Origin: Prolixibacteraceae bacterium
GTDB taxonomy: Bacteria; Bacteroidota; Bacteroidia; Bacteroidales; Prolixibacteraceae
Assembly: GCA_019459525.1 (NCBI GenBank)
Contig: JAIBEY010000036.1
Location: forward strand, 40,666 to 104,665
Length of the DNA: 64,000 nucleotides
Direction: 5' to 3'
The notes under the pieces were generated by a model. That model did no database searches. It had not been told where the DNA came from and saw only the letters and a program-made list of their open reading frames with translations. How positions within the stretch are numbered: position 1 is the first letter of the stretch; every line of letters starts with the position of its first letter. Shown here in pieces: positions 1 to 64,000 of this stretch. The translations under genes and the position numbers were made by a program.

Positions 1-1
1 A

Positions 2-262
2 AAAGTAGTATTAGGTGTATTGGCTGGCGCAGCCGCCGGTGCATTGCTGGGAGTTTTATTTGCCCCGCATAAGGGTGCAGTAACCCGCAAAAAAATAGTT
101 CGGACAACTGGCAGTTATGCCAACGGTGTAAAAGGAAAAGTCAAGGATTTACTTGACGATATTACCGAGAAATTCGAACAGGTAAAGGAAGACATTTCTG
201 AATTTGCTGAGCAAAAAATGCAAAAAAATGGAGAACCCAAAAAGGAAGTTAAAACGACCTAA
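2..262 (+). CDS. YtxH-family membrane-anchored stress protein, 5' partial
   Basis: The frame is already open at base 2 (residues KVVLGVLAGAAAGALLG...), so the first codons lie before the window and the internal TTG at 20 is not the true start. The visible part has a glycine/alanine-rich transmembrane segment ending in FAPHKG, then a charged amphipathic helix with heptad-like spacing and a lysine-rich tail. This is the YtxH (PF12732) pattern: a small inner-membrane protein with a cytoplasmic coiled coil, stress-linked in other bacteria but of unknown biochemical role. A paralog lies at 41437-41709 and shares the VLAGA..G.L.AP core and the VKTT tail. The following genes (cupin-like, holin-like, unknown) are common companions of YtxH in this phylum. 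Confidence 0.85.
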   Translation, partial: KVVLGVLAGAAAGALLGVLFAPHKGAVTRKKIVRTTGSYANGVKGKVKDLLDDITEKFEQVKEDISEFAEQKMQKNGEPKKEVKTT

Positions 263-388
263 TATCGTGTTGTTCCCCATTGTTACAATCCTTTTGAGCC
301 TGCTTCGGAAAAGTTCTTGTTACGGATATCTTTCCTATCATTGATTCCGGAGTGGGCTTAATTTTTTAAACCGTATAAAAACTGGAGT

Positions 389-850
389 ATGAAATACAAA
401 ATATTAACATCGATATTCCCCTATCAGGAGAATATCGAACAGGGTTGCACTCCATTTTCTATCAGCAGTTTACCTGCATTAATTGACACCCTGAAAAAAA
501 AGTGTCAACTAAAAAAGGAACATGGATCAATTATCTTTCACAGGAGTAAGGAGAAGAAGATTTTACTTACTGCATTTCGTGAAGGAATAAAACTGGATTC
601 TTTCCAGTCAAACGATTCCATGACTTTTCAGATTCTTGAAGGGAAAATAATGTTTCATATGCCCAAACAATCCTTAAGCCTCGAAAAGGGGCAATTCCTG
701 AAACTTATACAAAATGTACCATATAGTTTTAGTACCTGCGAGGATACCCTTCTGCTTTTAACAATTACAATCAGAAAAAACACAAATTCTTCGGCGAATC
801 TACCCTCATTTCAAGACCAAAATTATGGAAAACAATACGAATTTAATTGA
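389..850 (+). CDS. Cupin-like small protein
   Basis: This 153-residue soluble protein has a weak single-domain cupin pattern. A beta-rich stretch (FQILEGKIMFHM at about residues 90-101) is followed by a GQFLKLIQNVPYSF strand-turn-strand resembling the second cupin motif. Metal-binding histidines are poorly kept, so a binding rather than catalytic role is possible (inference). The ATG at 389 follows a 126-bp gap after the YtxH gene. The 3' end overlaps the start of the holin-like gene by 26 bases, so the two are probably translationally coupled. I cannot assign a substrate. Confidence 0.6.
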   Translation: MKYKILTSIFPYQENIEQGCTPFSISSLPALIDTLKKKCQLKKEHGSIIFHRSKEKKILLTAFREGIKLDSFQSNDSMTFQILEGKIMFHMPKQSLSLEKGQFLKLIQNVPYSFSTCEDTLLLLTITIRKNTNSSANLPSFQDQNYGKQYEFN

Positions 851-1166
851 AGCACTGCTTGAAAAGACGGTTGATTATGGCAAAGTGAGCCTTGAGTTGG
901 CAAGACTTAAAGCACTGGATAAAACAACAGATGTAGCTTCCTCATTGGTAACACAAATGGTTGTTGTTACTGTGCTGCTTTCGTTTCTGTTTTTCCTCAA
1001 TTTTGGGTTGGCCGTTTGGTTGGGCAAACTGCTCGGCGAAATTTATTTCGGATTCTTTGTGGTCGCCGGTTTTTATGCCTTGACAACCATTTTCATTCAT
1101 CTCTTTCTGCGTAAATGGATAAAAAGAATTGCTGCAAATACAATCATAAAACAGATACTAAAATAA
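825..1166 (+). CDS. Holin superfamily III-like two-helix membrane protein
   Basis: This 113-residue protein has an amphipathic N-terminal helix (residues 1-45), two hydrophobic helices (about 48-70 and 76-98) separated by a short GKLLGE loop, and a basic tail. This matches the phage-holin-like family often found beside YtxH genes in Bacteroidota. In a stress cluster it is more likely a membrane-stabilising protein than a lysis holin (inference). Its start lies inside the end of the cupin-like gene, 26 bases upstream of that gene's stop, and the spacing suggests one operon with the genes on both sides. Confidence 0.7.
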   Translation: MENNTNLIEALLEKTVDYGKVSLELARLKALDKTTDVASSLVTQMVVVTVLLSFLFFLNFGLAVWLGKLLGEIYFGFFVVAGFYALTTIFIHLFLRKWIKRIAANTIIKQILK

Positions 1167-1170
1167 GGTG

Positions 1171-1284
1171 AAATGAGCATGATTCGTGGAAGCACCAATC
1201 AGAATGAATATTTTCAAATTATGCGAATTGAACGAAGTGAAATCCATAAAATGAATTCCATTCGGCAATTAAAAATTATATAAG
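1171..1284 (+). promoter_or_regulatory. Folded 5' leader element, family copy 1
   Basis: This intergenic leader shares its order of blocks with leaders at 27371, 30484 and 48459. It opens with GAAATGAGCAT, has an inverted-repeat core (GCATGATT near 1177 against AATTATGC near 1216), then AATTCCATTCGGCAATTAAA immediately before the start codon of the next gene. The other copies read TTCCATNTGGCAATTAAA or close to it. It is the most diverged copy. It may be an mRNA 5' structure or a small mobile repeat. Confidence 0.5.
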
Positions 1285-1626
1285 ATGAAAACAATAACTA
1301 CTGTTGAAGAGCTTAAAGATGCCATTCAACTCCTGGAGTTTGATCGCGCAATAAAGGAGCAGGTGCTGAAAGAACAAATTGCTTTCGCCTTTGAAAGCTT
1401 AAAACCCGCCAACCTGATCAGGAGTACCATGCACGAAATAACCTCGTCGCCCTATTTGCTCGAAAACATTTTAGGTACAGCAGTTGGTTTAGTTTCTGGT
1501 TTTATTTCGAAAAAAATAGCAACAGGCAGATCCGGAAATTTGATTCGGAACATTTTGGGCACCATCCTGCAGTTTGGAGTTACCAATACGGTAGCCCGGC
1601 ATTTCCTGAAAAATAAAGTGTCGTGA
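1285..1626 (+). CDS. Conserved small protein of the YtxH cluster, function unknown
   Basis: This 113-residue protein has a charged helical N-terminus (residues 1-45), a segment YLLENILGTAVGLVSGFISKK that is moderately hydrophobic, and a second glycine-containing hydrophobic stretch (NILGTILQFGVTNTV). It could be a peripheral or re-entrant membrane protein. I do not recognise a named family. Its place directly after the holin-like gene, and the folded leader in front of it, tie it to the same envelope-stress cluster. Confidence 0.65.
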   Translation: MKTITTVEELKDAIQLLEFDRAIKEQVLKEQIAFAFESLKPANLIRSTMHEITSSPYLLENILGTAVGLVSGFISKKIATGRSGNLIRNILGTILQFGVTNTVARHFLKNKVS

Positions 1627-1654
1627 CAGAAACAATAACTTAATACTTCATCCC

Positions 1655-4123
1655 ATGAAAAACAGAACTATTTCTCATCCGTCTGACGATGCCAACCAGC
1701 ATCATTTCACATATTCCGATCACGGAAACACCATTGGTTCAACCAGTAAAAACAAAGAGCATAAAATCAAGCCGGATAGTTTAAAGGAACTCCCCGAAAT
1801 CCTGGTAATAACCTCTTACCCGCCCCGGGAATGTGGTATTGCAACTTATTCTCAGGACCTGATTAAGTCGTTGAATAATAAATTCAGCAATTCAATATCC
1901 ATCAAGGTTTGTGCGCTGGAATCAGGCGACACCAACTATTCCTATCCGGAAGAAGTAAAATATATACTGAAAACATCTGTTGCCCGCGAGTACGAAAAGC
2001 TGGCCTTCCATATCAATAACGATGCTCGCGTCAAAATAGTCCTGATTCAGCACGAATTCGGGTTTTACCACGAACAGGAACAGGCATTCGAACAATTCCT
2101 TTCTGTGCTTTCCAAACCGGTTATTGTGGTATTTCACACGGTTTTGCCACAGCCCAGCGATAAACTAAAAACAAAAGTTCAGCGAATCGCTTCGGCGTGC
2201 AGCTCCATTATAGTAATGACCCATACGTCAGCCAATATTTTAACAGCCGACTATAACGTAGTTCAATCAAAAATATCGATAATAGCCCATGGTACTCACT
2301 TGGTTACCCATTTAAGCGAAAAATTTCTGAAGGAAAAATACGGGTTGAAAAACCGGAAAGTACTTACCACTTTTGGCTTACTCAGTTCCGGAAAAAGTAT
2401 CGAAACCACGATTGACGCATTGCCAGCCATTGTTAAGCAATGTCCGGATGTGGTATTTCTGGTCATGGGAAAAACCCATCCGGAAGTAGTGAAACAGGAA
2501 GGCGAAAAGTACAGGCAAATGCTCGAAAAAAAGGTAGAGCAGCTTGCCCTTCAGGATCATGTCAGGTTTATAAATAAATACCTGGCTTTGCCCGAATTGC
2601 TCGAATATTTGCAGTTGACTGATATATACCTGTTTACCACCAACGACCCGCACCAGGCGGTATCGGGTACTTTTGCCTATGCCATGAGTTGTTCCTGCCC
2701 TATCATTTCAACCCCTATTCCACATGCAAAAGAAATACTAACTAAAGATACCGGGATCATTTTCGATTTTCGCAATTCGCAACAACTGGCCGATGCTGTT
2801 ATCCGCCTGTTTAGCGATGACGAGTTGCGCCGGAATATGAGTATCAATACGCTCCAGAAAATCGTATCTACAGCCTGGGAAAACTCGGCCGTTGCCCATG
2901 CTAACCTTTTTGAAGAAATTGCCGGGGGAATGATTGAATTGAAATATAACCTTCCGGAAATTAAACTCGACCACCTGAAACAAATGACGACCAATACGGG
3001 CATTATTCAGTTTTCGAGAATTAATCAACCCGATATTGATTCGGGTTACACCCTGGACGATAATGCACGCGCTCTGATTGCCACTTGTATGTATTATGAA
3101 TCGACCGGCGATAAAACTATCCTGCCCGAAATACAGAAATACCTCAGTTTTATCAAGCGCTGTCAGTTGCCCGAAGGTAATTTCACCAATTACATTGATA
3201 AGAATCTGCATTTTACCGACCAAAATAACGATGTTAACCTGGACGATTCCAATGGACGGGCGATTTGGGCCCTGGGATATTTAATATCCATGCTTGGTCA
3301 GTTGCCTTCTGATATGATTTTAATGGCCGACCAAGTTATTGAAAAATCATTGCTTCATTTTAATGCCATCCACTCTACCCGGGCTATGGCTTTCGCTATA
3401 AAAGGAATTTACTTTTATAATAACACCATAAGTTCGCCCATGAATCTGGCGTTGATAAAAACATTGGCTAACCGTATGGTACAAATGTTTAAGCACGAAT
3501 CAGACGGCAAATGGATTTGGTTCGAAGGTTATTTGACTTATGCCAACAGCATTTTGCCCGAAGCATTACTTTACGCTTGGCTGCTTACGGGAGAGCCCAT
3601 CTATAAGAACACAGCCGTAGCATCGTTTAATTTTTTGCTGTCGCATATTTTCAACGAAAATGGCATCGAAGTCATTTCAAACAAAGACTGGTTTAAAAAA
3701 GGCACGGACGCGCCCCAATTTGGGGAACAGCCCATTGATGTTGCGTACACCATCATGACCTTAAGCAAATTCTATACTGTTTTTGGCAATGAAGATTATC
3801 ATCAAAAAATGATTGTTGCATTCAATTGGTTTTTGGGAAATAACCGGTTACACCAGGTTATTTACAACCCCTGCACAGGTGGCTGTTACGATGGGTTGGA
3901 AGAATGGAATGTAAACCTGAACCAGGGAGCCGAATCAACGGTTAGTTACCTGATGGCCAGACTAACTGTAGAAAAATATGTAGGTTCGGATAATCCCGCC
4001 AAAATACAGTTCCACAATCAAAACAGCCTGTATTCCAGACCAAAGCAGCGTATTAATTCCGACATTTTTGAAAATCAATACGACAATTACACCTACATTT
4101 TATTTCCGGATCATTTGGAATAA
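1655..4123 (+). CDS. GT4 glycosyltransferase fused to an all-helical C-terminal domain
   Basis: This 822-residue protein has two parts. Residues about 48-400 form a GT-B glycosyltransferase of family GT4: an N-terminal ILVITSYPPRECGIATYS loop, a central KISIIAHGTH region and a nucleotide-sugar binding region around GTFAYAMSCSCPIIST. Residues about 440-800 are an all-helical repeat domain (TLDDNARALIATCMYYE, then DDSNGRAIWALGYL) of the six-hairpin type seen in alpha/alpha-barrel glycosidases and mannosyltransferase partners. No signal peptide is visible, so it is cytosolic. The first 40 residues are polar and may be disordered. It heads a carbohydrate block with a second GT4, a PIG-L deacetylase and a helical-barrel glycosidase. 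Sugar donor and acceptor cannot be read from sequence. Confidence 0.85.
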   Translation: MKNRTISHPSDDANQHHFTYSDHGNTIGSTSKNKEHKIKPDSLKELPEILVITSYPPRECGIATYSQDLIKSLNNKFSNSISIKVCALESGDTNYSYPEEVKYILKTSVAREYEKLAFHINNDARVKIVLIQHEFGFYHEQEQAFEQFLSVLSKPVIVVFHTVLPQPSDKLKTKVQRIASACSSIIVMTHTSANILTADYNVVQSKISIIAHGTHLVTHLSEKFLKEKYGLKNRKVLTTFGLLSSGKSIETTIDALPAIVKQCPDVVFLVMGKTHPEVVKQEGEKYRQMLEKKVEQLALQDHVRFINKYLALPELLEYLQLTDIYLFTTNDPHQAVSGTFAYAMSCSCPIISTPIPHAKEILTKDTGIIFDFRNSQQLADAVIRLFSDDELRRNMSINTLQKIVSTAWENSAVAHANLFEEIAGGMIELKYNLPEIKLDHLKQMTTNTGIIQFSRINQPDIDSGYTLDDNARALIATCMYYESTGDKTILPEIQKYLSFIKRCQLPEGNFTNYIDKNLHFTDQNNDVNLDDSNGRAIWALGYLISMLGQLPSDMILMADQVIEKSLLHFNAIHSTRAMAFAIKGIYFYNNTISSPMNLALIKTLANRMVQMFKHESDGKWIWFEGYLTYANSILPEALLYAWLLTGEPIYKNTAVASFNFLLSHIFNENGIEVISNKDWFKKGTDAPQFGEQPIDVAYTIMTLSKFYTVFGNEDYHQKMIVAFNWFLGNNRLHQVIYNPCTGGCYDGLEEWNVNLNQGAESTVSYLMARLTVEKYVGSDNPAKIQFHNQNSLYSRPKQRINSDIFENQYDNYTYILFPDHLE

Positions 4124-4148
4124 CACATTTCATGGAAATTACTCAGAA

Positions 4149-4215
4149 TGTGAGAATTATATAATTTCTTTAAAAAATTATGTAATACTTTTTTGTTCGA
4201 CACGCTATATCTTTT
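4149..4215 (+). promoter_or_regulatory. Tandem-TGTAA promoter block, site 1
   Basis: The 38-bp block at 4149-4186 starts TGTGAGAATTATATAA and ends TTATGTAAT. After 21 bp comes the -7-like box TATCTTTT at 4208-4215. It points to the radical SAM gene at 4376 and gives an untranslated leader of roughly 150 nt. Confidence 0.75.
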
Positions 4216-4233
4216 CAGCAAGATTAACTTCTT

Positions 4234-4336
4234 AATCCCCATATGGGGATTTTCTTCATTTACAGGCGCTTATCATGTTTGCAGTACAAGCCCCCTTCTG
4301 AAAGTTGGAGGTTAAGCTATACGAATGAAGGGCTTG
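4234..4336 (+). promoter_or_regulatory. Structured 5' leader of the radical SAM gene
   Basis: The leader downstream of promoter site 1 contains a perfect 18-bp palindrome, AATCCCCATATGGGGATT (4234-4251). It also contains a longer stem pairing CAAGCCC (4287-4293) with GGGCTTG (4330-4336), extended past a 2-base bulge. It could be an RNA fold or an operator. I do not recognise a known riboswitch. Confidence 0.45.
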
Positions 4337-4375
4337 ATTGGTAAGAAATGTTAGTAGCAACTAAAAACACTGAAT

Positions 4376-5866
4376 ATGAATATAGTATTAGTGTACCCGC
4401 AATACCCCGATTCATTCTGGAGTTTCAAACATGTCATGAAATTTATATCCAAGAAAGCAACGGTTCCACCCCTCGGATTAATAACTGTTTCGGCAATGCT
4501 CCCCAAAACATGGAAGAAAAAGCTGGTGGACATGAATGTTTCTGTACTTCAACCGGATGATTTACTGTGGGCTGATTATGTTTTTATCAGCGCCATGCAC
4601 ATCCAACAGCAATCGGTTGACCAGATTATTGACCTTTGCCTGAAATATGAAACGAAAATTATTGCAGGCGGGCCTCTTTTTACCCAGGAGTACGAAAACT
4701 ATCCACAAATTGATCATTTTATATTAAACGAGGCAGAAATAACATTGCCCTTGTTTCTGAACGATCTGGATGCCAACAAACAACCCGACAGGGTATATAA
4801 AACTAGTGAACATGCCGATATTACCTTGACTCCCCCACCCGATTTCCATCTATTATCGGCAAAGGATTATGTGACTATGAATATTCAGTTTTCGCGCGGA
4901 TGCCCTTTCTCCTGCGACTTTTGCGAAATCACTTCGCTCCTGGGTCACAAAGTGCGAATGAAAAATACCAGTCAGATTATTAACGAACTTGACTTGCTTT
5001 ACAACCTGAACTGGCGTGGCCCTATTCTTATCGTTGACGATAATTTTATCGGGAATAAAAACAAGGTCAAAAACAACTTGCTCCCGGCCATGAAAAAATG
5101 GATGCAGGCTCATAAACATCCGTTTACGTTTAACATCCAATCCTCTATCAACCTGGCGGATGACGAAGACTTAATGTCGCTGATGACTGCAACCGGATTT
5201 ACATCAACATTTGTAGGAATTGAAACCCCGGATGAAAAATCACTTCAGGAATGCAATAAAGGACAGAACAAAAACCGTGATTTACTGAATAGTGTGCAAA
5301 AAATACAAAATGCCGGATTGCAGGTTTCCGGCGGGTTTATAGTAGGTTTTGATGCCGATACTTCGTCTGTTTTCCAGAATCAAATCGATTTTATCCAGCA
5401 GAGCGGAATTGTTTCGGCCATGGTTGGTTTGCTAAATGCCCCCAAAAACACAACACTTTACAAGCGGCTAAAAGCTGAAAACCGGTTGACAACTGAATCT
5501 TCGGGAAACAACACCGATTCATCAATGAACTTTATTCCCGTCATGAACCGCCAGGAACTGCTGGATGGTTATCAGCAAATCATTCAGAATATTTATGCCA
5601 TAAAGCCTTATTATAAACGAATCCGCAAATTCCTGCTAAACTACCGGCAAATTCATACAGGACAAAAGAGAATGGAATTTTCGTACATCGCTAGTTTCTT
5701 CAAATCGGTTTTTGTGATCGGAATAATGAACAAAGGCAGGCGTGAGTATTGGAAATTACTGGCCTGGACACTTTTCAGACGACCGGCTTTATTAAAAGAT
5801 GCCTTAACGTTTACGGTATATGGCTATCACTTCAGGACGGTATATGGACTGAGAAATTCAAATTAA
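4376..5866 (+). CDS. B12-binding-domain radical SAM protein (DUF4070 type)
   Basis: This 496-residue protein starts with a Rossmann-like cobalamin-binding-type domain (residues 1-150, MNIVLVYPQYP and GPLFTQEYENYP). It is followed by a radical SAM core with the 4Fe-4S cysteines C176, C180 and C183 in CPFSCDFC. The C-terminal 130 residues match the extension seen in HpnP-like and DUF4070 enzymes. The cobalamin-ligating DxHxxG motif is not evident, so the domain may not bind B12. Family members carry out methylation or other radical chemistry on lipids and peptides. The substrate here is unknown. It is preceded by promoter site 1, and the ATG at 4376 is preferred over a nearby out-of-frame ATG at 4348. 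Confidence 0.85.
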   Translation: MNIVLVYPQYPDSFWSFKHVMKFISKKATVPPLGLITVSAMLPKTWKKKLVDMNVSVLQPDDLLWADYVFISAMHIQQQSVDQIIDLCLKYETKIIAGGPLFTQEYENYPQIDHFILNEAEITLPLFLNDLDANKQPDRVYKTSEHADITLTPPPDFHLLSAKDYVTMNIQFSRGCPFSCDFCEITSLLGHKVRMKNTSQIINELDLLYNLNWRGPILIVDDNFIGNKNKVKNNLLPAMKKWMQAHKHPFTFNIQSSINLADDEDLMSLMTATGFTSTFVGIETPDEKSLQECNKGQNKNRDLLNSVQKIQNAGLQVSGGFIVGFDADTSSVFQNQIDFIQQSGIVSAMVGLLNAPKNTTLYKRLKAENRLTTESSGNNTDSSMNFIPVMNRQELLDGYQQIIQNIYAIKPYYKRIRKFLLNYRQIHTGQKRMEFSYIASFFKSVFVIGIMNKGRREYWKLLAWTLFRRPALLKDALTFTVYGYHFRTVYGLRNSN

Positions 5867-5903
5867 GTTCTTTTAAGTATTTATTGTCGTATTTTTTCAG
5901 CTA

Positions 5904-5984
5904 AACCCCAGAAAGGGGCTTTGGCTGTGAACATCGCCAACCGATTAGCAATGAGCCAAGTCCCCTTTAGGGGATTTAGGGGTT
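5904..5984. repeat. CCCC/GGGG palindromic intergenic repeat (REP-like)
   Basis: An 81-bp element has imperfect inverted arms. The left arm contains AACCCCAGAAAGGGGCTT and GGCT; the right arm contains CCAAGTCCCCTTTAGGGG then ATTTAGGGGTT. It can fold into one long hairpin. Half of it recurs inverted at 9532-9562. Elements of this type are widely scattered in Bacteroidales intergenic DNA. Confidence 0.7.
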
Positions 5985-6041
5985 GACAAAGAATGGACTG
6001 CGGTATTATTTCATAAAATCATTACAATAAAAGCAAACACC

Positions 6042-6446
6042 ATGAAATCAGCAAAACGCATAGGCATTTGGATGGATCATTCCGTTGCCCATTTAGTGGA
6101 ATACATCGACGATCAAACCAGTACAAAAACAATTTATGCCCAGGTGGGGGAACAGGACGAACCTCTAAACCCAAGCGATGAAACGATGATACAAAACAAA
6201 GAGCAAAATCAACTCTCGAATTATTATAAGCGATTAAGCGAGGCGCTCATCAATTATGAGGATGTGGTTCTTTTTGGGCCAACCAGCGCCAAGGAGGAAT
6301 TAATAAACCTGATAAAGGCTGATCATCATTTCGACAAAATAAGATTCGCCATAAAAACAACGGATAGTATGACTGAAAACCAACGTTTTGCTTTTGTTAA
6401 TGCACACTTTAGTCCTTCTAAAAACAGGCCGGGAGAAGACAATTAA
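6042..6446 (+). CDS. Small eRF1-domain-2-like (baeRF-related) protein
   Basis: This 134-residue soluble protein begins IGIWMDHSVAHLVEY, carries a central VVLFGPTSAKEELINLI segment and ends with TENQRFAFVNAHF. That arrangement resembles domain 2 of archaeo-eukaryotic release factors, where a GP loop precedes an alpha-helix, as in bacterial baeRF families. A ribosome-linked role is therefore possible, but the match is by eye and remote. The ATG at 6042 follows a short AT-rich stretch after the palindromic repeat. The next gene starts 1 base after the stop, so the two form an operon. A full-length baeRF protein is encoded at 18866-19909. Confidence 0.55.
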   Translation: MKSAKRIGIWMDHSVAHLVEYIDDQTSTKTIYAQVGEQDEPLNPSDETMIQNKEQNQLSNYYKRLSEALINYEDVVLFGPTSAKEELINLIKADHHFDKIRFAIKTTDSMTENQRFAFVNAHFSPSKNRPGEDN

Positions 6447-6447
6447 A

Positions 6448-7071
6448 ATGGGCATAAAAAAAACAAAGACTGTGGCGATTATTGTTGCCCACCCTGATGA
6501 CGAAACTTTATGGGCAGGAGGAACGCTATTGAGTCACCCGAAATGGAACTGTTTTATTGTCTGCCTGAGCCGGAGAACCGATACAGAACGGGCTCAAAAG
6601 TTTTATGCTGCATTAAAAATACTAAAGGCTGAAGGCATCATGGGCGATATGGACGACGGTCCCGATCAGAAAGCATTGGAGGATGATGCTGTTGAAAACA
6701 CAATCCTGAACCTTTTGCCAAAAAGGCATTACGACTTGATTATCACTCATCATCCGAAGGGGGAATATACCCGGCATCTGCGCCATGAAGAAACCGGCAA
6801 GGCTGTTTTATCGCTCTGGAATTCCGGTAAAATCTCAACCAAAGAAATGTGGGCATTTGCCTACGAGGATGGAAATAAAAAATACCTTCCCAGGCCCGCA
6901 AATGGAGCCCCTGTTTACCTGATCCTCACCAAACCTATTTGGCTAACGAAATACAGCCTGATTACCAAAACGTATGGTTTTGAAAAGGATAGCTGGGAAG
7001 CCCAAACAACGCCCCGTGCAGAAGCCTTCTGGGAATTCGCTGATTCATCTGAAATAAAAAAAACAATTTGA
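6448..7071 (+). CDS. PIG-L / LmbE-family N-acetylglucosaminyl deacetylase
   Basis: The protein has the zinc-binding motif AHPDDE at residues 14-19 and the downstream histidine motif TRHLRHEETG. Both are signatures of PIG-L zinc deacetylases that remove acetyl groups from N-acetylglucosamine conjugates. I start it at ATG 6448, right after the previous stop. A 60-base upstream extension in frame would overlap the preceding gene and lacks conservation signs. The gene lies immediately before a GT4 gene. That pair resembles the BshA/BshB and MshA/MshB steps of low-molecular-weight thiol synthesis, but no cysteine ligase is present here, so another glycoconjugate is equally possible. Confidence 0.85.
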   Translation: MGIKKTKTVAIIVAHPDDETLWAGGTLLSHPKWNCFIVCLSRRTDTERAQKFYAALKILKAEGIMGDMDDGPDQKALEDDAVENTILNLLPKRHYDLIITHHPKGEYTRHLRHEETGKAVLSLWNSGKISTKEMWAFAYEDGNKKYLPRPANGAPVYLILTKPIWLTKYSLITKTYGFEKDSWEAQTTPRAEAFWEFADSSEIKKTI

Positions 7072-7084
7072 AAATTATTGTATC

Positions 7085-8227
7085 ATGAAAGTACTTGTAT
7101 TATACGACTATCCACCGTCTCCTGGCGGACTTGCAACTCAGGGCGATTTGCTCTACCGCGGACTTACAGAAATGGGTGTTGATGCCCATCCTGTTCATTT
7201 CGAGTCGGCACAGGAAAAAGAATGGTATTACCGCTGGTTCGAGCCGGATGTGGTGGTCGGGGTTGGTTATTGGGGACACACACCTCAATTGGTTCTCCAT
7301 CCGCAACGATATGGTATTCAGCCTGTGCCCTGGTTAGTTGCAGATGGCTACATTGCCAATTATCAGGAAGTCCTGAATGCTCTTCCATTAATTTTGGTAA
7401 CCTCCAATTGGGTGAAGGAAATGTATGTTCGCGATGGAATTAATGCAGATAAAATTGAAGTTTTGCCGGTTGGATGCGATACCGATTCGTTTATTCCTTT
7501 CGACAAAAATGATCCGAAAATTCTGGCTGTACGTGAGGCGCTGGGTATTTCACCCGATCAGTTGATGATTCTCACCGTTGGTGGCGATGCTGCATCGAAA
7601 GGCGCACAGGAGGTTATGCAGGCGCTGGCCATCATCGATACCAAAGCCCCCGACTGGAAATACGTTTGCAAAGTTTGGCCGCAACCGCGCACCAAAAAGC
7701 AAAACCTGGCCGATCTACAAATGGCTTCAAATCTCGGAATTGATAAAAATGTGATGTACGAAACCAATACCATTTCCAGGACATTTATGCCTTATCTGGT
7801 GGGTGCCTGCGATATTTACGCAGCCCCTTCGCGGCTCGAAGGATTCGGAATGCCCCAGGTGGAAGCCGGAGCCTGCGGAAAACCTGTGGTGAGTATAAAA
7901 GCTATGGGAATGCTGGATACGCTCATTCATGGCGAAACAGCTTTTCTGGCCGAAGTCGCAAAAAAGATTGTGGTAAACGAAGTGATACTTGGAGGCGAAT
8001 CGGGTTTTGAAGATCAGCACCGGGTTCAGTTTAAAGTGCCGCGCACGGTTGATTACCGCGCAAATGTTCAGGATATTGCCCAATACCTGTTGACTTTGAT
8101 GAACGATCAGCAGTTGCGCGATAAAATGGGAGAAGCAGGCCGCGAGCGCGTTGTAGCCAATTTTGACTACCGTATTGTTGCCCAAAAGTTTGTACAGATT
8201 ATAAACGATAAATTGGGTATAAAATAA
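7085..8227 (+). CDS. GT4 family glycosyltransferase
   Basis: This 380-residue GT-B enzyme has the N-terminal YDYPPSPGGLATQGDLLYRG acceptor-side loop and the C-terminal nucleotide-sugar motif EGFGMPQVEAGACGKPVV around residues 251-268, typical of GT4 retaining transferases. There is no signal peptide or membrane segment. It starts 13 bases after the PIG-L gene and ends 18 bases before the glycosidase gene, so the three are one operon. The acceptor may be the substrate or product of the neighbouring deacetylase. Compared with the GT4 at 1655 it lacks the fused helical domain. Confidence 0.88.
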   Translation: MKVLVLYDYPPSPGGLATQGDLLYRGLTEMGVDAHPVHFESAQEKEWYYRWFEPDVVVGVGYWGHTPQLVLHPQRYGIQPVPWLVADGYIANYQEVLNALPLILVTSNWVKEMYVRDGINADKIEVLPVGCDTDSFIPFDKNDPKILAVREALGISPDQLMILTVGGDAASKGAQEVMQALAIIDTKAPDWKYVCKVWPQPRTKKQNLADLQMASNLGIDKNVMYETNTISRTFMPYLVGACDIYAAPSRLEGFGMPQVEAGACGKPVVSIKAMGMLDTLIHGETAFLAEVAKKIVVNEVILGGESGFEDQHRVQFKVPRTVDYRANVQDIAQYLLTLMNDQQLRDKMGEAGRERVVANFDYRIVAQKFVQIINDKLGIK

Positions 8228-8245
8228 TTTGAAGATTCTGAAACC

Positions 8246-9445
8246 ATGAATAGTCAAGAGATTGAAAAGGCAAAAGCTGCCGCCATCGAAGTATTGCTTC
8301 ACAATGCCCACGGTCCGTTCCACGGCCTGCCACGTACTGCCGGCTGGGGTTACCCGGAGCCATACACCCGTGATCTGATGTTTTCCATTCTGGGTATTGC
8401 CGTATCCGGAAATCAGAAACTAATGGAAAGTATTCGCAAAGTACTGCGAACCCTGGCCGAAAATCAGACCAAACATGGGCATATCCCCTCGCTGGTGCAC
8501 GATAAAGACGATCGTGGAGCCAGTGATACCACTCCCCTTTTTTTGCTGGGCGTTGGTATCTTCCGAAAAGTAACCGGGGAAACCGATTTTTTGCACGAAG
8601 CCGTTGAAAAAGCGCTGGTTTGGATGGAATATCAAAGCCCGTCGGACCGATACCTGGTGGCGCAACAACCCACCAGCGACTGGCGCGACGAGCAATGGAT
8701 GACCGGATATGGCTTGTTTGTTAACACACTGGTGTATGCATATCTACGGATGCTTGGACATCATGATCGTGCCGATATCGTACGCCATGAAATGTCACGG
8801 TTCACCATTTCAAGTGACGCCAATCGCCATCACCAGCACGAAGGCCTGGTGGTAAAACACAAACCTTATTTCGCATTCTGGTCATACAAAATCTATAGCA
8901 GCGAACGTTTCGACCTGCTCGGGAATAGTTTGGCCATACTCTCCGGATTAGCCTCGTCCTCGCGCGCAGATGATATGGTTACCTGGATTGAGGAAGAGTG
9001 TGCCGAAATGAGGGAAAAAGGTGAACTGGCCCTGAATTTGCCTCCCAATTTCTTCCCGTATATAAAAACGCACGATACCGACTGGCTTCCGCGTTATTCC
9101 CAGTTTAATAATCCGGGCGAATACCACAATGGTGGTATATGGCCATTCATATGCGGATTTTATGTGGCAGCGCTGGTGGCCGCCAAACGGTATAAACTTG
9201 CTGAAGAAAAACTTATGGCGCTTACGCTATGCATCAAATCGTCGAGCACCGGAACTGTAGCTTTTGGATTTAACGAATGGATAAAAGCCCAGGATGGTAA
9301 GCCAATGGGACAGGATTGGCAAACCTGGAGTGCCGCACTTTACCTTTACGCCGCAAAATGTGTGGAAGAAAAAAGCACTCCCTTTTTTGACGAAATGCGC
9401 TGGTCGGCTATGAAGACTGACAGATCCGGAATTCAATACTTTTAA
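8246..9445 (+). CDS. Helical-barrel glycosidase (neutral invertase / debranching-like)
   Basis: This 399-residue protein has an (alpha/alpha)6-barrel pattern with TRDLMFSILG near residue 40, ASDTTPLFLLG, the acidic SDWRDEQWMTGYG region and PGEYHNGGIWPFICGF. The TRD and NGGxWP motifs recall GH100 neutral invertases and amylo-alpha-1,6-glucosidases, where aspartates in these positions act in catalysis. No signal peptide, so it is cytosolic. It closes the deacetylase and GT4 operon, which suggests it trims or turns over the glycan made there, or breaks down a storage sugar during stress. Specificity cannot be stated. Confidence 0.8.
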   Translation: MNSQEIEKAKAAAIEVLLHNAHGPFHGLPRTAGWGYPEPYTRDLMFSILGIAVSGNQKLMESIRKVLRTLAENQTKHGHIPSLVHDKDDRGASDTTPLFLLGVGIFRKVTGETDFLHEAVEKALVWMEYQSPSDRYLVAQQPTSDWRDEQWMTGYGLFVNTLVYAYLRMLGHHDRADIVRHEMSRFTISSDANRHHQHEGLVVKHKPYFAFWSYKIYSSERFDLLGNSLAILSGLASSSRADDMVTWIEEECAEMREKGELALNLPPNFFPYIKTHDTDWLPRYSQFNNPGEYHNGGIWPFICGFYVAALVAAKRYKLAEEKLMALTLCIKSSSTGTVAFGFNEWIKAQDGKPMGQDWQTWSAALYLYAAKCVEEKSTPFFDEMRWSAMKTDRSGIQYF

Positions 9446-9531
9446 TCTCATCTTCTGGTGAGAATGACCCAATCTATTCGTAAAATACGGTGAAACGTAT
9501 TGTTCCAAAAGGATTAAGATTTACCATTTTT

Positions 9532-9562
9532 ACCCCTAAATCCCCTAAAGGGGACTTTTGCC
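9532..9562. repeat. Half copy of the CCCC/GGGG palindromic repeat
   Basis: The core CCCCTAAATCCCCTAAAGGGG and flanks match the reverse complement of the right arm of the 5904-5984 element. It contains its own CCCCTAAAGGGG palindrome and sits just after the glycosidase gene, where it may act as an mRNA 3' hairpin. Confidence 0.65.
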
Positions 9563-9637
9563 ATCTACATGCATTTCCGATGCTCGCAGGGTAAAAAATG
9601 TAGGTTAACCGATCACTCACAATTTAAACGGATAAAA

Positions 9638-9877
9638 ATGCATGAAAATCAGAAAGACGAACGTAACCAACTAGTTGGTAGCAAGTCAAATCAGGCCTTA
9701 ACAGGAGAAAAAGAAGACAATCCATCCAAAAGGCCAAGGATTCCGGTTCCCGACAAACCGATTCGACCAATAAAGCCAGAGAAAGCACCGGAACCGATTC
9801 CACATGAACCGGGGGTAAATGAACCAGAAAAAAGCGATCCTACCCGCATTGATGAACCACCAACAATTATCTCATAA
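9638..9877 (+). CDS. Proline-rich disordered small protein
   Basis: The chosen start at 9638 gives 79 residues beginning MHENQKDERNQ. An upstream in-frame ATG at 9569 would add a cysteine-containing segment with no resemblance to the rest. The body is almost entirely charged and proline-rich (PRIPVPDKPIRPIKPEK), so it is predicted to be disordered. It resembles no enzyme. Such proteins accompany stress clusters in this phylum. It lies 11 bases before the DUF6496 gene and is probably co-transcribed with it. Confidence 0.55.
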   Translation: MHENQKDERNQLVGSKSNQALTGEKEDNPSKRPRIPVPDKPIRPIKPEKAPEPIPHEPGVNEPEKSDPTRIDEPPTIIS

Positions 9878-9886
9878 AAACGAATG

Positions 9887-10072
9887 ATGGCAAAATATTC
9901 AAAAAAAGCTCAGGAAAAAATTGAGGAGGTTATGCATGAATTTAAGCATGGCGAATTAAAATCAGGGAAAGGCGGCAAAGGCGGAATCGTAAAAAGCAGG
10001 GATCAGGCCATTGCCATTGGAATAAGTGAAGCCCGGCAAGCCAGATTAAAGGTTCCTAAAGAAAAAAGCTAA
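9887..10072 (+). CDS. DUF6496-type small basic protein
   Basis: This 61-residue basic protein has the pattern KYSKKAQEKIEEVMHEFKHG, then GKGGKGG, then KSRDQAIAIGISEARQA. The last motif is characteristic of the DUF6496 family, small lysine-rich proteins often annotated as plasmid-stabilisation or histone-like. Nucleic-acid binding is plausible from charge only. Two adjacent ATGs exist and I use the second, 9887; the first is at 9884. The gene is closely followed by promoter site 2. Confidence 0.75.
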   Translation: MAKYSKKAQEKIEEVMHEFKHGELKSGKGGKGGIVKSRDQAIAIGISEARQARLKVPKEKS

Positions 10073-10093
10073 TTCGTTAGTGAACGCTATCCA

Positions 10094-10160
10094 TGTGAGA
10101 ATTTTACAAATTTATTGTAAAATTTTGTAATCCTTTCCAACGTTAGATTCTTTAAATTTC
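10094..10160 (+). promoter_or_regulatory. Tandem-TGTAA promoter block, site 2
   Basis: The 38-bp block 10094-10131 opens TGTGAGAATTTTACAAA and ends TTTTGTAAT. Twenty-one bp later comes TAAATTTC at 10153-10160. The predicted transcription start is near 10167, which favours ATG 10183 over ATG 10171 for the downstream CsbD-like gene. Confidence 0.72.
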
Positions 10161-10182
10161 ACAAAACTAAATGATTAGCACA

Positions 10183-10365
10183 ATGAAAACAATTGTATTG
10201 GGATACTGGGATACAAAGAAAGAAAAGATCAAACAGAAATATCCGGGTATTACCGATCAGGATTTGATTCTATATGAAGGCAAGGAAAAAGAAATGATTG
10301 AGAATCTGGAGTATAAACTTGGAATCACAAAACTGGAATTGGCAAAAATTATAGAAGCGCTGTAA
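10183..10365 (+). CDS. CsbD-like general stress protein
   Basis: This protein of about 60 residues matches the CsbD pattern. A W..KKEKIKQKYPGITDQDL segment is followed by YEGKEKEMIENLEYKLGITK, the EGK..E......K.G.TK signature of PF05532. In Bacillus CsbD belongs to the SigB general stress regulon, but its molecular function is unknown. It is preceded by promoter site 2 and followed 10 bases later by a PAS histidine kinase, so the two may share a transcript. An in-frame ATG at 10171 would leave almost no leader. Confidence 0.8.
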   Translation: MKTIVLGYWDTKKEKIKQKYPGITDQDLILYEGKEKEMIENLEYKLGITKLELAKIIEAL

Positions 10366-10375
10366 TTGAATTAAC

Positions 10376-11719
10376 ATGCATGGTATGAAAGACAAACTTT
10401 CCGAAGAGGGAAAACAGGCCAAAAAATTTCCGCTGGGCTCAAAACCAGCAAACTTCTCCAACGAAACCGAAAATCATCAATTCGATGAAAAGTTTAAAGA
10501 ATCGGAGATGCGTTACCGCCGATTATTTGAAACGGCCCAGGATGGTATCCTGATACTCGATTTCGAAACCGGAAATATAGTCGATGCCAATCCATTTATA
10601 ATGAAGATCCTGGATTTTCCGTTATCCGGAATTATGGGCAAAAAATTATGGGAAATCGGTCTTTTTAGCAATAAGGAAGAATCGGAAGTTGCTTTTATCG
10701 AGCTCAAAACCAATGGCTACGTTCGTTTTGAGGACATGCCAATACAACGGAAAAACGGAAAAATTGCAGAAGTCGAATTCATTTGCAACGTCTATTTGGT
10801 AAACGACACGAAAGTCATTCAATGCAATATCCGCGATATTACCGACCGGAAAAGGGCCGAGAATGCATTGGTGGTCAGCGAACAAAACCTAAAGGAGCAA
10901 AACTCCAATTTCCGCGACCTGAATAAAGAATATGCGAATTTGAATGAAGAATTAACCGAGAGCATTGGCCAGATTCAGCACATGAACAATAACCTGATTA
11001 TCGCCAAATTAAAGGCTGAAGAATCAGATCACCTTAAATCGGCTTTCCTGGCCAACATGAGCCACGAGATTCGTACGCCCATGAATGCCATAATGGGTTT
11101 TTCTGAATTAATCCTCGGCCTCGAATTAGCTAACGAAAACCTGAACAAGTATGCCCGCATAATCAATACCAGTACCCAACAGCTTTTAACCATTATCAGC
11201 GACATTATTGATATTTCGAAAATTGAAGCCGGACAATTTACTGTTGATTCGGAATTAGTTAACGTAAGCGCATTACTTGCCGATATATTTGACACCTACA
11301 AAAGAGTATTCGACAGTAAAAAAATAAAATTGCATTTATCAACCGAACGCCCTGCAGATTCGGTACAGATACAAAGTGACGGGAACCGGATAAAACAGGT
11401 ATTTTGTAACCTGCTGAACAATGCCATAAAATTCACCCGCGAAGGTGAAATCGATTTTGGATACAAGATGAAAGATAACTTCATCGAGTTTTATGTGAAA
11501 GACAACGGCATTGGCATTACTCCTGAAGACCAGTCGCTTATTTTTGAACGTTTTATGCAGGTTAACGCAACCAATAAACAACTGAATAGCGGCAATGGCC
11601 TGGGATTGTCCATTTCAAAAGCGCTCGTCGAAAAACTTGGCGGTACCCTCAGTGTTTATTCCGAACCGGGTGTTGGTTCAACCTTTGCATTCACCATTCC
11701 CTACCCCAATGAAATCTGA
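10376..11719 (+). CDS. Cytosolic PAS sensor histidine kinase
   Basis: This 447-residue protein has no membrane segment. A PAS domain (residues 45-160, RRLFETAQDGILILDFETG) leads into a coiled coil (170-215), then a HisKA domain with phospho-acceptor histidine H229 in NMSHEIRTP. An HATPase domain follows with NLLNNAIKFT (N box), KDNGIGITPEDQ (G1) and GNGLGLSISKALVEKLGG (G2). There is no receiver domain, and no response regulator is encoded nearby, so its phosphotransfer partner is elsewhere or is the lone receiver at 38794. It follows the CsbD-like gene under promoter site 2. ATG 10385 is an alternative start. Confidence 0.9.
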   Translation: MHGMKDKLSEEGKQAKKFPLGSKPANFSNETENHQFDEKFKESEMRYRRLFETAQDGILILDFETGNIVDANPFIMKILDFPLSGIMGKKLWEIGLFSNKEESEVAFIELKTNGYVRFEDMPIQRKNGKIAEVEFICNVYLVNDTKVIQCNIRDITDRKRAENALVVSEQNLKEQNSNFRDLNKEYANLNEELTESIGQIQHMNNNLIIAKLKAEESDHLKSAFLANMSHEIRTPMNAIMGFSELILGLELANENLNKYARIINTSTQQLLTIISDIIDISKIEAGQFTVDSELVNVSALLADIFDTYKRVFDSKKIKLHLSTERPADSVQIQSDGNRIKQVFCNLLNNAIKFTREGEIDFGYKMKDNFIEFYVKDNGIGITPEDQSLIFERFMQVNATNKQLNSGNGLGLSISKALVEKLGGTLSVYSEPGVGSTFAFTIPYPNEI

Positions 11720-11798
11720 TTCCTATTCCGGCGCAGGCCTCCTGTTTTATTTTCCTGAACAACAAAAATGTATCAGTCACTATCCAAATACCATTGAA

Positions 11799-11865
11799 TG
11801 TGAGAATGATACAAATCTTTACCAAAATTATATAAGCCTCCTTCCCTATTAAGTACACAACTTTG
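11799..11865 (+). promoter_or_regulatory. Tandem-TGTAA promoter block, site 3 (araC-like gene)
   Basis: Block 11799-11836 opens TGTGAGAATGATACAAA and ends TTATATAAG. After 21 bp the box CAACTTTG lies at 11858-11865. It points into the small AraC regulator at 11958, so if that protein binds this motif it controls its own gene. Confidence 0.7.
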
Positions 11866-11957
11866 AACATGGAGATAACTCATTTACAATCAGAAAATAA
11901 ACTAAACCAGGGATTGCTGTAAGGATCACTCCATCAGTATTAAAAAAACGCAAAACT

Positions 11958-12518
11958 ATGAAGCTCTACATCAAAAATATGGTTTGCAATCGATGCAAAA
12001 CAACTGTACGAACAGAACTGGATAAAATCGGGATCGCATATAATACGATAAAGATAGGCGAAGTGAGTACCGAAGAAAAAGTTTCTCCGGAAAAGTTGGA
12101 ACAGTTTGCGGAAGCGTTGCAGAAAAGCGGATTTGAACTGATAGACACTAAGAATAACATGCTCATCGAAAAGCTAAAAAAGTCGGTTATCGATCTGGAA
12201 CATTATTCTGATGAAGATTTAAAAACAAGTTTTTCCGATTATATCCGTTTAATTGTTGACGATAACTTCATTTCGCTAAACAAGCTGTTTGAAGAAATCG
12301 AAGGCATCACGATCGAAAAATACATCAATAAACGAAAAATTGAACGCATAAAAGAAATATTGGTTTACGAAGACCTTGGACTCGCTGAAATTGCAAAGAA
12401 AATGCACTATACCAGCGTAATTGCTTTGTCGGCACAGTTTAAACGAATGACAGGATTAACACCTGCTTATTTCAGACAACTAAGGCAAAACAGAACATTA
12501 AATTCTACAATCAGTTGA
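11958..12518 (+). CDS. Small AraC-type regulator with HMA-like N-terminus, paralog 1
   Basis: This is a 186-residue protein. Residues 1-60 look like a heavy-metal-associated fold: MKLYIKNMVCNRCKTTV has the CxxC pair (C11, C14) at the expected loop. Residues about 85-180 hold the AraC/XylS double helix-turn-helix, with DLGLAEIAKKMHYTSVIALS as the first recognition region and FKRMTGLTPAYFRQLR as the family C-terminal motif. Of three paralogs in the window (also 18189 and 38211) only this one keeps both cysteines, so it may sense a metal or thiol signal (inference). Promoter site 3 lies upstream, and a histidine kinase gene follows 24 bases after the stop. Confidence 0.88.
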   Translation: MKLYIKNMVCNRCKTTVRTELDKIGIAYNTIKIGEVSTEEKVSPEKLEQFAEALQKSGFELIDTKNNMLIEKLKKSVIDLEHYSDEDLKTSFSDYIRLIVDDNFISLNKLFEEIEGITIEKYINKRKIERIKEILVYEDLGLAEIAKKMHYTSVIALSAQFKRMTGLTPAYFRQLRQNRTLNSTIS

Positions 12519-12541
12519 TTACCAAACAAAATACGATTAGC

Positions 12542-13444
12542 ATGAACAATAAAAAATCCATAAGGAATAATTTTGATCCTGAAGAAAAAACAACATCCGG
12601 AGATATAGGCAACTTGTTACATGTGAGTCATTACGATCCTTCGGAAGAAAAAAAATTACCAGAGGATCTGTTGCTGATGCGGTTGCAGAAAATGGAGGAT
12701 CGGAATTCCCGGTTGGAAAATCAGATAGAACAGGACACGATAAAACTAAGCGACGTTGTAAATACCAATAACAAGTTCCTTTCGCTTTTGGCGCATGATT
12801 TACGAAGTCCGTTTAACGAGATTATTGGCGTACTGGACATGCTAAACGAGAGTTTCGACAGTTTGGACAAAACAGAAATTACGAAGTTCATCCACATTGC
12901 CCTAAATTCATCAACCAAAACATTAACCCTGCTCGACAACCTTTTAGCCTGGACCATCACCCAGAACAAAGAGAAAAATTTCAATCCGGTTAAGGTTAAT
13001 GTTTTTACCGTTGCTTCCGACGAACTGGAGAATTTCAATACGCTGGCAATCCAAAAAGGAATAACACTTCATCAATGCGTTTTACCCCATACCTATGTAA
13101 CTGCTGATATACAGATGGTAAAAGCCATATTCCGAAACCTGATCAGCAATGCCATCAAATATTCAAAGCCTGGCGGAAAAATAATTATAAGCGCAACCGA
13201 GGTCGGGCAATTTATTGAAATTGAAGTGGCCGACACTGGAATTGGAATTTCGCAAAAGATGCAGAAAAGCCTCTTTAAAATTGATGAATTTCATTCGACC
13301 GACGGAACGGAACATGAACAGGGTACCGGGTTGGGCTTGCTGTTTTGTAAGGAATTTATTGAAATGCACGGTGGAAATATCAGTATTGAGAGCGAACCCA
13401 ACAAGGGCTGTAAAGTAAAATTTGAACTTCCACATTATATTTAA
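12542..13444 (+). CDS. Cytosolic sensor histidine kinase without input domain
   Basis: This 300-residue kinase starts at ATG 12542; a TTG-initiated extension would overlap the AraC stop. A polar N-terminus and a coiled coil (residues 45-75) precede HisKA with H85 in LLAHDLRSPFNEI. The HATPase has NLISNAIKYS, VADTGIGIS and GTGLGLLFCKEF boxes, all intact. There is no PAS, GAF or membrane segment, so the signal must arrive through the coiled coil or a partner. Its close linkage to the AraC paralog suggests both belong to one pathway, but AraC proteins have no known phospho-acceptor domain. Confidence 0.88.
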   Translation: MNNKKSIRNNFDPEEKTTSGDIGNLLHVSHYDPSEEKKLPEDLLLMRLQKMEDRNSRLENQIEQDTIKLSDVVNTNNKFLSLLAHDLRSPFNEIIGVLDMLNESFDSLDKTEITKFIHIALNSSTKTLTLLDNLLAWTITQNKEKNFNPVKVNVFTVASDELENFNTLAIQKGITLHQCVLPHTYVTADIQMVKAIFRNLISNAIKYSKPGGKIIISATEVGQFIEIEVADTGIGISQKMQKSLFKIDEFHSTDGTEHEQGTGLGLLFCKEFIEMHGGNISIESEPNKGCKVKFELPHYI

Positions 13445-13539
13445 ATAACCCAGTTCAACAGATGAATCCCACACCCGGAATTCGGCATGAAGTTGCGATA
13501 AGAGTTGGTTGACACTACGCTGGTATTCATTAATTTTTT

Positions 13540-13695
13540 TGAATTATCAGATATATGGTTGATTTAAATTAGCAACGGCATTTATCGTTGAAAGATGAAT
13601 AATCCTTTTTCGGCTAAAGCCGAAATTTTTCTGTTTCTCATTTCCCCGCAGACCTAAAGGTCTGGGCTATTCAATCAATAAATCGATAATTCCGA
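13540..13695. repeat. MITE-like element with inverted ends, copy A
   Basis: The ends read GAATTATCAGATATATGGTT on the left and CGATAATTCCGA on the right, which are inverted versions of each other. Inside are AACGGCATTTATCGTT, CGGCTAAAGCCG and GACCTAAAGGTC palindromes. The 34549-34735 element carries the same parts in the same order. It encodes nothing. It fills most of the gap between the kinase gene and dps, whose promoter begins 26 bp after it. Confidence 0.75.
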
Positions 13696-13720
13696 TTTTT
13701 CTTAATGCGAACTTCCTAAA

Positions 13721-13787
13721 TGTGAGAATTGTGTAAATTTTCCTGAAAGTTATGTAACTCCTTTGTCCATGCAGGATTGTATATTTA
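13721..13787 (+). promoter_or_regulatory. Tandem-TGTAA promoter block, site 4 (dps)
   Basis: Block 13721-13758 opens TGTGAGAATTGTGTAAA and ends TTATGTAAC. After 21 bp TATATTTA lies at 13780-13787. The longest dps frame begins inside this -7 box, so the real start is the ATG at 13831. Confidence 0.78.
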
Positions 13788-13830
13788 TACAATTAATCGC
13801 TTGTACCACTTGCATATAATCCGGAATCGC

Positions 13831-14370
13831 ATGAAACAATCTGCCAAAATTCATAAATTAAACGACGAGGTTATTGTTACATTTCTTAATCTGTTGTTGG
13901 CCGATGAATATATCCTTTATACCAAAACCCGGACAGCCCACTGGAATGTTGATGGGGCAAACCAATTCGAGAGGCATGTATTCCTGGAAAACCAGTACAA
14001 CGGGTTGGATGAAATAATTGATGAAATAGCCGAAAAAATCCGCTCATTCGGACATTTTGCATTGGGCTCTTTAAAAGATTTCCTCAGTATTGCCCAAATG
14101 AGCGACGATTATCCACATTTTAAAAATCCTGAAACCATTTTTGCCGCGCTTCTCAACGACCATCAGGCCATTTCCCGGATTATTCAGCACGAAACAGATT
14201 CGGTATCGCATCACTTAACCGACACACCGACAGCAGATTTTTTGAACGAAATATTGACCCGGCATCAAAAAATGGCATGGATGTTAAAGTCGTTCCTGTC
14301 GGGCTCTCATTTCAGGGCCACAGTTCCTGCTCCTGTAAATACCAACCAACTTGCCGATTGGCAGGATTAA
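13831..14370 (+). CDS. dps: Dps-family ferritin-like DNA protection protein
   Basis: This 179-residue Dps protein has the helical pattern and the ferroxidase residues typical of the family: H37-W38 in TAHWNVDG, then FERHVFLENQYNGLDEIIDEI, giving the His/Asp/Glu set at the dimer interface. Dps dodecamers oxidise Fe(II) with peroxide and protect DNA in starvation and oxidative stress. The ATG at 13831 is chosen because promoter site 4 covers the upstream in-frame codons. A coiled-coil small protein gene follows 13 bases after the stop and is probably co-transcribed. Confidence 0.93.
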   Translation: MKQSAKIHKLNDEVIVTFLNLLLADEYILYTKTRTAHWNVDGANQFERHVFLENQYNGLDEIIDEIAEKIRSFGHFALGSLKDFLSIAQMSDDYPHFKNPETIFAALLNDHQAISRIIQHETDSVSHHLTDTPTADFLNEILTRHQKMAWMLKSFLSGSHFRATVPAPVNTNQLADWQD

Positions 14371-14383
14371 AAACGAAAACAAA

Positions 14384-14608
14384 ATGGCAATCACTACATT
14401 ACTAAAAGAAAACTGGAAAGAAGATAAAGCCAAGCTCCAGACCTCAATAACCGCGTTAAAGAAGGAAGTTGCCGATTATAAAGAGGAAAGAAAATCAAAT
14501 TGGAGAACTTTTAAAGATAAATTTCATAGCGATCTGGATCAACTGGAGAAATCGTTAAAGGAACTGAAAGCTGCGCGTAAAATTCAAAAACGTGAATTAC
14601 CGGAGTAA
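14384..14608 (+). CDS. Small highly charged coiled-coil protein
   Basis: This protein of about 74 residues starts MAITTLLKENWKEDK. Nearly all of it is charged helix with heptad spacing (LQTSITALKKEVADYKEE and LDQLEKSLKELKAAR). No family is recognised. The ATG at 14384 lies 13 bases after the dps stop, and an earlier in-frame codon would overlap dps. Its position behind dps suggests a stress role. DNA or envelope binding cannot be decided. Confidence 0.65.
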   Translation: MAITTLLKENWKEDKAKLQTSITALKKEVADYKEERKSNWRTFKDKFHSDLDQLEKSLKELKAARKIQKRELPE

Positions 14609-14673
14609 TTTCCGCACTATTGGCGAGGTTTGATCAGAATATGATATTATTTGAGTTAATTTGTATAGGACAC

Positions 14674-14703
14674 GGCTGTAAGGATATTAAAAACAGCCTT
14701 TCT
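14674..14703 (+). terminator. Weak terminator-like hairpin after the dps unit
   Basis: GGCTGT (14674-14679) pairs with ACAGCC (14693-14698), followed by TTTCT. The stem is only 6 bp, so function is uncertain. Confidence 0.35.
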
Positions 14704-14717
14704 GCCTAACAAAAGCC

Positions 14718-17633
14718 ATGGCGAAACCTGAAAAATTAAAAGCAACAAGCTCTTCAAAAGAAAAATCAGCAGATACTGATGCCGGTTCATTCCCAATTGT
14801 GGCAATTGGCGCATCGGCCGGAGGGCTCGAAGCCCTGGAACAATTTCTGGTTAATGTGCCCGAAAACAGCGGAATGGCGTACATCGTTATCCAACACCTC
14901 GATCCTACATATGTAGGCATGTTGCCCGAGTTGCTTCAACGGGTCTCAAAAATTAAAGTCTTTCAGGCAAAAGATAACACGGCTGTAAAGCCCAATTGTG
15001 TATATGTTATTCCGCCCAACAAAAGCATGTCGATATTAAAACGAACACTTTACCTGTTCGACCCCATGGAGATCAGGGGGCTTCGGTTGCCTATCGATTT
15101 CTTTTTGCGCTCGCTTGCCATCGACCAAAAAGAACAGAGTATCGGCGTTATCCTGTCAGGTATGGGTTCTGATGGAAGCATTGGGTTACATGCCATCAAA
15201 GAAAACAACGGCATCGTGATGGTGCAGGACCCAACCACGGCCAAATTCGACAGCATGCCACGCAGCGCTATCGATTCGGTACTTGTTGATATTGTTGCAC
15301 CGGCAAACGAATTGGCAGCCCGGCTCATGGAGCTGGTTAAACAGATCCCCACCCTAAAATCGAATATGGAGATCGAAATAAAAGATAAAGGTTCGCTCGA
15401 AAAAATTATTATCCTGTTGCGGACCCAAACCGGCAACGATTTTTCGCTGTATAAAAAAAACACCTTGTACCGCCGCATCGAAAGGCGAATGGGCATTCAT
15501 AAAATCGACAAAATCATTTCATACGTTCATTTTTTACAGGAAAATCAGGCTGAAGTCGAAATCCTTTTCAAAGAATTGCTGATTGGTGTAACCAACTTTT
15601 TTCGCGATAGCAGCACCTGGGAAAAGCTGAAAAATGCGGTACTGCCCGACCTATTGATTAATGCCAAAGACGGGGCAGTTTTAAGGGCGTGGGTTCCGGG
15701 TTGTTCTACCGGCGAAGAGGCCTATTCGCTGGCTATTTTATTGAAGGAAACACTCGAAAAGGTTAATCCGCATGGAAACATTTCGTTTCAGATATTTGCT
15801 ACCGATCTTGATAACGAAGCAATAGAAACCGCCCGAAAAGGACAATTCTCCTTAAATATTGCAACCGATGTTTCGCAAACCCGGCTTAACCGTTTCTTTA
15901 TTAAAACCGAAGACGGTTACCGCATCAATACCGAAATACGCGAAACGATTGTGTTTGCGCAGCACAACATTATTATGCACCCGCCTTTTACCAAAATCGA
16001 TTTTCTGACCTGCCGCAACCTGCTCATTTACATGGACAGTGAGTTACAACGGAAACTGATTGGCTTGTTCTACTACAGCCTGAATCCTGACGGAATTATG
16101 CTGCTCGGAAGCTCTGAATCACTCGGAACACAGAGCCCGCTATTTATAAGTATCGATTCGAAACTAAGAATATACAAACGTTCCAATACCATCCAAATAC
16201 CCGAACTATTTGATTTTCCTTCATCTTTTTCAAGAGCAAAAATGAGTACTACCGAAAACCAGACCCCAGATAAACTACCATCGAACATTCAATCACCTGC
16301 GGAACAACTGTTGTTGCAGCATTTTTCGCCCCCTGCGGTTTTGGTAACCGAAACGGGTGACATTATTTATATTAGCGGACGAACCGGGAAATACCTTGAA
16401 CCGGCTGTGGGTAAAGCAAACCTCAATATTTTCGCCATGTTGCGCGATGGGTTACGCAACGAATTTCCAACTGCATTTCGCAAAGTATTGCTAACAAAGG
16501 GCAAAGAAGTATTGCACCACATTAAAATTGGCACCAACGGCAGCACGCAAACACTGGATGTCAGCATTCAATGGATCGACAAGCCCGAGAGCTTAAGGGG
16601 TATGATTATGATTGTGTTTGCCGATGTTCACGAAATTTACAGCAGTAAAACCAAGGCAAGCCGTAAAACAATGAGCAGCATCAAGCAGTCGGAACTGGAA
16701 AAAGAGCTGCAACATGCGCGCGATGAAATGCAAAGCACGCTGGAAGAAATGCAGACTTCGCAGGAAGAACTGAAGTCAACCAACGAAGAGCTGCAATCGA
16801 CCAACGAAGAACTGCAATCGACCAACGAAGAATTGACCACTTCGAAAGAAGAAATGCAAAGCCTGAACGAGGAACTTCAAACCGTGAATGCTGAATTGCA
16901 GTCGAAAGTTGACGATTTTTCGAGGGTGAACAACGACATGAAAAACCTGCTCAACAGCACCGATATAGCTACTTTGTTTCTCGATAAAGAATTGAATATC
17001 CGCCGGTTCACGAACCAAACAACCAAAATTTTCAAACTCATCAAAAGCGACATCGGCCGGCCGTTTACCGATCAGGTTTCGGATCTGGATTACCCCGAGT
17101 TGGCCGACGATGCCCTGGAGGTTTTGCGTACCCTGGTTTTTATACAAAAACAAATTGTAACCAAAGACGGTCGATGGTTTTCCATCCGCATTATGCCCTA
17201 CCGCACGTTCGACGACCGTATTGACGGACTGGTAATTACCTTCATTAACATTTCCGACCTCAAACAAATGGAAGTAAAATTGCTGGAAGCTGAGCAGACG
17301 AACCGAATGCTCCTGGATTCATCGGCAGATGTAATCATCAAACTTTCAGTCAACCTGGAAATTATGGAGTTTAACTCCAAAGCCGAAGCCTTTTTCGGAA
17401 AAAAAAGGATGGATGTGGCCGATCATCATTTTATACATCGCCTGATTCCGGAATCCGTGCAGAAGAAGACAGAAAAAGAATTAAACAAACTCCTGGCCGA
17501 AAAGCGTGACTGTAGATTTAAAATGCAGATAATAAAAGCTGATGGAACACAACCAATTGTGGAGTGGAACGTAAACATTTTGCGCAACAAGTTGAACGTA
17601 CCTTCAGGAATGATTTTAACTACTAAAAATTAA
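14718..17633 (+). CDS. CheB-CheR-PAS fusion signalling protein
   Basis: This 971-residue fusion begins with a CheB methylesterase domain (20-200) with the catalytic triad in GASAGG (Ser near 32), QHLDP (His) and SGMGSDG (Asp), but no receiver. Then comes a CheR methyltransferase domain (225-490) with NTLYRRIERRMG and the SAM motif PGCSTGEEAYSLA. A long coiled coil (about 655-740) is built from EELQSTN heptads, and two PAS domains follow. No kinase domain is present. No chemoreceptors, CheA or CheW appear in the window, so this is a non-chemotaxis signalling protein of the type seen in stress modules. It is followed by a PAS protein gene and an AraC regulator gene in one operon. Confidence 0.92.
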   Translation: MAKPEKLKATSSSKEKSADTDAGSFPIVAIGASAGGLEALEQFLVNVPENSGMAYIVIQHLDPTYVGMLPELLQRVSKIKVFQAKDNTAVKPNCVYVIPPNKSMSILKRTLYLFDPMEIRGLRLPIDFFLRSLAIDQKEQSIGVILSGMGSDGSIGLHAIKENNGIVMVQDPTTAKFDSMPRSAIDSVLVDIVAPANELAARLMELVKQIPTLKSNMEIEIKDKGSLEKIIILLRTQTGNDFSLYKKNTLYRRIERRMGIHKIDKIISYVHFLQENQAEVEILFKELLIGVTNFFRDSSTWEKLKNAVLPDLLINAKDGAVLRAWVPGCSTGEEAYSLAILLKETLEKVNPHGNISFQIFATDLDNEAIETARKGQFSLNIATDVSQTRLNRFFIKTEDGYRINTEIRETIVFAQHNIIMHPPFTKIDFLTCRNLLIYMDSELQRKLIGLFYYSLNPDGIMLLGSSESLGTQSPLFISIDSKLRIYKRSNTIQIPELFDFPSSFSRAKMSTTENQTPDKLPSNIQSPAEQLLLQHFSPPAVLVTETGDIIYISGRTGKYLEPAVGKANLNIFAMLRDGLRNEFPTAFRKVLLTKGKEVLHHIKIGTNGSTQTLDVSIQWIDKPESLRGMIMIVFADVHEIYSSKTKASRKTMSSIKQSELEKELQHARDEMQSTLEEMQTSQEELKSTNEELQSTNEELQSTNEELTTSKEEMQSLNEELQTVNAELQSKVDDFSRVNNDMKNLLNSTDIATLFLDKELNIRRFTNQTTKIFKLIKSDIGRPFTDQVSDLDYPELADDALEVLRTLVFIQKQIVTKDGRWFSIRIMPYRTFDDRIDGLVITFINISDLKQMEVKLLEAEQTNRMLLDSSADVIIKLSVNLEIMEFNSKAEAFFGKKRMDVADHHFIHRLIPESVQKKTEKELNKLLAEKRDCRFKMQIIKADGTQPIVEWNVNILRNKLNVPSGMILTTKN
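16764..16826 (+). repeat. 21-bp in-frame tandem repeat in the CheB-CheR-PAS coiled coil
   Basis: Three consecutive 21-bp units start at 16764, 16785 and 16806. Each encodes EEL(K/Q)STN and ends in the codons for Thr-Asn. The second and third units differ at one base. They lengthen the linker helix by whole heptads. Confidence 0.85.
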
Positions 17634-17637
17634 AGCG

Positions 17638-18192
17638 ATGGACACTGAAGAACTGGATTTAACTGATGCCCGGGCACTTCGCCAAAAAGCCGAAGAACAA
17701 CTGAAGACGAAACAACAAGCTACTGAGCTACAGGTTTCAGGTGATGATGTAACCCGCTTATTGCACGAACTCCAGGTACACCAGATTGAGCTGGAAATGC
17801 AGAACGAAGAGTTGCGGCAGGCCTATGAAACCACGGAAGCGGCTTTGAAAAAATTTACCATGCTCTACGATTTGGCTCCAATGGGTTATTTTACACTAGA
17901 TCGGGATGGCTCCATCATTGAGTTAAATTTTACCGGCGCCGATATGCTTGGCGATAAACGGTTTAGTTTGGTAAACAGCAACTTTAAACTTTACATTTCC
18001 GAAGATTCACGACCGGTATTCAATAATTTTTTCAGAAAAATTTACGCCGGAAGTGCCAAAGAGTCGTGTGAGGTTACGCTAGGCTACAATACAAAAATTT
18101 TATGCCACGTGTATATGGAAGGCGTTATTGCCGACGATAACCAAAAGTGCCTGCTATCGGTAATTGATCTTTCGGGCATGAAAAAAATATGA
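17638..18192 (+). CDS. PAS-domain protein with coiled-coil N-terminus
   Basis: This 184-residue protein has a glutamine- and glutamate-rich coiled coil (residues 10-75, LLHELQVHQIELEMQNEELRQ) followed by one PAS domain (75-180, YDLAPMGYFTLDRDGSIIELN). There is no kinase, methyltransferase or DNA-binding domain. The HELQVHQIELEMQNEELR segment is a common linker of Bacteroidota and proteobacterial PAS kinases, so this looks like a kinase lacking its catalytic half, either a truncation or a stand-alone sensor. It starts 4 bases after the CheB-CheR stop, and its own stop overlaps the AraC paralog 2 start in ATGA. Confidence 0.85.
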   Translation: MDTEELDLTDARALRQKAEEQLKTKQQATELQVSGDDVTRLLHELQVHQIELEMQNEELRQAYETTEAALKKFTMLYDLAPMGYFTLDRDGSIIELNFTGADMLGDKRFSLVNSNFKLYISEDSRPVFNNFFRKIYAGSAKESCEVTLGYNTKILCHVYMEGVIADDNQKCLLSVIDLSGMKKI

Positions 18193-18749
18193 AGCTCCAC
18201 ATTAAAAATATGGTTAGCAACCGCTGCAAGATGATTGTGAAATCTGAACTGGAAAAGCTCGGACTTCATTTCATGGTGTTAGGTCTTGGCGAGGTGGAAA
18301 TAATGGAAACCCTGTCGGATGAAAGGCAAACCTTATTAAACGACCGACTGAACGAATGGGGGCTGTCGTTGATCAACGACAAAAAAAGTGTAATGATTGA
18401 AAAAATAAAAAACACCATTATTGAGCTGATCCATTATACCGATGAGCAAATAAAAATAAACTTCTCCGATTATTTGAGCCAGAAACTTAATTACGATTAC
18501 ACCTATTTATCCAACATTTTTAAAGAAAACCAGGGCACTACCATCGAACATTTTTTGCTCACACACCGGATTGAGAAGGCAAAAGAATTGTTGGTTTACG
18601 ACGAGCTTAATGTTACCGAAATAGCAGATAAACTGCATTTTAGCAATGTGGCCCACCTCTCGAACCAATTTAAAAAGATGACCGGATTAACACCATCCTA
18701 TTACAAGCACCTGAAGCTTAAACGGCGTAACCCGCTCGAAAATGTGTGA
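18189..18749 (+). CDS. Small AraC-type regulator, paralog 2
   Basis: This 186-residue paralog of the 11958 protein opens MKLHIKNMVSNRCK, where the first cysteine of the CxxC pair is replaced by serine, so metal binding is probably lost or altered. The AraC HTH is intact: ELNVTEIADKLHFSNVAHLS and FKKMTGLTPSYYKHLK. It overlaps the preceding PAS gene by 4 bases, an ATGA coupling that puts it under the same control as the CheB-CheR-PAS and PAS proteins. Its TGA stop lies inside promoter site 5, so the coding end and the next promoter share bases. Confidence 0.88.
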   Translation: MKLHIKNMVSNRCKMIVKSELEKLGLHFMVLGLGEVEIMETLSDERQTLLNDRLNEWGLSLINDKKSVMIEKIKNTIIELIHYTDEQIKINFSDYLSQKLNYDYTYLSNIFKENQGTTIEHFLLTHRIEKAKELLVYDELNVTEIADKLHFSNVAHLSNQFKKMTGLTPSYYKHLKLKRRNPLENV

Positions 18750-18808
18750 ATGATGTAACTCTTTCCGAAAGTTTTGTAACTGCATCCGAAACCGTGAATT
18801 TATCTTTA
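18743..18808 (+). promoter_or_regulatory. Tandem-TGTAA promoter block, site 5
   Basis: This is the cleanest copy. Block 18743-18780 opens TGTGTGAATGATGTAAC and ends TTTTGTAAC, followed after 20 bp by TATCTTTA (18801-18808). Its first bases encode the end of AraC paralog 2. It lies within the 5' part of the longest downstream frame and so places the real start of that gene at 18866. Confidence 0.8.
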
Positions 18809-18865
18809 ACTGTTGCTAAAAACTGGCCACCCGACCCGACGGATGCGGGAATCAAAAAAGACACC

Positions 18866-19909
18866 ATGCAAAAAAATAAGCTTGAAAAACTCGCTACAGA
18901 GCGCAGTTATCCGTGTGTAACTATTTCTATGAACACCAACCGTACCTATCCTAAGAATCAGGAAGATATCAATCAACTGGAAAAACTCATGGAAGAAGCT
19001 CACGACCATGTAGTGAATGAATTTGGCCAGCACGAGGTAAAACTTTTGCTCGAAAAAATTGATACACTCGACGAGCAGATAGACGTTAACTATAACCTGG
19101 ACAGTCTTCATATTTTCCTTTCCAATACAACAACCGAAATCGTAAAATCACTGTGGCCAACATTAAAAGATACCGTTTCGGTAGCCGAAAATTTTGTTGT
19201 AAAACCTTTGATTAAAGACTTTAACCGGATGGAAGAATACCTTATTCTGGTGTTGTCCCAGTCGGATGTCAGGCTCCTGAAAGCGATTAACGACAGTATT
19301 TCCGGAGAAATTAAAGACGATGATTTTCCATTTAAATCGGGCGATGGAAAACAATCCGACAGCCAGGTTGGCGAATTCTTCAACCAAATCGACAAAGCGC
19401 TGGTGAGGTTATACAACAAAACCGACATGAATGTAGTGGTTGTTTGCACCGAAAAGAATTGGAGCCGGTTGATGCAGGTGGCCGACAAACCTTCTATTTA
19501 CTATGGTACGATCAGCATCAACCAAAACGGCACACCCAATACTACACTGGCTTCAGAAGCATGGAAAATAGTAGAAGCCATTCAGGAAGAAAGCAGAACT
19601 CAGGCTATTCGCGAAATGCTGGATGCCAAAGGAGAAGGTAAAGTCCTTACCGATTTACTCGAAATTTATGTGGCAGTTAGCGCTGGTCGTGGCGATTTAT
19701 TAATTACACACGATGATTACCACCAGGCAGTGAAAATGAACGGACAATATTCCTTTTATTCGGTTGATGATCTTACCCAACCCGGTGTTATTGACGACAT
19801 TACCAGCGACTTGGCCTGGGATGTGATTTCGAAAAAAGGCCGTGCCATATTTACCCATTCCGAAGAATTTAAACCGTTGGGGAATATCGCGCTGAAGCTG
19901 AGGTACTAA
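18866..19909 (+). CDS. baeRF family 3-like release-factor-related protein
   Basis: This 347-residue protein starts MQKNKLEKLATERSYPCVTI. The PCVTISMNTNRTYP opening, LHIFLSNTTTEIV, then the VVVVCTEKNWSRL and DLLITHDDYHQA segments match the bacterial archaeo-eukaryotic release factor families, most like family 3. These proteins resemble eRF1/Pelota domains and are proposed to act in ribosome rescue or stress. I use ATG 18866: 40 upstream in-frame codons from 18746 overlap promoter site 5. A strong hairpin follows the stop, and the ATPase gene starts 84 bases later. Confidence 0.82.
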   Translation: MQKNKLEKLATERSYPCVTISMNTNRTYPKNQEDINQLEKLMEEAHDHVVNEFGQHEVKLLLEKIDTLDEQIDVNYNLDSLHIFLSNTTTEIVKSLWPTLKDTVSVAENFVVKPLIKDFNRMEEYLILVLSQSDVRLLKAINDSISGEIKDDDFPFKSGDGKQSDSQVGEFFNQIDKALVRLYNKTDMNVVVVCTEKNWSRLMQVADKPSIYYGTISINQNGTPNTTLASEAWKIVEAIQEESRTQAIREMLDAKGEGKVLTDLLEIYVAVSAGRGDLLITHDDYHQAVKMNGQYSFYSVDDLTQPGVIDDITSDLAWDVISKKGRAIFTHSEEFKPLGNIALKLRY

Positions 19910-19914
19910 AAAGC

Positions 19915-19953
19915 CGGAAGACCGAAGCTGGAAGTTACGGTTTCGGTCTTCCG
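19915..19953. terminator. Long hairpin between the baeRF and P-ATPase genes
   Basis: CGGAAGACCGAA (19915-19926) pairs perfectly with TTCGGTCTTCCG (19942-19953) around a 14-base loop. No clear T tract follows, so it may be a processing or stability hairpin or an intergenic repeat rather than a true terminator. Confidence 0.5.
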
Positions 19954-19993
19954 ACTTCCGACTCCTTTTCAACTTAATCCAAGCACAGAAAAC

Positions 19994-22657
19994 ATGTGGT
20001 TCACCAAATCAAACGAAGAAGTTCTTAAAGAACTTGATGTAGTTGTATCGCAGGGACTTTCTGCTGAAGAAGCAAAAGTCAGGTTGGAAAAATACGGCCC
20101 CAATCAACTACTTGCCAAAAAGAAGAAAAGCATTTTCCGCTTATTTATTGCCCAACTTCAGGAATGGCTTATTTATGTGCTGTTTGCTGCTGTTGTTATC
20201 ACCGTGTTCATGGGCGAATATGTTGATGCGGCAATCATTCTGCTCGTCATTACAATTAATGCCGTGCTTGGTGTTGTTCAGGAAGTTAAAGCCGGAAAGG
20301 CGATTGAATCATTGCAGAAAATGACACATCCCAAGGCGCTCGTCCGCCGAAATGGTGAGGTTGTGGAGATTCATTCCGATCAACTGGTGCCTGGCGATAT
20401 TCTTATACTCGATACCGGGCGATACATTTCAGCCGATATTCGGTTGATTGAATCGGCCAATCTTCAGATTGAAGAATCGGCTTTAACCGGAGAATCTGTT
20501 CCTTCCGAAAAAGACGCTTCACTGCTGCACCCCGATCCGAAAACACCGCTTGGCGATCGCGCGAATACGGCATTTATGTCAACGCTGGTTACCAATGGCC
20601 GGGGTATTGGCGTGGTGGTTGAAACCGGTATGAACACCGAAGTTGGCAAAATCGCGAACATCATCAATACCGAACAGAAATCGAAAACGCCACTGGAAAT
20701 CCGGCTTGACCAACTGGGGAAAACACTTGGCAAAATGGCCATCGGCATCTGCATTATTATCTTCCTGATTGCACTGATTCAGGGGCGCGAACTGGTAGAA
20801 ATGTTCCTGATGTCGGTTTCGCTGGCCGTGGCAGCTATTCCTGAAGGGCTTGCAGCCATCGTGGCCGTGGTTCTTTCAATTGGCGTAACCAGCATGTCGA
20901 AGAAAAACGCCATCATCAAAAAATTACCGGCTGTTGAAACGCTCGGATCGGTCAACATGATCTGTTCCGACAAAACAGGAACGCTGACCCAAAATAAGAT
21001 GACTGTAAAAAGCTATTTCAATCTGGAAGGCGAAACAACTGTTGAAAGGGGCAAAAGCAATACGGCCTCCGATGATGCAAAATTGCTGGCCAAAGCAATG
21101 GTTCTTTGCTCCGATGCCACTTACACGAACGGACACGGAACAGGCGACCCGACCGAAATCGCCTTACTCATCTTTGCCGACGATCTGGGAATTGACCGCA
21201 AAAAATTAATCACCGAAAACAGACGTGCCGGTGAATATTCGTTCGATTCGGACCGTAAATTAATGTCAACACTCAACGAAGAAAAAGGAACGTTTACGGT
21301 TTATACGAAAGGCGCCATTGGCAATCTGATCAAAATTTGTACACATGTTTTGGAGAAAGGAAAAGTTATTCCAATTACCGAAGCTCATCGGCAACAGTAC
21401 CATAATGCAACAGATGGCATGTCGAACAACGCGCTTCGTACGCTGGGTGCAGCATACAAACAGGTAGGTTCAGTCATCGAAGCTGCTGAAATGGAAAAAG
21501 ACCTGATACTTGTCGGGCTTGTTGGCATGATCGACCCTCCCCGACCGGAGGTAAAAGAATCGATACTGAAAGCAAAACAGGCCGGAATTACCACTATCAT
21601 GATTACCGGCGACCATAAAAACACTGCTTTTGCCATTGCCAGCGAACTGGGAATTGCTGAAAACATAGATCAGGCGATTACCGGACAGGATATGGAAGAT
21701 TTTTCGGAAGCCGAATTTGCCGAAAAAGCAGTTAATTATCGTGTATTTGCACGGGTATCGCCCGAGCATAAAGTACAGATTGTTCATGCCCTGAAATCGC
21801 ACGGGAACATTGTTTCCATGACCGGAGACGGGGTGAACGATGCTCCTTCGCTAAATGCCGCCGATATTGGCGTTGCCATGGGAATTACAGGCACCGACGT
21901 AGCCAAAGGCGCGGCTGACATGGTTCTGACGGATGATAATTTTGCAACCATTGTTTCGGCTATCGAACATGGCCGAAACATTTACAACAACATAAAAAAA
22001 TCGGTTATCTTTCTGCTAACCTGTAACCTGGGCGAAGTGGTCACCATGTTCGTGGCCATTCTGATAGGTTGGGAAGCTCCGTTAATTGCCACCCAACTGC
22101 TTTGGATTAACCTGATCACCGATTCGTTTCCGGCAGTTGCCCTGGGCATGGATCCCGGTAATCCGGATGTGATGAAAGAAAAGCCGCGCGATGCAAAAGA
22201 AAGTTTCTTTGCCGGTGGCGCCGGACTGCATGTCATTCTTGGAGGTTTTTTAATTGGAGTACTAACCATTGGCGCTTTCTGGTTCGGATATTACGAACAC
22301 GGATACAGCCCGTTTGATCCTTCCGTTCCGGTTGAAACCGTAGAATATGCACGAACAATGGCTTTTATGGTGTTGGTGATGAGTCAGTTGTTCTATTCGT
22401 TAGCTGTTCGGCATGGTTCAAAGTCAATTTTCCGGATTGGCGTTTTCTCCAATAAATACCTCATTGGCGCTATTTTGCTGGGCATATTCCTTCAATTATT
22501 CGTCATCGAAATTCCGGTCATGCAACGCGCTTTCCATTTGCAAATGCTCGATCTGGGCGGTTGGGTAATGGCCATTTCATTGGGATTGGTTCCACTGCTG
22601 TTCAACGAAATTTTCAAACTATTTATCCGCTCGGGCAAAAGGAGAAAGGGCTTATAA
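19994..22657 (+). CDS. P2-type cation-transporting ATPase (calcium type)
   Basis: This 887-residue P-type ATPase has the phosphorylation motif DKTGTLT at about D326, the TGES actuator loop, PEGLAAIVAVVLSIG in M4, and TGDGVNDAPSL in the hinge. The N-terminal cation ATPase domain and the PEGL motif place it with Ca/Mn-type P2A pumps, not the heavy-metal P1B class (no CPC or HMA domain). It has about 10 membrane helices. It likely exports Ca2+ or Mn2+ from the cytosol under stress. It may be read from promoter site 5 through the baeRF gene. No separate block lies in the 84-bp gap. Confidence 0.9.
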   Translation: MWFTKSNEEVLKELDVVVSQGLSAEEAKVRLEKYGPNQLLAKKKKSIFRLFIAQLQEWLIYVLFAAVVITVFMGEYVDAAIILLVITINAVLGVVQEVKAGKAIESLQKMTHPKALVRRNGEVVEIHSDQLVPGDILILDTGRYISADIRLIESANLQIEESALTGESVPSEKDASLLHPDPKTPLGDRANTAFMSTLVTNGRGIGVVVETGMNTEVGKIANIINTEQKSKTPLEIRLDQLGKTLGKMAIGICIIIFLIALIQGRELVEMFLMSVSLAVAAIPEGLAAIVAVVLSIGVTSMSKKNAIIKKLPAVETLGSVNMICSDKTGTLTQNKMTVKSYFNLEGETTVERGKSNTASDDAKLLAKAMVLCSDATYTNGHGTGDPTEIALLIFADDLGIDRKKLITENRRAGEYSFDSDRKLMSTLNEEKGTFTVYTKGAIGNLIKICTHVLEKGKVIPITEAHRQQYHNATDGMSNNALRTLGAAYKQVGSVIEAAEMEKDLILVGLVGMIDPPRPEVKESILKAKQAGITTIMITGDHKNTAFAIASELGIAENIDQAITGQDMEDFSEAEFAEKAVNYRVFARVSPEHKVQIVHALKSHGNIVSMTGDGVNDAPSLNAADIGVAMGITGTDVAKGAADMVLTDDNFATIVSAIEHGRNIYNNIKKSVIFLLTCNLGEVVTMFVAILIGWEAPLIATQLLWINLITDSFPAVALGMDPGNPDVMKEKPRDAKESFFAGGAGLHVILGGFLIGVLTIGAFWFGYYEHGYSPFDPSVPVETVEYARTMAFMVLVMSQLFYSLAVRHGSKSIFRIGVFSNKYLIGAILLGIFLQLFVIEIPVMQRAFHLQMLDLGGWVMAISLGLVPLLFNEIFKLFIRSGKRRKGL

Positions 22658-22668
22658 CTCCTGCTAAA

Positions 22669-22734
22669 TCTGTGAATAATGTAACTTATTCTCAGAATAG
22701 TATAACAAGTTAAAGGGCCGTATCCCTACCTTTA
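22669..22734 (+). promoter_or_regulatory. Tandem-TGTAA promoter block, site 6
   Basis: Block 22669-22706 opens TCTGTGAATAATGTAAC and ends AGTATAAC, followed after 20 bp by TACCTTTA (22727-22734). It leads to the small exported protein at 22764 with a leader of about 20 nt. Confidence 0.75.
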
Positions 22735-22763
22735 AGTACATCTAATAATTAAAAAAACATAAC

Positions 22764-23081
22764 ATGAAAAAGACTATTTATTTTGCTATCCTAATGATTT
22801 TCACGTTGAGTGCAACGACTGCATTTGCAGGTAAAAACGACCTAAAAGCGACAACTCCCGCAGCCACAGAGAATAAATTAACTACAGAAGAAGTGAACAG
22901 ATTAAAAACGCGTGTTGAAGAAATCCGTAGCATGGATAAATCGGAAATGACTTTGACAGAAAAGCGCGAACTGAGAAAAGAATTAAGGAGCACGAAAGAA
23001 AACGTACGCAAAAGTGGTGAAGTCATTTACATTAGTGGTGGAACCATTTTACTCATCGTTCTTATCCTCCTTTTGGTTTGA
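22764..23081 (+). CDS. Small exported protein with C-terminal membrane helix
   Basis: This 105-residue protein has a signal peptide (MKKTIYFAILMIFTLSATTA ending at AFAG). It continues with a charged helical middle (residues 35-85, rich in E, K and R) and ends in a transmembrane helix GGTILLIVLILLLV at the extreme C-terminus. Such proteins are common in Bacteroidota envelope-stress loci and have no known function. Promoter site 6 lies directly upstream, so it is probably a monocistronic stress-induced envelope protein. Confidence 0.75.
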   Translation: MKKTIYFAILMIFTLSATTAFAGKNDLKATTPAATENKLTTEEVNRLKTRVEEIRSMDKSEMTLTEKRELRKELRSTKENVRKSGEVIYISGGTILLIVLILLLV

Positions 23082-23314
23082 TCCAAGTCAAATTATTCAA
23101 TAGCCTTTAAATTGCAAACGCAATAGAAAAATAGTTGTACAGGCTAAAATAATTTAAAAGTCAAATCCGATGAATATATTCCAAGCGAAAACGGGACTAA
23201 GACTCCATAAACAAGTAAAAAAATATATGGTCCTACAACTGTTTATCAATTCGATGCGTACCAGATCGGTAAGAAAACGCTTTTTGAATTTTTACAGCCC
23301 TGTTCCTTTGCAAA

Positions 23315-26300
23315 ATGAAGACAAGCAAAATGAAACTAAGCGGGTTTCATAGCAAAAACACATTGAATATCAGGAAGCTAATAGTTAGCTTCCTGATATT
23401 TTTTTGTTTATTACCGGAGACTTCAGCTCAGAAGTATTTTCAGCAAGAAGTTAATTACCAGATCAATGTCACACTAAACGATCAGCGTCACGAATTAAAT
23501 GCTTTCGAAAGTATTGCATACATCAACAACTCTCCCGATACCCTTCGGGTTCTCTATTTTCACCTGTGGCCCAATGCCTATAGCGCTAATAAAACCGAAC
23601 TGGCCAGTCAGTTACTTAGCCTGAAGGGAAAGCAAAAACTGTTCGACGATCCGGAATTGAACGGATATATCGATTCACTGGATTTTAAAGTCGATAATCA
23701 AAAGGTTCATTGGAACTTAGTTGATGGCCAACCCGATATTTGCCTGATTATCCTGAATGACCCTCTCCTGCCCGGCGATTCAATAAAAATTACCACACCT
23801 TTTCATGTCAAAATTCCCAAGGGAGTCACTTCCCGGATGGGTCACATCGGCGAATCGTATCAGATTTCGCAGTGGTATCCCAAACCGGCGGTTTACGACC
23901 AAGCGGGCTGGCACCCAATGTCCAATCAGGATCAGGGTGAATTTTATTCCGAATTTGGAAGTTTCGATGTAAGTATAACACTGCCATCTAATTACATTGT
24001 CGGTGCTACCGGGAACCTGCAAAATCAGGATGAAACCGAGATGCTGAATAAGTTTGCCGCCGACACAAGCTGGATCAAAACCCTGCCTTCCGAAGATTTA
24101 GCCTTTCCGCTTTCTTCCGGACAAACAAAAACACTCCGATATACCGAAAAGCAAATCCACGATTTTGCGTGGTTCGCCGATAAACGTTTCCATGTTTTGA
24201 AAGGCAAAGTGAAGCTTCCGGAATCGGGCCGCAAGGTAACGACCTGGGCAATGTTTACCAATCAACAGGCTGAACTTTGGAAAGATGCAATTCCTTACCT
24301 GAACCGTGCCATCAAACTTTTTTCGAAATGGAACGGCGATTACCCGTATCAGAATCTTACCGCTGTGCAAAGCGCCCTGAGTGCAGGCGACGGAATGGAA
24401 TACCCCGGCATTACGGTAATTGGGCTGGCCAGAGATGCCTATGCTTTGGACGAAGTAATTGCACACGAGCTTGCACACAACTGGTTTTACAGCGCATTGG
24501 GATCGAACGAGCGTAAATACCCGTATCTGGACGAAGGCATTACCAGCGCTAACGAGGTTCGGTATATGCACGAACGATATCCGCAGAAAAAGCTTTGGGA
24601 AACCAATGTCCGGAACCTGAAACTGGCCAGATTCTTTCACATCGACCAAATGCCGGTTAAGCAAATGCGCGAATTGGAATGGCTTTCGCAAGCACGCGAC
24701 AATCTCGAACAAGCAATTAATCTGCCCGCAACCGACTACTCCACCTTAAATTACAGCCTGATGATTTACAACAAAGCCGGAGCAGGTTTTAATTACCTGC
24801 GGGCTTACCTGGGCGATACTGTTTATGATGCGGCGATGCACGACTATTTCCAAAGATGGAAATTCAAACACCCACAACCTAATGACCTTCAACAGGTATT
24901 CGAATTCAATACAAGTAAAGATTTAAGTTGGTTTTTTGACGATTTTACTGCGACGACCAAACGATTGGATTACGAAGTGGTGGTCTTCGCAAATCAGAAG
25001 TTGCTGATCAGAAACAAAGGCGAACTGATTTCACCCCTGGTTATTGCCGGAACGCTGGGCGATTCCATTTGTTTTGAAAAATGGGTCGATGGTTTTGAAG
25101 GGCAAAAATGGATCGAACTTCCGGCCGGAAATTATACTGAACTAAAAATAGATCCAAGGCAGGTAACTCCTGAGATCTTCAGACTGAATAACAACATCCG
25201 CACATCAGGAATATTTCCCAAAACAGATCCTTTGCAGACACAAATTTATTTTTCGCTGGAAGATCCGGAGAAACGGTATCTGATGTATTTCCCGGCACTA
25301 AACTGGACACGCGAAAATGGGTTTATGGCCGGAATGGCCATTCATAACGGCTTCCTGACGCCTAAGCCGCTCGAATATTTCGTGATGCCCTTTTATGCGT
25401 TTCAAAATTCTGATTTGGCCGGATTCGGGAAAATTTCATACAACATCACTCCTTACGACAAACGAATCAGGAAAGCAACAATCTCGTTGGAAGGAACCCA
25501 ATTTGGCGCTCCGGGCAATCAAAACTATCACAAAATAAAGGCGGGTTTCGACCTTTATTTCAGGTCGGCTCAGAAGGACAATTCCATCATGCAGAAAGCT
25601 TATGGAAACTTCATTACGGCAACCAATCTTTTTCAGATTAACCATCAGGAAAAGGCAAGCAGGAGTAATTATCTGCAATTCGGGTACCAGTTGGAAAAAC
25701 CCGGAAATATTAATCCTTTCAATCTGTTGGTTTCATCCGAATCAGGCCATTCCTTTTTAAAAACAGCGGCAGAGTTTAATTACCGGTTTAGTTATTACGG
25801 AAAGAAAAAAGGTCTGGATATTCGGTTGTATGCCGGCGCCATGCTCAAAAATGATCCGGCAGTTCCTTTTTATTCACTTGCTGCCAGTGGCCGAAGCGGA
25901 TCAGAACAATATCTTTATGAAGGAACCTTTCCCGATCGTTTCAGTAGTTTCCCGACCACATTATGGTCCCGGCAAATGAGCTTTTCGGAAGGTGGTTTGG
26001 TATCGCCCGTTAACGACCTGCTTGGATACAGTCAATGGCTTGTTTCGTTGACGTTCACCAGTAATTTGCCGGGTAAAACCGCCCGAATTCCCATAAAACC
26101 ATTCGTTAATTTTTTGCTGAACGATCACGGTACCGGGCTGAAAAATAATTCGCCTTTCTTTTATGAAGTTGGATTAAAAGCCGGATTATGGAATTTCCTG
26201 GAGATTTACATTCCCGTGGTGGTTTCCGAAAATATAGCATTCATTACCGGTTCTTTCAAAGACCGTATTCGCCTGGCTTTTAACCTGAATGCATTAAGTC

Positions 26301-26341
26301 AGGTGAAGTTGAATTCTGGAATTGGTTTTGAAATCCGCTGA
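23315..26341 (+). CDS. M1-family metallopeptidase with C-terminal barrel-like region
   Basis: This 1008-residue protein has a signal peptide (residues 20-40, ending TSAQ). The N-terminal M1 beta domain precedes a gluzincin core with the zinc motif HELAH near residues 383-387 and the third ligand in YLDEGITS. Residues beyond about 640 are beta-rich strands with alternating polarity (YFVMPFYAFQNSDLAGFGKI, FEIYLP-like turns), resembling an outer-membrane barrel domain. The peptidase would then be tethered to the outer membrane (inference). An odd feature is a perfect terminator-like hairpin with a T7 tract inside the signal peptide codons (23366-23405). ATG 23330 is an alternative start. Confidence 0.85.
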   Translation: MKTSKMKLSGFHSKNTLNIRKLIVSFLIFFCLLPETSAQKYFQQEVNYQINVTLNDQRHELNAFESIAYINNSPDTLRVLYFHLWPNAYSANKTELASQLLSLKGKQKLFDDPELNGYIDSLDFKVDNQKVHWNLVDGQPDICLIILNDPLLPGDSIKITTPFHVKIPKGVTSRMGHIGESYQISQWYPKPAVYDQAGWHPMSNQDQGEFYSEFGSFDVSITLPSNYIVGATGNLQNQDETEMLNKFAADTSWIKTLPSEDLAFPLSSGQTKTLRYTEKQIHDFAWFADKRFHVLKGKVKLPESGRKVTTWAMFTNQQAELWKDAIPYLNRAIKLFSKWNGDYPYQNLTAVQSALSAGDGMEYPGITVIGLARDAYALDEVIAHELAHNWFYSALGSNERKYPYLDEGITSANEVRYMHERYPQKKLWETNVRNLKLARFFHIDQMPVKQMRELEWLSQARDNLEQAINLPATDYSTLNYSLMIYNKAGAGFNYLRAYLGDTVYDAAMHDYFQRWKFKHPQPNDLQQVFEFNTSKDLSWFFDDFTATTKRLDYEVVVFANQKLLIRNKGELISPLVIAGTLGDSICFEKWVDGFEGQKWIELPAGNYTELKIDPRQVTPEIFRLNNNIRTSGIFPKTDPLQTQIYFSLEDPEKRYLMYFPALNWTRENGFMAGMAIHNGFLTPKPLEYFVMPFYAFQNSDLAGFGKISYNITPYDKRIRKATISLEGTQFGAPGNQNYHKIKAGFDLYFRSAQKDNSIMQKAYGNFITATNLFQINHQEKASRSNYLQFGYQLEKPGNINPFNLLVSSESGHSFLKTAAEFNYRFSYYGKKKGLDIRLYAGAMLKNDPAVPFYSLAASGRSGSEQYLYEGTFPDRFSSFPTTLWSRQMSFSEGGLVSPVNDLLGYSQWLVSLTFTSNLPGKTARIPIKPFVNFLLNDHGTGLKNNSPFFYEVGLKAGLWNFLEIYIPVVVSENIAFITGSFKDRIRLAFNLNALSQVKLNSGIGFEIR
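23366..23405 (+). terminator. Perfect intrinsic-terminator-like hairpin inside a signal peptide
   Basis: AATATCAGGAAGCTAA (23366-23381) pairs perfectly with TTAGCTTCCTGATATT (23385-23400) over a 3-base loop. A run of seven T ends at 23405. It lies within codons for the M1 peptidase signal peptide. Confidence 0.65.
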
Positions 26342-26357
26342 TTATGGAGTTTCGAAA

Positions 26358-26424
26358 TGTGTGAATGATGTAACTCTTATCATCAATTGTATAACACTTC
26401 CTGATTGGATTTTAAGCTTCTTTG
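26358..26424 (+). promoter_or_regulatory. Tandem-TGTAA promoter block, site 7
   Basis: Block 26358-26395 opens TGTGTGAATGATGTAAC and ends TTGTATAAC. After 21 bp comes CTTCTTTG (26417-26424). It drives the DUF3108 gene at 26460. Confidence 0.75.
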
Positions 26425-26459
26425 CGTAAAGAAACCCAACGAATCAACAGGAATAATCT

Positions 26460-27254
26460 ATGAGACTCCGCATCAATTTAATCCTTCTCTTTTATCTCGT
26501 GGCTTTTTATAGTACGGCACAGGAAATATTAACCCCGTCGGTAAAATCAACTACCGCATTTATTGCAGGTGAAAACCTCCATTATCAAATCAGGTATGGT
26601 TTTGTTGTGGGTGGAACAACAACTATTTCGCTAAGCGATGATAATTACAACAACGAACCTGTTTTTCATGCTGTAGCAACCGTCCGAACAAGCGGAATGG
26701 CCGAAGTCATTTATGGGGTAAATGATGTGTACGAAAGTTGGTTCGACAAAAAGACCAACCTGTCGCACAAGCAGATACGCAACATTAAAGAAGGAAATTA
26801 TACGCATTACAACGAAGTTACCTACAACCGCCGCAACAACACCGTTAATTCAAAACTTACCGGCATACACAAGGTTCCGGAGAAAATCCTCGATTTGGCC
26901 ACCACACTTTATTACATTAGAAGGATCGACTTTTCGAAAGTAAATGAAGGCGATATATTATTTGTAAACATCTTCTTTTCCGACGAGATATTTCCTTTCT
27001 ACCTGAGGTACCGGGGAAAAGAAACCATCAGGACCAAATTCGGAAAAGTCAGTTGCCTGAAAATTTCGCCGGTGGTTGAGGTGGGTCGCATGTTTAAAAC
27101 GCCCGATGATGTCAGCATTTGGCTTACCGACGATGCCAATTGCATTCCGGTTTCTATAGAGATGGATATTCGTATTGTGGGAAAAATTCATTTAAAACTC
27201 ACTAAATATGAGAACATTGCAAATCCATCAACGTTTTTGACATCAAAAAAATAG
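26460..27254 (+). CDS. DUF3108 periplasmic protein
   Basis: This 264-residue exported protein has a signal peptide ending in STAQ (about residue 21) and the DUF3108 beta-rich fold. GENLHYQIRYGFVVGGTTTI opens it, VYESWFDKKTNLSHKQIRN sits in the middle and PVEVGRMFKTPDD-like strands close it (PVVEVGRMFKTPDDVSIW). Family members resemble lipid-binding shell-type proteins and are often near envelope genes. The biochemical role is unknown. Promoter site 7 lies 36 bases before the start, and the next gene has its own site 8, so this is a single-gene unit. Confidence 0.85.
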   Translation: MRLRINLILLFYLVAFYSTAQEILTPSVKSTTAFIAGENLHYQIRYGFVVGGTTTISLSDDNYNNEPVFHAVATVRTSGMAEVIYGVNDVYESWFDKKTNLSHKQIRNIKEGNYTHYNEVTYNRRNNTVNSKLTGIHKVPEKILDLATTLYYIRRIDFSKVNEGDILFVNIFFSDEIFPFYLRYRGKETIRTKFGKVSCLKISPVVEVGRMFKTPDDVSIWLTDDANCIPVSIEMDIRIVGKIHLKLTKYENIANPSTFLTSKK

Positions 27255-27264
27255 TACTTATAAA

Positions 27265-27331
27265 TGTGTGAAACATGTAATTTTTCGTAAAAATTTTGTA
27301 ATACAAACAACAACAGCACTTTATAATTTAG
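27265..27331 (+). promoter_or_regulatory. Tandem-TGTAA promoter block, site 8
   Basis: Block 27265-27302 opens TGTGTGAAACATGTAAT and ends TTTTGTAAT, followed after 21 bp by TAATTTAG (27324-27331). Transcription would start near 27338 and read the folded leader before the M48 gene. Confidence 0.75.
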
Positions 27332-27370
27332 TATGGTCATTAAAATGGCAATTCATTCTATTCGTATCAC

Positions 27371-27461
27371 ATGAAACGAGCCATGAGTAAAACTTTCTCA
27401 TACACGATGATTCCTGGTTGGCGAGTTCCATATGGCAATTAAAAAAACAAATTATACACAG
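27371..27461 (+). promoter_or_regulatory. Folded 5' leader element, family copy 2
   Basis: It starts GAAACGAGCCATGAG and ends GAGTTCCATATGGCAATTAA with an A-rich stretch before the start codon. GCCA near the 5' end can pair with TGGC near the 3' end, with an inner CATGAG stem. It matches the 48459 copy closely. The ATG inside CCATATGGCAATT is part of the element, not the start of the gene. Confidence 0.6.
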
Positions 27462-28262
27462 ATGAAAAACATTCTATTTCTTTTGCTTATCGCTGGTCTT
27501 TTAGGAGGCTGCGCGATGAATCTGGTAACGGGCCGTAACCAACTGAGCCTGGTTCAGGAATCTGAGTTACAGGTTATGGCCTTAGCCCAGTACAATACAT
27601 TTTTGACGGAAAATAAAACATTAAGCAACTCCAACAGCAGTGCGGCAATGGTCGATCGTGTTGGCGCCCGTATTTCAAATGCCATTACAAAATATTATAC
27701 CGGCAAGGGGCAGGGAGCGGTGCTTGAAGGATATAAATGGGAATTCAATACCGTTGACAGTAAAGAAGTTAATGCCTGGTGTATGCCCGGTGGAAAAGTG
27801 GTTGTTTACACAGGCCTGTTGGCTGTGACTCAAAACGAAACGGCGCTTGCCATTGTTATGGGGCACGAAATTGCCCACGCCATTGCCAAACATGGCAGCG
27901 AAAGAATGAGCAGGGCAATGGTTCAGCAATTGGGAGGAACCGCTTTGGAAGTCGCTTTATCGCAAAAACCACAGCAGACCAAAGACTTGTTTATGACCTC
28001 GTATGGCATTGGAAGCCAGGTTGGAGCCATGTTACCATGGTCTCGTCAGCAAGAAACGGAAGCAGATCAGTTCGGATTGATATTCGCCGCAATGGCCGGG
28101 TACGATCCTCAGGAAGCCATTCTGTTCTGGCAGCGAATGTCGGCAGCAGGCGGAGCAAAACAACCTGAATTTTTAAGTACTCACCCATCTGACGATACAC
28201 GGATGAGAAAGCTAAACCAGTTTATGCCTGAAGCTTTGAAATATTACACAGGGGGCAAATAA
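27462..28262 (+). CDS. M48-family metalloprotease lipoprotein
   Basis: This 266-residue protein starts MKNILFLLLIAGLLGGCAM, a lipoprotein signal with lipobox cysteine near residue 18. The M48 zinc motif HEIAHAIAKHG is at residues 134-144, and the second glutamate appears in EADQFGL. It is related to the YcaL/LoiP and BepA periplasmic proteases that clear misfolded outer-membrane proteins. The start at 27462 is chosen because the earlier in-frame ATG 27432 lies in the shared leader element. Two small membrane-protein genes follow, probably in the same transcript from promoter site 8. Confidence 0.9.
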   Translation: MKNILFLLLIAGLLGGCAMNLVTGRNQLSLVQESELQVMALAQYNTFLTENKTLSNSNSSAAMVDRVGARISNAITKYYTGKGQGAVLEGYKWEFNTVDSKEVNAWCMPGGKVVVYTGLLAVTQNETALAIVMGHEIAHAIAKHGSERMSRAMVQQLGGTALEVALSQKPQQTKDLFMTSYGIGSQVGAMLPWSRQQETEADQFGLIFAAMAGYDPQEAILFWQRMSAAGGAKQPEFLSTHPSDDTRMRKLNQFMPEALKYYTGGK

Positions 28263-28313
28263 TCAGAAATCAATATGGAACAGATAAAGAAAGATCATCC
28301 TAACCGAACCAGA

Positions 28314-28490
28314 ATGGACAATTATTCCAGACTCGCTGCTCTATTACTATTGTCACTGTTAACATTGATGGTAAGTTCGTGTAGTGTAATTACCGGTATT
28401 TTTAAGGCAGGAATGGGCTTTGGCATCTTTGCCGTTCTTGCTGTACTCGTAGTTATCGTATTTATTATCATGCGTTTACGAAAGAAATAA
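28314..28490 (+). CDS. Small lipoprotein-like membrane protein
   Basis: The chosen start gives MDNYSRLAALLLLSLLTLMV followed by SSCSVI, a signal peptide with a lipobox cysteine. A glycine-rich turn (FKAGMGFGIF) and one C-terminal membrane helix ending MRLRKK complete the 58 residues. An upstream in-frame ATG at 28275 would add a polar 13-residue extension and hide the signal peptide. Similar small proteins recur in Bacteroidota stress loci with no known role. It is in the M48 operon. Confidence 0.65.
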   Translation: MDNYSRLAALLLLSLLTLMVSSCSVITGIFKAGMGFGIFAVLAVLVVIVFIIMRLRKK

Positions 28491-28502
28491 TAAACAACCA
28501 AC

Positions 28503-28622
28503 ATGAACAACCTATTCAGAGGATTAATATCAGGTTACGGAGCCGCAAAATTAGGCGGAGGCTGCTTAAGCACGATTGTTGTTTTTGTAGTTATCTGGCT
28601 CATACTTGGCCAATGTAGTTAG
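28503..28622 (+). CDS. 39-residue conserved small membrane protein
   Basis: A short gene gives MNNLFRGLISGYGAAKLGGG, then CLSTIVVFVVIWLILGQCS. A glycine-rich N-terminal part is followed by one membrane helix. The codon pattern and ATG spacing (12 bases after the previous stop) look real, and the same kind of GAxKLGGGCLSTI protein occurs in other Bacteroidota (from memory). Function unknown. It ends the M48 operon before a strong terminator at 28662. Confidence 0.65.
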   Translation: MNNLFRGLISGYGAAKLGGGCLSTIVVFVVIWLILGQCS

Positions 28623-28661
28623 AAACAGCTTGAACACATGACTCATAACCAATAGATTAAC

Positions 28662-28709
28662 AACAAAGAAGGGACGACATTTCAATTTATGGTTTGTCCC
28701 TTCTTTGTT
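28662..28709. terminator. Bidirectional terminator between convergent genes
   Basis: AACAAAGAAGGGAC (28662-28675) pairs with GTCCCTTCTTTGTT (28696-28709), a perfect 14-bp stem. It lies between the plus-strand M48 operon and the minus-strand AsmA-like gene, and overlaps the end of the latter's coding sequence. Confidence 0.75.
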
Positions 28710-30297
28710 TTCTGCTCTCCTTTCGGGTAACAGGGGTTTTGGTAACACTACTTTTAATGCCCGAAATAATTGATTTGGCACAATAATTAAAAAAACTTTT
28801 TTCAGGATCCCGTTCAAAACCAATACTTCCCTGTCTCAACTCCTCGCCTGGCATCGGGTTCGAATTCATTATTTTCATATTGGCAATTACTGAGATCACC
28901 CGCTCTTTTACCGCAGTAGTGTCGTCCGTCCGCTTATTCTTTACGGCAACATTCAATCCATTGTAGCGCAGGTTCATTTGTCCGGAGGATTTGGTATTGT
29001 TCGCCGTAAAGCTGAAATTCATAGCTTCAATTTTCCCCGACGTGGCGAATATGAACGCATTTTTCTCCAGCATGGGGTTTAGTTCCATAACTTCCATTCC
29101 AGAAAGGTTACCATTTACTGCAAATGCGTTCTGACTATCGAACAACCTGCCTTTCATTTGAACCGTCATTTTGGCTTTGCCCATTAACAGAGCGTCAGCA
29201 TTGAATCCGATAAAAGCTTTTTCAGTTTTGTAAATGGTGTCGTTGGTGATATTGAAAATCAGCGCGTTCAATTCATTAAACCTGATGACTCCCGGCTCGC
29301 TTGCATGTTCTGCATGTTCAGTATAAGTTATGTTTCCGCCTGAAATGCCGATTGAATCAATATGGACCTTACCCGGATAGTTGTATAAAATGTCCTGAAA
29401 TGCAGATTTGTTCACGTGGTTGAATTCTTTGCGCTTATCGCGAAAGATGTCCATCTCCATTTTCCCGATTTCGATGAATGAACTTGTCACGCTTCCCGAT
29501 TTTATAAAATCGCTGGCAGAAAAATCGTGAAATACAATTGGGTTCAAACCGGCCTCAATACGATCAGTTTCAAACTTATCTCTGGCGGTAAATTCATAAT
29601 TACTGTAATTCGGATGAACAGAAAAACTGTCAATTTTAAGGCTATTTGAAGTTGCAGAATAGTTTATACCTGTGGATGTTATCGTGTACATGCTGTCAGC
29701 CGAAACAGTCACCTGTTGCAGCGCATTAAAATCAAATTGCTTAAAGATGCTGTTCGATAAGGTGTCCCGTTTGGCAACCTGCAAATCGTACACTTTCAAA
29801 ACAACATCTTTTACCGAATAGGCTTGTGCCGTTAATTGGTCTTTTATATCCACCACCAATCGGTCAAAAATCAGGCTATCAATCCTGATGTTCAAGGGCG
29901 AAACTTTCGCAGGCCCGGTTTTCTCCTGAAATGGCAACTCCTCTGCAAAACGACTGTTGAAAATATGAACTTCCCTGACTTCGATGTCGTTTTTGAACAG
30001 CGCCTTAAACAGTTTGATCCCCTTGAATTTTACCGATGCTATTTCACCTTTAAAATCAGTCAGGCTGTCATTTGGAGACTTCGGACTCAGGGTAATATTT
30101 TCAAGATCAATTCCTGATTTAATAATGGAGATATGAACCTTCCCTATTTCCATGTGATATTTATCGGAGTTTTTATTAAATGCTGCCTGAATTCTTTTTG
30201 CAGCCCATGGCTCAAGAAACACCGTTGTTAAAAGTGTGAGCAATAGTATCAGAGCAATGATTCCAACTGATATTTCCAGTGTTGTGTTTTGTCTCAT
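28687..30297 (-). CDS. AsmA-like (DUF748-type) inner-membrane-anchored protein
   Basis: This 536-residue protein has one N-terminal membrane helix (residues 9-30, ISVGIIALILLLTLLTTVF). The large extracytoplasmic region is beta-rich, with repeated ISGGNITYTEHAEHAS-like strands and the VHISIIKSGIDLENITLSP opening typical of AsmA/DUF748 proteins. Such proteins are linked to lipid transfer across the periplasm. Its tail is basic (RKESRKQRRDKP). It is the only minus-strand gene in this region and faces away from promoter site 9. A strong terminator overlaps its 3' end. Confidence 0.75.
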   Translation of the reverse strand: MRQNTTLEISVGIIALILLLTLLTTVFLEPWAAKRIQAAFNKNSDKYHMEIGKVHISIIKSGIDLENITLSPKSPNDSLTDFKGEIASVKFKGIKLFKALFKNDIEVREVHIFNSRFAEELPFQEKTGPAKVSPLNIRIDSLIFDRLVVDIKDQLTAQAYSVKDVVLKVYDLQVAKRDTLSNSIFKQFDFNALQQVTVSADSMYTITSTGINYSATSNSLKIDSFSVHPNYSNYEFTARDKFETDRIEAGLNPIVFHDFSASDFIKSGSVTSSFIEIGKMEMDIFRDKRKEFNHVNKSAFQDILYNYPGKVHIDSIGISGGNITYTEHAEHASEPGVIRFNELNALIFNITNDTIYKTEKAFIGFNADALLMGKAKMTVQMKGRLFDSQNAFAVNGNLSGMEVMELNPMLEKNAFIFATSGKIEAMNFSFTANNTKSSGQMNLRYNGLNVAVKNKRTDDTTAVKERVISVIANMKIMNSNPMPGEELRQGSIGFERDPEKSFFNYCAKSIISGIKSSVTKTPVTRKESRKQRRDKP

Positions 30298-30393
30298 AAT
30301 GAGCCAAATATGCCATTAGTTAACTTCAAAACCGTTACAGAATTCCAGAAATATCTTACAACATTCGCACAATCCAATCATTCGTTTTGATAA

Positions 30394-30460
30394 TGTGTGA
30401 ATCATGCAACTCTTTCCTAAAGTTTTATAACACTTTCCGCGGCAAACCCGTTTAAATTAG
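30394..30460 (+). promoter_or_regulatory. Tandem-TGTAA promoter block, site 9
   Basis: Block 30394-30431 opens TGTGTGAATCATGCAAC and ends TTTTATAAC. After 21 bp comes TAAATTAG (30453-30460). It leads through a folded leader to the acidic protein, universal stress protein and aldolase genes. Confidence 0.76.
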
Positions 30461-30483
30461 TGTATGCTAAATTCAGATATACT

Positions 30484-30630
30484 GAAACGAGCATATTCGC
30501 TAAACACAAACACGGATGAATTGAAACGAAGTGGAATTGAAGCGAAGCGTAAATCCATGAAATGAAATCCGCGAAGCGAATATTTCGTATGCAAGTTCCA
30601 TCCGTCAATTAAAAAACAAATTATATACGA
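30484..30630 (+). promoter_or_regulatory. Folded 5' leader element, family copy 3
   Basis: It opens GAAACGAGCATATTCGC; ATATTCGC there pairs perfectly with GCGAATAT near 30575. It ends GCAAGTTCCATCCGTCAATT plus an A-rich run before ATG 30631. The stem bases differ from copies 2 and 4 while pairing is kept, which supports a structural role. Confidence 0.6.
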
Positions 30631-30963
30631 ATGAAGAAAGAAAAAAGCGGCAACCCAAACCTGTTGGTTCAGGAGCCAAACAACAATGTCGATGATCTTC
30701 CAGGTAACCCTGCGTATCCTGAAAACGAAGATATTTACGATAACTATCTGGAAGAGAAAGATATAGATCCGGAAGACATTCGTAAAACCAAAGCGGAAAC
30801 CCCAAAAGATTTGGAAGACGAATATCCGGATCACGACTTGGATATCCCCGGTTCGGAACTGGATAATGACATGGAAATTATAGGTAGTGAAGACGAAGAA
30901 AACAATTATTACAGTTTAGGCGGAGATGACCATAACGATCTGGACGAAAGACAGAACGATTAA
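30631..30963 (+). CDS. Acidic disordered small protein
   Basis: This 110-residue protein is very acidic. After a short basic start (MKKEKSGNPN) it is dominated by D, E, N and P (LPGNPAYPENEDIYDNYLEE, EDEYPDHDLDIPG). No hydrophobic core is apparent, so it is probably disordered. It is headed by promoter site 9 and its leader and followed 56 bases later by a universal stress protein gene. No family recognised. A role as a hydration or chaperone-like stress protein is only a guess. Confidence 0.6.
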   Translation: MKKEKSGNPNLLVQEPNNNVDDLPGNPAYPENEDIYDNYLEEKDIDPEDIRKTKAETPKDLEDEYPDHDLDIPGSELDNDMEIIGSEDEENNYYSLGGDDHNDLDERQND

Positions 30964-31019
30964 GGAAAGTTTAGCCAGACTGATACAACGGTTATATTCA
31001 AAAATAAATATCGAGGAAC

Positions 31020-31505
31020 ATGAAAACAGATCAATTAAAAAAAGTAGTGATTGCACTGGACTATGATCCAACTGCACAGAAAGTAGCAGAACAAGGTTTT
31101 TCGCTGGCAAAGACATTGGATGCCGAAGTCATCTTATTGCATGTATTGGCCGATCCAACGTATTATACATCCATCGAATATTCTCCGATAATGGGATTCG
31201 GCGGTTATATGGACGTGGCTCAAAATCAATTGGGTACGGTTGACGGTTTAAAATCGGCATCGCAGCACTTTCTGGACAAAACAAAACTACATTTGAATGA
31301 CTCATCCATTCAGACCGTTGTTTCAATGGGTGATATTGCCGAATCTATTTTAACGACAGCCAAAGAGTTTCATGCTGATATGATTGTATTGGGTTCGCAC
31401 AGCCGGAAATGGTTGGAAAACATTGTTGTTGGCAGCGTTGCCGAAGAAGTACTGAGGCAGACCCGAATACTACTATTCATCATTCCTACAAAAAAAAGAA
31501 GTTGA
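31020..31505 (+). CDS. Universal stress protein (UspA family)
   Basis: This 161-residue single Usp domain opens VVIALDYDPTAQKVAEQGFS. The ATP-binding-type motif GSHSRKWLENIVVGSVAEEV near the C-terminus matches the G-2x-G-9x-G(S/T) signature of nucleotide-binding Usp proteins, with the first glycine context changed (GSHSRKW). Usp proteins help survival under growth arrest and oxidative stress. The aldolase gene starts 2 bases after its stop, so the two are tightly coupled. Confidence 0.88.
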   Translation: MKTDQLKKVVIALDYDPTAQKVAEQGFSLAKTLDAEVILLHVLADPTYYTSIEYSPIMGFGGYMDVAQNQLGTVDGLKSASQHFLDKTKLHLNDSSIQTVVSMGDIAESILTTAKEFHADMIVLGSHSRKWLENIVVGSVAEEVLRQTRILLFIIPTKKRS

Positions 31506-31507
31506 CC

Positions 31508-32560
31508 ATGAAAACACAAGAACTTATTAGCACAGCCAGATTGATGGTTGATAACCACAAAGGGATTTTGGCTATGGACGAAAGTTTTCCGACCTGCAAC
31601 AAACGTTTCGCAAAATTGGGAATTCCACAGACCGTGGAAACCCGACGTGCCTATCGCGAAATGATTGTAACCACACCTGGCCTCGGAGAATTCATTAGCG
31701 GAGCAATCCTGTTTGATGAGACCATCCGTCAGAAAACGAAAGATGGTATTCCGATGATTAAAGTTCTCATTGATGCCGGAATTATACCCGGAATTAAAGT
31801 TGACACTGGTGCAAAAGAGCTGGCTGGCCATCCGGGAGAGAAAATTTCAGAAGGACTTGATGGATTACGAGAACGCCTGATTGAATATTACCAGATGGGT
31901 GCCCGTTTTGCCAAGTGGCGGGCGGTGATAGTAATTGGCGAGGGGATTCCCTCGAAAGCCAGCACCATTGCTAATTCGCTTACACTGGCCCGGTATGCGG
32001 CATTGTGCCAGGAGGTAGGATTGGTGCCAATTGTAGAACCAGAAGTACTTATGGACGGCAGTCATACTATGGAGCGATGCTTTGAAGTAACCGAAGAAGT
32101 ACTGCACGAGGTCTTCAATCAGCTTTACATTCAAGGCGTACTGTTGGAAGGTATGATTCTGAAGCCCAATATGATTGTACCCGGATTGAGCTGTCCGAAA
32201 CAAGAATCGGACAATAAAGTGGCTGATGCTACCGTCAACTGTTTAATGCGGTCGGTCCCGGCTGCTGTTCCGGGCATTACATTTTTGTCTGGAGGACAAA
32301 CGTCCGAACTTGCTTCTGCGCGTTTAAATGCCATGAATGTCAGATTTAAATCGAAATTGCCCTGGGAATTGTCATTTTCCTATGGTCGAGCCCTTCAGCA
32401 ACCAGCATTGGAAATATGGCTTGGAAAAGAAGCCAATGTACCGGAAGCACAAAAAGCGCTTCACCATCGCGCCAAATGCAATTATGCTGCACGTTGTGGC
32501 GAATACAATTCCAAAGAAATTGTGCGTATTGCGCACCAGGTAAAAAAGGAAGAAAACTAA
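31508..32560 (+). CDS. Class I fructose-1,6-bisphosphate aldolase
   Basis: This 350-residue enzyme starts MKTQELISTARLMVDNHKGI and continues LAMDESFPTCNKRF, the class I aldolase opening with the DES phosphate-site motif. The Schiff-base lysine is in GMILKPNMI. C-terminal motifs SFSYGRALQQPAL and EYN complete the fold. It cleaves fructose 1,6-bisphosphate in glycolysis or runs the reverse in gluconeogenesis. ATG 31508 is chosen; a longer frame from 31409 overlaps the Usp gene. Placement of a metal-independent aldolase in a stress unit fits oxidative conditions that disable metal-dependent class II enzymes (inference). Confidence 0.92.
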   Translation: MKTQELISTARLMVDNHKGILAMDESFPTCNKRFAKLGIPQTVETRRAYREMIVTTPGLGEFISGAILFDETIRQKTKDGIPMIKVLIDAGIIPGIKVDTGAKELAGHPGEKISEGLDGLRERLIEYYQMGARFAKWRAVIVIGEGIPSKASTIANSLTLARYAALCQEVGLVPIVEPEVLMDGSHTMERCFEVTEEVLHEVFNQLYIQGVLLEGMILKPNMIVPGLSCPKQESDNKVADATVNCLMRSVPAAVPGITFLSGGQTSELASARLNAMNVRFKSKLPWELSFSYGRALQQPALEIWLGKEANVPEAQKALHHRAKCNYAARCGEYNSKEIVRIAHQVKKEEN

Positions 32561-32582
32561 AAATCGGAGGGAGTTGTCGGGA

Positions 32583-32870
32583 TCATTTCCCAAACAGCTT
32601 ATCTATCATTTCGGCCAGATCAAAATCCAGTTGGGTAATCCCTTTGGCTTCGTGATTGGTTAAAGCGATGCTCACTTTATTGTACGAATTACTCCAATCC
32701 GGATGATGATTCAGCTTTTCAGCTTTAAAGGCAACGGCTGTCATAAATGTGAAAGCCTCTACAAAGGTTTTAAACCTGAAATCACGGGTAATGCTGTTCT
32801 TTTCAAAATTCCAGTCTTTTAGATGATCGGTCAGAAATAAGGCTACTTCTTGTTCTGTAAATACTTTCAT
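32583..32870 (-). CDS. Pterin-4-alpha-carbinolamine dehydratase
   Basis: This 95-residue protein starts MKVFTEQEVALFLTDHL at 32870. It contains the PCD signature KLNHHPDWSNSYNKVSIAL with the two active-site histidines and a later HEAKGITQLD segment. It dehydrates 4a-hydroxy-tetrahydrobiopterin to regenerate the pterin cofactor, and family members also act in molybdopterin maintenance. A longer minus-strand frame from 32960 adds a non-conserved cysteine-rich segment. It is convergent with the aldolase gene (22-base gap). Confidence 0.92.
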   Translation of the reverse strand: MKVFTEQEVALFLTDHLKDWNFEKNSITRDFRFKTFVEAFTFMTAVAFKAEKLNHHPDWSNSYNKVSIALTNHEAKGITQLDFDLAEMIDKLFGK

Positions 32871-32912
32871 TCGTATATATTTTAGTTTTATTATTAAATT
32901 TTGGCACGTACT

Positions 32913-32974
32913 CATGGAATAGCCATTGATACATTTCAGGTTTGTGCTACTGTTGCACACATGGCTATTTCATG
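32913..32974. repeat. Inverted repeat in the gap before fumC
   Basis: CATGGAATAGCCAT (32913-32926) and ATGGCTATTTCATG (32961-32974) form a 14-bp stem with one G-T pair, with an inner GTGC/GCAC stem. It could be an operator shared by the divergent dehydratase and fumarase genes or an RNA hairpin. No tandem-TGTAA block is present in this gap. Confidence 0.5.
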
Positions 32975-33148
32975 GCTTAATTTTTTAGAATAGATACACG
33001 GCAGTAATAAGCTTTAGAGTTCTTTCAAACAACGAACAACTTCCATCGCTAAATTGTTTAAAATAAATAGTTTACGAATGAACTATTATTCAGTTGGAAT
33101 TAAGATTCCAAAAATTAGGATTTGGATTAACCACTAAATAAAAAGGTC

Positions 33149-34546
33149 ATGAATTACAGAACCGAAACCGATACCATGGGCAAGATAAAGGTACCTGCTG
33201 ATAAGTACTGGGGAGCTCAAACTCAACGTTCGATCATAAATTTTCCTATTGGGCCACCCGCATCAATGCCCATCGAAATTATTCATGCATTTGGTTTTCT
33301 GAAAAAGGCAGCGGCTATAACCAATCATAAATTTGGCTTATTGACCGAAGAAAAGATGAAAATCATTTTGCAGGTATGCGACGAAATCATTGCAGGCCAG
33401 CTCGACGATCAGTTTCCTCTGGTAATCTGGCAAACGGGTTCAGGAACCCATACCAATATGAATTGCAACGAGGTTATTGCCAACCGCGCGCATGTTTTGC
33501 TGGGCAATAAAATGGGTAAAGGGAAACGACTAATTCATCCAAACGACGATGTGAATAGGTCACAGTCTTCGAACGATACCTTCCCCACAGCAATGAATAT
33601 TGCAGCCTACCAAATGATTGTTGATTATACGATTCCGCGGATAGAACTGCTCCAAAATACCTTGAACGAGAAATCAGTTGCCAATACCGAAATTATAAAA
33701 ATCGGACGCACGCATTTTATGGATGCCACCCCGATTACGCTTGGTCAGGAACTCTCGGGCTATGTATCGCAACTGAAATACGGAATTCGGGCATTGAAAA
33801 ACACCTTGCCGCATCTCTCTGAGTTAGCCATGGGAGGCAGTGCCGTCGGAACCGGTTTAAATACTCCGCAAGGTTATGATCGTGAAGTTGCAGCCGTTAT
33901 TTCCCAATTAACAGGACTGCCTTTTATTACTGCTGAAAATAAATTTGAATCGCTGGCTTCAAACGATGCTTTAGTTGAAACCCATGGAGCCATTAAACAA
34001 CTGGCAGTTAGCCTGATGAAAATTGCCAACGACATCCGGATGCTGGCTTCCGGTCCACGTTCAGGAATCGGGGAAATTACTATTCCGTCAAATGAACCAG
34101 GTTCGTCCATCATGCCCGGCAAAGTTAACCCTACCCAAACAGAGGCATTGACTATGGTTTGTGCGCAGGTGATCGGAAACGACACCACTATTTCGTTTGC
34201 AGGTGCGAATGGACACTTCGAATTAAACGTTTTTAAACCTGTCATGATCAATGCTTTGCTGCAATCGGCCAGGCTGATCGCTGATGCCTGCAAATCGTTT
34301 AACGATCATTGTGCCTCAGGAATTGAACCTAATTTGCCACAAATAAATAAAAACCTCAGTCATTCGTTGATGCTGGTAACTGCATTAAATCCACATATCG
34401 GGTACGAAAATGCCGCCAAAATTGCTAAAAAGGCTTTTGACGATCAGTTAAGTTTAAAAGAAGCAGCTTTAGCCTTATGCCTGATAACCGAGCAGCAATT
34501 CGATGAATGGGTAATTCCAAAGGAAATGATTGGGCCGATTAAATAA
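33149..34546 (+). CDS. fumC: Class II fumarate hydratase
   Basis: This 465-residue enzyme of the fumarase/aspartase superfamily has the opening [38 protein letters not shown], and the signature loop [16 protein letters not shown]. It hydrates fumarate to malate in the TCA cycle. FumC is iron-free and so resists superoxide, which fits the stress character of the region. Sequence length and motifs are complete. Its stop lies 3 bases before the MITE-like element copy B. No tandem-TGTAA block is found upstream. Confidence 0.95.
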
Positions 34547-34548
34547 TA

Positions 34549-34735
34549 CGGAATTATCGGATATATGGTTGATTTGAATAGCAACGGCATTTATGCCGTT
34601 GAAAGATGAATAATCCGTATTTCGGCTTTAGCCTAAACATTCAATTATTTCGGCTAAAGCCGGGATTTGTCTGTTTCTCATTTTCCCCTGACCTAAAGGT
34701 CGGGGCTATTCATAACCTATAAACCGATAATTCCG
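34549..34735. repeat. MITE-like element with inverted ends, copy B
   Basis: Perfect 12-bp ends CGGAATTATCGG (34549-34560) and CCGATAATTCCG (34724-34735) extend imperfectly to about 22 bp. Inside are AACGGCATTTATGCCGTT, CGGCTTTAGCC, CGGCTAAAGCCG and GACCTAAAGGTC. It has the same parts as copy A plus about 30 bp more, and encodes nothing. It lies 3 bp after the fumC stop and 26 bp before promoter site 10. Confidence 0.82.
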
Positions 34736-34761
34736 AAATAATAATAAAATCCCTTGCAAAC

Positions 34762-34828
34762 AGTGTGAATCTTGCAAGACTAATCAATAATTATACAACA
34801 CTTGCTCCGGTAATAGCCCTCACCTTTG
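34762..34828 (+). promoter_or_regulatory. Tandem-TGTAA promoter block, site 10
   Basis: Block 34762-34799 opens AGTGTGAATCTTGCAAG and ends TTATACAAC. After 21 bp comes CACCTTTG (34821-34828). It drives the CHRD lipoprotein gene. Confidence 0.68.
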
Positions 34829-34887
34829 TTTAGTGGAAATACATTCACGCCTGTTTCGCCAGTTGCGGAAAATTTAACGATCAGAAA

Positions 34888-35694
34888 ATGTTTAAAACAA
34901 GAAAATTAATCAGTCTATTAACCATTGTGACCGTAGCAGTTTTGCTTATAGCAGTTGGTTGTGATAAAGATGATTCGCCTGCCGCAAAAACTAGCTACGA
35001 CCTAGTGGTGAAAGACGTTTTAGGAGTAACCGGTACTGTTACATTTACCGAAACCAGCATTACATCAACAACGATTGATATCGTGTTAGTGAATGCACCA
35101 TCGGGAACCCATCCGGCTAACCTGTACATGAAATCGGCTGTTGAAAGTGGCGCAGTTGTAGTTGCACTTACTCCCGTTGATGCAACAGGAAAAAGCTCAA
35201 CTTTGGTAAGCAACATGACATACAGTCAATTAATTGATTATGATGGTAGTGTTAAAGTTCTTAAAAGCAGCACCGAACCCGAAGTAATTTTGGCTATTGG
35301 TGACATTGGTGGTAATGTAATCACCACCACCAACAAAACTTATACACTGAAAACAATCGGCGTATTTGGGGTGTCGGGAACTGCCTTATTCGAAGAACGC
35401 GAAAATGGAAATACCCTGGTAACAGTTTCGCTTACCGGCACAATTGCCGGAGAAACTTATCCATCAACCATTAATCTGGGTTCGGTGGCTACTGTTGGCG
35501 GCGGAACTGTTGTAAAAACGCTGAGCAATGTTAATGGAACAACGGGTAAAGGCTATACCAATATTCAAAAACTGGATAGCGGTGTGGATATTTCATATAC
35601 CAACTGGTTGGTTTATGATGGATACATCAATGTTTATCAAACAGCGGTAAACCTCAGCACTATTATTTCTCAGGGAAATATTGGTTCTAACTAG
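34888..35694 (+). CDS. CHRD-like two-repeat lipoprotein
   Basis: This 268-residue lipoprotein has lipobox cysteine in LLIAVGCDKDD (about residue 25). Two similar beta-rich halves follow: GVTGTVTFTETSITSTTIDI with GTHPANLYMKSAVE, then GVSGTALFEERENGNTLVTV with GETYPSTINLGSVA. They look like degenerate CHRD domains (immunoglobulin-type folds of chordin-like proteins), where a GTHPAHIH-type motif is usual and the histidines are reduced here. It is probably anchored at the outer membrane surface or periplasm. It is a single-gene unit between promoter site 10 and a strong terminator. Confidence 0.72.
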   Translation: MFKTRKLISLLTIVTVAVLLIAVGCDKDDSPAAKTSYDLVVKDVLGVTGTVTFTETSITSTTIDIVLVNAPSGTHPANLYMKSAVESGAVVVALTPVDATGKSSTLVSNMTYSQLIDYDGSVKVLKSSTEPEVILAIGDIGGNVITTTNKTYTLKTIGVFGVSGTALFEERENGNTLVTVSLTGTIAGETYPSTINLGSVATVGGGTVVKTLSNVNGTTGKGYTNIQKLDSGVDISYTNWLVYDGYINVYQTAVNLSTIISQGNIGSN

Positions 35695-35719
35695 GCTATT
35701 GTTTGATTTTAAATCATCC

Positions 35720-35758
35720 AAACACCCACAAGTATCCGAAGAAAACTTGTGGGTGTTT
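35720..35758 (+). terminator. Intrinsic terminator after the CHRD lipoprotein gene
   Basis: AAACACCCACAAGT (35720-35733) pairs with ACTTGTGGGTGTTT (35745-35758), a perfect 14-bp stem ending in T residues. Confidence 0.82.
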
Positions 35759-35820
35759 CTATGTTACGAGAAAAGTTATCCGTACATAAGTTTTACCCTG
35801 AAACCTCCGAAAAGTTTAAA

Positions 35821-35887
35821 TGTGGGAATGATGTAATTTTTCCTTAAAATTCTGTAACCCAATTGTGGCTGAAGTTACCCAACTTAG
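35821..35887 (+). promoter_or_regulatory. Tandem-TGTAA promoter block, site 11
   Basis: Block 35821-35858 opens TGTGGGAATGATGTAAT and ends TTCTGTAAC, followed after 21 bp by CAACTTAG (35880-35887). The hydrolase gene starts 219 bases later, so the leader is long. Confidence 0.74.
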
Positions 35888-35987
35888 TTCTTTATAATAA
35901 CCATCGCCTGGCTAATCAAATTGAAAGTCCGGCTGGTTAAATCCAAAGAATATAGGATTCCTATATAGAGTTGAACAGCAAATAGTG

Positions 35988-36022
35988 AATGAAGGTGCGA
36001 TACGTTTTGTTGCACCTTCATT
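35988..36022 (+). promoter_or_regulatory. Leader hairpin before the alpha/beta hydrolase gene
   Basis: AATGAAGGTGC (35988-35998) pairs perfectly with GCACCTTCATT (36012-36022). It lies in the 219-base leader downstream of promoter site 11. No T tract follows, so it is not an obvious terminator. Confidence 0.5.
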
Positions 36023-36106
36023 TCAACAAACAACGAGAATGAATCTTGATGTCCGTAATGAATAAAAACAGTAGGAGAAAATGAAATTTAATAAAGAAGT
36101 AAAGCC

Positions 36107-37216
36107 ATGAGATATACAGGAACAGATATTGAAACAACAGTTAATCAGTTCAGCATAAGCTATTCTGATGAAGGACCTGACCACGCACCGGTAATCATTC
36201 TGATTCACGGTTTCCCATTTAATAAATCGATGTGGAACAAGCAGATGGAAGTACTTATTGAAAGTAACCGTGTAATTGCCTACGACATACGTGGGCACGG
36301 AAACTCGGATGCCGGAACTGAAGACTTTTCGATTGAGCTTTTCGTAAGCGATCTGCTCGGACTAATGGATGCCCTTAAGATTAAAACAGCAATGCTGTGT
36401 GGTTTATCTATGGGCGGATACATTGCCTTAAATGCGGTACAAAATTTTCCGAAGCGGTTTAACGCACTCATCTTGTGCGACACCAACTGCGCCGCCGACA
36501 CCCCTGAAGCCAAAGAAAAGCGGATGCTGACCATTGAAAGTATCGAAAAATACGGCGTTGAACCCTACGCCAACGAAATGTTGAAAAACCTTTTTGCCCC
36601 TGAGTCATTTGTTACAAACAAAGAAAAAATTACGGTGTTAAAGGAGATGATCATGGAAACCAAAGTACAGTCACTTTCCAAAACGTTAATTGCTTTATCT
36701 AAGCGTAAAGAAACATGTTCAAGCCTGCATAAAATAAGTATTCCGGTGCTTATTATGGTTGGAAGGGAAGATAAAATTACCACTCCGGTAGCGGCACAAC
36801 TGATGCAAAAAAACATCAAAGGTTCTATCCTGAATATCATTGAACATGCAAGCCACTTATCCAACATCGAGAATTCGTACGAATTCAACGACCAACTACT
36901 GAAGTTCGTTTCTTCAGTGAATCAACAACCCGACCAGCAAACGGGAAGAGACCGGCTGGTGTCGGAAGTATATCATTCACGAAAAATCTCCCAATACGAA
37001 AAATCGGTGAAGGATTTGAATACAAAAATCCTGAAAATAACAATGACAATTAAAGATCATTATCCGGAGTTATCGAAATATTTAGACGAAATGCCGGTGA
37101 CCGTTCCATCAGAAAAGGATCCGGAAGTAACCCTCAACCTGCTGAAAGAATACTATGAATCATTGCATTCGATGCTGAACAAATACAAAGTAGATTATCC
37201 GGAAATACAGGAATGA
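36107..37216 (+). CDS. Alpha/beta hydrolase with helical C-terminal extension
   Basis: This 369-residue protein has a 3-oxoadipate-enol-lactonase-type alpha/beta hydrolase fold in residues 15-270: VIILIHGFPFNKSMWNKQ (oxyanion loop), the nucleophile elbow GLSMGG and the acid in VGREDKITTP. The histidine is expected in HASHLSNIE. Residues 280-369 form an extra helical region (QYEKSVKDLNTKILKITMTI), unusual for the family. No signal peptide. The substrate is unknown. It is under promoter site 11. A second hydrolase of this superfamily is encoded at 41900. Confidence 0.85.
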   Translation: MRYTGTDIETTVNQFSISYSDEGPDHAPVIILIHGFPFNKSMWNKQMEVLIESNRVIAYDIRGHGNSDAGTEDFSIELFVSDLLGLMDALKIKTAMLCGLSMGGYIALNAVQNFPKRFNALILCDTNCAADTPEAKEKRMLTIESIEKYGVEPYANEMLKNLFAPESFVTNKEKITVLKEMIMETKVQSLSKTLIALSKRKETCSSLHKISIPVLIMVGREDKITTPVAAQLMQKNIKGSILNIIEHASHLSNIENSYEFNDQLLKFVSSVNQQPDQQTGRDRLVSEVYHSRKISQYEKSVKDLNTKILKITMTIKDHYPELSKYLDEMPVTVPSEKDPEVTLNLLKEYYESLHSMLNKYKVDYPEIQE

Positions 37217-37273
37217 GGTTTTACACGATTTATTAATCCTTTATAACACCGTAAACCATTAATTAATAACGCC

Positions 37274-37411
37274 ATGACACAAGTTCAAATAGAGGGTTTC
37301 AAATACAAAGAGATTGCCGAAGAGCTTAAGTTGCCCCTCGGAACAATTAAAAGCCGTATTTTTTTTACACGCAAAAAACTGGAAAAGTCCCTGAAAGAAT
37401 TTATTCACTAA
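37274..37411 (+). pseudogene. Sigma-70 region 4 fragment of an ECF-type sigma factor
   Basis: A 45-codon frame from ATG 37274 reads EGFKYKEIAEELKLPLGTIK then SRIFFTRKKLEKSLKEF, the helix-turn-helix of region 4 of an ECF sigma factor. Region 2, which binds the -10 element, is absent, and nothing resembling it lies upstream. It is either the remnant of a lost sigma factor gene or a very small HTH protein. Its reading frame is intact with a normal stop. Confidence 0.7.
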
Positions 37412-37442
37412 ATTGCTTGCATTATTTTTAAACAGAAAAATC

Positions 37443-37964
37443 ATGAAAACAAAAATTAGCATTATTTATTTGTTCATCGCATTTACAGCTCTTGTATTTA
37501 CAGGATGTAATAATGAAGGAGAGCCGGGACCTGCCGGGCAAGACGGACTGGACGCAACAATTTATTATTCGCAGTGGATTACTCCAACAGCCTGGATGGG
37601 AACTTCTGGCGATTGGTATTTTGATGTGAATGCTCCGGATTTAACTGAGGATATTGTGGAAAATGGAGTCATTCTGGCTTACGTTTGGCTGGCTGACGAC
37701 ATTTACGATGCTACGGCAGTGAGACCCCTACCCGCTTATGCCGTTGGCGCAAACTGGAGTTTTTTAATATCGGAATACGAAAGTATTGAGTTTACCTCCG
37801 ATATGATTTCAAAACCGCTTACAGCGGGTAATCATTTTCGATTCATCGCCATTCCCGGTAACGTCGAAACATTAAAATCGGCATCGTTAAAAAGCGTAAG
37901 CGAAACCGAGCTGAGAAGTATGACCTACAAAGAGGTTTGCAAATTCCTTAACATTCCCGAATAA
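37443..37964 (+). CDS. Lipoprotein of unknown function with short collagen-like motif
   Basis: This 173-residue lipoprotein starts MKTKISIIYLFIAFTALVFT, with the lipobox cysteine following in GCNNEG. Directly after is GEPGPAGQDG, a short collagen-like triplet run. The rest is beta-rich (ISEYESIEFTSDMI) with no recognised domain. A 10-residue upstream extension from 37413 would spoil the signal peptide. It lies behind the hydrolase and sigma fragment and may be in the same transcript. Confidence 0.7.
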   Translation: MKTKISIIYLFIAFTALVFTGCNNEGEPGPAGQDGLDATIYYSQWITPTAWMGTSGDWYFDVNAPDLTEDIVENGVILAYVWLADDIYDATAVRPLPAYAVGANWSFLISEYESIEFTSDMISKPLTAGNHFRFIAIPGNVETLKSASLKSVSETELRSMTYKEVCKFLNIPE

Positions 37965-38210
37965 AAACAAGTCCGGAAAACATTGCAAATACAAATTGGA
38001 ACAGCAGTTAAATGGCAGAATAAACCAAGTTTATCCTGCCATTTTGCTAATCAGCTGACTCATTTCCCCAAGTATTAATCTACACGCTTTACACCCCGGA
38101 AATTACAACAACAGGGAAGTTTCCGTGTCCGGATTTCGTGCGCCTTCTATTCTTCTGGCGAACATTGTGATACTTATAATTGTTCCAATTTCCTCACGTA
38201 ACAATACAAA

Positions 38211-38771
38211 ATGAAGCTTCACATTAAATTTGATATTAACACGGCATGTAAAAAAATAGTAATGGAGCAATTGGAGAAAGAACAATTAACATACTCTTCG
38301 TTAAGCTTTGGTGAAGTTGAGCTGAACGAAACGATTTCTGGCGACCAGCTAAAAACCCTGGCTGCAAACTTGGGCAATTATGGCATTGAAATAATTGAAT
38401 CGCCGAAAAGTATCCTTGTTCAAAAAATAAAGGACACCATTATAGAAATGATTTACATGGACGAAAAATTACCGACCATAAAAATCTCAGACTATCTATC
38501 CGAAAAACTGAATTATAGCTACGGCTATCTTTCGAACCTGTTTGTAGAAGCGACTTATACCTCCATTGAAAATTTCATCATATTCCAAAAAATCAACAAG
38601 GCAAAAGAACTTATAACTACGAATGAATTTACGATTACCGAAATAGCATATCGGTTAAATTACAGCAGTACCGCTCATCTCTGCAACCAATTTAAAAATG
38701 AAACAGGAATTACCCCAACTACGTTTCAACGAATTATTAATAAACGACGAAATCCGGAAGAAGTAGAATAA
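38211..38771 (+). CDS. Small AraC-type regulator, paralog 3
   Basis: This 186-residue paralog has the N-terminus MKLHIKFDINTACKKIV: only one cysteine remains and the MVxxxC metal loop is gone. The HTH region is intact (EFTITEIAYRLNYSSTAHLC, FKNETGITPTTFQRII). It is followed 22 bases later by a lone receiver gene and then a CHASE3 kinase gene, a neighbourhood that ties the AraC family to two-component signalling. No tandem-TGTAA block lies immediately upstream. Confidence 0.88.
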   Translation: MKLHIKFDINTACKKIVMEQLEKEQLTYSSLSFGEVELNETISGDQLKTLAANLGNYGIEIIESPKSILVQKIKDTIIEMIYMDEKLPTIKISDYLSEKLNYSYGYLSNLFVEATYTSIENFIIFQKINKAKELITTNEFTITEIAYRLNYSSTAHLCNQFKNETGITPTTFQRIINKRRNPEEVE

Positions 38772-38793
38772 AACAACTAGAAAAAAAACCATT

Positions 38794-39240
38794 ATGAATA
38801 ACGGACAAATGCATATTTTACTTGCTGACGACGACGAGGATGATCGTCTCTTTTTTAGAGAGGCATTTGACGAAATTAAAATAAATACCAAGGTTGAAAC
38901 CGTTAATGATGGGGTTGAACTGATGGATTACCTTACCCGTCCCGATATTACATTACCTCACATTCTTTTCCTTGACCTGAACATGCCGCGCAAAAACGGG
39001 ATGGATTGTTTGAGGGAATTAAAACGCATTGATTATTTAAAAGATATTGCAGTAGTAATCTATTCCACCTCGGCTTCCGATGTGGATATTGAAGAAACAT
39101 TTGTTCAGGGCGCAAATGTTTACCTTAAAAAACCGAACGATTTTAACACACTCAGAAAAACGTTAGAGGCGGTTATCACTACCAATTGGCAATATCAAAC
39201 ATCAGGATTAAACAGGGATAACTTCATACTTAGTCTTTAA
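38794..39240 (+). CDS. Single-domain response regulator (receiver)
   Basis: This 148-residue receiver has the acidic pocket in LLADDDEDDRLFF, the phospho-acceptor aspartate near residue 60 in LFLDLNMPRKNG, the conserved threonine/serine in VVIYSTSA and lysine in LKKPNDF. There is no output domain, so it acts as a phosphorelay or protein-binding switch, like Rcp1-type regulators. It is the only free receiver in the window, while at least three kinases lacking a receiver are encoded here. It sits between AraC paralog 3 and a kinase. Confidence 0.92.
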   Translation: MNNGQMHILLADDDEDDRLFFREAFDEIKINTKVETVNDGVELMDYLTRPDITLPHILFLDLNMPRKNGMDCLRELKRIDYLKDIAVVIYSTSASDVDIEETFVQGANVYLKKPNDFNTLRKTLEAVITTNWQYQTSGLNRDNFILSL

Positions 39241-39257
39241 TTCAAAAACATCGGCTT

Positions 39258-41039
39258 ATGAAGGGGAAAGCCATTTTTACGACTAACTTTTTACTTAATG
39301 GTATTTTTGTAATAGCCTTATTTATTCTGGTTTTTACTTCAAGTGTAACCTACAAACATACTGTTGTCATCAATGAATCCACCGAACTATTGGTTCATTC
39401 ATACCAAATACAGATTCAGCTGGAACGATTAGAATCATTCGTTAAAGAAGCTGAAACAGGTCAGCGCGGCTATATTATTACCAAAGATCCAAGTTTTCTT
39501 CAACCCTACAACTCGGCACGCGAGGAGATTAAGAACCCAGTATTTACGCTGAAATACCTGACCTCCCAAAATCCACAACAGCAACAGAACCTGGATTCAC
39601 TTCTTCGCCTGGTGAACCTGCGATTTGCCCTTTTGGCCGCTTCATTGGATATTATTTCTGAAGAAAACTCGAATAAGAAGATGCTGGATGAAAATATGGC
39701 TAAAGGTAAAAATGTGATGGACTACATGCGCATTCAGATTAACATGATGGTTGACCTGGAAGTAGCAAACTTTAATAAACATCAAAAAAAATATAACCGC
39801 GAAATTTCAATTACCCCTGTATTCACTTTAATTCTCTTCATTTTCACCATGATCTTCTTAATTATTTCATATCTGAAAATTCAGAAAGATCTGATTATCC
39901 AGCGAAAGACAAACGAAAAATTACTGATTTCAATTGAATCAATAAAACATGCCGAAATCATTGGGGAATTTGGCATTTCGCAATGGGATATGAAAACCGG
40001 TGAAGTCTCTTTTTCCGACAATCTGTATGCACTTCTGGGTTGCGAACCGCAATCGTTTGAACCTACGGTTGCCAATTATTTGAAATTTGTACATCCTGAC
40101 GACAGGCATATTGTTTCCGACGGAAGAAAAAAGACACTCGAAAACAATGCCAATCCGCTGGAATACCGAATTATTCGTAAAGATGGTGAATTGCGCCATT
40201 TTAAATCGATGGGAAAAATTATTACTGATACTGAAAGGAGCAAACTGCATGTTGGTATCGACCGGGATATCACCCAACAGCACCTGAGTGAACTGGCATT
40301 GGTGGAAAGAAATCGTGAACTGGAGAACATTGTCAATGAACTGGATTCTTTTAACCGGGTTGCAAGTCACGATTTACAAGAACCACTACGCAAGATACAA
40401 ACATTCATATCGCGCCTTTCAGACAACGAATTAGCAAAAATATCGGATACCAGCAGAGAATATATCGCGAAAATAAAGACATCGGCAAACACCATGCGAA
40501 TGTTAATCGATGATTTATTGTTGTTTTCGCGCGCCAATAAAATTGAAAAAGTATTTGAACAAACCGATTTCAATATCCTGATAGAAAACGTCAGGCAAGA
40601 GTTGTCTCAAACAATTGAAGAGAAAAATGCAGTCCTGACAGTCGGCCATTTACCAAATCTAAATGTTATCGCATTTCAAATTCAGCAGTTGTTTGTAAAC
40701 CTTATCGGAAATTCGCTGAAATACTGCAAACCAGACATTTATCCGGAAATAAATATCGATTGCGAACTAATCCAATCGAATGATTATCCGATTCTTAATA
40801 CTGATGCCCAAAAAAGGTATTACAAAATTTCGGTTACCGACAATGGCTTGGGATTTGAACAAAAGTATGCCGAAACTATTTTTACGCTCTTCCAACGGCT
40901 ACATAATAAAAGCGAATATCCCGGCACAGGAATAGGACTCTCTATCTGCAAAAAAATTGTTGAAAACCACAACGGATTTATCATCGCAGAAGGAAAACCC
41001 GGCATGGGCTCCACCTTTACTGTTTTTCTCCCGGAATAA
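39258..41039 (+). CDS. CHASE3-PAS membrane sensor histidine kinase
   Basis: This 593-residue kinase has a first membrane helix (residues 10-30), an extracytoplasmic helical CHASE3 domain (35-175, ETGQRGYIITKDPSFLQPYN), a second helix (183-205) and a PAS domain (235-345, WDMKTGEVSFSDNLYALLG). HisKA follows with H371 in ASHDLQEPLRKI and then a complete HATPase (NGLGFEQKYAETIF, PGTGIGLSICKKIV). The ASHDLQEPLRKI form is typical of phytochrome-like kinases that pair with lone receivers. The receiver directly upstream is its likely partner. Confidence 0.92.
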   Translation: MKGKAIFTTNFLLNGIFVIALFILVFTSSVTYKHTVVINESTELLVHSYQIQIQLERLESFVKEAETGQRGYIITKDPSFLQPYNSAREEIKNPVFTLKYLTSQNPQQQQNLDSLLRLVNLRFALLAASLDIISEENSNKKMLDENMAKGKNVMDYMRIQINMMVDLEVANFNKHQKKYNREISITPVFTLILFIFTMIFLIISYLKIQKDLIIQRKTNEKLLISIESIKHAEIIGEFGISQWDMKTGEVSFSDNLYALLGCEPQSFEPTVANYLKFVHPDDRHIVSDGRKKTLENNANPLEYRIIRKDGELRHFKSMGKIITDTERSKLHVGIDRDITQQHLSELALVERNRELENIVNELDSFNRVASHDLQEPLRKIQTFISRLSDNELAKISDTSREYIAKIKTSANTMRMLIDDLLLFSRANKIEKVFEQTDFNILIENVRQELSQTIEEKNAVLTVGHLPNLNVIAFQIQQLFVNLIGNSLKYCKPDIYPEINIDCELIQSNDYPILNTDAQKRYYKISVTDNGLGFEQKYAETIFTLFQRLHNKSEYPGTGIGLSICKKIVENHNGFIIAEGKPGMGSTFTVFLPE

Positions 41040-41127
41040 TCCGATGTAAATTAAATTTTAGCTTCCGCCCTTAACTGCTTTCCGGCCAAGGTAAAAATTG
41101 TCCTTTTGCCACTTTCCATGGATAAAA

Positions 41128-41194
41128 TATGGGAATTGTATAACTGTTTCGGATAATGATGTAATGCTTTAGGATAACACCCGGTATAACTTTG
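41128..41194 (+). promoter_or_regulatory. Tandem-TGTAA promoter block, site 12
   Basis: Block 41128-41165 opens TATGGGAATTGTATAAC and ends GATGTAAT, followed after 21 bp by a perfect TAACTTTG (41187-41194). It drives the lmo0937-type and YtxH genes. Confidence 0.76.
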
Positions 41195-41262
41195 ACAGAT
41201 AAATTAGTCAATACAAAAACAAGGTATGTGGCTTAGTATAAACAATCTAAAAAACAACTACC

Positions 41263-41418
41263 ATGAACAGTATTCTTTATATCGTAGCAGTCATTTTAGT
41301 CATTTTTTGGGCTATCGGATTCTTTGCCTACAGTGTGGGAGCAATTATTCATATTCTGCTGGTTCTAGCTATTATATCAATTCTATTAAGAATTATTCGG
41401 GGAAATAGTAACGTTTAA
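41263..41418 (+). CDS. lmo0937-family small membrane protein
   Basis: A 51-residue protein reads MNSILYIVAVILVIFWAIGF, then FAYSVGAIIHILLVLAIISI, then LLRIIRGNSNV. Two hydrophobic helices are separated by an AYSxGxIIH motif, the pattern of lmo0937 (DUF5670) proteins. These are stress-induced in other bacteria and of unknown mechanism. The start at 41263 is used; a nearby out-of-frame reading (41226-41408) is a shadow. A YtxH gene follows 18 bases after the stop. Confidence 0.85.
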   Translation: MNSILYIVAVILVIFWAIGFFAYSVGAIIHILLVLAIISILLRIIRGNSNV

Positions 41419-41436
41419 CCTATAAAAATAACAGTC

Positions 41437-41709
41437 ATGAAATCAGATAAATTAGTAGCAGGCTTATTGGTTGGCGTTTTGGCAGGCGCAATTCTTGGAA
41501 TTTTAGTTGCCCCAAAAATAGCCTCGGCAAAACGTAAAATGTCAGGAAAGAAAGTTGATTTTGCCGACGAATTGAAAGACAAATTCGACGATCTATTCGA
41601 GAGCGTCTCAGAAAAGTTCAAAAACGTACAGAAGGAAACCTCCGAGTTTATTGAACAAGAAAAGCAAAAGATAGATGAATTGAAAAAAGCTGTTAAAACT
41701 ACAAAATGA
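41437..41709 (+). CDS. YtxH-family membrane-anchored stress protein
   Basis: This 90-residue protein has a membrane helix LVAGLLVGVLAGAILGILVA followed by PKIASAKRKMSG. A long amphipathic coiled coil follows (residues 40-85, LKDKFDDLFESVSEKFKNVQ) with a lysine-rich tail VKTTK. It is a full-length copy of the partial protein at 2-262. It is co-transcribed with the lmo0937-type gene from promoter site 12. Location inner membrane with cytosolic coiled coil; role unknown. Confidence 0.88.
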   Translation: MKSDKLVAGLLVGVLAGAILGILVAPKIASAKRKMSGKKVDFADELKDKFDDLFESVSEKFKNVQKETSEFIEQEKQKIDELKKAVKTTK

Positions 41710-41807
41710 TAAAACAATCAGTGGACCAATTGATCATTTAATTTGTGAAAGTTTGACTATTTGGCAGTTTGCAGCATACCATTGTTCGTTAATATTTTTG
41801 ATACAAT

Positions 41808-41874
41808 AGTGTGAATTATGTAATTTTTCAAGAAAGTTATATAACATGTATCCAAATACTTAATATTACCTTAG
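41808..41874 (+). promoter_or_regulatory. Tandem-TGTAA promoter block, site 13
   Basis: Block 41808-41845 opens AGTGTGAATTATGTAAT and ends TTATATAAC, followed after 21 bp by TACCTTAG (41867-41874). It lies just before the alpha/beta hydrolase gene at 41900. Confidence 0.77.
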
Positions 41875-41899
41875 TTAGGTATAAATTAATATTTAAACC

Positions 41900-42751
41900 A
41901 TGGAAAACATTAAAGAAAAAGTACATGCCGGCAAGGCCAGGGCTGAATACATTAAAGTAGAAACCAATGTTCAACTCCACATTACAGATGCGGGAGAAGG
42001 CAAACCTATTGTGCTAATTCACGGATGGCCGTTAAGCGACGAAATGTACGAGTACCAGTATAACGATCTGGTAAATAAAAACTTCCGGGTTATTGGAATC
42101 ACCCTGAGAGGTTTTGGCAAATCGGATAAACCATACGGATCCTATCATTACGATGTACATGCCCTCGACATTAAGCGGGTTTTGGATAAACTAGACATCA
42201 AAGATGCTATGTTGGTTGGTTTTTCCATGGGTGGTTCAATTGCAGTAAGATTTGTGTCTGCCTATAATGAAGATCAGGTAACTAAATTAGTTTTGGCCGG
42301 AGCCGCAGTCCCGAGTTGGACACAGCGCGAAGATTTTCCATATAATCTTCCTCAAAAAGCAGTTGATGAGCTGATTAAATTGAATTATAAAGACCGGCCA
42401 AAACTTTTGTCAGATTTTGCGAAGATATTTTCGGCTACCGAAACATCACTGAATGAAGGGATTGGCAGTTGGCTGAACGGAATTGGATTGAGCGCGTCAT
42501 CACACGCCACAGCCGAATGTTTAGTTGCACTGCGCGATACAGACCTGAGACCTGATCTGGAAAAAATCCAGATTCCGACTCTGATTTTACATGGGAAAAA
42601 TGATAAAATCTGCTCTTTTGATCTGGCGGAACAAATGAAAGCCGGTATTAAAGGCTCACACCTCGTTACTTTTGAGAAAAGCGGACACAGCTTATTTCTG
42701 GAAGAAACACATAAGTTCAACACAGAGCTGATCAAATTCGCTGAAAAATAA
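41900..42751 (+). CDS. Alpha/beta hydrolase (arylesterase / non-heme haloperoxidase type)
   Basis: This 283-residue protein has the HGWPLSDEMYEYQ oxyanion loop, the nucleophile elbow GFSMGGS, the acid in LHGKNDKICSF and the catalytic histidine in EKSGHSLFLEE. The RGFGKSDKPYGSYHYD segment is typical of the non-heme chloroperoxidase/arylesterase subgroup. Such enzymes hydrolyse esters and can make peracids. No signal peptide, so cytosolic. Promoter site 13 lies 26 bases upstream. It is followed 11 bases later by the remains of a cbpA gene, so it shares the ancestral chaperone operon. Confidence 0.88.
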   Translation: MENIKEKVHAGKARAEYIKVETNVQLHITDAGEGKPIVLIHGWPLSDEMYEYQYNDLVNKNFRVIGITLRGFGKSDKPYGSYHYDVHALDIKRVLDKLDIKDAMLVGFSMGGSIAVRFVSAYNEDQVTKLVLAGAAVPSWTQREDFPYNLPQKAVDELIKLNYKDRPKLLSDFAKIFSATETSLNEGIGSWLNGIGLSASSHATAECLVALRDTDLRPDLEKIQIPTLILHGKNDKICSFDLAEQMKAGIKGSHLVTFEKSGHSLFLEETHKFNTELIKFAEK

Positions 42752-42762
42752 ATCGGGATAGG

Positions 42763-42965
42763 ATGACCTTTATCGACTACTATAAAATTCTGGAAAAGAG
42801 CCGGAAACACAGAACGGAAGCAAAGTAAAACTGAAAGGCAAAGGATTTCCGGTTTATAAAAATGAAGGGCAGTTTAGAGATTTACTGATCGCTTGGTTTG
42901 TTAAAATTCCAACAAACCTTACCGATAAGCAAAAAGAATTAGTTACTTTATTATCAAAAAATTAA
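42763..42965 (+). pseudogene. cbpA: Remnant of a cbpA/dnaJ-family co-chaperone gene
   Basis: The region starts with codons for MTFIDYYKILEK, the J-domain opening of CbpA, at 42763. It then jumps, with a frame change, to PETQNGSKVKLKGKGFPVY and KNEGQF, ending in FVKIPTNLTDKQKELVTLLS and a stop at 42965. That is the extreme C-terminal part of a DnaJ-type substrate-binding domain. A central stretch of roughly 230-250 codons, including the HPD motif, is missing. The N-terminal frame stops soon after the junction, so no functional protein is made. Confidence 0.85.
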
Positions 42966-42968
42966 GCT

Positions 42969-43259
42969 ATGAAAACTGAATATCTAATTCCAATTGATGA
43001 CTTTTGTACACGGAATGACATTGAAGTTTCTTTTGTCGATTCATTGCAGCAAACCGGCCTGATAGAAATTACAACCATCGAGGAAACCCGTTTCCTCGAT
43101 ACGGAACAACTACAGCAAATTGATCGGTTCATACGGTTCTATTACGAGTTGGGAATGAACCTGGAAGGGATAGAATCCATCAAACATTTGTTTCTTCGCG
43201 TAAACGCTTTATATGATAAAATGAAAACATTACGAAACAAAATTTGTCTTTATGAATAA
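42969..43259 (+). CDS. cbpM: CbpM-family chaperone modulator
   Basis: This 96-residue protein has the MerR-type winged-helix-like pattern of CbpM. IPIDDFCTRNDIEVSFVDSL is followed by GLIEITTIEETRFLDTEQLQ and the helical DRFIRFYYELGMNLEGIESI. CbpM binds the J-domain of CbpA and blocks its action. It begins 4 bases after the cbpA remnant, so the modulator appears intact while its usual partner in cis is deleted. It may act on another J-protein elsewhere in the genome. Confidence 0.88.
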   Translation: MKTEYLIPIDDFCTRNDIEVSFVDSLQQTGLIEITTIEETRFLDTEQLQQIDRFIRFYYELGMNLEGIESIKHLFLRVNALYDKMKTLRNKICLYE

Positions 43260-43267
43260 AAGGGAAC

Positions 43268-46200
43268 ATGAGTAAAATGCAAACAGCTATAAAGAGAACG
43301 ATAAAGGCGATCATCTGGGTGGCCCTAAGTTTTATACTCCTGTTTCTGATTCTTGCCTTACTTATTCAAATTCCGTCAGTTCAAACCAAAATCGTTCGTT
43401 TTGCCACTTCGTTTATCAGTACTAAAACCGATACCAAGGTCGAAATCGGTAATGTCAGCATTGCATTCCCCAAATCGGTAGTTCTTGAAGGACTTTATCT
43501 GGAAGACCTCAATCAGGACACCTTGATTTATGCAGGAAAGGCGAAGATAAACATCGCGCTTTACGACTTGCTCAAAAATAAGATCGCTATCAGTTCATTC
43601 GGCCTGCAAGACGCAACCGTTAAGCTGCACAGCGCCAAAACCGATCCGCTGTTCAATTACAATTTCCTGCTTACCGCGTTTGGCGACACAACTACTCAGG
43701 TAAAAACCGATACACTCTCAGCATCCAAATGGACATTCAGCCTGGATGAAATTTCGTTGGAAAATATCCGCTTTACTTACCACGACGAATATGCCGGAAT
43801 GAATGTTTTCGCCGGAATAAAAAGTGGAGAAATCAGCGTTGAACTTCTCGATCCCGGAAAATCGATCTATCAGTTCGATGAAATGGTTGTAAAAGGATTA
43901 ACGGCAATTGTCAGGCGGACGGATTCCGGGAATACTTCAGCAGGCAATCCGGAAAGTGTTTTACCCCAAATAGGTGCAAAAAATCTTCAGATCAGTAATT
44001 CCAGCGTTAGTTTTGTTGATTCCATTGGCAATCTGTCAGTTAACGCCATTCTCTACGAGTCGGAGCTGGAAGATTTTTCCATCGACTTGCAAAAGGAGAA
44101 GCTGAATCTGGAATCGATCAACCTCGTGAAAAGTCAAATCCGGTATCACGATTTCAAACCCGAAATCCCTTTGGATTCGGTTGTCGCAACTTCAGGAAAT
44201 AACTGGCAGGTTTCGGTTAAAAGCATTGAAATGATGGACAATGTGTTCGTTTATAAAATCGGAAATTTGCCTGAACTAAAAGGTTTGTTCGATCCCAAAA
44301 ATTTAACATTTAATCATTTGGATCTCGTGGCAACAGATTTCTTTTATTCATCAGACCTGACAAAAGCATCGGTTAAAGCATTCAGTGCCATCGATCAGAA
44401 CAACTTCGCCTTCACCGGCCTTGAAACTGATTTCAGGATGGATGCCACTTCCATTACTACTAACCAACTGAAATTCACCACCATAAATTCAAGCATTGAT
44501 ACAGATTTTAACATCCAATTTTCTTCGTTGGACGCATTGATTGATTCGCTGGAATTCATCAACATGGATTTAGACCTGAAAAACCTGAGTTTCAGGAATT
44601 CTGATCTGTTGTATTTCAATCCTGAATTGATTGCACAACCCTTCTTTAAAAACAGGATGAACATTACCACCGCTTCAGGAAAAGTAAATGGACCGCTGAA
44701 TGATCTGAAAGCGAAAAATTTGTCGGTTAAAACCGGAGCAAACACGATTGTAAAAACCGATTTCCACATCAAAGGTTTGCCCAAATATGAAACCGCCTTT
44801 TATGATTTTCCCAACCTGAAGTTCGTTTCAGGCAAAAAAGATTTGGTGACCTTTGCTGGCCCGTACCTTCCTGAGAATATGGATATTCCTGAAAATATCA
44901 ATCTGGAAATGGTTTTAAAAGGAAAGCTAAAAGAGTTTGCAACCACCGCGAATGTGACCAGCAGTTTCGGTTCTGCCAATCTCACAGCCTCTGTCGATCC
45001 GGCGGAAAATTTCAACGGGAAAGTGATCTTAAATAAGCTGAATGTTGGCCGATTTTTAAAAGACACGGTCATGTATGGTCCGGTATCGCTCAATGCTGAA
45101 GCCGACGGAAAAGGATTGGACATGAAAACGATTCAGGCAAAAATAAAGGCTGATGTTACGGAACTAACCCTGAATAAATACACCTATCACAAGCTGACCG
45201 TGGATGGAACCGTCAACGGCAAACAGTTCGAAGGAAAAGCAAAACTTGACGATGAAAATGCGGCAATCGATTTTGATGGTTTGGTAAATTTAAACCCGAA
45301 TCAGGAACATTATAAATTTAAGCTGAACGTATTGGGCGCCGACCTCAAAAAATTGAAACTGACGGAAAACGATATTCAGCTTAGTTTTGTTACTGCGGCC
45401 GATTTAAAAGGCGGGTCGGTTGACAAAATGAACGGGACTGCCGGTATCACGCAGATTGTGGTTGCACGCGACGGGGAAAGATACACCCTCGATTCGTTTT
45501 TAACCGCTTCGGTGAATGAGCCCAACAAAAGTGAAGTGAATGTCAACAGTGCGCTGATCGACATCAAATATTCGGGCACGGTCTCCCCTATTGCCTTGCC
45601 AGCTTTGCTTAGTCAGTTTGTAAACCAATATTTCCCGGTTACCGATTCGGTGCAGCAAAAGAGGAAAAGCGACCAGTCCAACTTTAGTTTTGAGATACAG
45701 GTACACAACCATCCTATTCTTTCTAAAGTACTTTTCCCGGATTTGTTGGAATTTGAGCCGGGAATGATAACCGGAAGTTTCGACAGCGAAAAAAATGACC
45801 TGAAACTGAATGCCTCTATCCGGAAAATGATTTACGGAAGCACTGAAATAAACGACTTTGCAGTGGATGTAAATTCGGAAAACGCGGCATTGAATTACAA
45901 AATTTCGAGCACTTCGATTTCAAATTCACAAATCAGTTTCGACAATTTTTCGCTGGACGGAAAACTGACCAACAACATCCTCTTTGCAAATGTTTCATCA
46001 ACCGATGGCAAAAAGAAGAAACTCCAGCTTATGTCGCAGCTATCCAGGAAAAATGGGAATTATAAACTGACATTTGATCCGAAAGAATTTTATCTGGTGA
46101 ACAAACAGTGGAATATTGCTGCCGATAATTCCATTGAATTTGGCAAGCAGGGATTCCGGATACACAACTTCTCCATTGATCATGCTGAAAGCCGTATCAT

Positions 46201-48241
46201 GATCGAATCGGTTCATGACCGGTTCAACGACGACCTGAACATTGCCATTCAGCAATTCAGGCTCGACGATATTTCAGGCATTATTGAAAAAGATACGGCC
46301 ATGATAAAGGGAACGGTTGACGGAAATGTTCTGATGAAACGGGTTGAAGAATCGTATGGGTTAATCTCTGACATTAAAGTGAATGACCTCATTGTACGCG
46401 AAGTACCCATCGGGAATTTAAGCCTGAAAGCAGCACGTTCGGAAACCCGAAAATTTGACCTGGACCTGAATTTATCAGGACCGGATAACAACCTGACTGC
46501 CACTGGCTATTTTGTGCCAAATGATAACGAAAATACGATGAACATTAAAACGGTGATTCAGTCGCTTTCGATGAAAACCGTTGAAGCTTTTTCGATGGGG
46601 CAAGTCACCGAAGCTTCGGGAATACTTACCGGGAATATTTTAGCTGAGGGAACAATGAATGCGCCCGATATTTCAGGAGAACTGGTTTTTAGGGATGTTT
46701 TTATGAAGCCATCGTTCCTGAACAACCGTTTGGAGTTAAAAAATGAAACCATTCAACTGAAAAAAGACGGTATTTATTTCGATTCGTTTACCCTGCTGGA
46801 CAGCGATCAGCATACCGCCATCATTGACGGATCGGTTCAAATGAAACAGTTTTCCGATTTCATTTTTGCCTTGCAGGTGAATGCCACCGACTTTGTATTA
46901 TTCAATACCACTGCGAAAGACAACAAAGAATTTTTCGGACGGATGGTGATCGACAGTAAAGTCAAGGTAAGCGGGCCAATGAATCTTCCGGTGGTGAACG
47001 CCAGGGTGAAAATGAAGAAAGGTTCTAATTTTACGTTTTCAGTTCCCGAAGATCGATTAACCACCGACAAAGGTGAAGATGTGGTTGAATTTATGAATCC
47101 TCAAACATTTCATCCCATTCTATCCCGGGGTATAAAAAAAGGCGCTCAATCGTCGGGTATTTCCGGGTTCGACCTTTCTTCCATTATTGAAATGGATAAG
47201 GAAGCCACGCTCCGACTGTTAATGGATCCGGCGTCAACCGACTCGCTGGTGGTGAAAGGCGAGGCTGCGTTGAGCTTTACGATGGACCCCAGCGGAAAAA
47301 TGAGCCTTACCGGCGCGTACAACCTGAGCGATGGCAGTTACATGGTTTCGCTGGAATCGGTAATCAAAAAGAGGTTCGACATTGATGCCGGGAGTACCAT
47401 TATCTGGAACGGCGATCCGATGGATGCCGAAATATCAATTAACGCAACTTATACCGTTCGCGCCTCGCCAATAGATTTGGTGGCTGACGAGATTTCAGGA
47501 TTAAGCGATGTGGACAAAGGTGGCTACAAACAACGTTACCCGTTTCTGGTACTGCTGAAACTTCGCGGCGAGATCCTTCGGCCTGAAATAAGTTTTGAAA
47601 TACAACTTTCGCCCGAGAATAAAGGGATTTTAGGCGGGGCGGTGAATCAGAAACTCCTCTTGCTCAACGAAGATGAATCGTCGTTAAACAAGCAGGTTTT
47701 TGCTTTGCTCGTGCTGGGGCGGTTTATCCAGGAAAATCCTTTTCAGACCGAATCGGCCGGGGGAACATCCACGTTAATCCGGTCAACGGTGAGCAGATTT
47801 TTGTCTGCTCAGTTAAATCAACTGAGCGCTAACGTGATTCCGGGGATGGAATTAAATTTCGATATTCAATCGTACGAAGATTACCAGACCGGAACCGCCA
47901 AAGGAAGGACCCAGGTTGAAATCGGGGTGAAGCAGCAACTTTTTAACGAACGCTTGTCGGTTGAATTGGGCGGTTCGGTAGATGTGGAAGGAGATCAGGC
48001 CAAACAAAATTCGGCCAGCGATATTACCAGCGATGTAACTGTAGAATATAAGTTGAACAAAGATGGCTCATTCCGGATGAAAGGATTCAGGCATAACCAA
48101 TATGAAGGCGCCCTTGAAGGCCAGTTGGTGGAGACCGGAGTCGGCGTGGTTTATGTGCGCGATTTTAACCGGTGGAAAAGGTTGTTTAAACCGTATAAAA
48201 GAAAAGTACAACCCGCAAAATTACCGGAAGAAGAACAATAA
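43268..48241 (+). CDS. tamB: TamB-family translocation and assembly protein
   Basis: This 1657-residue protein has one N-terminal membrane helix (residues 15-38, AIIWVALSFILLFLILALLI). A very long periplasmic beta-rich region built of repeating strands follows, and a C-terminal DUF490/TamB domain (about 1250-1620, with ATYTVRASPIDLVADEISGL and FNERLSVELGGSVDV). AsmA-like VEIGNVSIAFPKSVVLEGLY begins the repeat part. TamB bridges inner and outer membranes and is linked to lipid and outer-membrane protein transport. It starts 8 bases after cbpM. Its partner TamL is encoded next. Confidence 0.93.
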   Translation: MSKMQTAIKRTIKAIIWVALSFILLFLILALLIQIPSVQTKIVRFATSFISTKTDTKVEIGNVSIAFPKSVVLEGLYLEDLNQDTLIYAGKAKINIALYDLLKNKIAISSFGLQDATVKLHSAKTDPLFNYNFLLTAFGDTTTQVKTDTLSASKWTFSLDEISLENIRFTYHDEYAGMNVFAGIKSGEISVELLDPGKSIYQFDEMVVKGLTAIVRRTDSGNTSAGNPESVLPQIGAKNLQISNSSVSFVDSIGNLSVNAILYESELEDFSIDLQKEKLNLESINLVKSQIRYHDFKPEIPLDSVVATSGNNWQVSVKSIEMMDNVFVYKIGNLPELKGLFDPKNLTFNHLDLVATDFFYSSDLTKASVKAFSAIDQNNFAFTGLETDFRMDATSITTNQLKFTTINSSIDTDFNIQFSSLDALIDSLEFINMDLDLKNLSFRNSDLLYFNPELIAQPFFKNRMNITTASGKVNGPLNDLKAKNLSVKTGANTIVKTDFHIKGLPKYETAFYDFPNLKFVSGKKDLVTFAGPYLPENMDIPENINLEMVLKGKLKEFATTANVTSSFGSANLTASVDPAENFNGKVILNKLNVGRFLKDTVMYGPVSLNAEADGKGLDMKTIQAKIKADVTELTLNKYTYHKLTVDGTVNGKQFEGKAKLDDENAAIDFDGLVNLNPNQEHYKFKLNVLGADLKKLKLTENDIQLSFVTAADLKGGSVDKMNGTAGITQIVVARDGERYTLDSFLTASVNEPNKSEVNVNSALIDIKYSGTVSPIALPALLSQFVNQYFPVTDSVQQKRKSDQSNFSFEIQVHNHPILSKVLFPDLLEFEPGMITGSFDSEKNDLKLNASIRKMIYGSTEINDFAVDVNSENAALNYKISSTSISNSQISFDNFSLDGKLTNNILFANVSSTDGKKKKLQLMSQLSRKNGNYKLTFDPKEFYLVNKQWNIAADNSIEFGKQGFRIHNFSIDHAESRIMIESVHDRFNDDLNIAIQQFRLDDISGIIEKDTAMIKGTVDGNVLMKRVEESYGLISDIKVNDLIVREVPIGNLSLKAARSETRKFDLDLNLSGPDNNLTATGYFVPNDNENTMNIKTVIQSLSMKTVEAFSMGQVTEASGILTGNILAEGTMNAPDISGELVFRDVFMKPSFLNNRLELKNETIQLKKDGIYFDSFTLLDSDQHTAIIDGSVQMKQFSDFIFALQVNATDFVLFNTTAKDNKEFFGRMVIDSKVKVSGPMNLPVVNARVKMKKGSNFTFSVPEDRLTTDKGEDVVEFMNPQTFHPILSRGIKKGAQSSGISGFDLSSIIEMDKEATLRLLMDPASTDSLVVKGEAALSFTMDPSGKMSLTGAYNLSDGSYMVSLESVIKKRFDIDAGSTIIWNGDPMDAEISINATYTVRASPIDLVADEISGLSDVDKGGYKQRYPFLVLLKLRGEILRPEISFEIQLSPENKGILGGAVNQKLLLLNEDESSLNKQVFALLVLGRFIQENPFQTESAGGTSTLIRSTVSRFLSAQLNQLSANVIPGMELNFDIQSYEDYQTGTAKGRTQVEIGVKQQLFNERLSVELGGSVDVEGDQAKQNSASDITSDVTVEYKLNKDGSFRMKGFRHNQYEGALEGQLVETGVGVVYVRDFNRWKRLFKPYKRKVQPAKLPEEEQ

Positions 48242-48304
48242 AAGGATTATTTGTTCGCGATCACAGTTTAGTGTGGCAGGTATAGTTAAATTCAAGTTCA
48301 GGTA

Positions 48305-48381
48305 GGTCACGATGTATCGTGACCGTACGCCGCGCTTGGATTGTAAGTGGAAATGCCGGTATGGCCACGATATATCGTGGC
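48305..48381. repeat. CACGAT palindromic intergenic repeat
   Basis: Two palindromes, GGTCACGATGTATCGTGACC (48305-48324) and GCCACGATATATCGTGGC (48364-48381), lie inside a wider inverted GGATTG/CAATCC pair. Elements with CACGAT..ATCGTG cores are common in Bacteroidales intergenic DNA. It separates tamB from tamL. Confidence 0.75.
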
Positions 48382-48458
48382 TTTGCATCGCAATCCCACT
48401 TTTAAATTTTTTGCGAATATGGCCTTGCATAGTTAAATTATTTAGTCTTTGATTTATG

Positions 48459-48544
48459 AAACGAGCCATGAGAGATAACCACACATAGGAGTATGACTAT
48501 CATGGCGAGTTCCATCTGGCAATTAAAAAACAAAATATAAACAG
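48459..48544 (+). promoter_or_regulatory. Folded 5' leader element, family copy 4
   Basis: It opens GAAACGAGCCATGAG; GCCATGA pairs with TCATGGC before GAGTTCCATCTGGCAATTAA and an A-rich run ahead of tamL. It closely matches copy 2 before the M48 gene. A TAGTCTTTG -7-like box lies just upstream at about 48448, without a tandem-TGTAA block. Confidence 0.6.
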
Positions 48545-50839
48545 ATGAAAAACAAAATATTCCTGATCCTAATTTCACTGCTTCTGGCATCTTGCAGTGG
48601 TACAAGGCATTTACCCGAAGGTGAAAAGCTTTATACCGGTGCGGAAATTAAGCTGGAATCGGTGGATAAACCCAATACCCGGCTGGCTAAATCTGCTGCT
48701 GAAAGCGCTGTCCGTCCGTCGCCAAACAAAGTTTTTCTGGGCATCCGCCCGAAATTATGGATGTACAATGCGGCTGGCGAGGAACCCAAAACGAAACTCG
48801 AAAAGTGGTTGAGAAAAAAAGGCGAAGAGCCTGTACTGATGAGTAGCGTAAAACCCGGGGCTACTTCCGCAATTATTGACGCCAAACTCTTTAACCTGGG
48901 CATATTTAAAAGCTATACCGAATCGAAAACCGTTGAAAAGAAACGCACCGCGAAAGTCATTTACACCAGCAACATTCACGATCCGTATGTGGTTACCAAC
49001 CTGGAATATGCCATTCAGGATGATAGCCTAAGTCGCCTGATCCTTGCTGAAAAAGATAATTCGGTGATTAAACCAGGGCAGGATTATAACCTCGATAACC
49101 TGAGAAACGAGCGGATGCGAATTGATGCTTTTCTGAAAAACAAAGGTTACTTTTACTTCAATCCCGATTATTTGTTGTTTAAAGCCGACACTTCGGATGT
49201 AAATAAAACGGTAACCTTTAAATTAACTTTAAAAGACAGCCTCCCGAAAAGTACGTTGACCGTTTACCGGCTTAACAATGTGCATATCAATCAGAATTAT
49301 TCGCTGAACGAGCGTCGTACACGCAATAATCCCGATACCATGATTGTTCAGGATATGGTGTTTTTCGGGAAAGAAGAACGAATGGCAATCAAGCCACAGG
49401 TATTGGCCCGATCAATTTATTTACATAAACACGACATTTTTTCGCGGCAAAATCACCTCATTACCCTGAACCGGCTGATGTCGATGGGTAATTTTAAACT
49501 GGTGCAGGTAAACTTTGCCGAAAGTACGGATTCCGGCCCGGGATTACTGGATGCCAATATCCTGATGACACCCATGCCCAAACGCACCTTCAGGGCCGAA
49601 ATTGACATGGTTTCCAAATCGAACAATTACTCCGGACCCCGGATGAATTTAAGTATCCTGAACCGGAATACCTTTGGCGGCGCCGAATTGCTCAACCTGA
49701 AACTGGCCGGATCGTTCGAGGCTCAATTAGGTAACAAGAATGAAAACCTGTATTCTTATTCCTACAACCCGCAACTGGAATTAACTTTCCCCCGTTTTCT
49801 GGTTCCGTTCAACATCAGGCAAACCAGCAGCATTTATATTCCCAAAACGAGCCTTTTGCTTTCGTACAATTTCCTGAAACGGGTTAATTATTTCGATATG
49901 CGCACCTTCAGGCTGGTTTATGGCTTCAAATGGAAAGAAAACATCAGGAAGGAACACGAACTGAGTCCGATCGACATCAGCTACACGTCGGTTGGAAACC
50001 AGTCGGATTTATTTACCAAACTGATCAATGCCAATCCTTTTCTTGAAAAAAGCTATGAGGAGCAGTTCATCGCTGGCGGAAGTTATTTGTTTACCTACAA
50101 CGAGCAAATGCTGACCGGAAAAAAGCTGCAATCCTATTTTCATATCGGCACAGAGCTGGCCGGAAACGTGTTTTCGTTGGGCAAAGCGATTGGCGGCAAA
50201 AAAATATCTTCGGATGATCCGGGCAAAGTGGTGGGTTCCGTCTATTCGCAATATGCAAAACTGAGCCTCGACGGAAGAACTTACTTTACGTTTAAAGATA
50301 AGAATAAACTGGCCCTGAGGCTTTTTACCGGAATAGCTACCCCATTCGGGAACTCGTCGGTAATGCCTTATTCCAAACAGTTTTTTAGCGGAGGGCCAAA
50401 CAGCATTCGTGCATTTCAGATTAATTCTGTAGGACCCGGAACTTATTTTCAAAATCCAGATAGTTTGGGATTGCTGCAATTGGGAGGCGATATAAAACTC
50501 GAAATGAATGCAGAATATCGCTTTGGTATTTACCGCTTTTTTAAAGGAGCCTTGTTTGTTGACGCGGGAAATGTATGGTTACAAAAATCCAATCCGTCAG
50601 ATCTTGGTACTCCGTTCCGGTTTTCCGGATTCATGAATGAGTTAGCCGTTGGGGCAGGTGTCGGAATGCGAATTGATGTTTCCTTTTTTATTTTAAGGTT
50701 TGACCTGGCTATGCCGTTAAGAAAAAAGCCTGAGCTTGAAGACAATTTCAGGTGGGTGACCAATGAAATCGACTTCGGAAGCTCCACCTGGCGAAAAGAT
50801 AACCTGGTTTTGAATGTGGCTATCGGGTATCCGTTCTAG
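48545..50839 (+). CDS. tamL: TamL-type outer-membrane BamA-family lipoprotein
   Basis: This 764-residue protein has a lipoprotein signal (IFLILISLLLASCSGTR, cysteine near residue 17). POTRA-like repeats (residues 30-400) include LRNERMRIDAFLKNKGYFYF, and a C-terminal beta-barrel of BamA/TamA type contains SGGPNSIRAFQINSVGPGTY, the lid-lock region, and the end IGYPF. Bacteroidota use a lipidated TamA homologue, TamL, with TamB. The gene is directly downstream of tamB. Confidence 0.92.
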   Translation: MKNKIFLILISLLLASCSGTRHLPEGEKLYTGAEIKLESVDKPNTRLAKSAAESAVRPSPNKVFLGIRPKLWMYNAAGEEPKTKLEKWLRKKGEEPVLMSSVKPGATSAIIDAKLFNLGIFKSYTESKTVEKKRTAKVIYTSNIHDPYVVTNLEYAIQDDSLSRLILAEKDNSVIKPGQDYNLDNLRNERMRIDAFLKNKGYFYFNPDYLLFKADTSDVNKTVTFKLTLKDSLPKSTLTVYRLNNVHINQNYSLNERRTRNNPDTMIVQDMVFFGKEERMAIKPQVLARSIYLHKHDIFSRQNHLITLNRLMSMGNFKLVQVNFAESTDSGPGLLDANILMTPMPKRTFRAEIDMVSKSNNYSGPRMNLSILNRNTFGGAELLNLKLAGSFEAQLGNKNENLYSYSYNPQLELTFPRFLVPFNIRQTSSIYIPKTSLLLSYNFLKRVNYFDMRTFRLVYGFKWKENIRKEHELSPIDISYTSVGNQSDLFTKLINANPFLEKSYEEQFIAGGSYLFTYNEQMLTGKKLQSYFHIGTELAGNVFSLGKAIGGKKISSDDPGKVVGSVYSQYAKLSLDGRTYFTFKDKNKLALRLFTGIATPFGNSSVMPYSKQFFSGGPNSIRAFQINSVGPGTYFQNPDSLGLLQLGGDIKLEMNAEYRFGIYRFFKGALFVDAGNVWLQKSNPSDLGTPFRFSGFMNELAVGAGVGMRIDVSFFILRFDLAMPLRKKPELEDNFRWVTNEIDFGSSTWRKDNLVLNVAIGYPF

Positions 50840-50972
50840 GCCCGGGAAAAACTTTAAAGCATAAAAAAGATGTGTTAAATAGCTTTGAAATACAAACACA
50901 ACCACTTACTTTTAGCACAACTAAACGCTAAATACTTACCTCCTATAATAAATGGAGACTCAAAAATAATAT

Positions 50973-52547
50973 ATGGATGGATTACTTGATTCGAAAAATG
51001 AATTGAAGTATCAAATGCTTCGAAAGTTTTTGTATACATGGCCTTTAGAAAGAATCAAACAAATGGCTTTGGAGGAATACTCTAATATCGGAGACAAAGA
51101 TACTTTTTGCTATTGGTTAGAATTTGAAGCGGAGAATTTAGGGCGGATTGGAGGAAAACCATCAAATAAATTTGGTATTTGGAGAAGGAAAACTGAAAGA
51201 GAAATTGTTTCGAGTGATTTCCTGTTTGATAGTTATTATGCATGGTATAGAAAATATGGGCAAACAGCTCAGGAAGCATTTTCAACTGTAAAGAATCATA
51301 TAATAAGAATAATTGAAAGTTCGCAAAGTGGTAATTTTAAAAATATTGATGGGATAGATTTAGATAGTTTATCTCGATGGAAAATTGCCTTTATTTATTC
51401 GAACTTCAGATTAATGCCAATCTATAAAAATGTTGTAATTAGAAAAATAGCAAAACATTTTGAACATCCAAATTTTGAAAGGGCTAGATTGTCGGAACTT
51501 CATCAATATATTGCAGAACATAAACCTGATGATGAAGATTTTTTTGTTTATGCTGCCAAACAATATGAAATTTCAACTAAAATACATGATAGAAATTATT
51601 ATATTATTGGATCTAAATATGAGGATGATGAAGGCAGAGATAATGTTAATATCGCTGAGTATATGCTTAAACGAAATGTTATAGCTACTGGTTTTTTTTG
51701 GCAGGTGGACTTTTCAGGATTATATAATCATTCACCTCAAGAAATTAATACGTGGATAGATAACAATGTTAAAGATAAATCCGGGAAATATCAGGCTGGG
51801 AAAAGGACATTAGGATATTTTTTAAATCTGAGACCAGGAGACATAATAGCAATAAAATCTCATGGGCAATATGGTAATCTGACAATTATTGCATATGCGG
51901 AAGTTAAAGAGGTTGAAGGTAAAGTTTATGAATGGGATGGTAATGATTTTCCAGGAGGATTAGGTCAAATTGTTCATGTTGAATTTATTGAATCAGATTT
52001 AAAGATTAACACAGGTTTAAATTATGCACAAACGATTCATCACATAATTCCAGGAGAGAAAGAAGGTCACTTTGAGAAAATATTTGGAAGCTATTCCACC
52101 TTAGAAATAGATGATGATGATATATCTGTTGAAAAAGATAGAATAAATGAAAAACAAATTGAGCCACAATATCGGGCAGTTTCATACACTAAGTTTGTAT
52201 CGCAAACACACAATAAGATCCAGAATGCGTTCGCGAAAAAATTAAAACAGCAATTCCCATACGATGTAGTTAGAACAGAATCAAATCGTATTGATATTAA
52301 GAGAGAAAATGAAAAAGAACTTTTTTACTACGAGGTAAAACCATATAATAGTGCATTTATTTGTATTCGAGAAGGAATCGGACAATTATTAGATTATTAT
52401 TATTCTAATACATCAAAATCAAAAAAAATACATTTAAGAATCGTTGGTACACCACAGCCTTTTGATAATGATTTGAGATTTATTGATTTCATTAAGCGGT
52501 CTTTAAACATTTCCTTTGATTATATCGGGTTTAAGATTGAGAACTAA
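50973..52547 (+). CDS. Putative modification-dependent nuclease (EVE-like + PD-(D/E)XK)
   Basis: This 524-residue protein has three parts. The N-terminal 180 residues are helical, with DTFCYWLEFEAENLGRIGGK similar to the lead segment of McrB-like restriction proteins (recalled, not searched). Residues 205-365 look like an EVE/PUA-type modified-base reader (NYYIIGSKYEDDEG, LNLRPGDIIAIKSHG, ITIIAYAEVKEV-like strands). The C-terminus has a PD-(D/E)XK core: D441 in NRIDIKRE, E454 and K456 in YEVKPY, and Q471 in GQLLDYY. It is AT-rich with codon use unlike its neighbours, suggesting recent transfer. It is probably a stand-alone anti-phage restriction enzyme. Confidence 0.72.
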   Translation: MDGLLDSKNELKYQMLRKFLYTWPLERIKQMALEEYSNIGDKDTFCYWLEFEAENLGRIGGKPSNKFGIWRRKTEREIVSSDFLFDSYYAWYRKYGQTAQEAFSTVKNHIIRIIESSQSGNFKNIDGIDLDSLSRWKIAFIYSNFRLMPIYKNVVIRKIAKHFEHPNFERARLSELHQYIAEHKPDDEDFFVYAAKQYEISTKIHDRNYYIIGSKYEDDEGRDNVNIAEYMLKRNVIATGFFWQVDFSGLYNHSPQEINTWIDNNVKDKSGKYQAGKRTLGYFLNLRPGDIIAIKSHGQYGNLTIIAYAEVKEVEGKVYEWDGNDFPGGLGQIVHVEFIESDLKINTGLNYAQTIHHIIPGEKEGHFEKIFGSYSTLEIDDDDISVEKDRINEKQIEPQYRAVSYTKFVSQTHNKIQNAFAKKLKQQFPYDVVRTESNRIDIKRENEKELFYYEVKPYNSAFICIREGIGQLLDYYYSNTSKSKKIHLRIVGTPQPFDNDLRFIDFIKRSLNISFDYIGFKIEN

Positions 52548-52626
52548 GGATATTTAAGTAATCTGATTTAATTGGACATCTTTCCATTTGGGTGGATTCT
52601 AAAATATATGCTACAATCTATAGTTT

Positions 52627-53730
52627 TCATCCGCATTCATCAGTTGATTTGGGAGCATGGTAAGGGATTGTGAAACAAATTGATTGATTGTCAGCCTCCA
52701 AACCTTCAGTTTCAAGAGTACCGCCAAACAATTCGATCATTTTTTTTGCCAGTTCCATACTGAAGTCCGATTCGTACTGAAATGAAAATTCTGGATAGAG
52801 GCCTCTCTGTCTGGCATGGGATTGGATTTTTTCCGGAACATCGGCCATTTGGCTATGCGTATTTCGGGCATAAAAGCGAATTTCCTGCTTTTCGGGGGAT
52901 AATTCATAGCCAAATTCGATAAAGTCATCTTTTTGTGCCTGTTTGATTATGCTATTTATTAAACGCTGAATTATCAGCTTTATCTTTTTGCTGTCGGTGT
53001 ACATCCGAAGTGATTTGTCCGGATTGTGGTAACTGATAGTAAGTTCGTTGTTATAAAGGATTGCTTTACTTTCAAAGTTTGCTTTTACATCGGCAAAAAT
53101 AGATTCGATGGATGTGTCCTGGTTCTGTTCGCACAATTGATCACCCGAGTATAAATGCGAGAGTTCAATCAGGTCATTCATGATGGACAAGAACTGTTCG
53201 GAACTTTTTCTGATTATGGTATAAAATTCGTCTCTGTTAGGTTCAAGCTCGTCGGAAGAAAGATCTGTAATAATGCTCATAAATCCGAGAATATGATTGA
53301 GCGGAGTCCTCACTTCGTGCGAAATATTTTGTAGAAAGGCTGTTTTAATTGCTCTGGAGATCATTAATTCGTTCCGAAAATCGTCCAGTTTGTATTGGAG
53401 TTTTTTAATCGCATCGTTTTTCTCCAGAATGCCAAGATACTCGCCACATTGAAAAACAGGAAGCGCTTCGGAAGGCGTCATTTCAAATTTGCCGATTAGT
53501 TCACCGAAAGAATCATCGGTTTGAATTATTCCTTTAGGAGTTAAACAATCGATAACTAATTTACAGGGTTTGGCCAGTATATCGGATGGGGTAAGTATTC
53601 CGTAAAACTTATTTTTCTCATCGGTTACCACCAGATAATGCTTTTCCTTCAACCTATTTTCAATGGATTTGATACTTTCATAAGGGCGTACTATTGGATA
53701 AGTTACTAATATGCAGTCTTTTATTGTCAT
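52627..53730 (-). CDS. CBS-domain histidine-kinase-like protein with degenerate ATPase
   Basis: This 367-residue protein has two CBS motifs (residues 8-110, DEKNKFYGILTPSDILA and GEYLGILEKNDAIKK) that could bind adenine nucleotides. A coiled coil and a HisKA domain with H138 in NISHEVRTP follow. The HATPase region keeps an N-box-like RLINSIIKQA, but the G1 DxGxG is replaced by ARNTHSQM and no G2 glycine run is visible. It is thus probably a pseudokinase or phosphatase-type partner. I use ATG 53730 on the minus strand; a TTG at 53757 is less likely. No membrane segment. Confidence 0.82.
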   Translation of the reverse strand: MTIKDCILVTYPIVRPYESIKSIENRLKEKHYLVVTDEKNKFYGILTPSDILAKPCKLVIDCLTPKGIIQTDDSFGELIGKFEMTPSEALPVFQCGEYLGILEKNDAIKKLQYKLDDFRNELMISRAIKTAFLQNISHEVRTPLNHILGFMSIITDLSSDELEPNRDEFYTIIRKSSEQFLSIMNDLIELSHLYSGDQLCEQNQDTSIESIFADVKANFESKAILYNNELTISYHNPDKSLRMYTDSKKIKLIIQRLINSIIKQAQKDDFIEFGYELSPEKQEIRFYARNTHSQMADVPEKIQSHARQRGLYPEFSFQYESDFSMELAKKMIELFGGTLETEGLEADNQSICFTIPYHAPKSTDECG

Positions 53731-53995
53731 TTCAATTCCCCCTGTATTGAATCGCAAGTAAATTTAAACAGTCTTTATTTCAGCCAAGTGTTCAGAAGCG
53801 AATTTCGTTGAAGATTAATTGAACCCAAAATTGGTCTTTCATATCCATGTGTGTTTAATGTGTAAATCGAATCATTGTCAAAAGACATAAATATTACATG
53901 AGATGCTGTGACAAATGATAAAAATCAATTTACGATTTGGCAAAAAGCCGGAATTTATCGATCATTACAAACTTTTTTAATAATTGGGTGAATAA

Positions 53996-55309
53996 ATGGT
54001 ATCCTTGGCTGAGTTATATAAAATGGCAATATTGCTATGCCCGGTCTTTTCTTCTTTGTTTGCGATACTGATTTTACTCCTTGATATTAAATATTCATCC
54101 AGGAAACCCCTGAAATTAAACTATTATTTACTCGCGTTCTTCGGCTCGGTATTCCTCTCCTGGTTGTCAGCAATTCTGTATTTTTATATGCCCATGGTTT
54201 ATATTTACATAAACTGGTTATCCATGCTTGCTTTTATGCTCATGCAGGTATTCTTCTACGGATTTATTTTTGAAGTCACCCACATCAATGAGCAAGAAAC
54301 AATTTCGAAATTCAATTACCTGTTTCCTGCGTTACTTTCCCTTTTATTACTTGTTGTTTCGCTCATTACTCCTGTTTCAGACCAACACAACGTCATGCTA
54401 TCCAAAGGGGTTTATTCAGGAGGGCCAAAGGTGTTTTTTTATCTCAACTACAGCAAAATATTTTTCAGACTGCTATTTAGCCTGATCTATTCAACACTCG
54501 GGTTTAACCGATTACTCAGATATCAGAAGTTTATCAGAAATTTTTCCTCAAACGAAGAAAAGGGCTCGTTGAGATGGGTTTCAACGTTATTGGTTTTTTC
54601 CATGCTACTGGTTCTTGTTCCTCTGTTTAGTATGTTTTCGTCGCGAGAAGAAATGGCTTATTCTCCCATGTCCATATTTTTTGTCCTGATACTTCTTTAC
54701 CTGTATGGTTATGTTTGTCTGCATGTTATAAAAAGGGATCGTTATATCATCGATCTTTCTGATGAAACAGGCACTATCAGTAAACACCATCAAGAGGGAG
54801 ATCAGTTGTACGCCTTCGCCTACCAACCCAATTACGAAAAATTCAGCTCCCCCAACATGGAGAAGAAAACAGAAGCAGAGAATGAGGTGCCTGGCAGAGA
54901 ATTTCGCACACTCAGGGAAGTTGAATCAGCCATTATTACTAAAACAGATGAAGATGAACTATCTCCTTATTTAAAGAAGAATATACTGAACCGCGACTTC
55001 TTTGATACCTTTATGCAGGTTGAAAAACCTTATTTAAATGCAGATCTGCGAATTACAGATCTGGTGGACCGGCTACATGTGAACCGAACATACATCTCTT
55101 CTTTTATTAACAAGGAATATGGTGTAAACTTCTCAACTTTTATCAATACTTACCGATTGCAGGAGTATAAAGCACTCGTAGATAGGCCTGAATACAGCAA
55201 AATGAGTAAATCGGAACTTGCCGAAATGGCCGGATTTAATAGTTACAGAAGCTTTCAGCGGACCGAAAAAGAAGTTTCAGCCAGCAAAAAAACAGGGATC
55301 ATGACCTGA
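53996..55309 (+). CDS. Membrane-bound AraC-family regulator
   Basis: This 437-residue protein has six to seven N-terminal membrane helices (residues 10-250, including KAILLCPVFSSLFAILIL-like segments) and a C-terminal AraC HTH. The HTH contains LRITDLVDRLHVNRTYISSF then INTYRLQEYKALV and KSELAEMAGFNSYRSFQRTE. The second recognition helix is partly degenerate. Membrane-AraC fusions of this kind are common in Bacteroidota and couple envelope signals to transcription. It is divergent from the CBS kinase gene, with a 265-bp shared gap. Confidence 0.9.
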   Translation: MVSLAELYKMAILLCPVFSSLFAILILLLDIKYSSRKPLKLNYYLLAFFGSVFLSWLSAILYFYMPMVYIYINWLSMLAFMLMQVFFYGFIFEVTHINEQETISKFNYLFPALLSLLLLVVSLITPVSDQHNVMLSKGVYSGGPKVFFYLNYSKIFFRLLFSLIYSTLGFNRLLRYQKFIRNFSSNEEKGSLRWVSTLLVFSMLLVLVPLFSMFSSREEMAYSPMSIFFVLILLYLYGYVCLHVIKRDRYIIDLSDETGTISKHHQEGDQLYAFAYQPNYEKFSSPNMEKKTEAENEVPGREFRTLREVESAIITKTDEDELSPYLKKNILNRDFFDTFMQVEKPYLNADLRITDLVDRLHVNRTYISSFINKEYGVNFSTFINTYRLQEYKALVDRPEYSKMSKSELAEMAGFNSYRSFQRTEKEVSASKKTGIMT

Positions 55310-55409
55310 TGGATGAATCAGGCCTTGCTCGGTTTTTCAGATATGACGGGAGCCCGACCCTCTTCTTGTTTGAGAACTTTTCAACAGTCGTCGTAGGCCA
55401 GCCCCCAAA

Positions 55410-55476
55410 CCTGTAAATCATGTAACTCTTTGCTGAAATTGTGTAACAGTTTCCGGAAGTTAAAAGACCATTTTGG
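55410..55476 (+). promoter_or_regulatory. Tandem-TGTAA promoter block, site 14 (orphaned)
   Basis: Block 55410-55447 opens CCTGTAAATCATGTAAC and ends TTGTGTAAC, followed after 21 bp by CATTTTGG (55469-55476). Only a short truncated frame follows (55508), so its original target gene appears decayed. Confidence 0.65.
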
Positions 55477-55507
55477 GCTGTAATACAAAACCCAACAATC
55501 AACGTCA

Positions 55508-55564
55508 ATGGAAAACATTTTAGCGTATGTATTAACTGTATTTACGGCATTTTTGCCGCCATGA
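55508..55564 (+). pseudogene. Truncated small membrane protein (YqaE/Pmp3-like start)
   Basis: ATG 55508 reads MENILAYVLTVFTAFLPP and then stops. Hydrophobic helix plus FLPP resembles the start of YqaE/Pmp3 proteins, whose second helix should follow. None does. It lies at the expected distance from promoter site 14, so it is probably what remains of a stress-induced gene. Assignment is tentative. Confidence 0.45.
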
Positions 55565-55625
55565 ACCCCATTCCAGAGAATTGTTATAGCTATGATTTGT
55601 TGTAAATGCCAACTTTTTTCACCTG

Positions 55626-55784
55626 CTAATATTGATATCTTGCCTGACTTTCATCAACAGCAATCACATTGTCAGGTTTTGGGAAGCTAAGAATATTGCG
55701 ATCGTCGAAAAAATCAGGTGTATCATCCTGGGCATATTCGGTGTCAAGTATGTTGGTCGGAGGAATCAAACTGGCTCTTAATGC
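55626..55784 (-). pseudogene. Gene fragment on the minus strand, unrecognised family
   Basis: An open 52-codon stretch without a start codon ends at a TAG (55626-55628). It reads LRASLIPPTNILDTEYAQ and continues DDTPDFFDDRNILSFPKP, then DNVIAVDESQARYQY. The amino-acid make-up is that of a real protein C-terminus (acidic, aromatic, few rare residues) and is cut upstream by stops. I do not recognise the family. It lies between promoter sites 14 and 15 in the opposite direction. Confidence 0.5.
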
Positions 55785-55807
55785 TTAATATAAACTTCAT
55801 AAGTAAG

Positions 55808-55875
55808 CCGATGAATCATGCAATTCTTTAACTAAATTGTGTGAAGTTTTTCAGAAACAATTGACACCATCATTG
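55808..55875 (+). promoter_or_regulatory. Tandem-TGTAA promoter block, site 15 (weak)
   Basis: Block 55808-55845 opens CCGATGAATCATGCAAT and ends TTGTGTGAA. The -7 region (CATCATTG, 55868-55875) is a poor match. It points into the L,D-transpeptidase gene. Confidence 0.5.
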
Positions 55876-55895
55876 TTGTTAATAATACCTATACT

Positions 55896-57182
55896 ATGCA
55901 TCCAATGAATAATATCCGAAAAATACTAACTGCACTTATCCTTAGCTGTTTGGTGGCAACCAGTTGGACCCAGCAACCAGTTGTAAAGACCAATACAGAG
56001 CTTAAGTCAGACTCTTTGGTACAGAAATTTTACGCTATCTACCCCGAACCGCTGTATTGGCTCTCGTCGCGCAAAGACACCAAAAGGGCAACCGAATGGC
56101 TCACTGCCATCGAAATTGCAAAAGATTCAGGCCTGGTTTCGAAGAAACTGATGACCGGAAAGATACGCACAGCAATGCTTGCAAAAAATATCCGGAACAA
56201 AGTTTTAAAAGCCAATACCGATAAGCAGATTACCAGCGTGGTTTTAAACTTCATTAAAGAATTACAGGAAATTAACGTTCACTTTGATTACGATGAAGTT
56301 AAAGCCCCACCGCGCGATTCCGCATTGATTTACCAGTTGATGAATTCGAAAGACAAAGCCGTTTCGCAAGTCGTTTCGGAGCTTGATTGTCAAGATCGGG
56401 ATTATCAGGTCCTGAAAAAATTCCTGAAAGATTCCATCCCGGACAAGAATTCACTGAAATACAAATCGGTTGTTCTTTCGATGAACTATTTGAAATACCT
56501 GGCAGCGAATCGTCAGTCGGAATACATTGTTGCAAATATTCCTGAAACAGAAGTCAGGTACTACCGTGATAACCAGGTGGCGTTGAAAATGAAATCGGTG
56601 GTTGGCAAAAAGAAAAATCCAACGCCAACTATCGCATCACACATTACAAGTATTGTCACCTTTCCGGCCTGGAACGTTCCCTATTCCATCGCGTCTAAGG
56701 AACTGTTGCCCAAAATACAAAAAGACGAGAGTTATCTCGAACGAAATAATTTTGAAGTAGTTGATGCCAAAGGAAACGTCGTTGACGATTCGGAATTGGA
56801 TTGGGCTAGCTATACGGAAAAAAACTTTCCTTATTTTTTCCGGGAGTCAACCGGGCCAAACAATTCGCTGGGAGTTTTAAAGTTTAACCTGGGAAATCCA
56901 TTCAGCATCTATTTACACGACACCAACTCGAAAGGTGGTTTTGCGAAAGAATCGCGGTTTTTGAGTCACGGCTGTGTGAGACTCGAGAAACCCATTGAAC
57001 TGGCAGTGGCACTGACTGATGGGAAAATTGATCCCAAAAAATTAAAAAATGGTCAAAAAGACACCGAAACCAAAATCATAAAGCTAAATAAAAGGGTGCC
57101 GGTTTTCATTGTATATATGCCGGTAGTGGTTAGCGGTCAAAAAGTAACTTTCCTGAAAGACGTGTACGGGCTAGTTCAGTAA
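55896..57182 (+). CDS. L,D-transpeptidase (YkuD/YcbB type)
   Basis: This 428-residue exported protein has a signal peptide (ILTALILSCLVATSWTQ) and a helical region (residues 30-230) like the scaffold of YcbB-type transpeptidases. The YkuD catalytic domain has HDTNSKGGFAKESRFLSHGC and VRLEKP, with the nucleophile cysteine near residue 360. It forms 3-3 crosslinks in peptidoglycan, a cell-wall change linked to stress resistance. Promoter site 15 lies upstream. It is followed by an inverted repeat and a convergent second transpeptidase-type gene. Confidence 0.9.
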   Translation: MHPMNNIRKILTALILSCLVATSWTQQPVVKTNTELKSDSLVQKFYAIYPEPLYWLSSRKDTKRATEWLTAIEIAKDSGLVSKKLMTGKIRTAMLAKNIRNKVLKANTDKQITSVVLNFIKELQEINVHFDYDEVKAPPRDSALIYQLMNSKDKAVSQVVSELDCQDRDYQVLKKFLKDSIPDKNSLKYKSVVLSMNYLKYLAANRQSEYIVANIPETEVRYYRDNQVALKMKSVVGKKKNPTPTIASHITSIVTFPAWNVPYSIASKELLPKIQKDESYLERNNFEVVDAKGNVVDDSELDWASYTEKNFPYFFRESTGPNNSLGVLKFNLGNPFSIYLHDTNSKGGFAKESRFLSHGCVRLEKPIELAVALTDGKIDPKKLKNGQKDTETKIIKLNKRVPVFIVYMPVVVSGQKVTFLKDVYGLVQ

Positions 57183-57390
57183 CGCCAGCAAAGTTTATTC
57201 TAACACAGATTACTCAGATGAACACAGATTGAAAACATATTTTATCTGTTAATAATTCGTTTTTAAATTGACAGATAACCTGTTATACATCTATGCGTCG
57301 TATCAACTCGCCAATAATCTTTCTCTTGTTTGATAGCTAATTATCTCTGTGGTATCTGTGGTGGTACAAGTGTTACATACCAAATTAACA

Positions 57391-57518
57391 AGTGTTGTGT
57401 TAACAATGGGTGACGGTTTAGGCTCCTTAGTCGTACCTCCTCGGAGTTACGTCACTGCGAAGACGAGGAACGAGGATGAAGCAGACTCAAACAAAAATAT
57501 GAGCCTTAACACAACACT
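57391..57518. repeat. Inverted-repeat element between convergent transpeptidase genes
   Basis: AGTGTTGTGTTAA (57391-57403) and TTAACACAACACT (57506-57518) form perfect 13-bp ends, with GGCTC/GAGCC inside. The middle holds CGTCACTGCGAAGACGAGGA, resembling a widespread CGTCATTGCGAGGAACGAAG-type repeat (recalled). The right end overlaps the stop of the minus-strand gene. It may serve as a terminator for both genes. Confidence 0.65.
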
Positions 57519-58197
57519 AGTTGAGTAATGCTGAACTGCAGATGTATTTGTTGTCGGGATTGTAAATAAAGAGGCACGTACCTCCTTTAATTTTTTCGAT
57601 AATCGGTTTATTCAAATCGGGAGGAAGTGCCGGACAACCCATACTCCTACCCAAACGTCCGTGTTTCTTTATGAAGTTTTCGGTAGCATAATCGGCTGCA
57701 TGAATAATGATTGCACGTTTTACAGCATGGTCGTTAAAACCTTTCTCTACTCCGTTGATCAGCAAGGCGAATCCGGTATGCGAGCCTATAATCGGTTTTT
57801 CAGTTACATAAAAACCCAGACTGCTTTTTAATGAACCTTCCTCGTTCGAAAACGAGCGGGCATACTCATCTCCGGTATTCCGGCCGTGTGCCACATAGGT
57901 ATTAAACAGGAGTTTCCTGTCCTTCAAATCAATGACATACAGGCGTTTCTTTTTGCTCGATTGCGAGTAATCTGCTATGGTAACCACGTTGGCATTTGCC
58001 AATTTCCCTTCAAGGTCGAGCTTCTTTAAACCCTTAATGGCCAAATCAAATACCGTACGGGCTAATCCTGAATCAGCCAGGTTCACCGCAGAATAAATAT
58101 CTTCATTCACTACTCCATCAGGATTAGTCGTTGTGATTCGCGCCGTATTGACTACCGGAATCAGAATCAATATCAGATAGATTATTATTCTTCTCAT
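57517..58197 (-). CDS. Murein L,D-transpeptidase catalytic domain protein (YkuD_2)
   Basis: This 226-residue exported protein has a short signal peptide (MRRIIIYLILILIPVVNTA) and the YkuD_2 domain. KRLYVIDLKDRKLLFNTYVA, then HGRNTGDEYARSF, and the active-site region IIIHAADYATENFIKKHGRL followed by GRSMGCPALP, whose cysteine is the likely nucleophile. It is convergent with the larger L,D-transpeptidase and probably also modifies or crosslinks peptidoglycan. No tandem-TGTAA block precedes it. Confidence 0.88.
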   Translation of the reverse strand: MRRIIIYLILILIPVVNTARITTTNPDGVVNEDIYSAVNLADSGLARTVFDLAIKGLKKLDLEGKLANANVVTIADYSQSSKKKRLYVIDLKDRKLLFNTYVAHGRNTGDEYARSFSNEEGSLKSSLGFYVTEKPIIGSHTGFALLINGVEKGFNDHAVKRAIIIHAADYATENFIKKHGRLGRSMGCPALPPDLNKPIIEKIKGGTCLFIYNPDNKYICSSALLN

Positions 58198-58350
58198 TCG
58201 GGTAAAGGTACTTTAAAATTCAAGAAGCGCAAACCGGGCGATTTTCAGAATGACCCCACAAAAACTATTTAAATTAAAATATTGAAAATAAAAGAATTAT
58301 CAAATATAAAAGTGTATCTTGCACGAATATTTATTTTTATTAAAATTATC

Positions 58351-58542
58351 ATGAGTAAAGGAACAGTAAAATTTTTCAACGAATCTAAAGGTTTTGGATT
58401 TATTAAAGACAGTGGATCAGATAAAGAGTACTTCGTACACGTATCTGGTTTGAACGATCAAGTCAGAGAAAATGACGAAGTAACCTTTGACCTTCAAGAA
58501 GGACAAAAGGGATTAAATGCCGTAAATGTTAAACTAGCTTAG
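58351..58542 (+). CDS. Cold shock domain protein
   Basis: This 63-residue protein starts MSKGTVKFFNESKGFGFIKD. It has the RNP1 motif KGFGFI and RNP2 motif EYFVHVSG of the CspA family, a nucleic-acid chaperone. I choose ATG 58351; a longer frame from 58282 adds a non-conserved hydrophobic stretch within the 5' leader. A strong terminator lies 34 bases after the stop. Confidence 0.95.
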   Translation: MSKGTVKFFNESKGFGFIKDSGSDKEYFVHVSGLNDQVRENDEVTFDLQEGQKGLNAVNVKLA

Positions 58543-58575
58543 TTTATCCTCATATTAAGACATTTATTATCTGGA

Positions 58576-58610
58576 AAGCCGTCTCAATTCAATTTGGGAC
58601 GGCTTTTTTT
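58576..58610. terminator. Terminator after the cold shock gene
   Basis: AAGCCGTCTCAA (58576-58587) pairs with TTGGGACGGCTT (58594-58605), a 12-bp stem with one G-T pair, then T residues to 58610. It may also serve the minus-strand YihY gene ending at 58612. Confidence 0.85.
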
Positions 58611-58611
58611 A

Positions 58612-59550
58612 TTAACCCTTCAAATCTTCAATTTTCGGTTCTTCAATTTCATTTTCCTTATGGATATGAACGGAATACCTGTTCGGAATTATTTTTTGCC
58701 CGTGAGTATAGGCAAATACTTTGGTGAATTCGGCACCGAAATAAAGTATAATGGCCGAATAATAGACCCAAACCAGAATGATAAGAACAGAACCGGCAGC
58801 ACCATAAATGGACGCCATATTGTAGCGTCCCAGATAAAAACCAATGGCGAATTTGCCTATCATGAAAAGAAATGCTGTAAAGGCAGCACCTGTAATACAA
58901 TCGCGAAACGCAATTTTTCCATCAGGCAATGTTTTGAATATGATGGTAAATAATAGGGTTATAATACTGAAAACCAGCGTAAAATTAAGGATGTAAAACA
59001 AAAAGACAATGTCTTTTGGAAAAATATCGGCCAAACGGGAACTAAGAATATCAACCAAGGAATTTACAATTAAGCCTACCAGCAATAAAAACCCAACTGA
59101 GCCAATCATTGAAAATGACATGAGGCGGTTGTAAACATATTTAATCAGTCCACGTTTAGGTTTGGCCTCAATTCCCCAGATAAAATTGATAGAGTCCTGA
59201 ATTTCGGCGAATACACCCGAAGCGCCTATCAATAAAATGACTCCACCGAAAATTGCCGCATAAGTGTTGCTGTTCGAAAGCTTTACATTCTTTATTATTT
59301 CCTGAATTTGTAAGGCAGCCTCACTACCAACCAAGCCGCTTATCTGTCCGAAAATTCGTCCGCTTACGGCCTCATCGCCAAAAAAAATTCCACTCAGCGA
59401 AATGATGATAATCAGCAGAGGAGCCAACGAAAAAATGGTATAGTACGACAAGGCTGCGCTCAATTTAATAGCATTGTCGTTGATAAACCCCTTAAAGGTT
59501 TGTGCCAAAAGATACCCTGTTTTTTTTGCTGTAGTTTTAAATTGCATCAT
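58612..59550 (-). CDS. YihY/BrkB-family inner-membrane protein
   Basis: This 312-residue protein has five to six membrane helices and the family motifs KLSAALSYYTIFSLAPLLII near the N-terminus and LVWVYYSAIILYFGAEFTKV near the C-terminus. The family was once called ribonuclease BN in error, and its true role is unknown. It starts 27 bases after the outer-membrane barrel gene's stop on the same strand, so it may be read from the mla promoter. Confidence 0.92.
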   Translation of the reverse strand: MMQFKTTAKKTGYLLAQTFKGFINDNAIKLSAALSYYTIFSLAPLLIIIISLSGIFFGDEAVSGRIFGQISGLVGSEAALQIQEIIKNVKLSNSNTYAAIFGGVILLIGASGVFAEIQDSINFIWGIEAKPKRGLIKYVYNRLMSFSMIGSVGFLLLVGLIVNSLVDILSSRLADIFPKDIVFLFYILNFTLVFSIITLLFTIIFKTLPDGKIAFRDCITGAAFTAFLFMIGKFAIGFYLGRYNMASIYGAAGSVLIILVWVYYSAIILYFGAEFTKVFAYTHGQKIIPNRYSVHIHKENEIEEPKIEDLKG

Positions 59551-59577
59551 AGTATAACGATTTTAATAACCTTTTTA

Positions 59578-61425
59578 TCACCGATAAACAACCGGTCCCG
59601 GCTTACCGATCTCAAAGTCACGAAACCCAAAATCGGCTGTGCCAAATGAATTTATTTTGAATATGTTACGACCGCTATCGGGAATAACCGGATAAAATGA
59701 AAGCGAGATCTGAAAAGAATTTAAAATCAGGTTTTCGTTTTTGATTAAAACCCCCACCCCAATCTGCGAGTACACTTTACTTTTCCTGAATCCGGTTACT
59801 GCATCGCTAAGCATACCCATCGTGAAACTAAAATAGGGACCAAAACGGAACCCGATGAAATTCCAGGGAGCATAAGCCTGTGTTTGTATGGTCAATAGCA
59901 GTCGGCTTGTTCCTTGCAGGGCCGTTGTGTGAAATCCATCCAACCCATAATCCTCATTGAGCGTTAGGCTATCGGAATAAAAACGGTTAAAACCAATGGT
60001 TACCTCTGGCTTTACAAATTGCCTGAATTTCCACTTTCCCATTTCGATTAAGCCGGTAAAATAATTCGCCCCTGCCGTAAAAACACCCTCTTCAACATGT
60101 GACGCTCGAATAAAGGTTCCGTATTCGAAATTGGAACTCAGGTAGCCCCACGGATAATAACTTCCCATTGAAACGCGTGCTCCCAAATAAGCACGACCCG
60201 TGTGGTTTTTCTCCTGATAACCGCCGGTTACGCTGAAAACCATACCGACAGGCACATCTTCAGGAATACCAAACTTGAATATGTATCTTTCCTGAACATA
60301 CCTTCGGGTCGAAATTCCGAAGCTTGACAGGTAAAAATTCTCATTGGTAAACCGGTGTTGGGTGTCAAATAATTCGCTGGGTTTTTCCAGGTAACGAACC
60401 CGCAAAAATCGCGCGGTTGATATAAAATTGGTGGTTCGGTTGTATTCGCTGTTGCCACCAAAAAGCCGGATGGCATTACCCGCCCAATAATCCTGGGAAT
60501 TAAATTTATACCGCAGCATTCCGAGTTTATGGGTATCGAAATGCGCCGAATCGTTAAAAAACTGTTGGGTAAAATTTACACCAGCAGCCCATTTGGCAAA
60601 AGGCGAAAAGAATGGCCGATCGATGGTAAAACTCCGGTTGTAATTTTTATCGCCTTCTTTTCCCAAATGTACCGTCCCCCTGACGTAACTGTTCCGGATG
60701 TTTGGGATTGAATAATTGGTGTGGTATGCATTGATGCCTTCCGCATAGTTTCGCGTAAAATCACCCTGTAACTCATGTCCCAGACCCAGAAAATTCTTGT
60801 CAGCTAAATTAATCGTAGTGCTTGATGCAGATGTCGAACCTTTAGGAATGATGCTCCAGATATCAAGTTCGCGGATAAAAATATCAACCGAATCGGATCC
60901 TTTCGCGACAGATTTGACGAAAAACGAAACATCGCGGATATATTTCTGGCTTCGCACCAACCGCTCCGACTCTTTCACCAGCAACGAATCAAAGACCTGG
61001 TTTTGGCGGATGAGCAGTAAATTGCGGATGGTTATCCGCTGAGATTTGACGTGTAACTTATTTCCTGTTTTTGCCAGAAAGTTCGGCGACTTATAAATGC
61101 TATCGCCGATGGAATATCCAAACGGGTCGAGCGTTTCGATGTTAATATTCCTGATAATTTTTCCTTCGAAGGCACTATAGGGCTTTTGAATCAGCTTTTT
61201 ATAGACTTTTTTTTTGCTGTTCCTTTGGTGAGAAGTTGGCACAACTGGCTTGAAGATAAGCGAGTACATCAGTTTGGTAAACTTACCTCGTTTCGAAAAA
61301 GATTCAATATCAGAATAAATTTTAGTTGAGTCTTTGGGTGCAGGTTTTTGCTGGGCAAATGCAAAACCACTTGTCAAGACTGACACAAAAAACAGTATGA
61401 GAATAGTTTTGAATCGCATTTGCAT
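59578..61425 (-). CDS. BamA/TamA-like outer-membrane barrel protein
   Basis: This 615-residue protein has a signal peptide (ILILFFVSVLTSGFAFA), a POTRA-like N-terminal region (residues 85-190, KIIRNINIETLDPFGYSIGD and LLIRQNQVFDSLLVKESERL) and a long beta-strand-rich C-terminus (about 230-615). The end is VVYR, not a typical aromatic terminus, so barrel assembly may differ. It lies between yihY and the mlaD gene on the same strand, so it could be the outer-membrane end of the Mla lipid path (inference), as Bacteroidota lack MlaA-type partners in many loci. Confidence 0.75.
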   Translation of the reverse strand: MQMRFKTILILFFVSVLTSGFAFAQQKPAPKDSTKIYSDIESFSKRGKFTKLMYSLIFKPVVPTSHQRNSKKKVYKKLIQKPYSAFEGKIIRNINIETLDPFGYSIGDSIYKSPNFLAKTGNKLHVKSQRITIRNLLLIRQNQVFDSLLVKESERLVRSQKYIRDVSFFVKSVAKGSDSVDIFIRELDIWSIIPKGSTSASSTTINLADKNFLGLGHELQGDFTRNYAEGINAYHTNYSIPNIRNSYVRGTVHLGKEGDKNYNRSFTIDRPFFSPFAKWAAGVNFTQQFFNDSAHFDTHKLGMLRYKFNSQDYWAGNAIRLFGGNSEYNRTTNFISTARFLRVRYLEKPSELFDTQHRFTNENFYLSSFGISTRRYVQERYIFKFGIPEDVPVGMVFSVTGGYQEKNHTGRAYLGARVSMGSYYPWGYLSSNFEYGTFIRASHVEEGVFTAGANYFTGLIEMGKWKFRQFVKPEVTIGFNRFYSDSLTLNEDYGLDGFHTTALQGTSRLLLTIQTQAYAPWNFIGFRFGPYFSFTMGMLSDAVTGFRKSKVYSQIGVGVLIKNENLILNSFQISLSFYPVIPDSGRNIFKINSFGTADFGFRDFEIGKPGPVVYR

Positions 61426-61490
61426 CAGCCATTTTTGAATAGTTTTAAAAGCCGTTTTATCAGGGAAATACTATTCTCTCCCTGATTTGT

Positions 61491-62216
61491 TTATTTTTGC
61501 CCTGCTGCTTTTCTCGCTTCAGCTTCCCTTGTTTTCCGTTCAGCTTCTCTTTTCTTTTTATTAAAAAATCCTTTCAAAAGGAAATTATGTTTGGCAGCTT
61601 CCATGTTTTCATCCAATCCCTTCGAACTTTTCTTCAGGTTAATGATGGTTTGATCAATATTCCGGGCAATGGTTGTATCCTGAATCAGACGGCCTAGGGT
61701 TCCTTCCCCACCATTTATTTTGAGCATAATCTCAGCAAGTTGATCAGTGATAATTTCAGCATTCGCAGCGGTTACCTGTACACTTGCCATAATGGCGTCG
61801 GTTTCAACCGGTTCAACAGAATCCAGTTCCTCTCCTTCCCTCGCCAAAGGAGAATCGGCACTTCCCTGGGTAATAATCAGTAAACGGTCGCCTATCAGCC
61901 CTTCAGAGCCAATGGCCACCACACAGTCCGATTTAATAAACTGCTTAACCTCTTGCCTGACCATCATATCAACTTTTACCGTTGAATCGTTTACAATGCT
62001 TATATTGTCAACCGTACCCACATTAATTCCTGAAAACCGGATGTTGTTGCCAACCTGCAGACCACTCACATTGTAGAAAGTGGTAGTTAACTTAAATACC
62101 GGGTTAAAAAGGTTTTTTTGTTTCCCGATAATAAATATGGCCAGTACAAAAAGTGCCAGTCCGCCTACAACAAACAACCCTAAACGAACTTTGAATGGTG
62201 ATGAATGATTATCCAT
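61491..62216 (-). CDS. mlaD: MCE-family substrate-binding protein (MlaD-like)
   Basis: This 241-residue protein has one N-terminal membrane helix (residues 9-28, LGLFVVGGLALFVLAIFII) and an MCE domain (35-115, YNVSGLQVGNNIRFSGINVG with TVDNISIVNDSTV). A helical, lysine-rich C-terminal part follows (NFLLKGFFNKKKREAERKTR). MCE proteins form hexameric rings that carry phospholipids between membranes with an MlaE-MlaF ABC transporter, both encoded next. The charged tail is longer than in the enterobacterial protein. Confidence 0.9.
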   Translation of the reverse strand: MDNHSSPFKVRLGLFVVGGLALFVLAIFIIGKQKNLFNPVFKLTTTFYNVSGLQVGNNIRFSGINVGTVDNISIVNDSTVKVDMMVRQEVKQFIKSDCVVAIGSEGLIGDRLLIITQGSADSPLAREGEELDSVEPVETDAIMASVQVTAANAEIITDQLAEIMLKINGGEGTLGRLIQDTTIARNIDQTIINLKKSSKGLDENMEAAKHNFLLKGFFNKKKREAERKTREAEARKAAGQK

Positions 62217-62234
62217 GATGCTGTTATTTTATAG

Positions 62235-63017
62235 TTACTTAAAAAATGATTTGATTAAAGGGTCCGCCGATTTTTCGAAATCGTCGATGGTCCCTTCAGT
62301 ATAAACTTCCCCGTCTTTCAGCATGATTATACGATCGGCCGTAGCCCGCGCACATTCAATATCGTGGGTAATGATGATGGACGATGTTTTGTATTTTTTC
62401 TGAACCTCATTGATCAATTCGCTGATTTCGTCAGAAGTTACCGGATCGAGGCCTGTCGTAGGTTCGTCGTACAGCATAATCATGGGATCAACCACAATGG
62501 TTCGCGCCAGGCTAATCCGCTTCCGCATTCCGCCTGAAAGCTGCGATGGCATTTTATTTAAAGCATCAGCCAAGCCCACATTTTCCAGTGCTTCAATAAC
62601 TTTTTCTGAGATTTCTTTTTCTGAAAGGCCCTTCTTAATTCGCCGCAAGGGGAATTCAAGATTTTCCTTCACCGTCATCGAATCGTATAACGCACCACTC
62701 TGAAAAAGGAATCCGAGTTTCTGCCTTAACAAACCCAAAGCATCCGTATTTAAAGTGCTTAAATTTTCGCCGAGTACATTGATTGTTCCAGCATCCGGAT
62801 TCATTAACCGCACGATACATTTAATAAGCACCGATTTTCCGGAGCCTGATTTGCCCAGCACCACCAGGTTTTCGCCGTTATATAATTTCAATGAAACATC
62901 TTTCAGCACCTCCTGAGTGCCAAACGATTTTTTCAGGTTATTGATTTCAATAACCGAATCTGTGCTTTTCGCTACTGACGAAGTTTTTGTAGTTTTTTCT
63001 GTTTGAAGGGTGTTCAT
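62235..63017 (-). CDS. mlaF: ABC transporter ATPase of the Mla lipid system
   Basis: This 260-residue ATPase has Walker A GKSGSGKSVLI, the signature LSGGMRKRISLARTIV, Walker B MIMLYDEPTTGLDPV and the H-loop IITHDIECARAT. The LSGGMRKR form is typical of MlaF/Mkl ATPases paired with MCE proteins. It overlaps the mlaE gene by 4 bases (ATGA type), so permease and ATPase are translationally coupled. Confidence 0.95.
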   Translation of the reverse strand: MNTLQTEKTTKTSSVAKSTDSVIEINNLKKSFGTQEVLKDVSLKLYNGENLVVLGKSGSGKSVLIKCIVRLMNPDAGTINVLGENLSTLNTDALGLLRQKLGFLFQSGALYDSMTVKENLEFPLRRIKKGLSEKEISEKVIEALENVGLADALNKMPSQLSGGMRKRISLARTIVVDPMIMLYDEPTTGLDPVTSDEISELINEVQKKYKTSSIIITHDIECARATADRIIMLKDGEVYTEGTIDDFEKSADPLIKSFFK

Positions 63018-63877
63018 GATATTATCATATCAGTAATTTGAACTGCAATCATATCAACAATAATTACCAGAAGCGAAGCCAGCACCACCGCCGAATTGGC
63101 TGCAATACCCACGCTTTCGGTTCCGCGACCGGCATTGTATCCTTTGTATGTTCCTACCATGCCGATTACTGCACCAAAAAAGAATGTTTTTACAACCGCA
63201 GGTAAAAAGTCAATAAAGTCGATGGAACTAAAAGCTTGTGAGAAAAATAACGTAAAGGTCACTTCGCCTTTAATATTTGCGCCGCCCCAACTTCCAAGTA
63301 TGCCCAGCAAGTCGGCGTACAGTACCAGCAGCGGGATCATTATCGTAGCAGCCAGAACCCTAGTGACCACTAAAAACCGCATCGGATTGGTTGACGAAAC
63401 TTCCATGGCTTCAATCTGTTCGGTTACTTTCATCGAACCCAACTCTGCTCCCATTCCTGAACCAATTTTTCCGGCGCAGATTAATGCGGTGATAACCGGC
63501 CCCATTTCCCTGATCAGCGAAACGGCAACCATTCCGGGAAGCATGGAAACGGCACCAAAATCTACAAGTACGGGCCTGGATTGTATCGTAAGCACCAAAC
63601 CCATTATAGCACCGGTAATTGAAATAAGCGGTAAGGTTTTGTATCCGATTTGATAACACTGGTGCAGAAATTCCTTCCATTCAAAGTGACCTGAAAACAT
63701 TTCTTTGGTAAGGCGCGCCATAAACAGGAATACATCGGCCACATCTATTAAAAAGCGGCTGAAAATATCGGTTTGTTCCAGTGTTTTTTCACTAACCTTC
63801 GTCATCGAATGCGCTGTAGCATCGCGAAGTTTTGGAATTACTTTTATGACTTTTGTTACAGGACTAAATTTTCCCAT
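63014..63877 (-). CDS. mlaE: MlaE-family ABC permease
   Basis: This 287-residue permease has about five helices and the MlaE signature LTIQSRPVLVDFGAVSMLPG, then REMGPVITALICAGKIGSGM and GAELGSMKVTEQIEAMEVSS. With MlaF and the MCE protein it moves phospholipids between the inner and outer membranes and keeps the outer membrane asymmetric. It is first in the minus-strand mlaE-mlaF-mlaD operon and is preceded by promoter site 16. Confidence 0.95.
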   Translation of the reverse strand: MGKFSPVTKVIKVIPKLRDATAHSMTKVSEKTLEQTDIFSRFLIDVADVFLFMARLTKEMFSGHFEWKEFLHQCYQIGYKTLPLISITGAIMGLVLTIQSRPVLVDFGAVSMLPGMVAVSLIREMGPVITALICAGKIGSGMGAELGSMKVTEQIEAMEVSSTNPMRFLVVTRVLAATIMIPLLVLYADLLGILGSWGGANIKGEVTFTLFFSQAFSSIDFIDFLPAVVKTFFFGAVIGMVGTYKGYNAGRGTESVGIAANSAVVLASLLVIIVDMIAVQITDMIIS

Positions 63878-63905
63878 CTCTAGTTTGCTTAACTTGTTGT
63901 TATCA

Positions 63906-63972
63906 CAAAGCTATGCTGATTAGCCTGCTATTGTGTTACATAACTTTTGAAATAAGTTACATAATTCACACA
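63906..63972 (-). promoter_or_regulatory. Tandem-TGTAA promoter block, site 16 (mla operon)
   Basis: Read on the minus strand, the block opens TGTGTGAATTATGTAAC at 63972 and ends TTATGTAAC at 63935. After 21 bp comes a perfect TAGCTTTG (63913-63906). It is the only minus-strand copy and points into mlaE. Confidence 0.82.
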
Positions 63973-64000
63973 TCCTGAAGTGTTGAGGGGCGGAGAAATA

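What the first reader, a model, noticed from the sequence alone, without database searches (positions are those of the whole stretch)
4149..63972. One promoter architecture repeated 16 times: tandem TGTAA half-sites fixed 20-21 bp before a -7 box
I aligned 16 blocks by hand, starting at 4149, 10094, 11799, 13721, 18743, 22669, 26358, 27265, 30394, 34762, 35821, 41128, 41808, 55410, 55808 and (minus strand) 63972. Each is 38 bp with TGTGNGAATNATGTAAY and, 21 bp on, AARTTNTGTAAY. In 13 the -7-like box (TAnnTTTG type) begins exactly 21 bp after the block; in two (18743, 22669) 20 bp; one (55808) is weak. All lie upstream of and point into the next gene. Genes served include csbD-like, araC-like, dps, baeRF, M48, usp/aldolase, lmo0937/ytxH, L,D-transpeptidase and mla. 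I do not recognise this motif as a described Bacteroidota regulon. The strict spacing argues for one activator.
Basis: seen in the sequence. Interest (0 to 1): 0.95.

Follow-up and report, generated by a model that had tools for sequence, protein, structure and literature searches.

The report
AraC-type regulon packed in one island
A closely similar 38-letter DNA block sits in front of stress and cell-envelope genes along one stretch of a Bacteroidota genome and recurs in relatives mostly alongside one small AraC-type protein family, so this protein likely switches the whole gene set on together.

Summary
All 16 blocks lie where stated: 15 score 30-53 bits, one (55808) is weak, and a 17th was missed (30371, minus strand). 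Reversed and permuted matrices score nothing. Genome-wide, 24 credible sites exist; 23 lie on the window's contig or near the start of one other contig. The two TGTAA half-sites are 21 bp apart in 221 of 225 pairs, and the -7 box mostly follows at 21 or 20 bp.

The likely activator is a 186-residue protein family with a metallochaperone-like N-terminal fold and an AraC DNA-binding domain. Four copies exist in this genome, all on this contig, two directly behind a site. In 140 family genomes, site number tracks the best match to this protein (Spearman 0.80). Among 106 such genes in many Bacteroidota, 34 have a site upstream (24 of them 86-100 bp before the start codon) and 22 at the stop codon. 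The layout matches AraC-type activation.

Targets include CsbD, ice-binding-like, DUF5670, YtxH, OmpA, Mla and signalling proteins.

Not shown: binding, activation, signal, stress induction. One genome (G030) has seven sites but no detectable regulator; some strong regulators lack sites. Nine literature searches found no description.

The parts
4149..4186 (+). site, before radical SAM/B12-binding gene 4376-5866
   Evidence: (39.1 bits)
10094..10131 (+). site, before 64-aa ORF 10171 and PAS histidine kinase 10376-11719
   Evidence: (34.1)
11799..11836 (+). site, before AraC-like gene 11958-12518
   Evidence: (38.1)
13721..13758 (+). site, before ferritin-like/Dps gene 13777-14370
   Evidence: (45.2)
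18743..18780 (+). site overlapping the stop codon of AraC-like gene 18189-18749, before baeRF gene
   Evidence: (52.9)
22669..22706 (+). site, before 105-aa gene 22764-23081
   Evidence: (41.6)
26358..26395 (+). site, before DUF3108 gene 26460-27254
   Evidence: (43.8)
27265..27302 (+). site, before M48 peptidase gene 27432-28262
   Evidence: (40.5)
30334..30371 (-). site not in the finding, before 28687-30297 (536 aa, no Pfam match), back to back with the next site
   Evidence: (39.8)
30394..30431 (+). site, before 30631-30963, Usp 31020-31505 and class I aldolase 31409-32560
   Evidence: (49.1)
34762..34799 (+). site, before 34888-35694
   Evidence: (31.3)
35821..35858 (+). site, before alpha/beta hydrolase 36107-37216
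   Evidence: (47.1)
41128..41165 (+). site, before DUF5670 (lmo0937-type) ORF 41263-41418 and YtxH-like 41437-41709
   Evidence: (29.7)
41808..41845 (+). site, before alpha/beta hydrolase 41900-42751
   Evidence: (42.0)
55410..55447 (+). site, no ORF over 49 aa starting within 400 bp; next large gene is 55896-57182
   Evidence: (41.5)
55808..55845 (+). weak site before L,D-transpeptidase 55896-57182; no -7 box in register
   Evidence: (12.3)
63935..63972 (-). site, before mla operon (MlaE 63014-63877 minus, ABC ATPase, MlaD)
   Evidence: (50.6)
11958..12518 (+). candidate activator paralog, CxxC intact (MVCNRCK), site 159 bp upstream
18189..18749 (+). candidate activator paralog, MVSNRCK, site at its stop codon; the AlphaFold model is of this one
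38211..38771 (+). candidate activator paralog, divergent (long branch), no site directly upstream or at its stop
18866..19909 (+). target: baeRF family 3 protein
41263..41418 (+). target: DUF5670 small membrane protein
63014..63877 (-). target: MlaE permease

Best explanation
The 38-bp blocks form one promoter architecture (two TGTAA-type half-sites 21 bp apart, then in most cases a -7 box 20-21 bp on) and likely are the operators of an AraC-type activator, the 186-residue protein encoded four times on this contig, which would switch on a co-located stress and envelope regulon. Shown: the block, its direction, its spacing, its phylogenetic link to this protein family and its recurrent place before or at the end of the regulator's own gene. 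Inferred: each half-site takes the two helix-turn-helix motifs of one monomer; two monomers sit as a direct repeat on one face of the helix; taking the -7 box as -12 to -5, the block covers about -71 to -34, so the proximal monomer meets sigma at the -33 region, as in class II AraC activation. Inferred too: the -7 box often departs from TA at its first base, which would keep these promoters weak without the activator. Sites before the regulator's own gene predict positive autoregulation. The signal is unknown; the N-terminal metallochaperone-like domain, which in two of the four own copies (18189 and C113:33031) has Ser for the first Cys of CxxC, and the neighbouring PAS, kinase and receiver genes are candidate inputs.
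For: Site reality: own genome 26 pattern hits at up to 2 mismatches (reversed-pattern control 1), of which 24 look real and 23 of those 24 are on C113:32938-104635 or C105:1701-7968. Spacing: 306 first-half hits above 14 bits were examined for second halves above 9 bits at spacings 11-53; 221 of the 225 pairs found are at exactly 21. Among direct shifts of the site profile 21 is the best (column-permutation p 0.022); the best inverted match is not significant (p 0.097). -7 box: of 184 sites, 139 have a 5-of-6 match to TAnnTTTG among offsets 14-29, 109 at offset 21 and 26 at 20. Regulator: the 4 full-length copies found in the genome are all on C113. 140 family genomes, own included: 839 sites in 86 genomes, Spearman 0.80 with best regulator E-value; at E<=1e-69, 61 of 66 genomes have 2 or more sites against 6 of 74 otherwise. 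Phylum sample without the own genome: 3 or more sites in 8 of 17 genomes with a regulator below E 1e-77 (cut chosen after seeing the table) against 4 of 278. Own-gene sites: of 106 regulator genes 34 have a site above 15 bits upstream, 24 of these 86-100 bp from the start codon, and 22 have it at the stop codon, 21 in one register; of 12 deliberately weak relatives 0 have it upstream and 3 at the stop. Structure: AlphaFold model pLDDT 90, residues 1-63 beta-alpha-beta-beta-alpha-beta, then two HTH motifs; matches AraC, MarA, SoxS and YesN DNA-binding domains and GolB, Atx1, HAH1 and CopZ-type chaperones.
Against: No binding, expression or start-site data. G030 (100% complete) has 7 sites at 1 mismatch, most with a -7-like box by eye, but no full-length regulator even at E 1e-3; G049 (70% complete) has 3 sites and none. 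Of the 17 strong phylum-sample genomes 5 have no site: G172 of the window's class and G290, G350, G405, G413 outside it. Of 17 neighbourhoods fetched around such regulators 7 hold any hit above 15 bits, 1 of them upstream of the regulator and 2 at its stop codon. 59 of 117 tree rows carry no site at either place by the 15-bit cut. Genome-level co-occurrence would also arise for any gene that always travels with the island, and the counts are not corrected for shared descent. The 80 named loci were chosen for encoding the regulator.
Confidence: 0.82

Rival explanations
1. The sites belong to one activator, but of another family (another AraC protein, or a response regulator such as a LytTR or NarL type), and the AraC-like genes studied here are merely frequent targets.
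For: G030 has 7 sites and no such AraC protein; response regulators are among recurrent targets, 6 of 148; PAS, kinase or receiver genes sit beside each of the four AraC-like genes (the one at C113:33636 by eye).
Against: Among 50 window ORFs scanned with Pfam the only DNA-binding proteins found are AraC-like ones and one MerR (42969-43259); site number tracks the match strength to this family, and weak relatives mostly lack sites; 21-bp direct repeats against -33 are the AraC layout (recalled).
Confidence: 0.12
2. The block and the -7 box together are the promoter of an alternative (ECF) sigma factor, TGTAAC being its -35 element.
For: The proximal TGTAAC would lie at about -39 to -34 (from the register) and resembles some ECF -35 elements (recalled).
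Against: A second conserved TGTAAC lies 21 bp further upstream, which a sigma factor would not need; the -7 box is close to the sigma-A type TAnnTTTG described for flavobacteria (PMC9723704, passages seen); the 20-21 bp gap is longer than ECF spacers (recalled).
Confidence: 0.03
3. The blocks are a mobile repeat family (MITE-like) that happens to lie between genes.
For: Clustered in one stretch; fixed length.
Against: Conservation is confined to motif columns, with free columns between; 165 of 174 sites face the next gene; the -7 register extends beyond the block.
Confidence: 0.01

Closest known systems
E. coli AraC at araI1-araI2 (araBAD promoter)
   Same: AraC-type DNA-binding domain; two proximal operators bound together to recruit RNA polymerase (PMC4760080, passages seen); direct repeats with 21-bp period and contact with the -35 region (recalled).
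   Different: No Pfam match to an arabinose-type sensor domain; N-terminal part predicted as a ferredoxin-like (metallochaperone-like) fold; many predicted targets; Bacteroidota -33/-7 promoter.
MarA/SoxS/Rob regulons
   Same: Small AraC-family activators serving many stress promoters (recalled); SoxS and MarA structures match the model's C-terminal half.
   Different: MarA/SoxS bind one marbox as a monomer (recalled); here two tandem half-sites at fixed spacing, and sites mostly in one stretch.
Metallochaperone-like AraC relative in a copper cluster
   Same: Same two-domain protein family; the Mucilaginibacter robiniae plasmid copy lies among copper P-type ATPase and multicopper oxidase genes.
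   Different: That copy has MVCDRCI (intact CxxC) and no site above 9 bits in its 24.6-kb neighbourhood; it is 47% identical to the own copy at C113:33031.
SigB / RpoS general stress regulons
   Same: Overlapping target kinds (CsbD, Dps, Usp, YtxH; overlap recalled).
   Different: Here an activator with sigma-A-like -7 boxes is predicted, not an alternative sigma factor; stress induction untested.

Membership tests
AraC/XylS family (regulator) | C-terminal HTH_18 / two helix-turn-helix DNA-binding domain | tested here: met
   PF12833 E 2.3e-19 for 18189-18749; PDB profile and fold matches to AraC, MarA, SoxS
AraC-type class II activation (promoter) | tandem direct-repeat half-sites, 21-bp period | tested here: met
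   221 of 225 pairs at 21 bp; best direct self-match of the profile at shift 21, permutation p 0.022
AraC-type class II activation (promoter) | proximal half-site abuts the -33/-35 element at fixed distance | tested here: met
   -7 box at offset 21 or 20 in 135 of the 139 sites that have a 5-of-6 box, of 184; 45 have no such box in offsets 14-29
AraC-type class II activation (promoter) | regulator binds the site and activates | not testable with these tools
   needs binding and expression data
HMA (heavy-metal-associated) domain | beta-alpha-beta-beta-alpha-beta ferredoxin-like fold | tested here: met
HMA (heavy-metal-associated) domain | Pfam HMA match (PF00403, accession recalled) | tested here: not met
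   only HTH families matched for 11958, 18189, 38211 and C113:33031
HMA (heavy-metal-associated) domain | metal-binding CxxC | tested here: not met
   not in 3 of 4 own copies: MVSNRCK in 18189 and C113:33031, DINTACK in 38211; intact MVCNRCK in 11958
ECF sigma promoter | -35/-10 pair without a further upstream conserved element, about 16-17 bp spacer (recalled) | tested here: not met
   conserved distal half-site and 20-21 bp gap
general stress regulon | induction by several stresses | not testable with these tools
   no expression data

The most novel reading that the evidence does not exclude
A Bacteroidota-wide general stress and envelope-protection regulon, run without an alternative sigma factor by a metallochaperone-fold AraC activator that controls itself and is inherited, lost and possibly moved as one self-contained island with nearly all its targets.
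Probability: 0.45. Interest if true: 0.87.

Novelty: new variant of a known kind. Interest (0 to 1): 0.75.

Why it matters
I found no account of how Bacteroidota coordinate CsbD, Dps, Usp, YtxH and envelope genes (nine searches, listed below). This gives a candidate regulator, an operator readable at nucleotide level, a predicted start site and testable target lists in the 67 of 140 family genomes that hold two or more sites and in other orders. It also shows a regulon that is physically packed: all four regulator copies and 19 of 24 sites on one contig, 4 more near the start of another. A relative with intact CxxC lies in a copper cluster without a site, which offers a test of how a metal-sensor-like protein might have been turned into a stress regulator.

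Tried and rejected
Searches used patterns with a wrong gap and found nothing; the gap was corrected on the window. In one search three minus-strand sites entered the matrix on the wrong strand; one search corrected this, and only results from then on are used. Sigma-factor and mobile-repeat readings were rejected on spacing, register and direction. An inverted repeat inside the block (AACTnTTT..AAAgTT) was considered; in one metric for both, the best direct self-match (shift 21) exceeds column permutations (p 0.022) and the best inverted one does not (p 0.097) (the first attempt was not comparable between the two). Whether the N-terminal fold is HMA or ACT cannot be settled by fold alone; the CxxC in relatives favours HMA. 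The F. psychrophilum promoter paper (PMC9723704) was seen only as the 12 passages; it describes sigma motifs, and 'arac' has 0 occurrences in the listing; its supplements were not available. PMC4760080 was seen as 12 passages. For all other papers I saw only the listings. Searches for a description of this motif, regulon or protein: (nine; one search returned no paper), in an open-access library that lacks most subscription papers; one search was about araI1-araI2.
Full report
The blocks are real. All 16 are at the stated places and in the stated register; a -7-like box starts at offset 21 in 13 and 20 in two, with 5 or 6 of 6 letters in 12 of these 15 and 4 of 6 in three. A 38-column matrix built from 24 own-genome sites carries 38.7 bits; in the window it scores 15 of the 16 blocks at 29.7-52.9 bits, 55808 at 12.3, and adds one block on the minus strand at 30371; the reversed and 10 column-permuted matrices give nothing above 8 bits. 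Sixteen of the 24 sites are from the window, so the independent test is elsewhere: 80 named loci, nearly all titled as Bacteroidota, 1.31 Mb, give 184 hits above 20 bits in 64 loci, and the reversed and five permuted matrices give none. Those loci were chosen because they encode a relative of the AraC-like protein.

The sites behave as promoters. 5 of 182 lie wholly inside an ORF of 150 aa or more, against 66% of random positions. The next gene is on the same strand for 165 of 174 sites (10 of 184 had no next gene in the locus), against 1762 of 3461 random positions and 33 of 177 flipped sites; its start is within 400 bp for 147 of 174 against 652 of 3461 (genes by a simple longest-ORF rule). 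The two half-sites are 21 bp apart in 221 of 225 pairs found over spacings 11-53; 306 first halves were examined. A -7 box with at least 5 of 6 matches is found in offsets 14-29 for 139 of 184 sites, 109 at offset 21 and 26 at 20. Its first base is C in 48% and T in 22%.

The regulon is packed. In the 5.54-Mb genome the pattern with up to 2 mismatches has 26 hits, reversed control 1. Two 2-mismatch hits (C14, C104) look like chance. Of the other 24, 19 are on C113 between 32938 and 104635, 4 on C105 between 1701 and 7968, and 1 on C66. C113 ends with the window and the C105 sites are near that contig's start, so the two may adjoin; this was not tested. In 126,634 bases held from elsewhere in the genome the matrix has one hit above 9 bits, the C66 site.

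The regulator. Four full-length copies of one 186-aa protein family were found in the genome, all on C113. Two have a site directly upstream (C113:33031 at 95 bp before its start codon; window 11958 at 159 bp), one has it over its stop codon (window 18189), and the divergent one (38211) has neither. The predicted structure (62 sequences, pLDDT 90) has a beta-alpha-beta-beta-alpha-beta domain at residues 1-63 and two helix-turn-helix motifs. The C-terminal half matches AraC, MarA, SoxS and YesN; the N-terminal half matches GolB, Atx1, HAH1 and CopZ, though an ACT domain matches almost as well.

Co-occurrence. In 140 genomes of the family, own included, 86 have at least one site at 1 mismatch, 839 in all (sum). 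Site number correlates with the best regulator match (Spearman 0.80, genomes without a match entered at the 1e-25 limit). With a match at E<=1e-69, 61 of 66 genomes have 2 or more sites; otherwise 6 of 74. Genomes with the closest regulators (E<=1e-88, 26 genomes) have a median of 21.5 sites. In an even sample of the phylum (295 without the own genome) sites are rarer and single hits approach the control (117 sites against 21 control matches), but 3 or more sites occur in 8 of 17 genomes with a regulator below E 1e-77 and in 4 of 278 others; that cut was chosen after seeing the table. These counts do not correct for shared descent.

Own-gene sites. Among 106 regulator genes in named, family and own loci, 34 have a site above 15 bits upstream, 24 of them 86-100 bp before the start codon; 22 have it at the stop codon, 21 in one register (the stop triplet is letters 5-7 of the block) and one starting 1 bp after; none has both. 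Of 12 weak relatives fetched on purpose 0 have it upstream and 3 at the stop. On the tree (117 rows) the upstream type is concentrated in one clade of 52 rows, of which 31 carry it and 21 do not by this cut; the clade has members labelled Bacteroidales, Marinilabiliales, Flavobacteriales, Cytophagales, Saprospirales, Chitinophagales and Sphingobacteriales; many branches are weakly supported. Some distant lineages show variant sites, for example three in L195 with CTTTG-type -7 boxes and one over the stop codon in L200, but 10 of 17 such neighbourhoods have no hit above 15 bits.

Exceptions. G030 has seven 1-mismatch sites on seven contigs, most with a -7-like box by eye, two of them before genes that look like PAS or coiled-coil sensors by eye, but no full-length regulator at E 1e-3. 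G049 has three sites and no regulator but is 70% complete. G107 has the regulator and no 1-mismatch site, but a 2-mismatch site over the regulator's stop codon. Of the 17 strong phylum genomes, five have no site.

Targets. Of 148 first ORFs behind sites in the named loci, Pfam finds HTH_18 in 26 (inflated by the choice of loci), ice-binding-like in 13, CsbD in 12, response regulators in 6, Cupin_2 in 6, radical SAM and B12-binding in 4 each, MlaE in 3, DUF5670 in 3, and BON, YceI, OmpA, YtxH, DUF1003 and CopC in 2 each; 75 families match in all and the first 25 are shown. Behind sites of the own genome lie ferritin-like/Dps, Usp, M48, baeRF, DUF5670, YtxH-like, mla, L,D-transpeptidase (weak site), CsbD, ice-binding-like, OmpA and patatin genes. 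This is a stress and envelope profile by annotation only.

Mechanism. With the -7 box at -12 to -5 (as given for flavobacteria in PMC9723704, passages), the block covers about -71 to -34 and the proximal TGTAAC -39 to -34. That is about the place of araI1-I2 in the araBAD promoter (positions recalled; PMC4760080 passages state joint binding of araI1 and araI2 and recruitment of RNA polymerase). I therefore propose class II activation by two monomers on a direct repeat. Binding, activation, autoregulation and signal are inferred.

A clue to the signal. Relatives with intact CxxC exist; one on a Mucilaginibacter robiniae plasmid lies in a copper-resistance cluster and has no site above 9 bits within 24.6 kb. 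In the upstream-site rows of the tree 31 of 33 lack the first Cys, while 14 of 25 stop-site rows keep it. A named, annotated carrier is the Runella rosea HYN0085 plasmid, where two sites (28.9 and 18.0 bits) precede an ice-binding family gene divergent from the regulator.

Novelty. Nine searches of the open-access library found no account of the motif, the regulon or the protein. AraC-type activation is a known kind; the domain make-up, the widely shared operator and the packing of regulator and targets make it a new variant.

Noticed in passing
window 55410-55896: A strong site (41.5 bits) with a 4-of-6 -7 box has no ORF over 49 aa starting within 400 bp and is followed by a weak second site before the L,D-transpeptidase; a small RNA or long leader is possible.
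   Followed up: no
window 11958-13444, 17638-18749, 38211-41039; C113:33031-36470 (L053): Each of the four AraC-like paralogs lies beside PAS, histidine kinase or receiver genes (the last one by eye), suggesting a linked sensory input.
   Followed up: partly
L204 (Mucilaginibacter robiniae plasmid): An intact-CxxC relative of the regulator sits in a copper-resistance cluster and has no site nearby, so it may be a copper sensor.
   Followed up: partly
named loci, A2 targets; C105:3582-5738 (L056): Ice-binding-like (PF11999) proteins are the commonest non-regulator target family, 13 of 148, also on a plasmid of Runella rosea (L203).
   Followed up: partly
C113:20684-24713 (L053): By eye, Fur-like, catalase-peroxidase, ferritin-like and peroxiredoxin genes lie just outside the site-bearing stretch without sites; not scanned by Pfam.
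   Followed up: no
window 28687-30297 (minus) and 59578-61425 (minus): Two long proteins (536 and 615 aa) without Pfam match; the first has its own site, the second follows the mla genes.
   Followed up: no
window 4376-5866: A B12-binding radical SAM protein with DUF4070 is a target here, and radical SAM/B12 families recur in 4 of 148 targets elsewhere; its link to stress is unclear.
   Followed up: no
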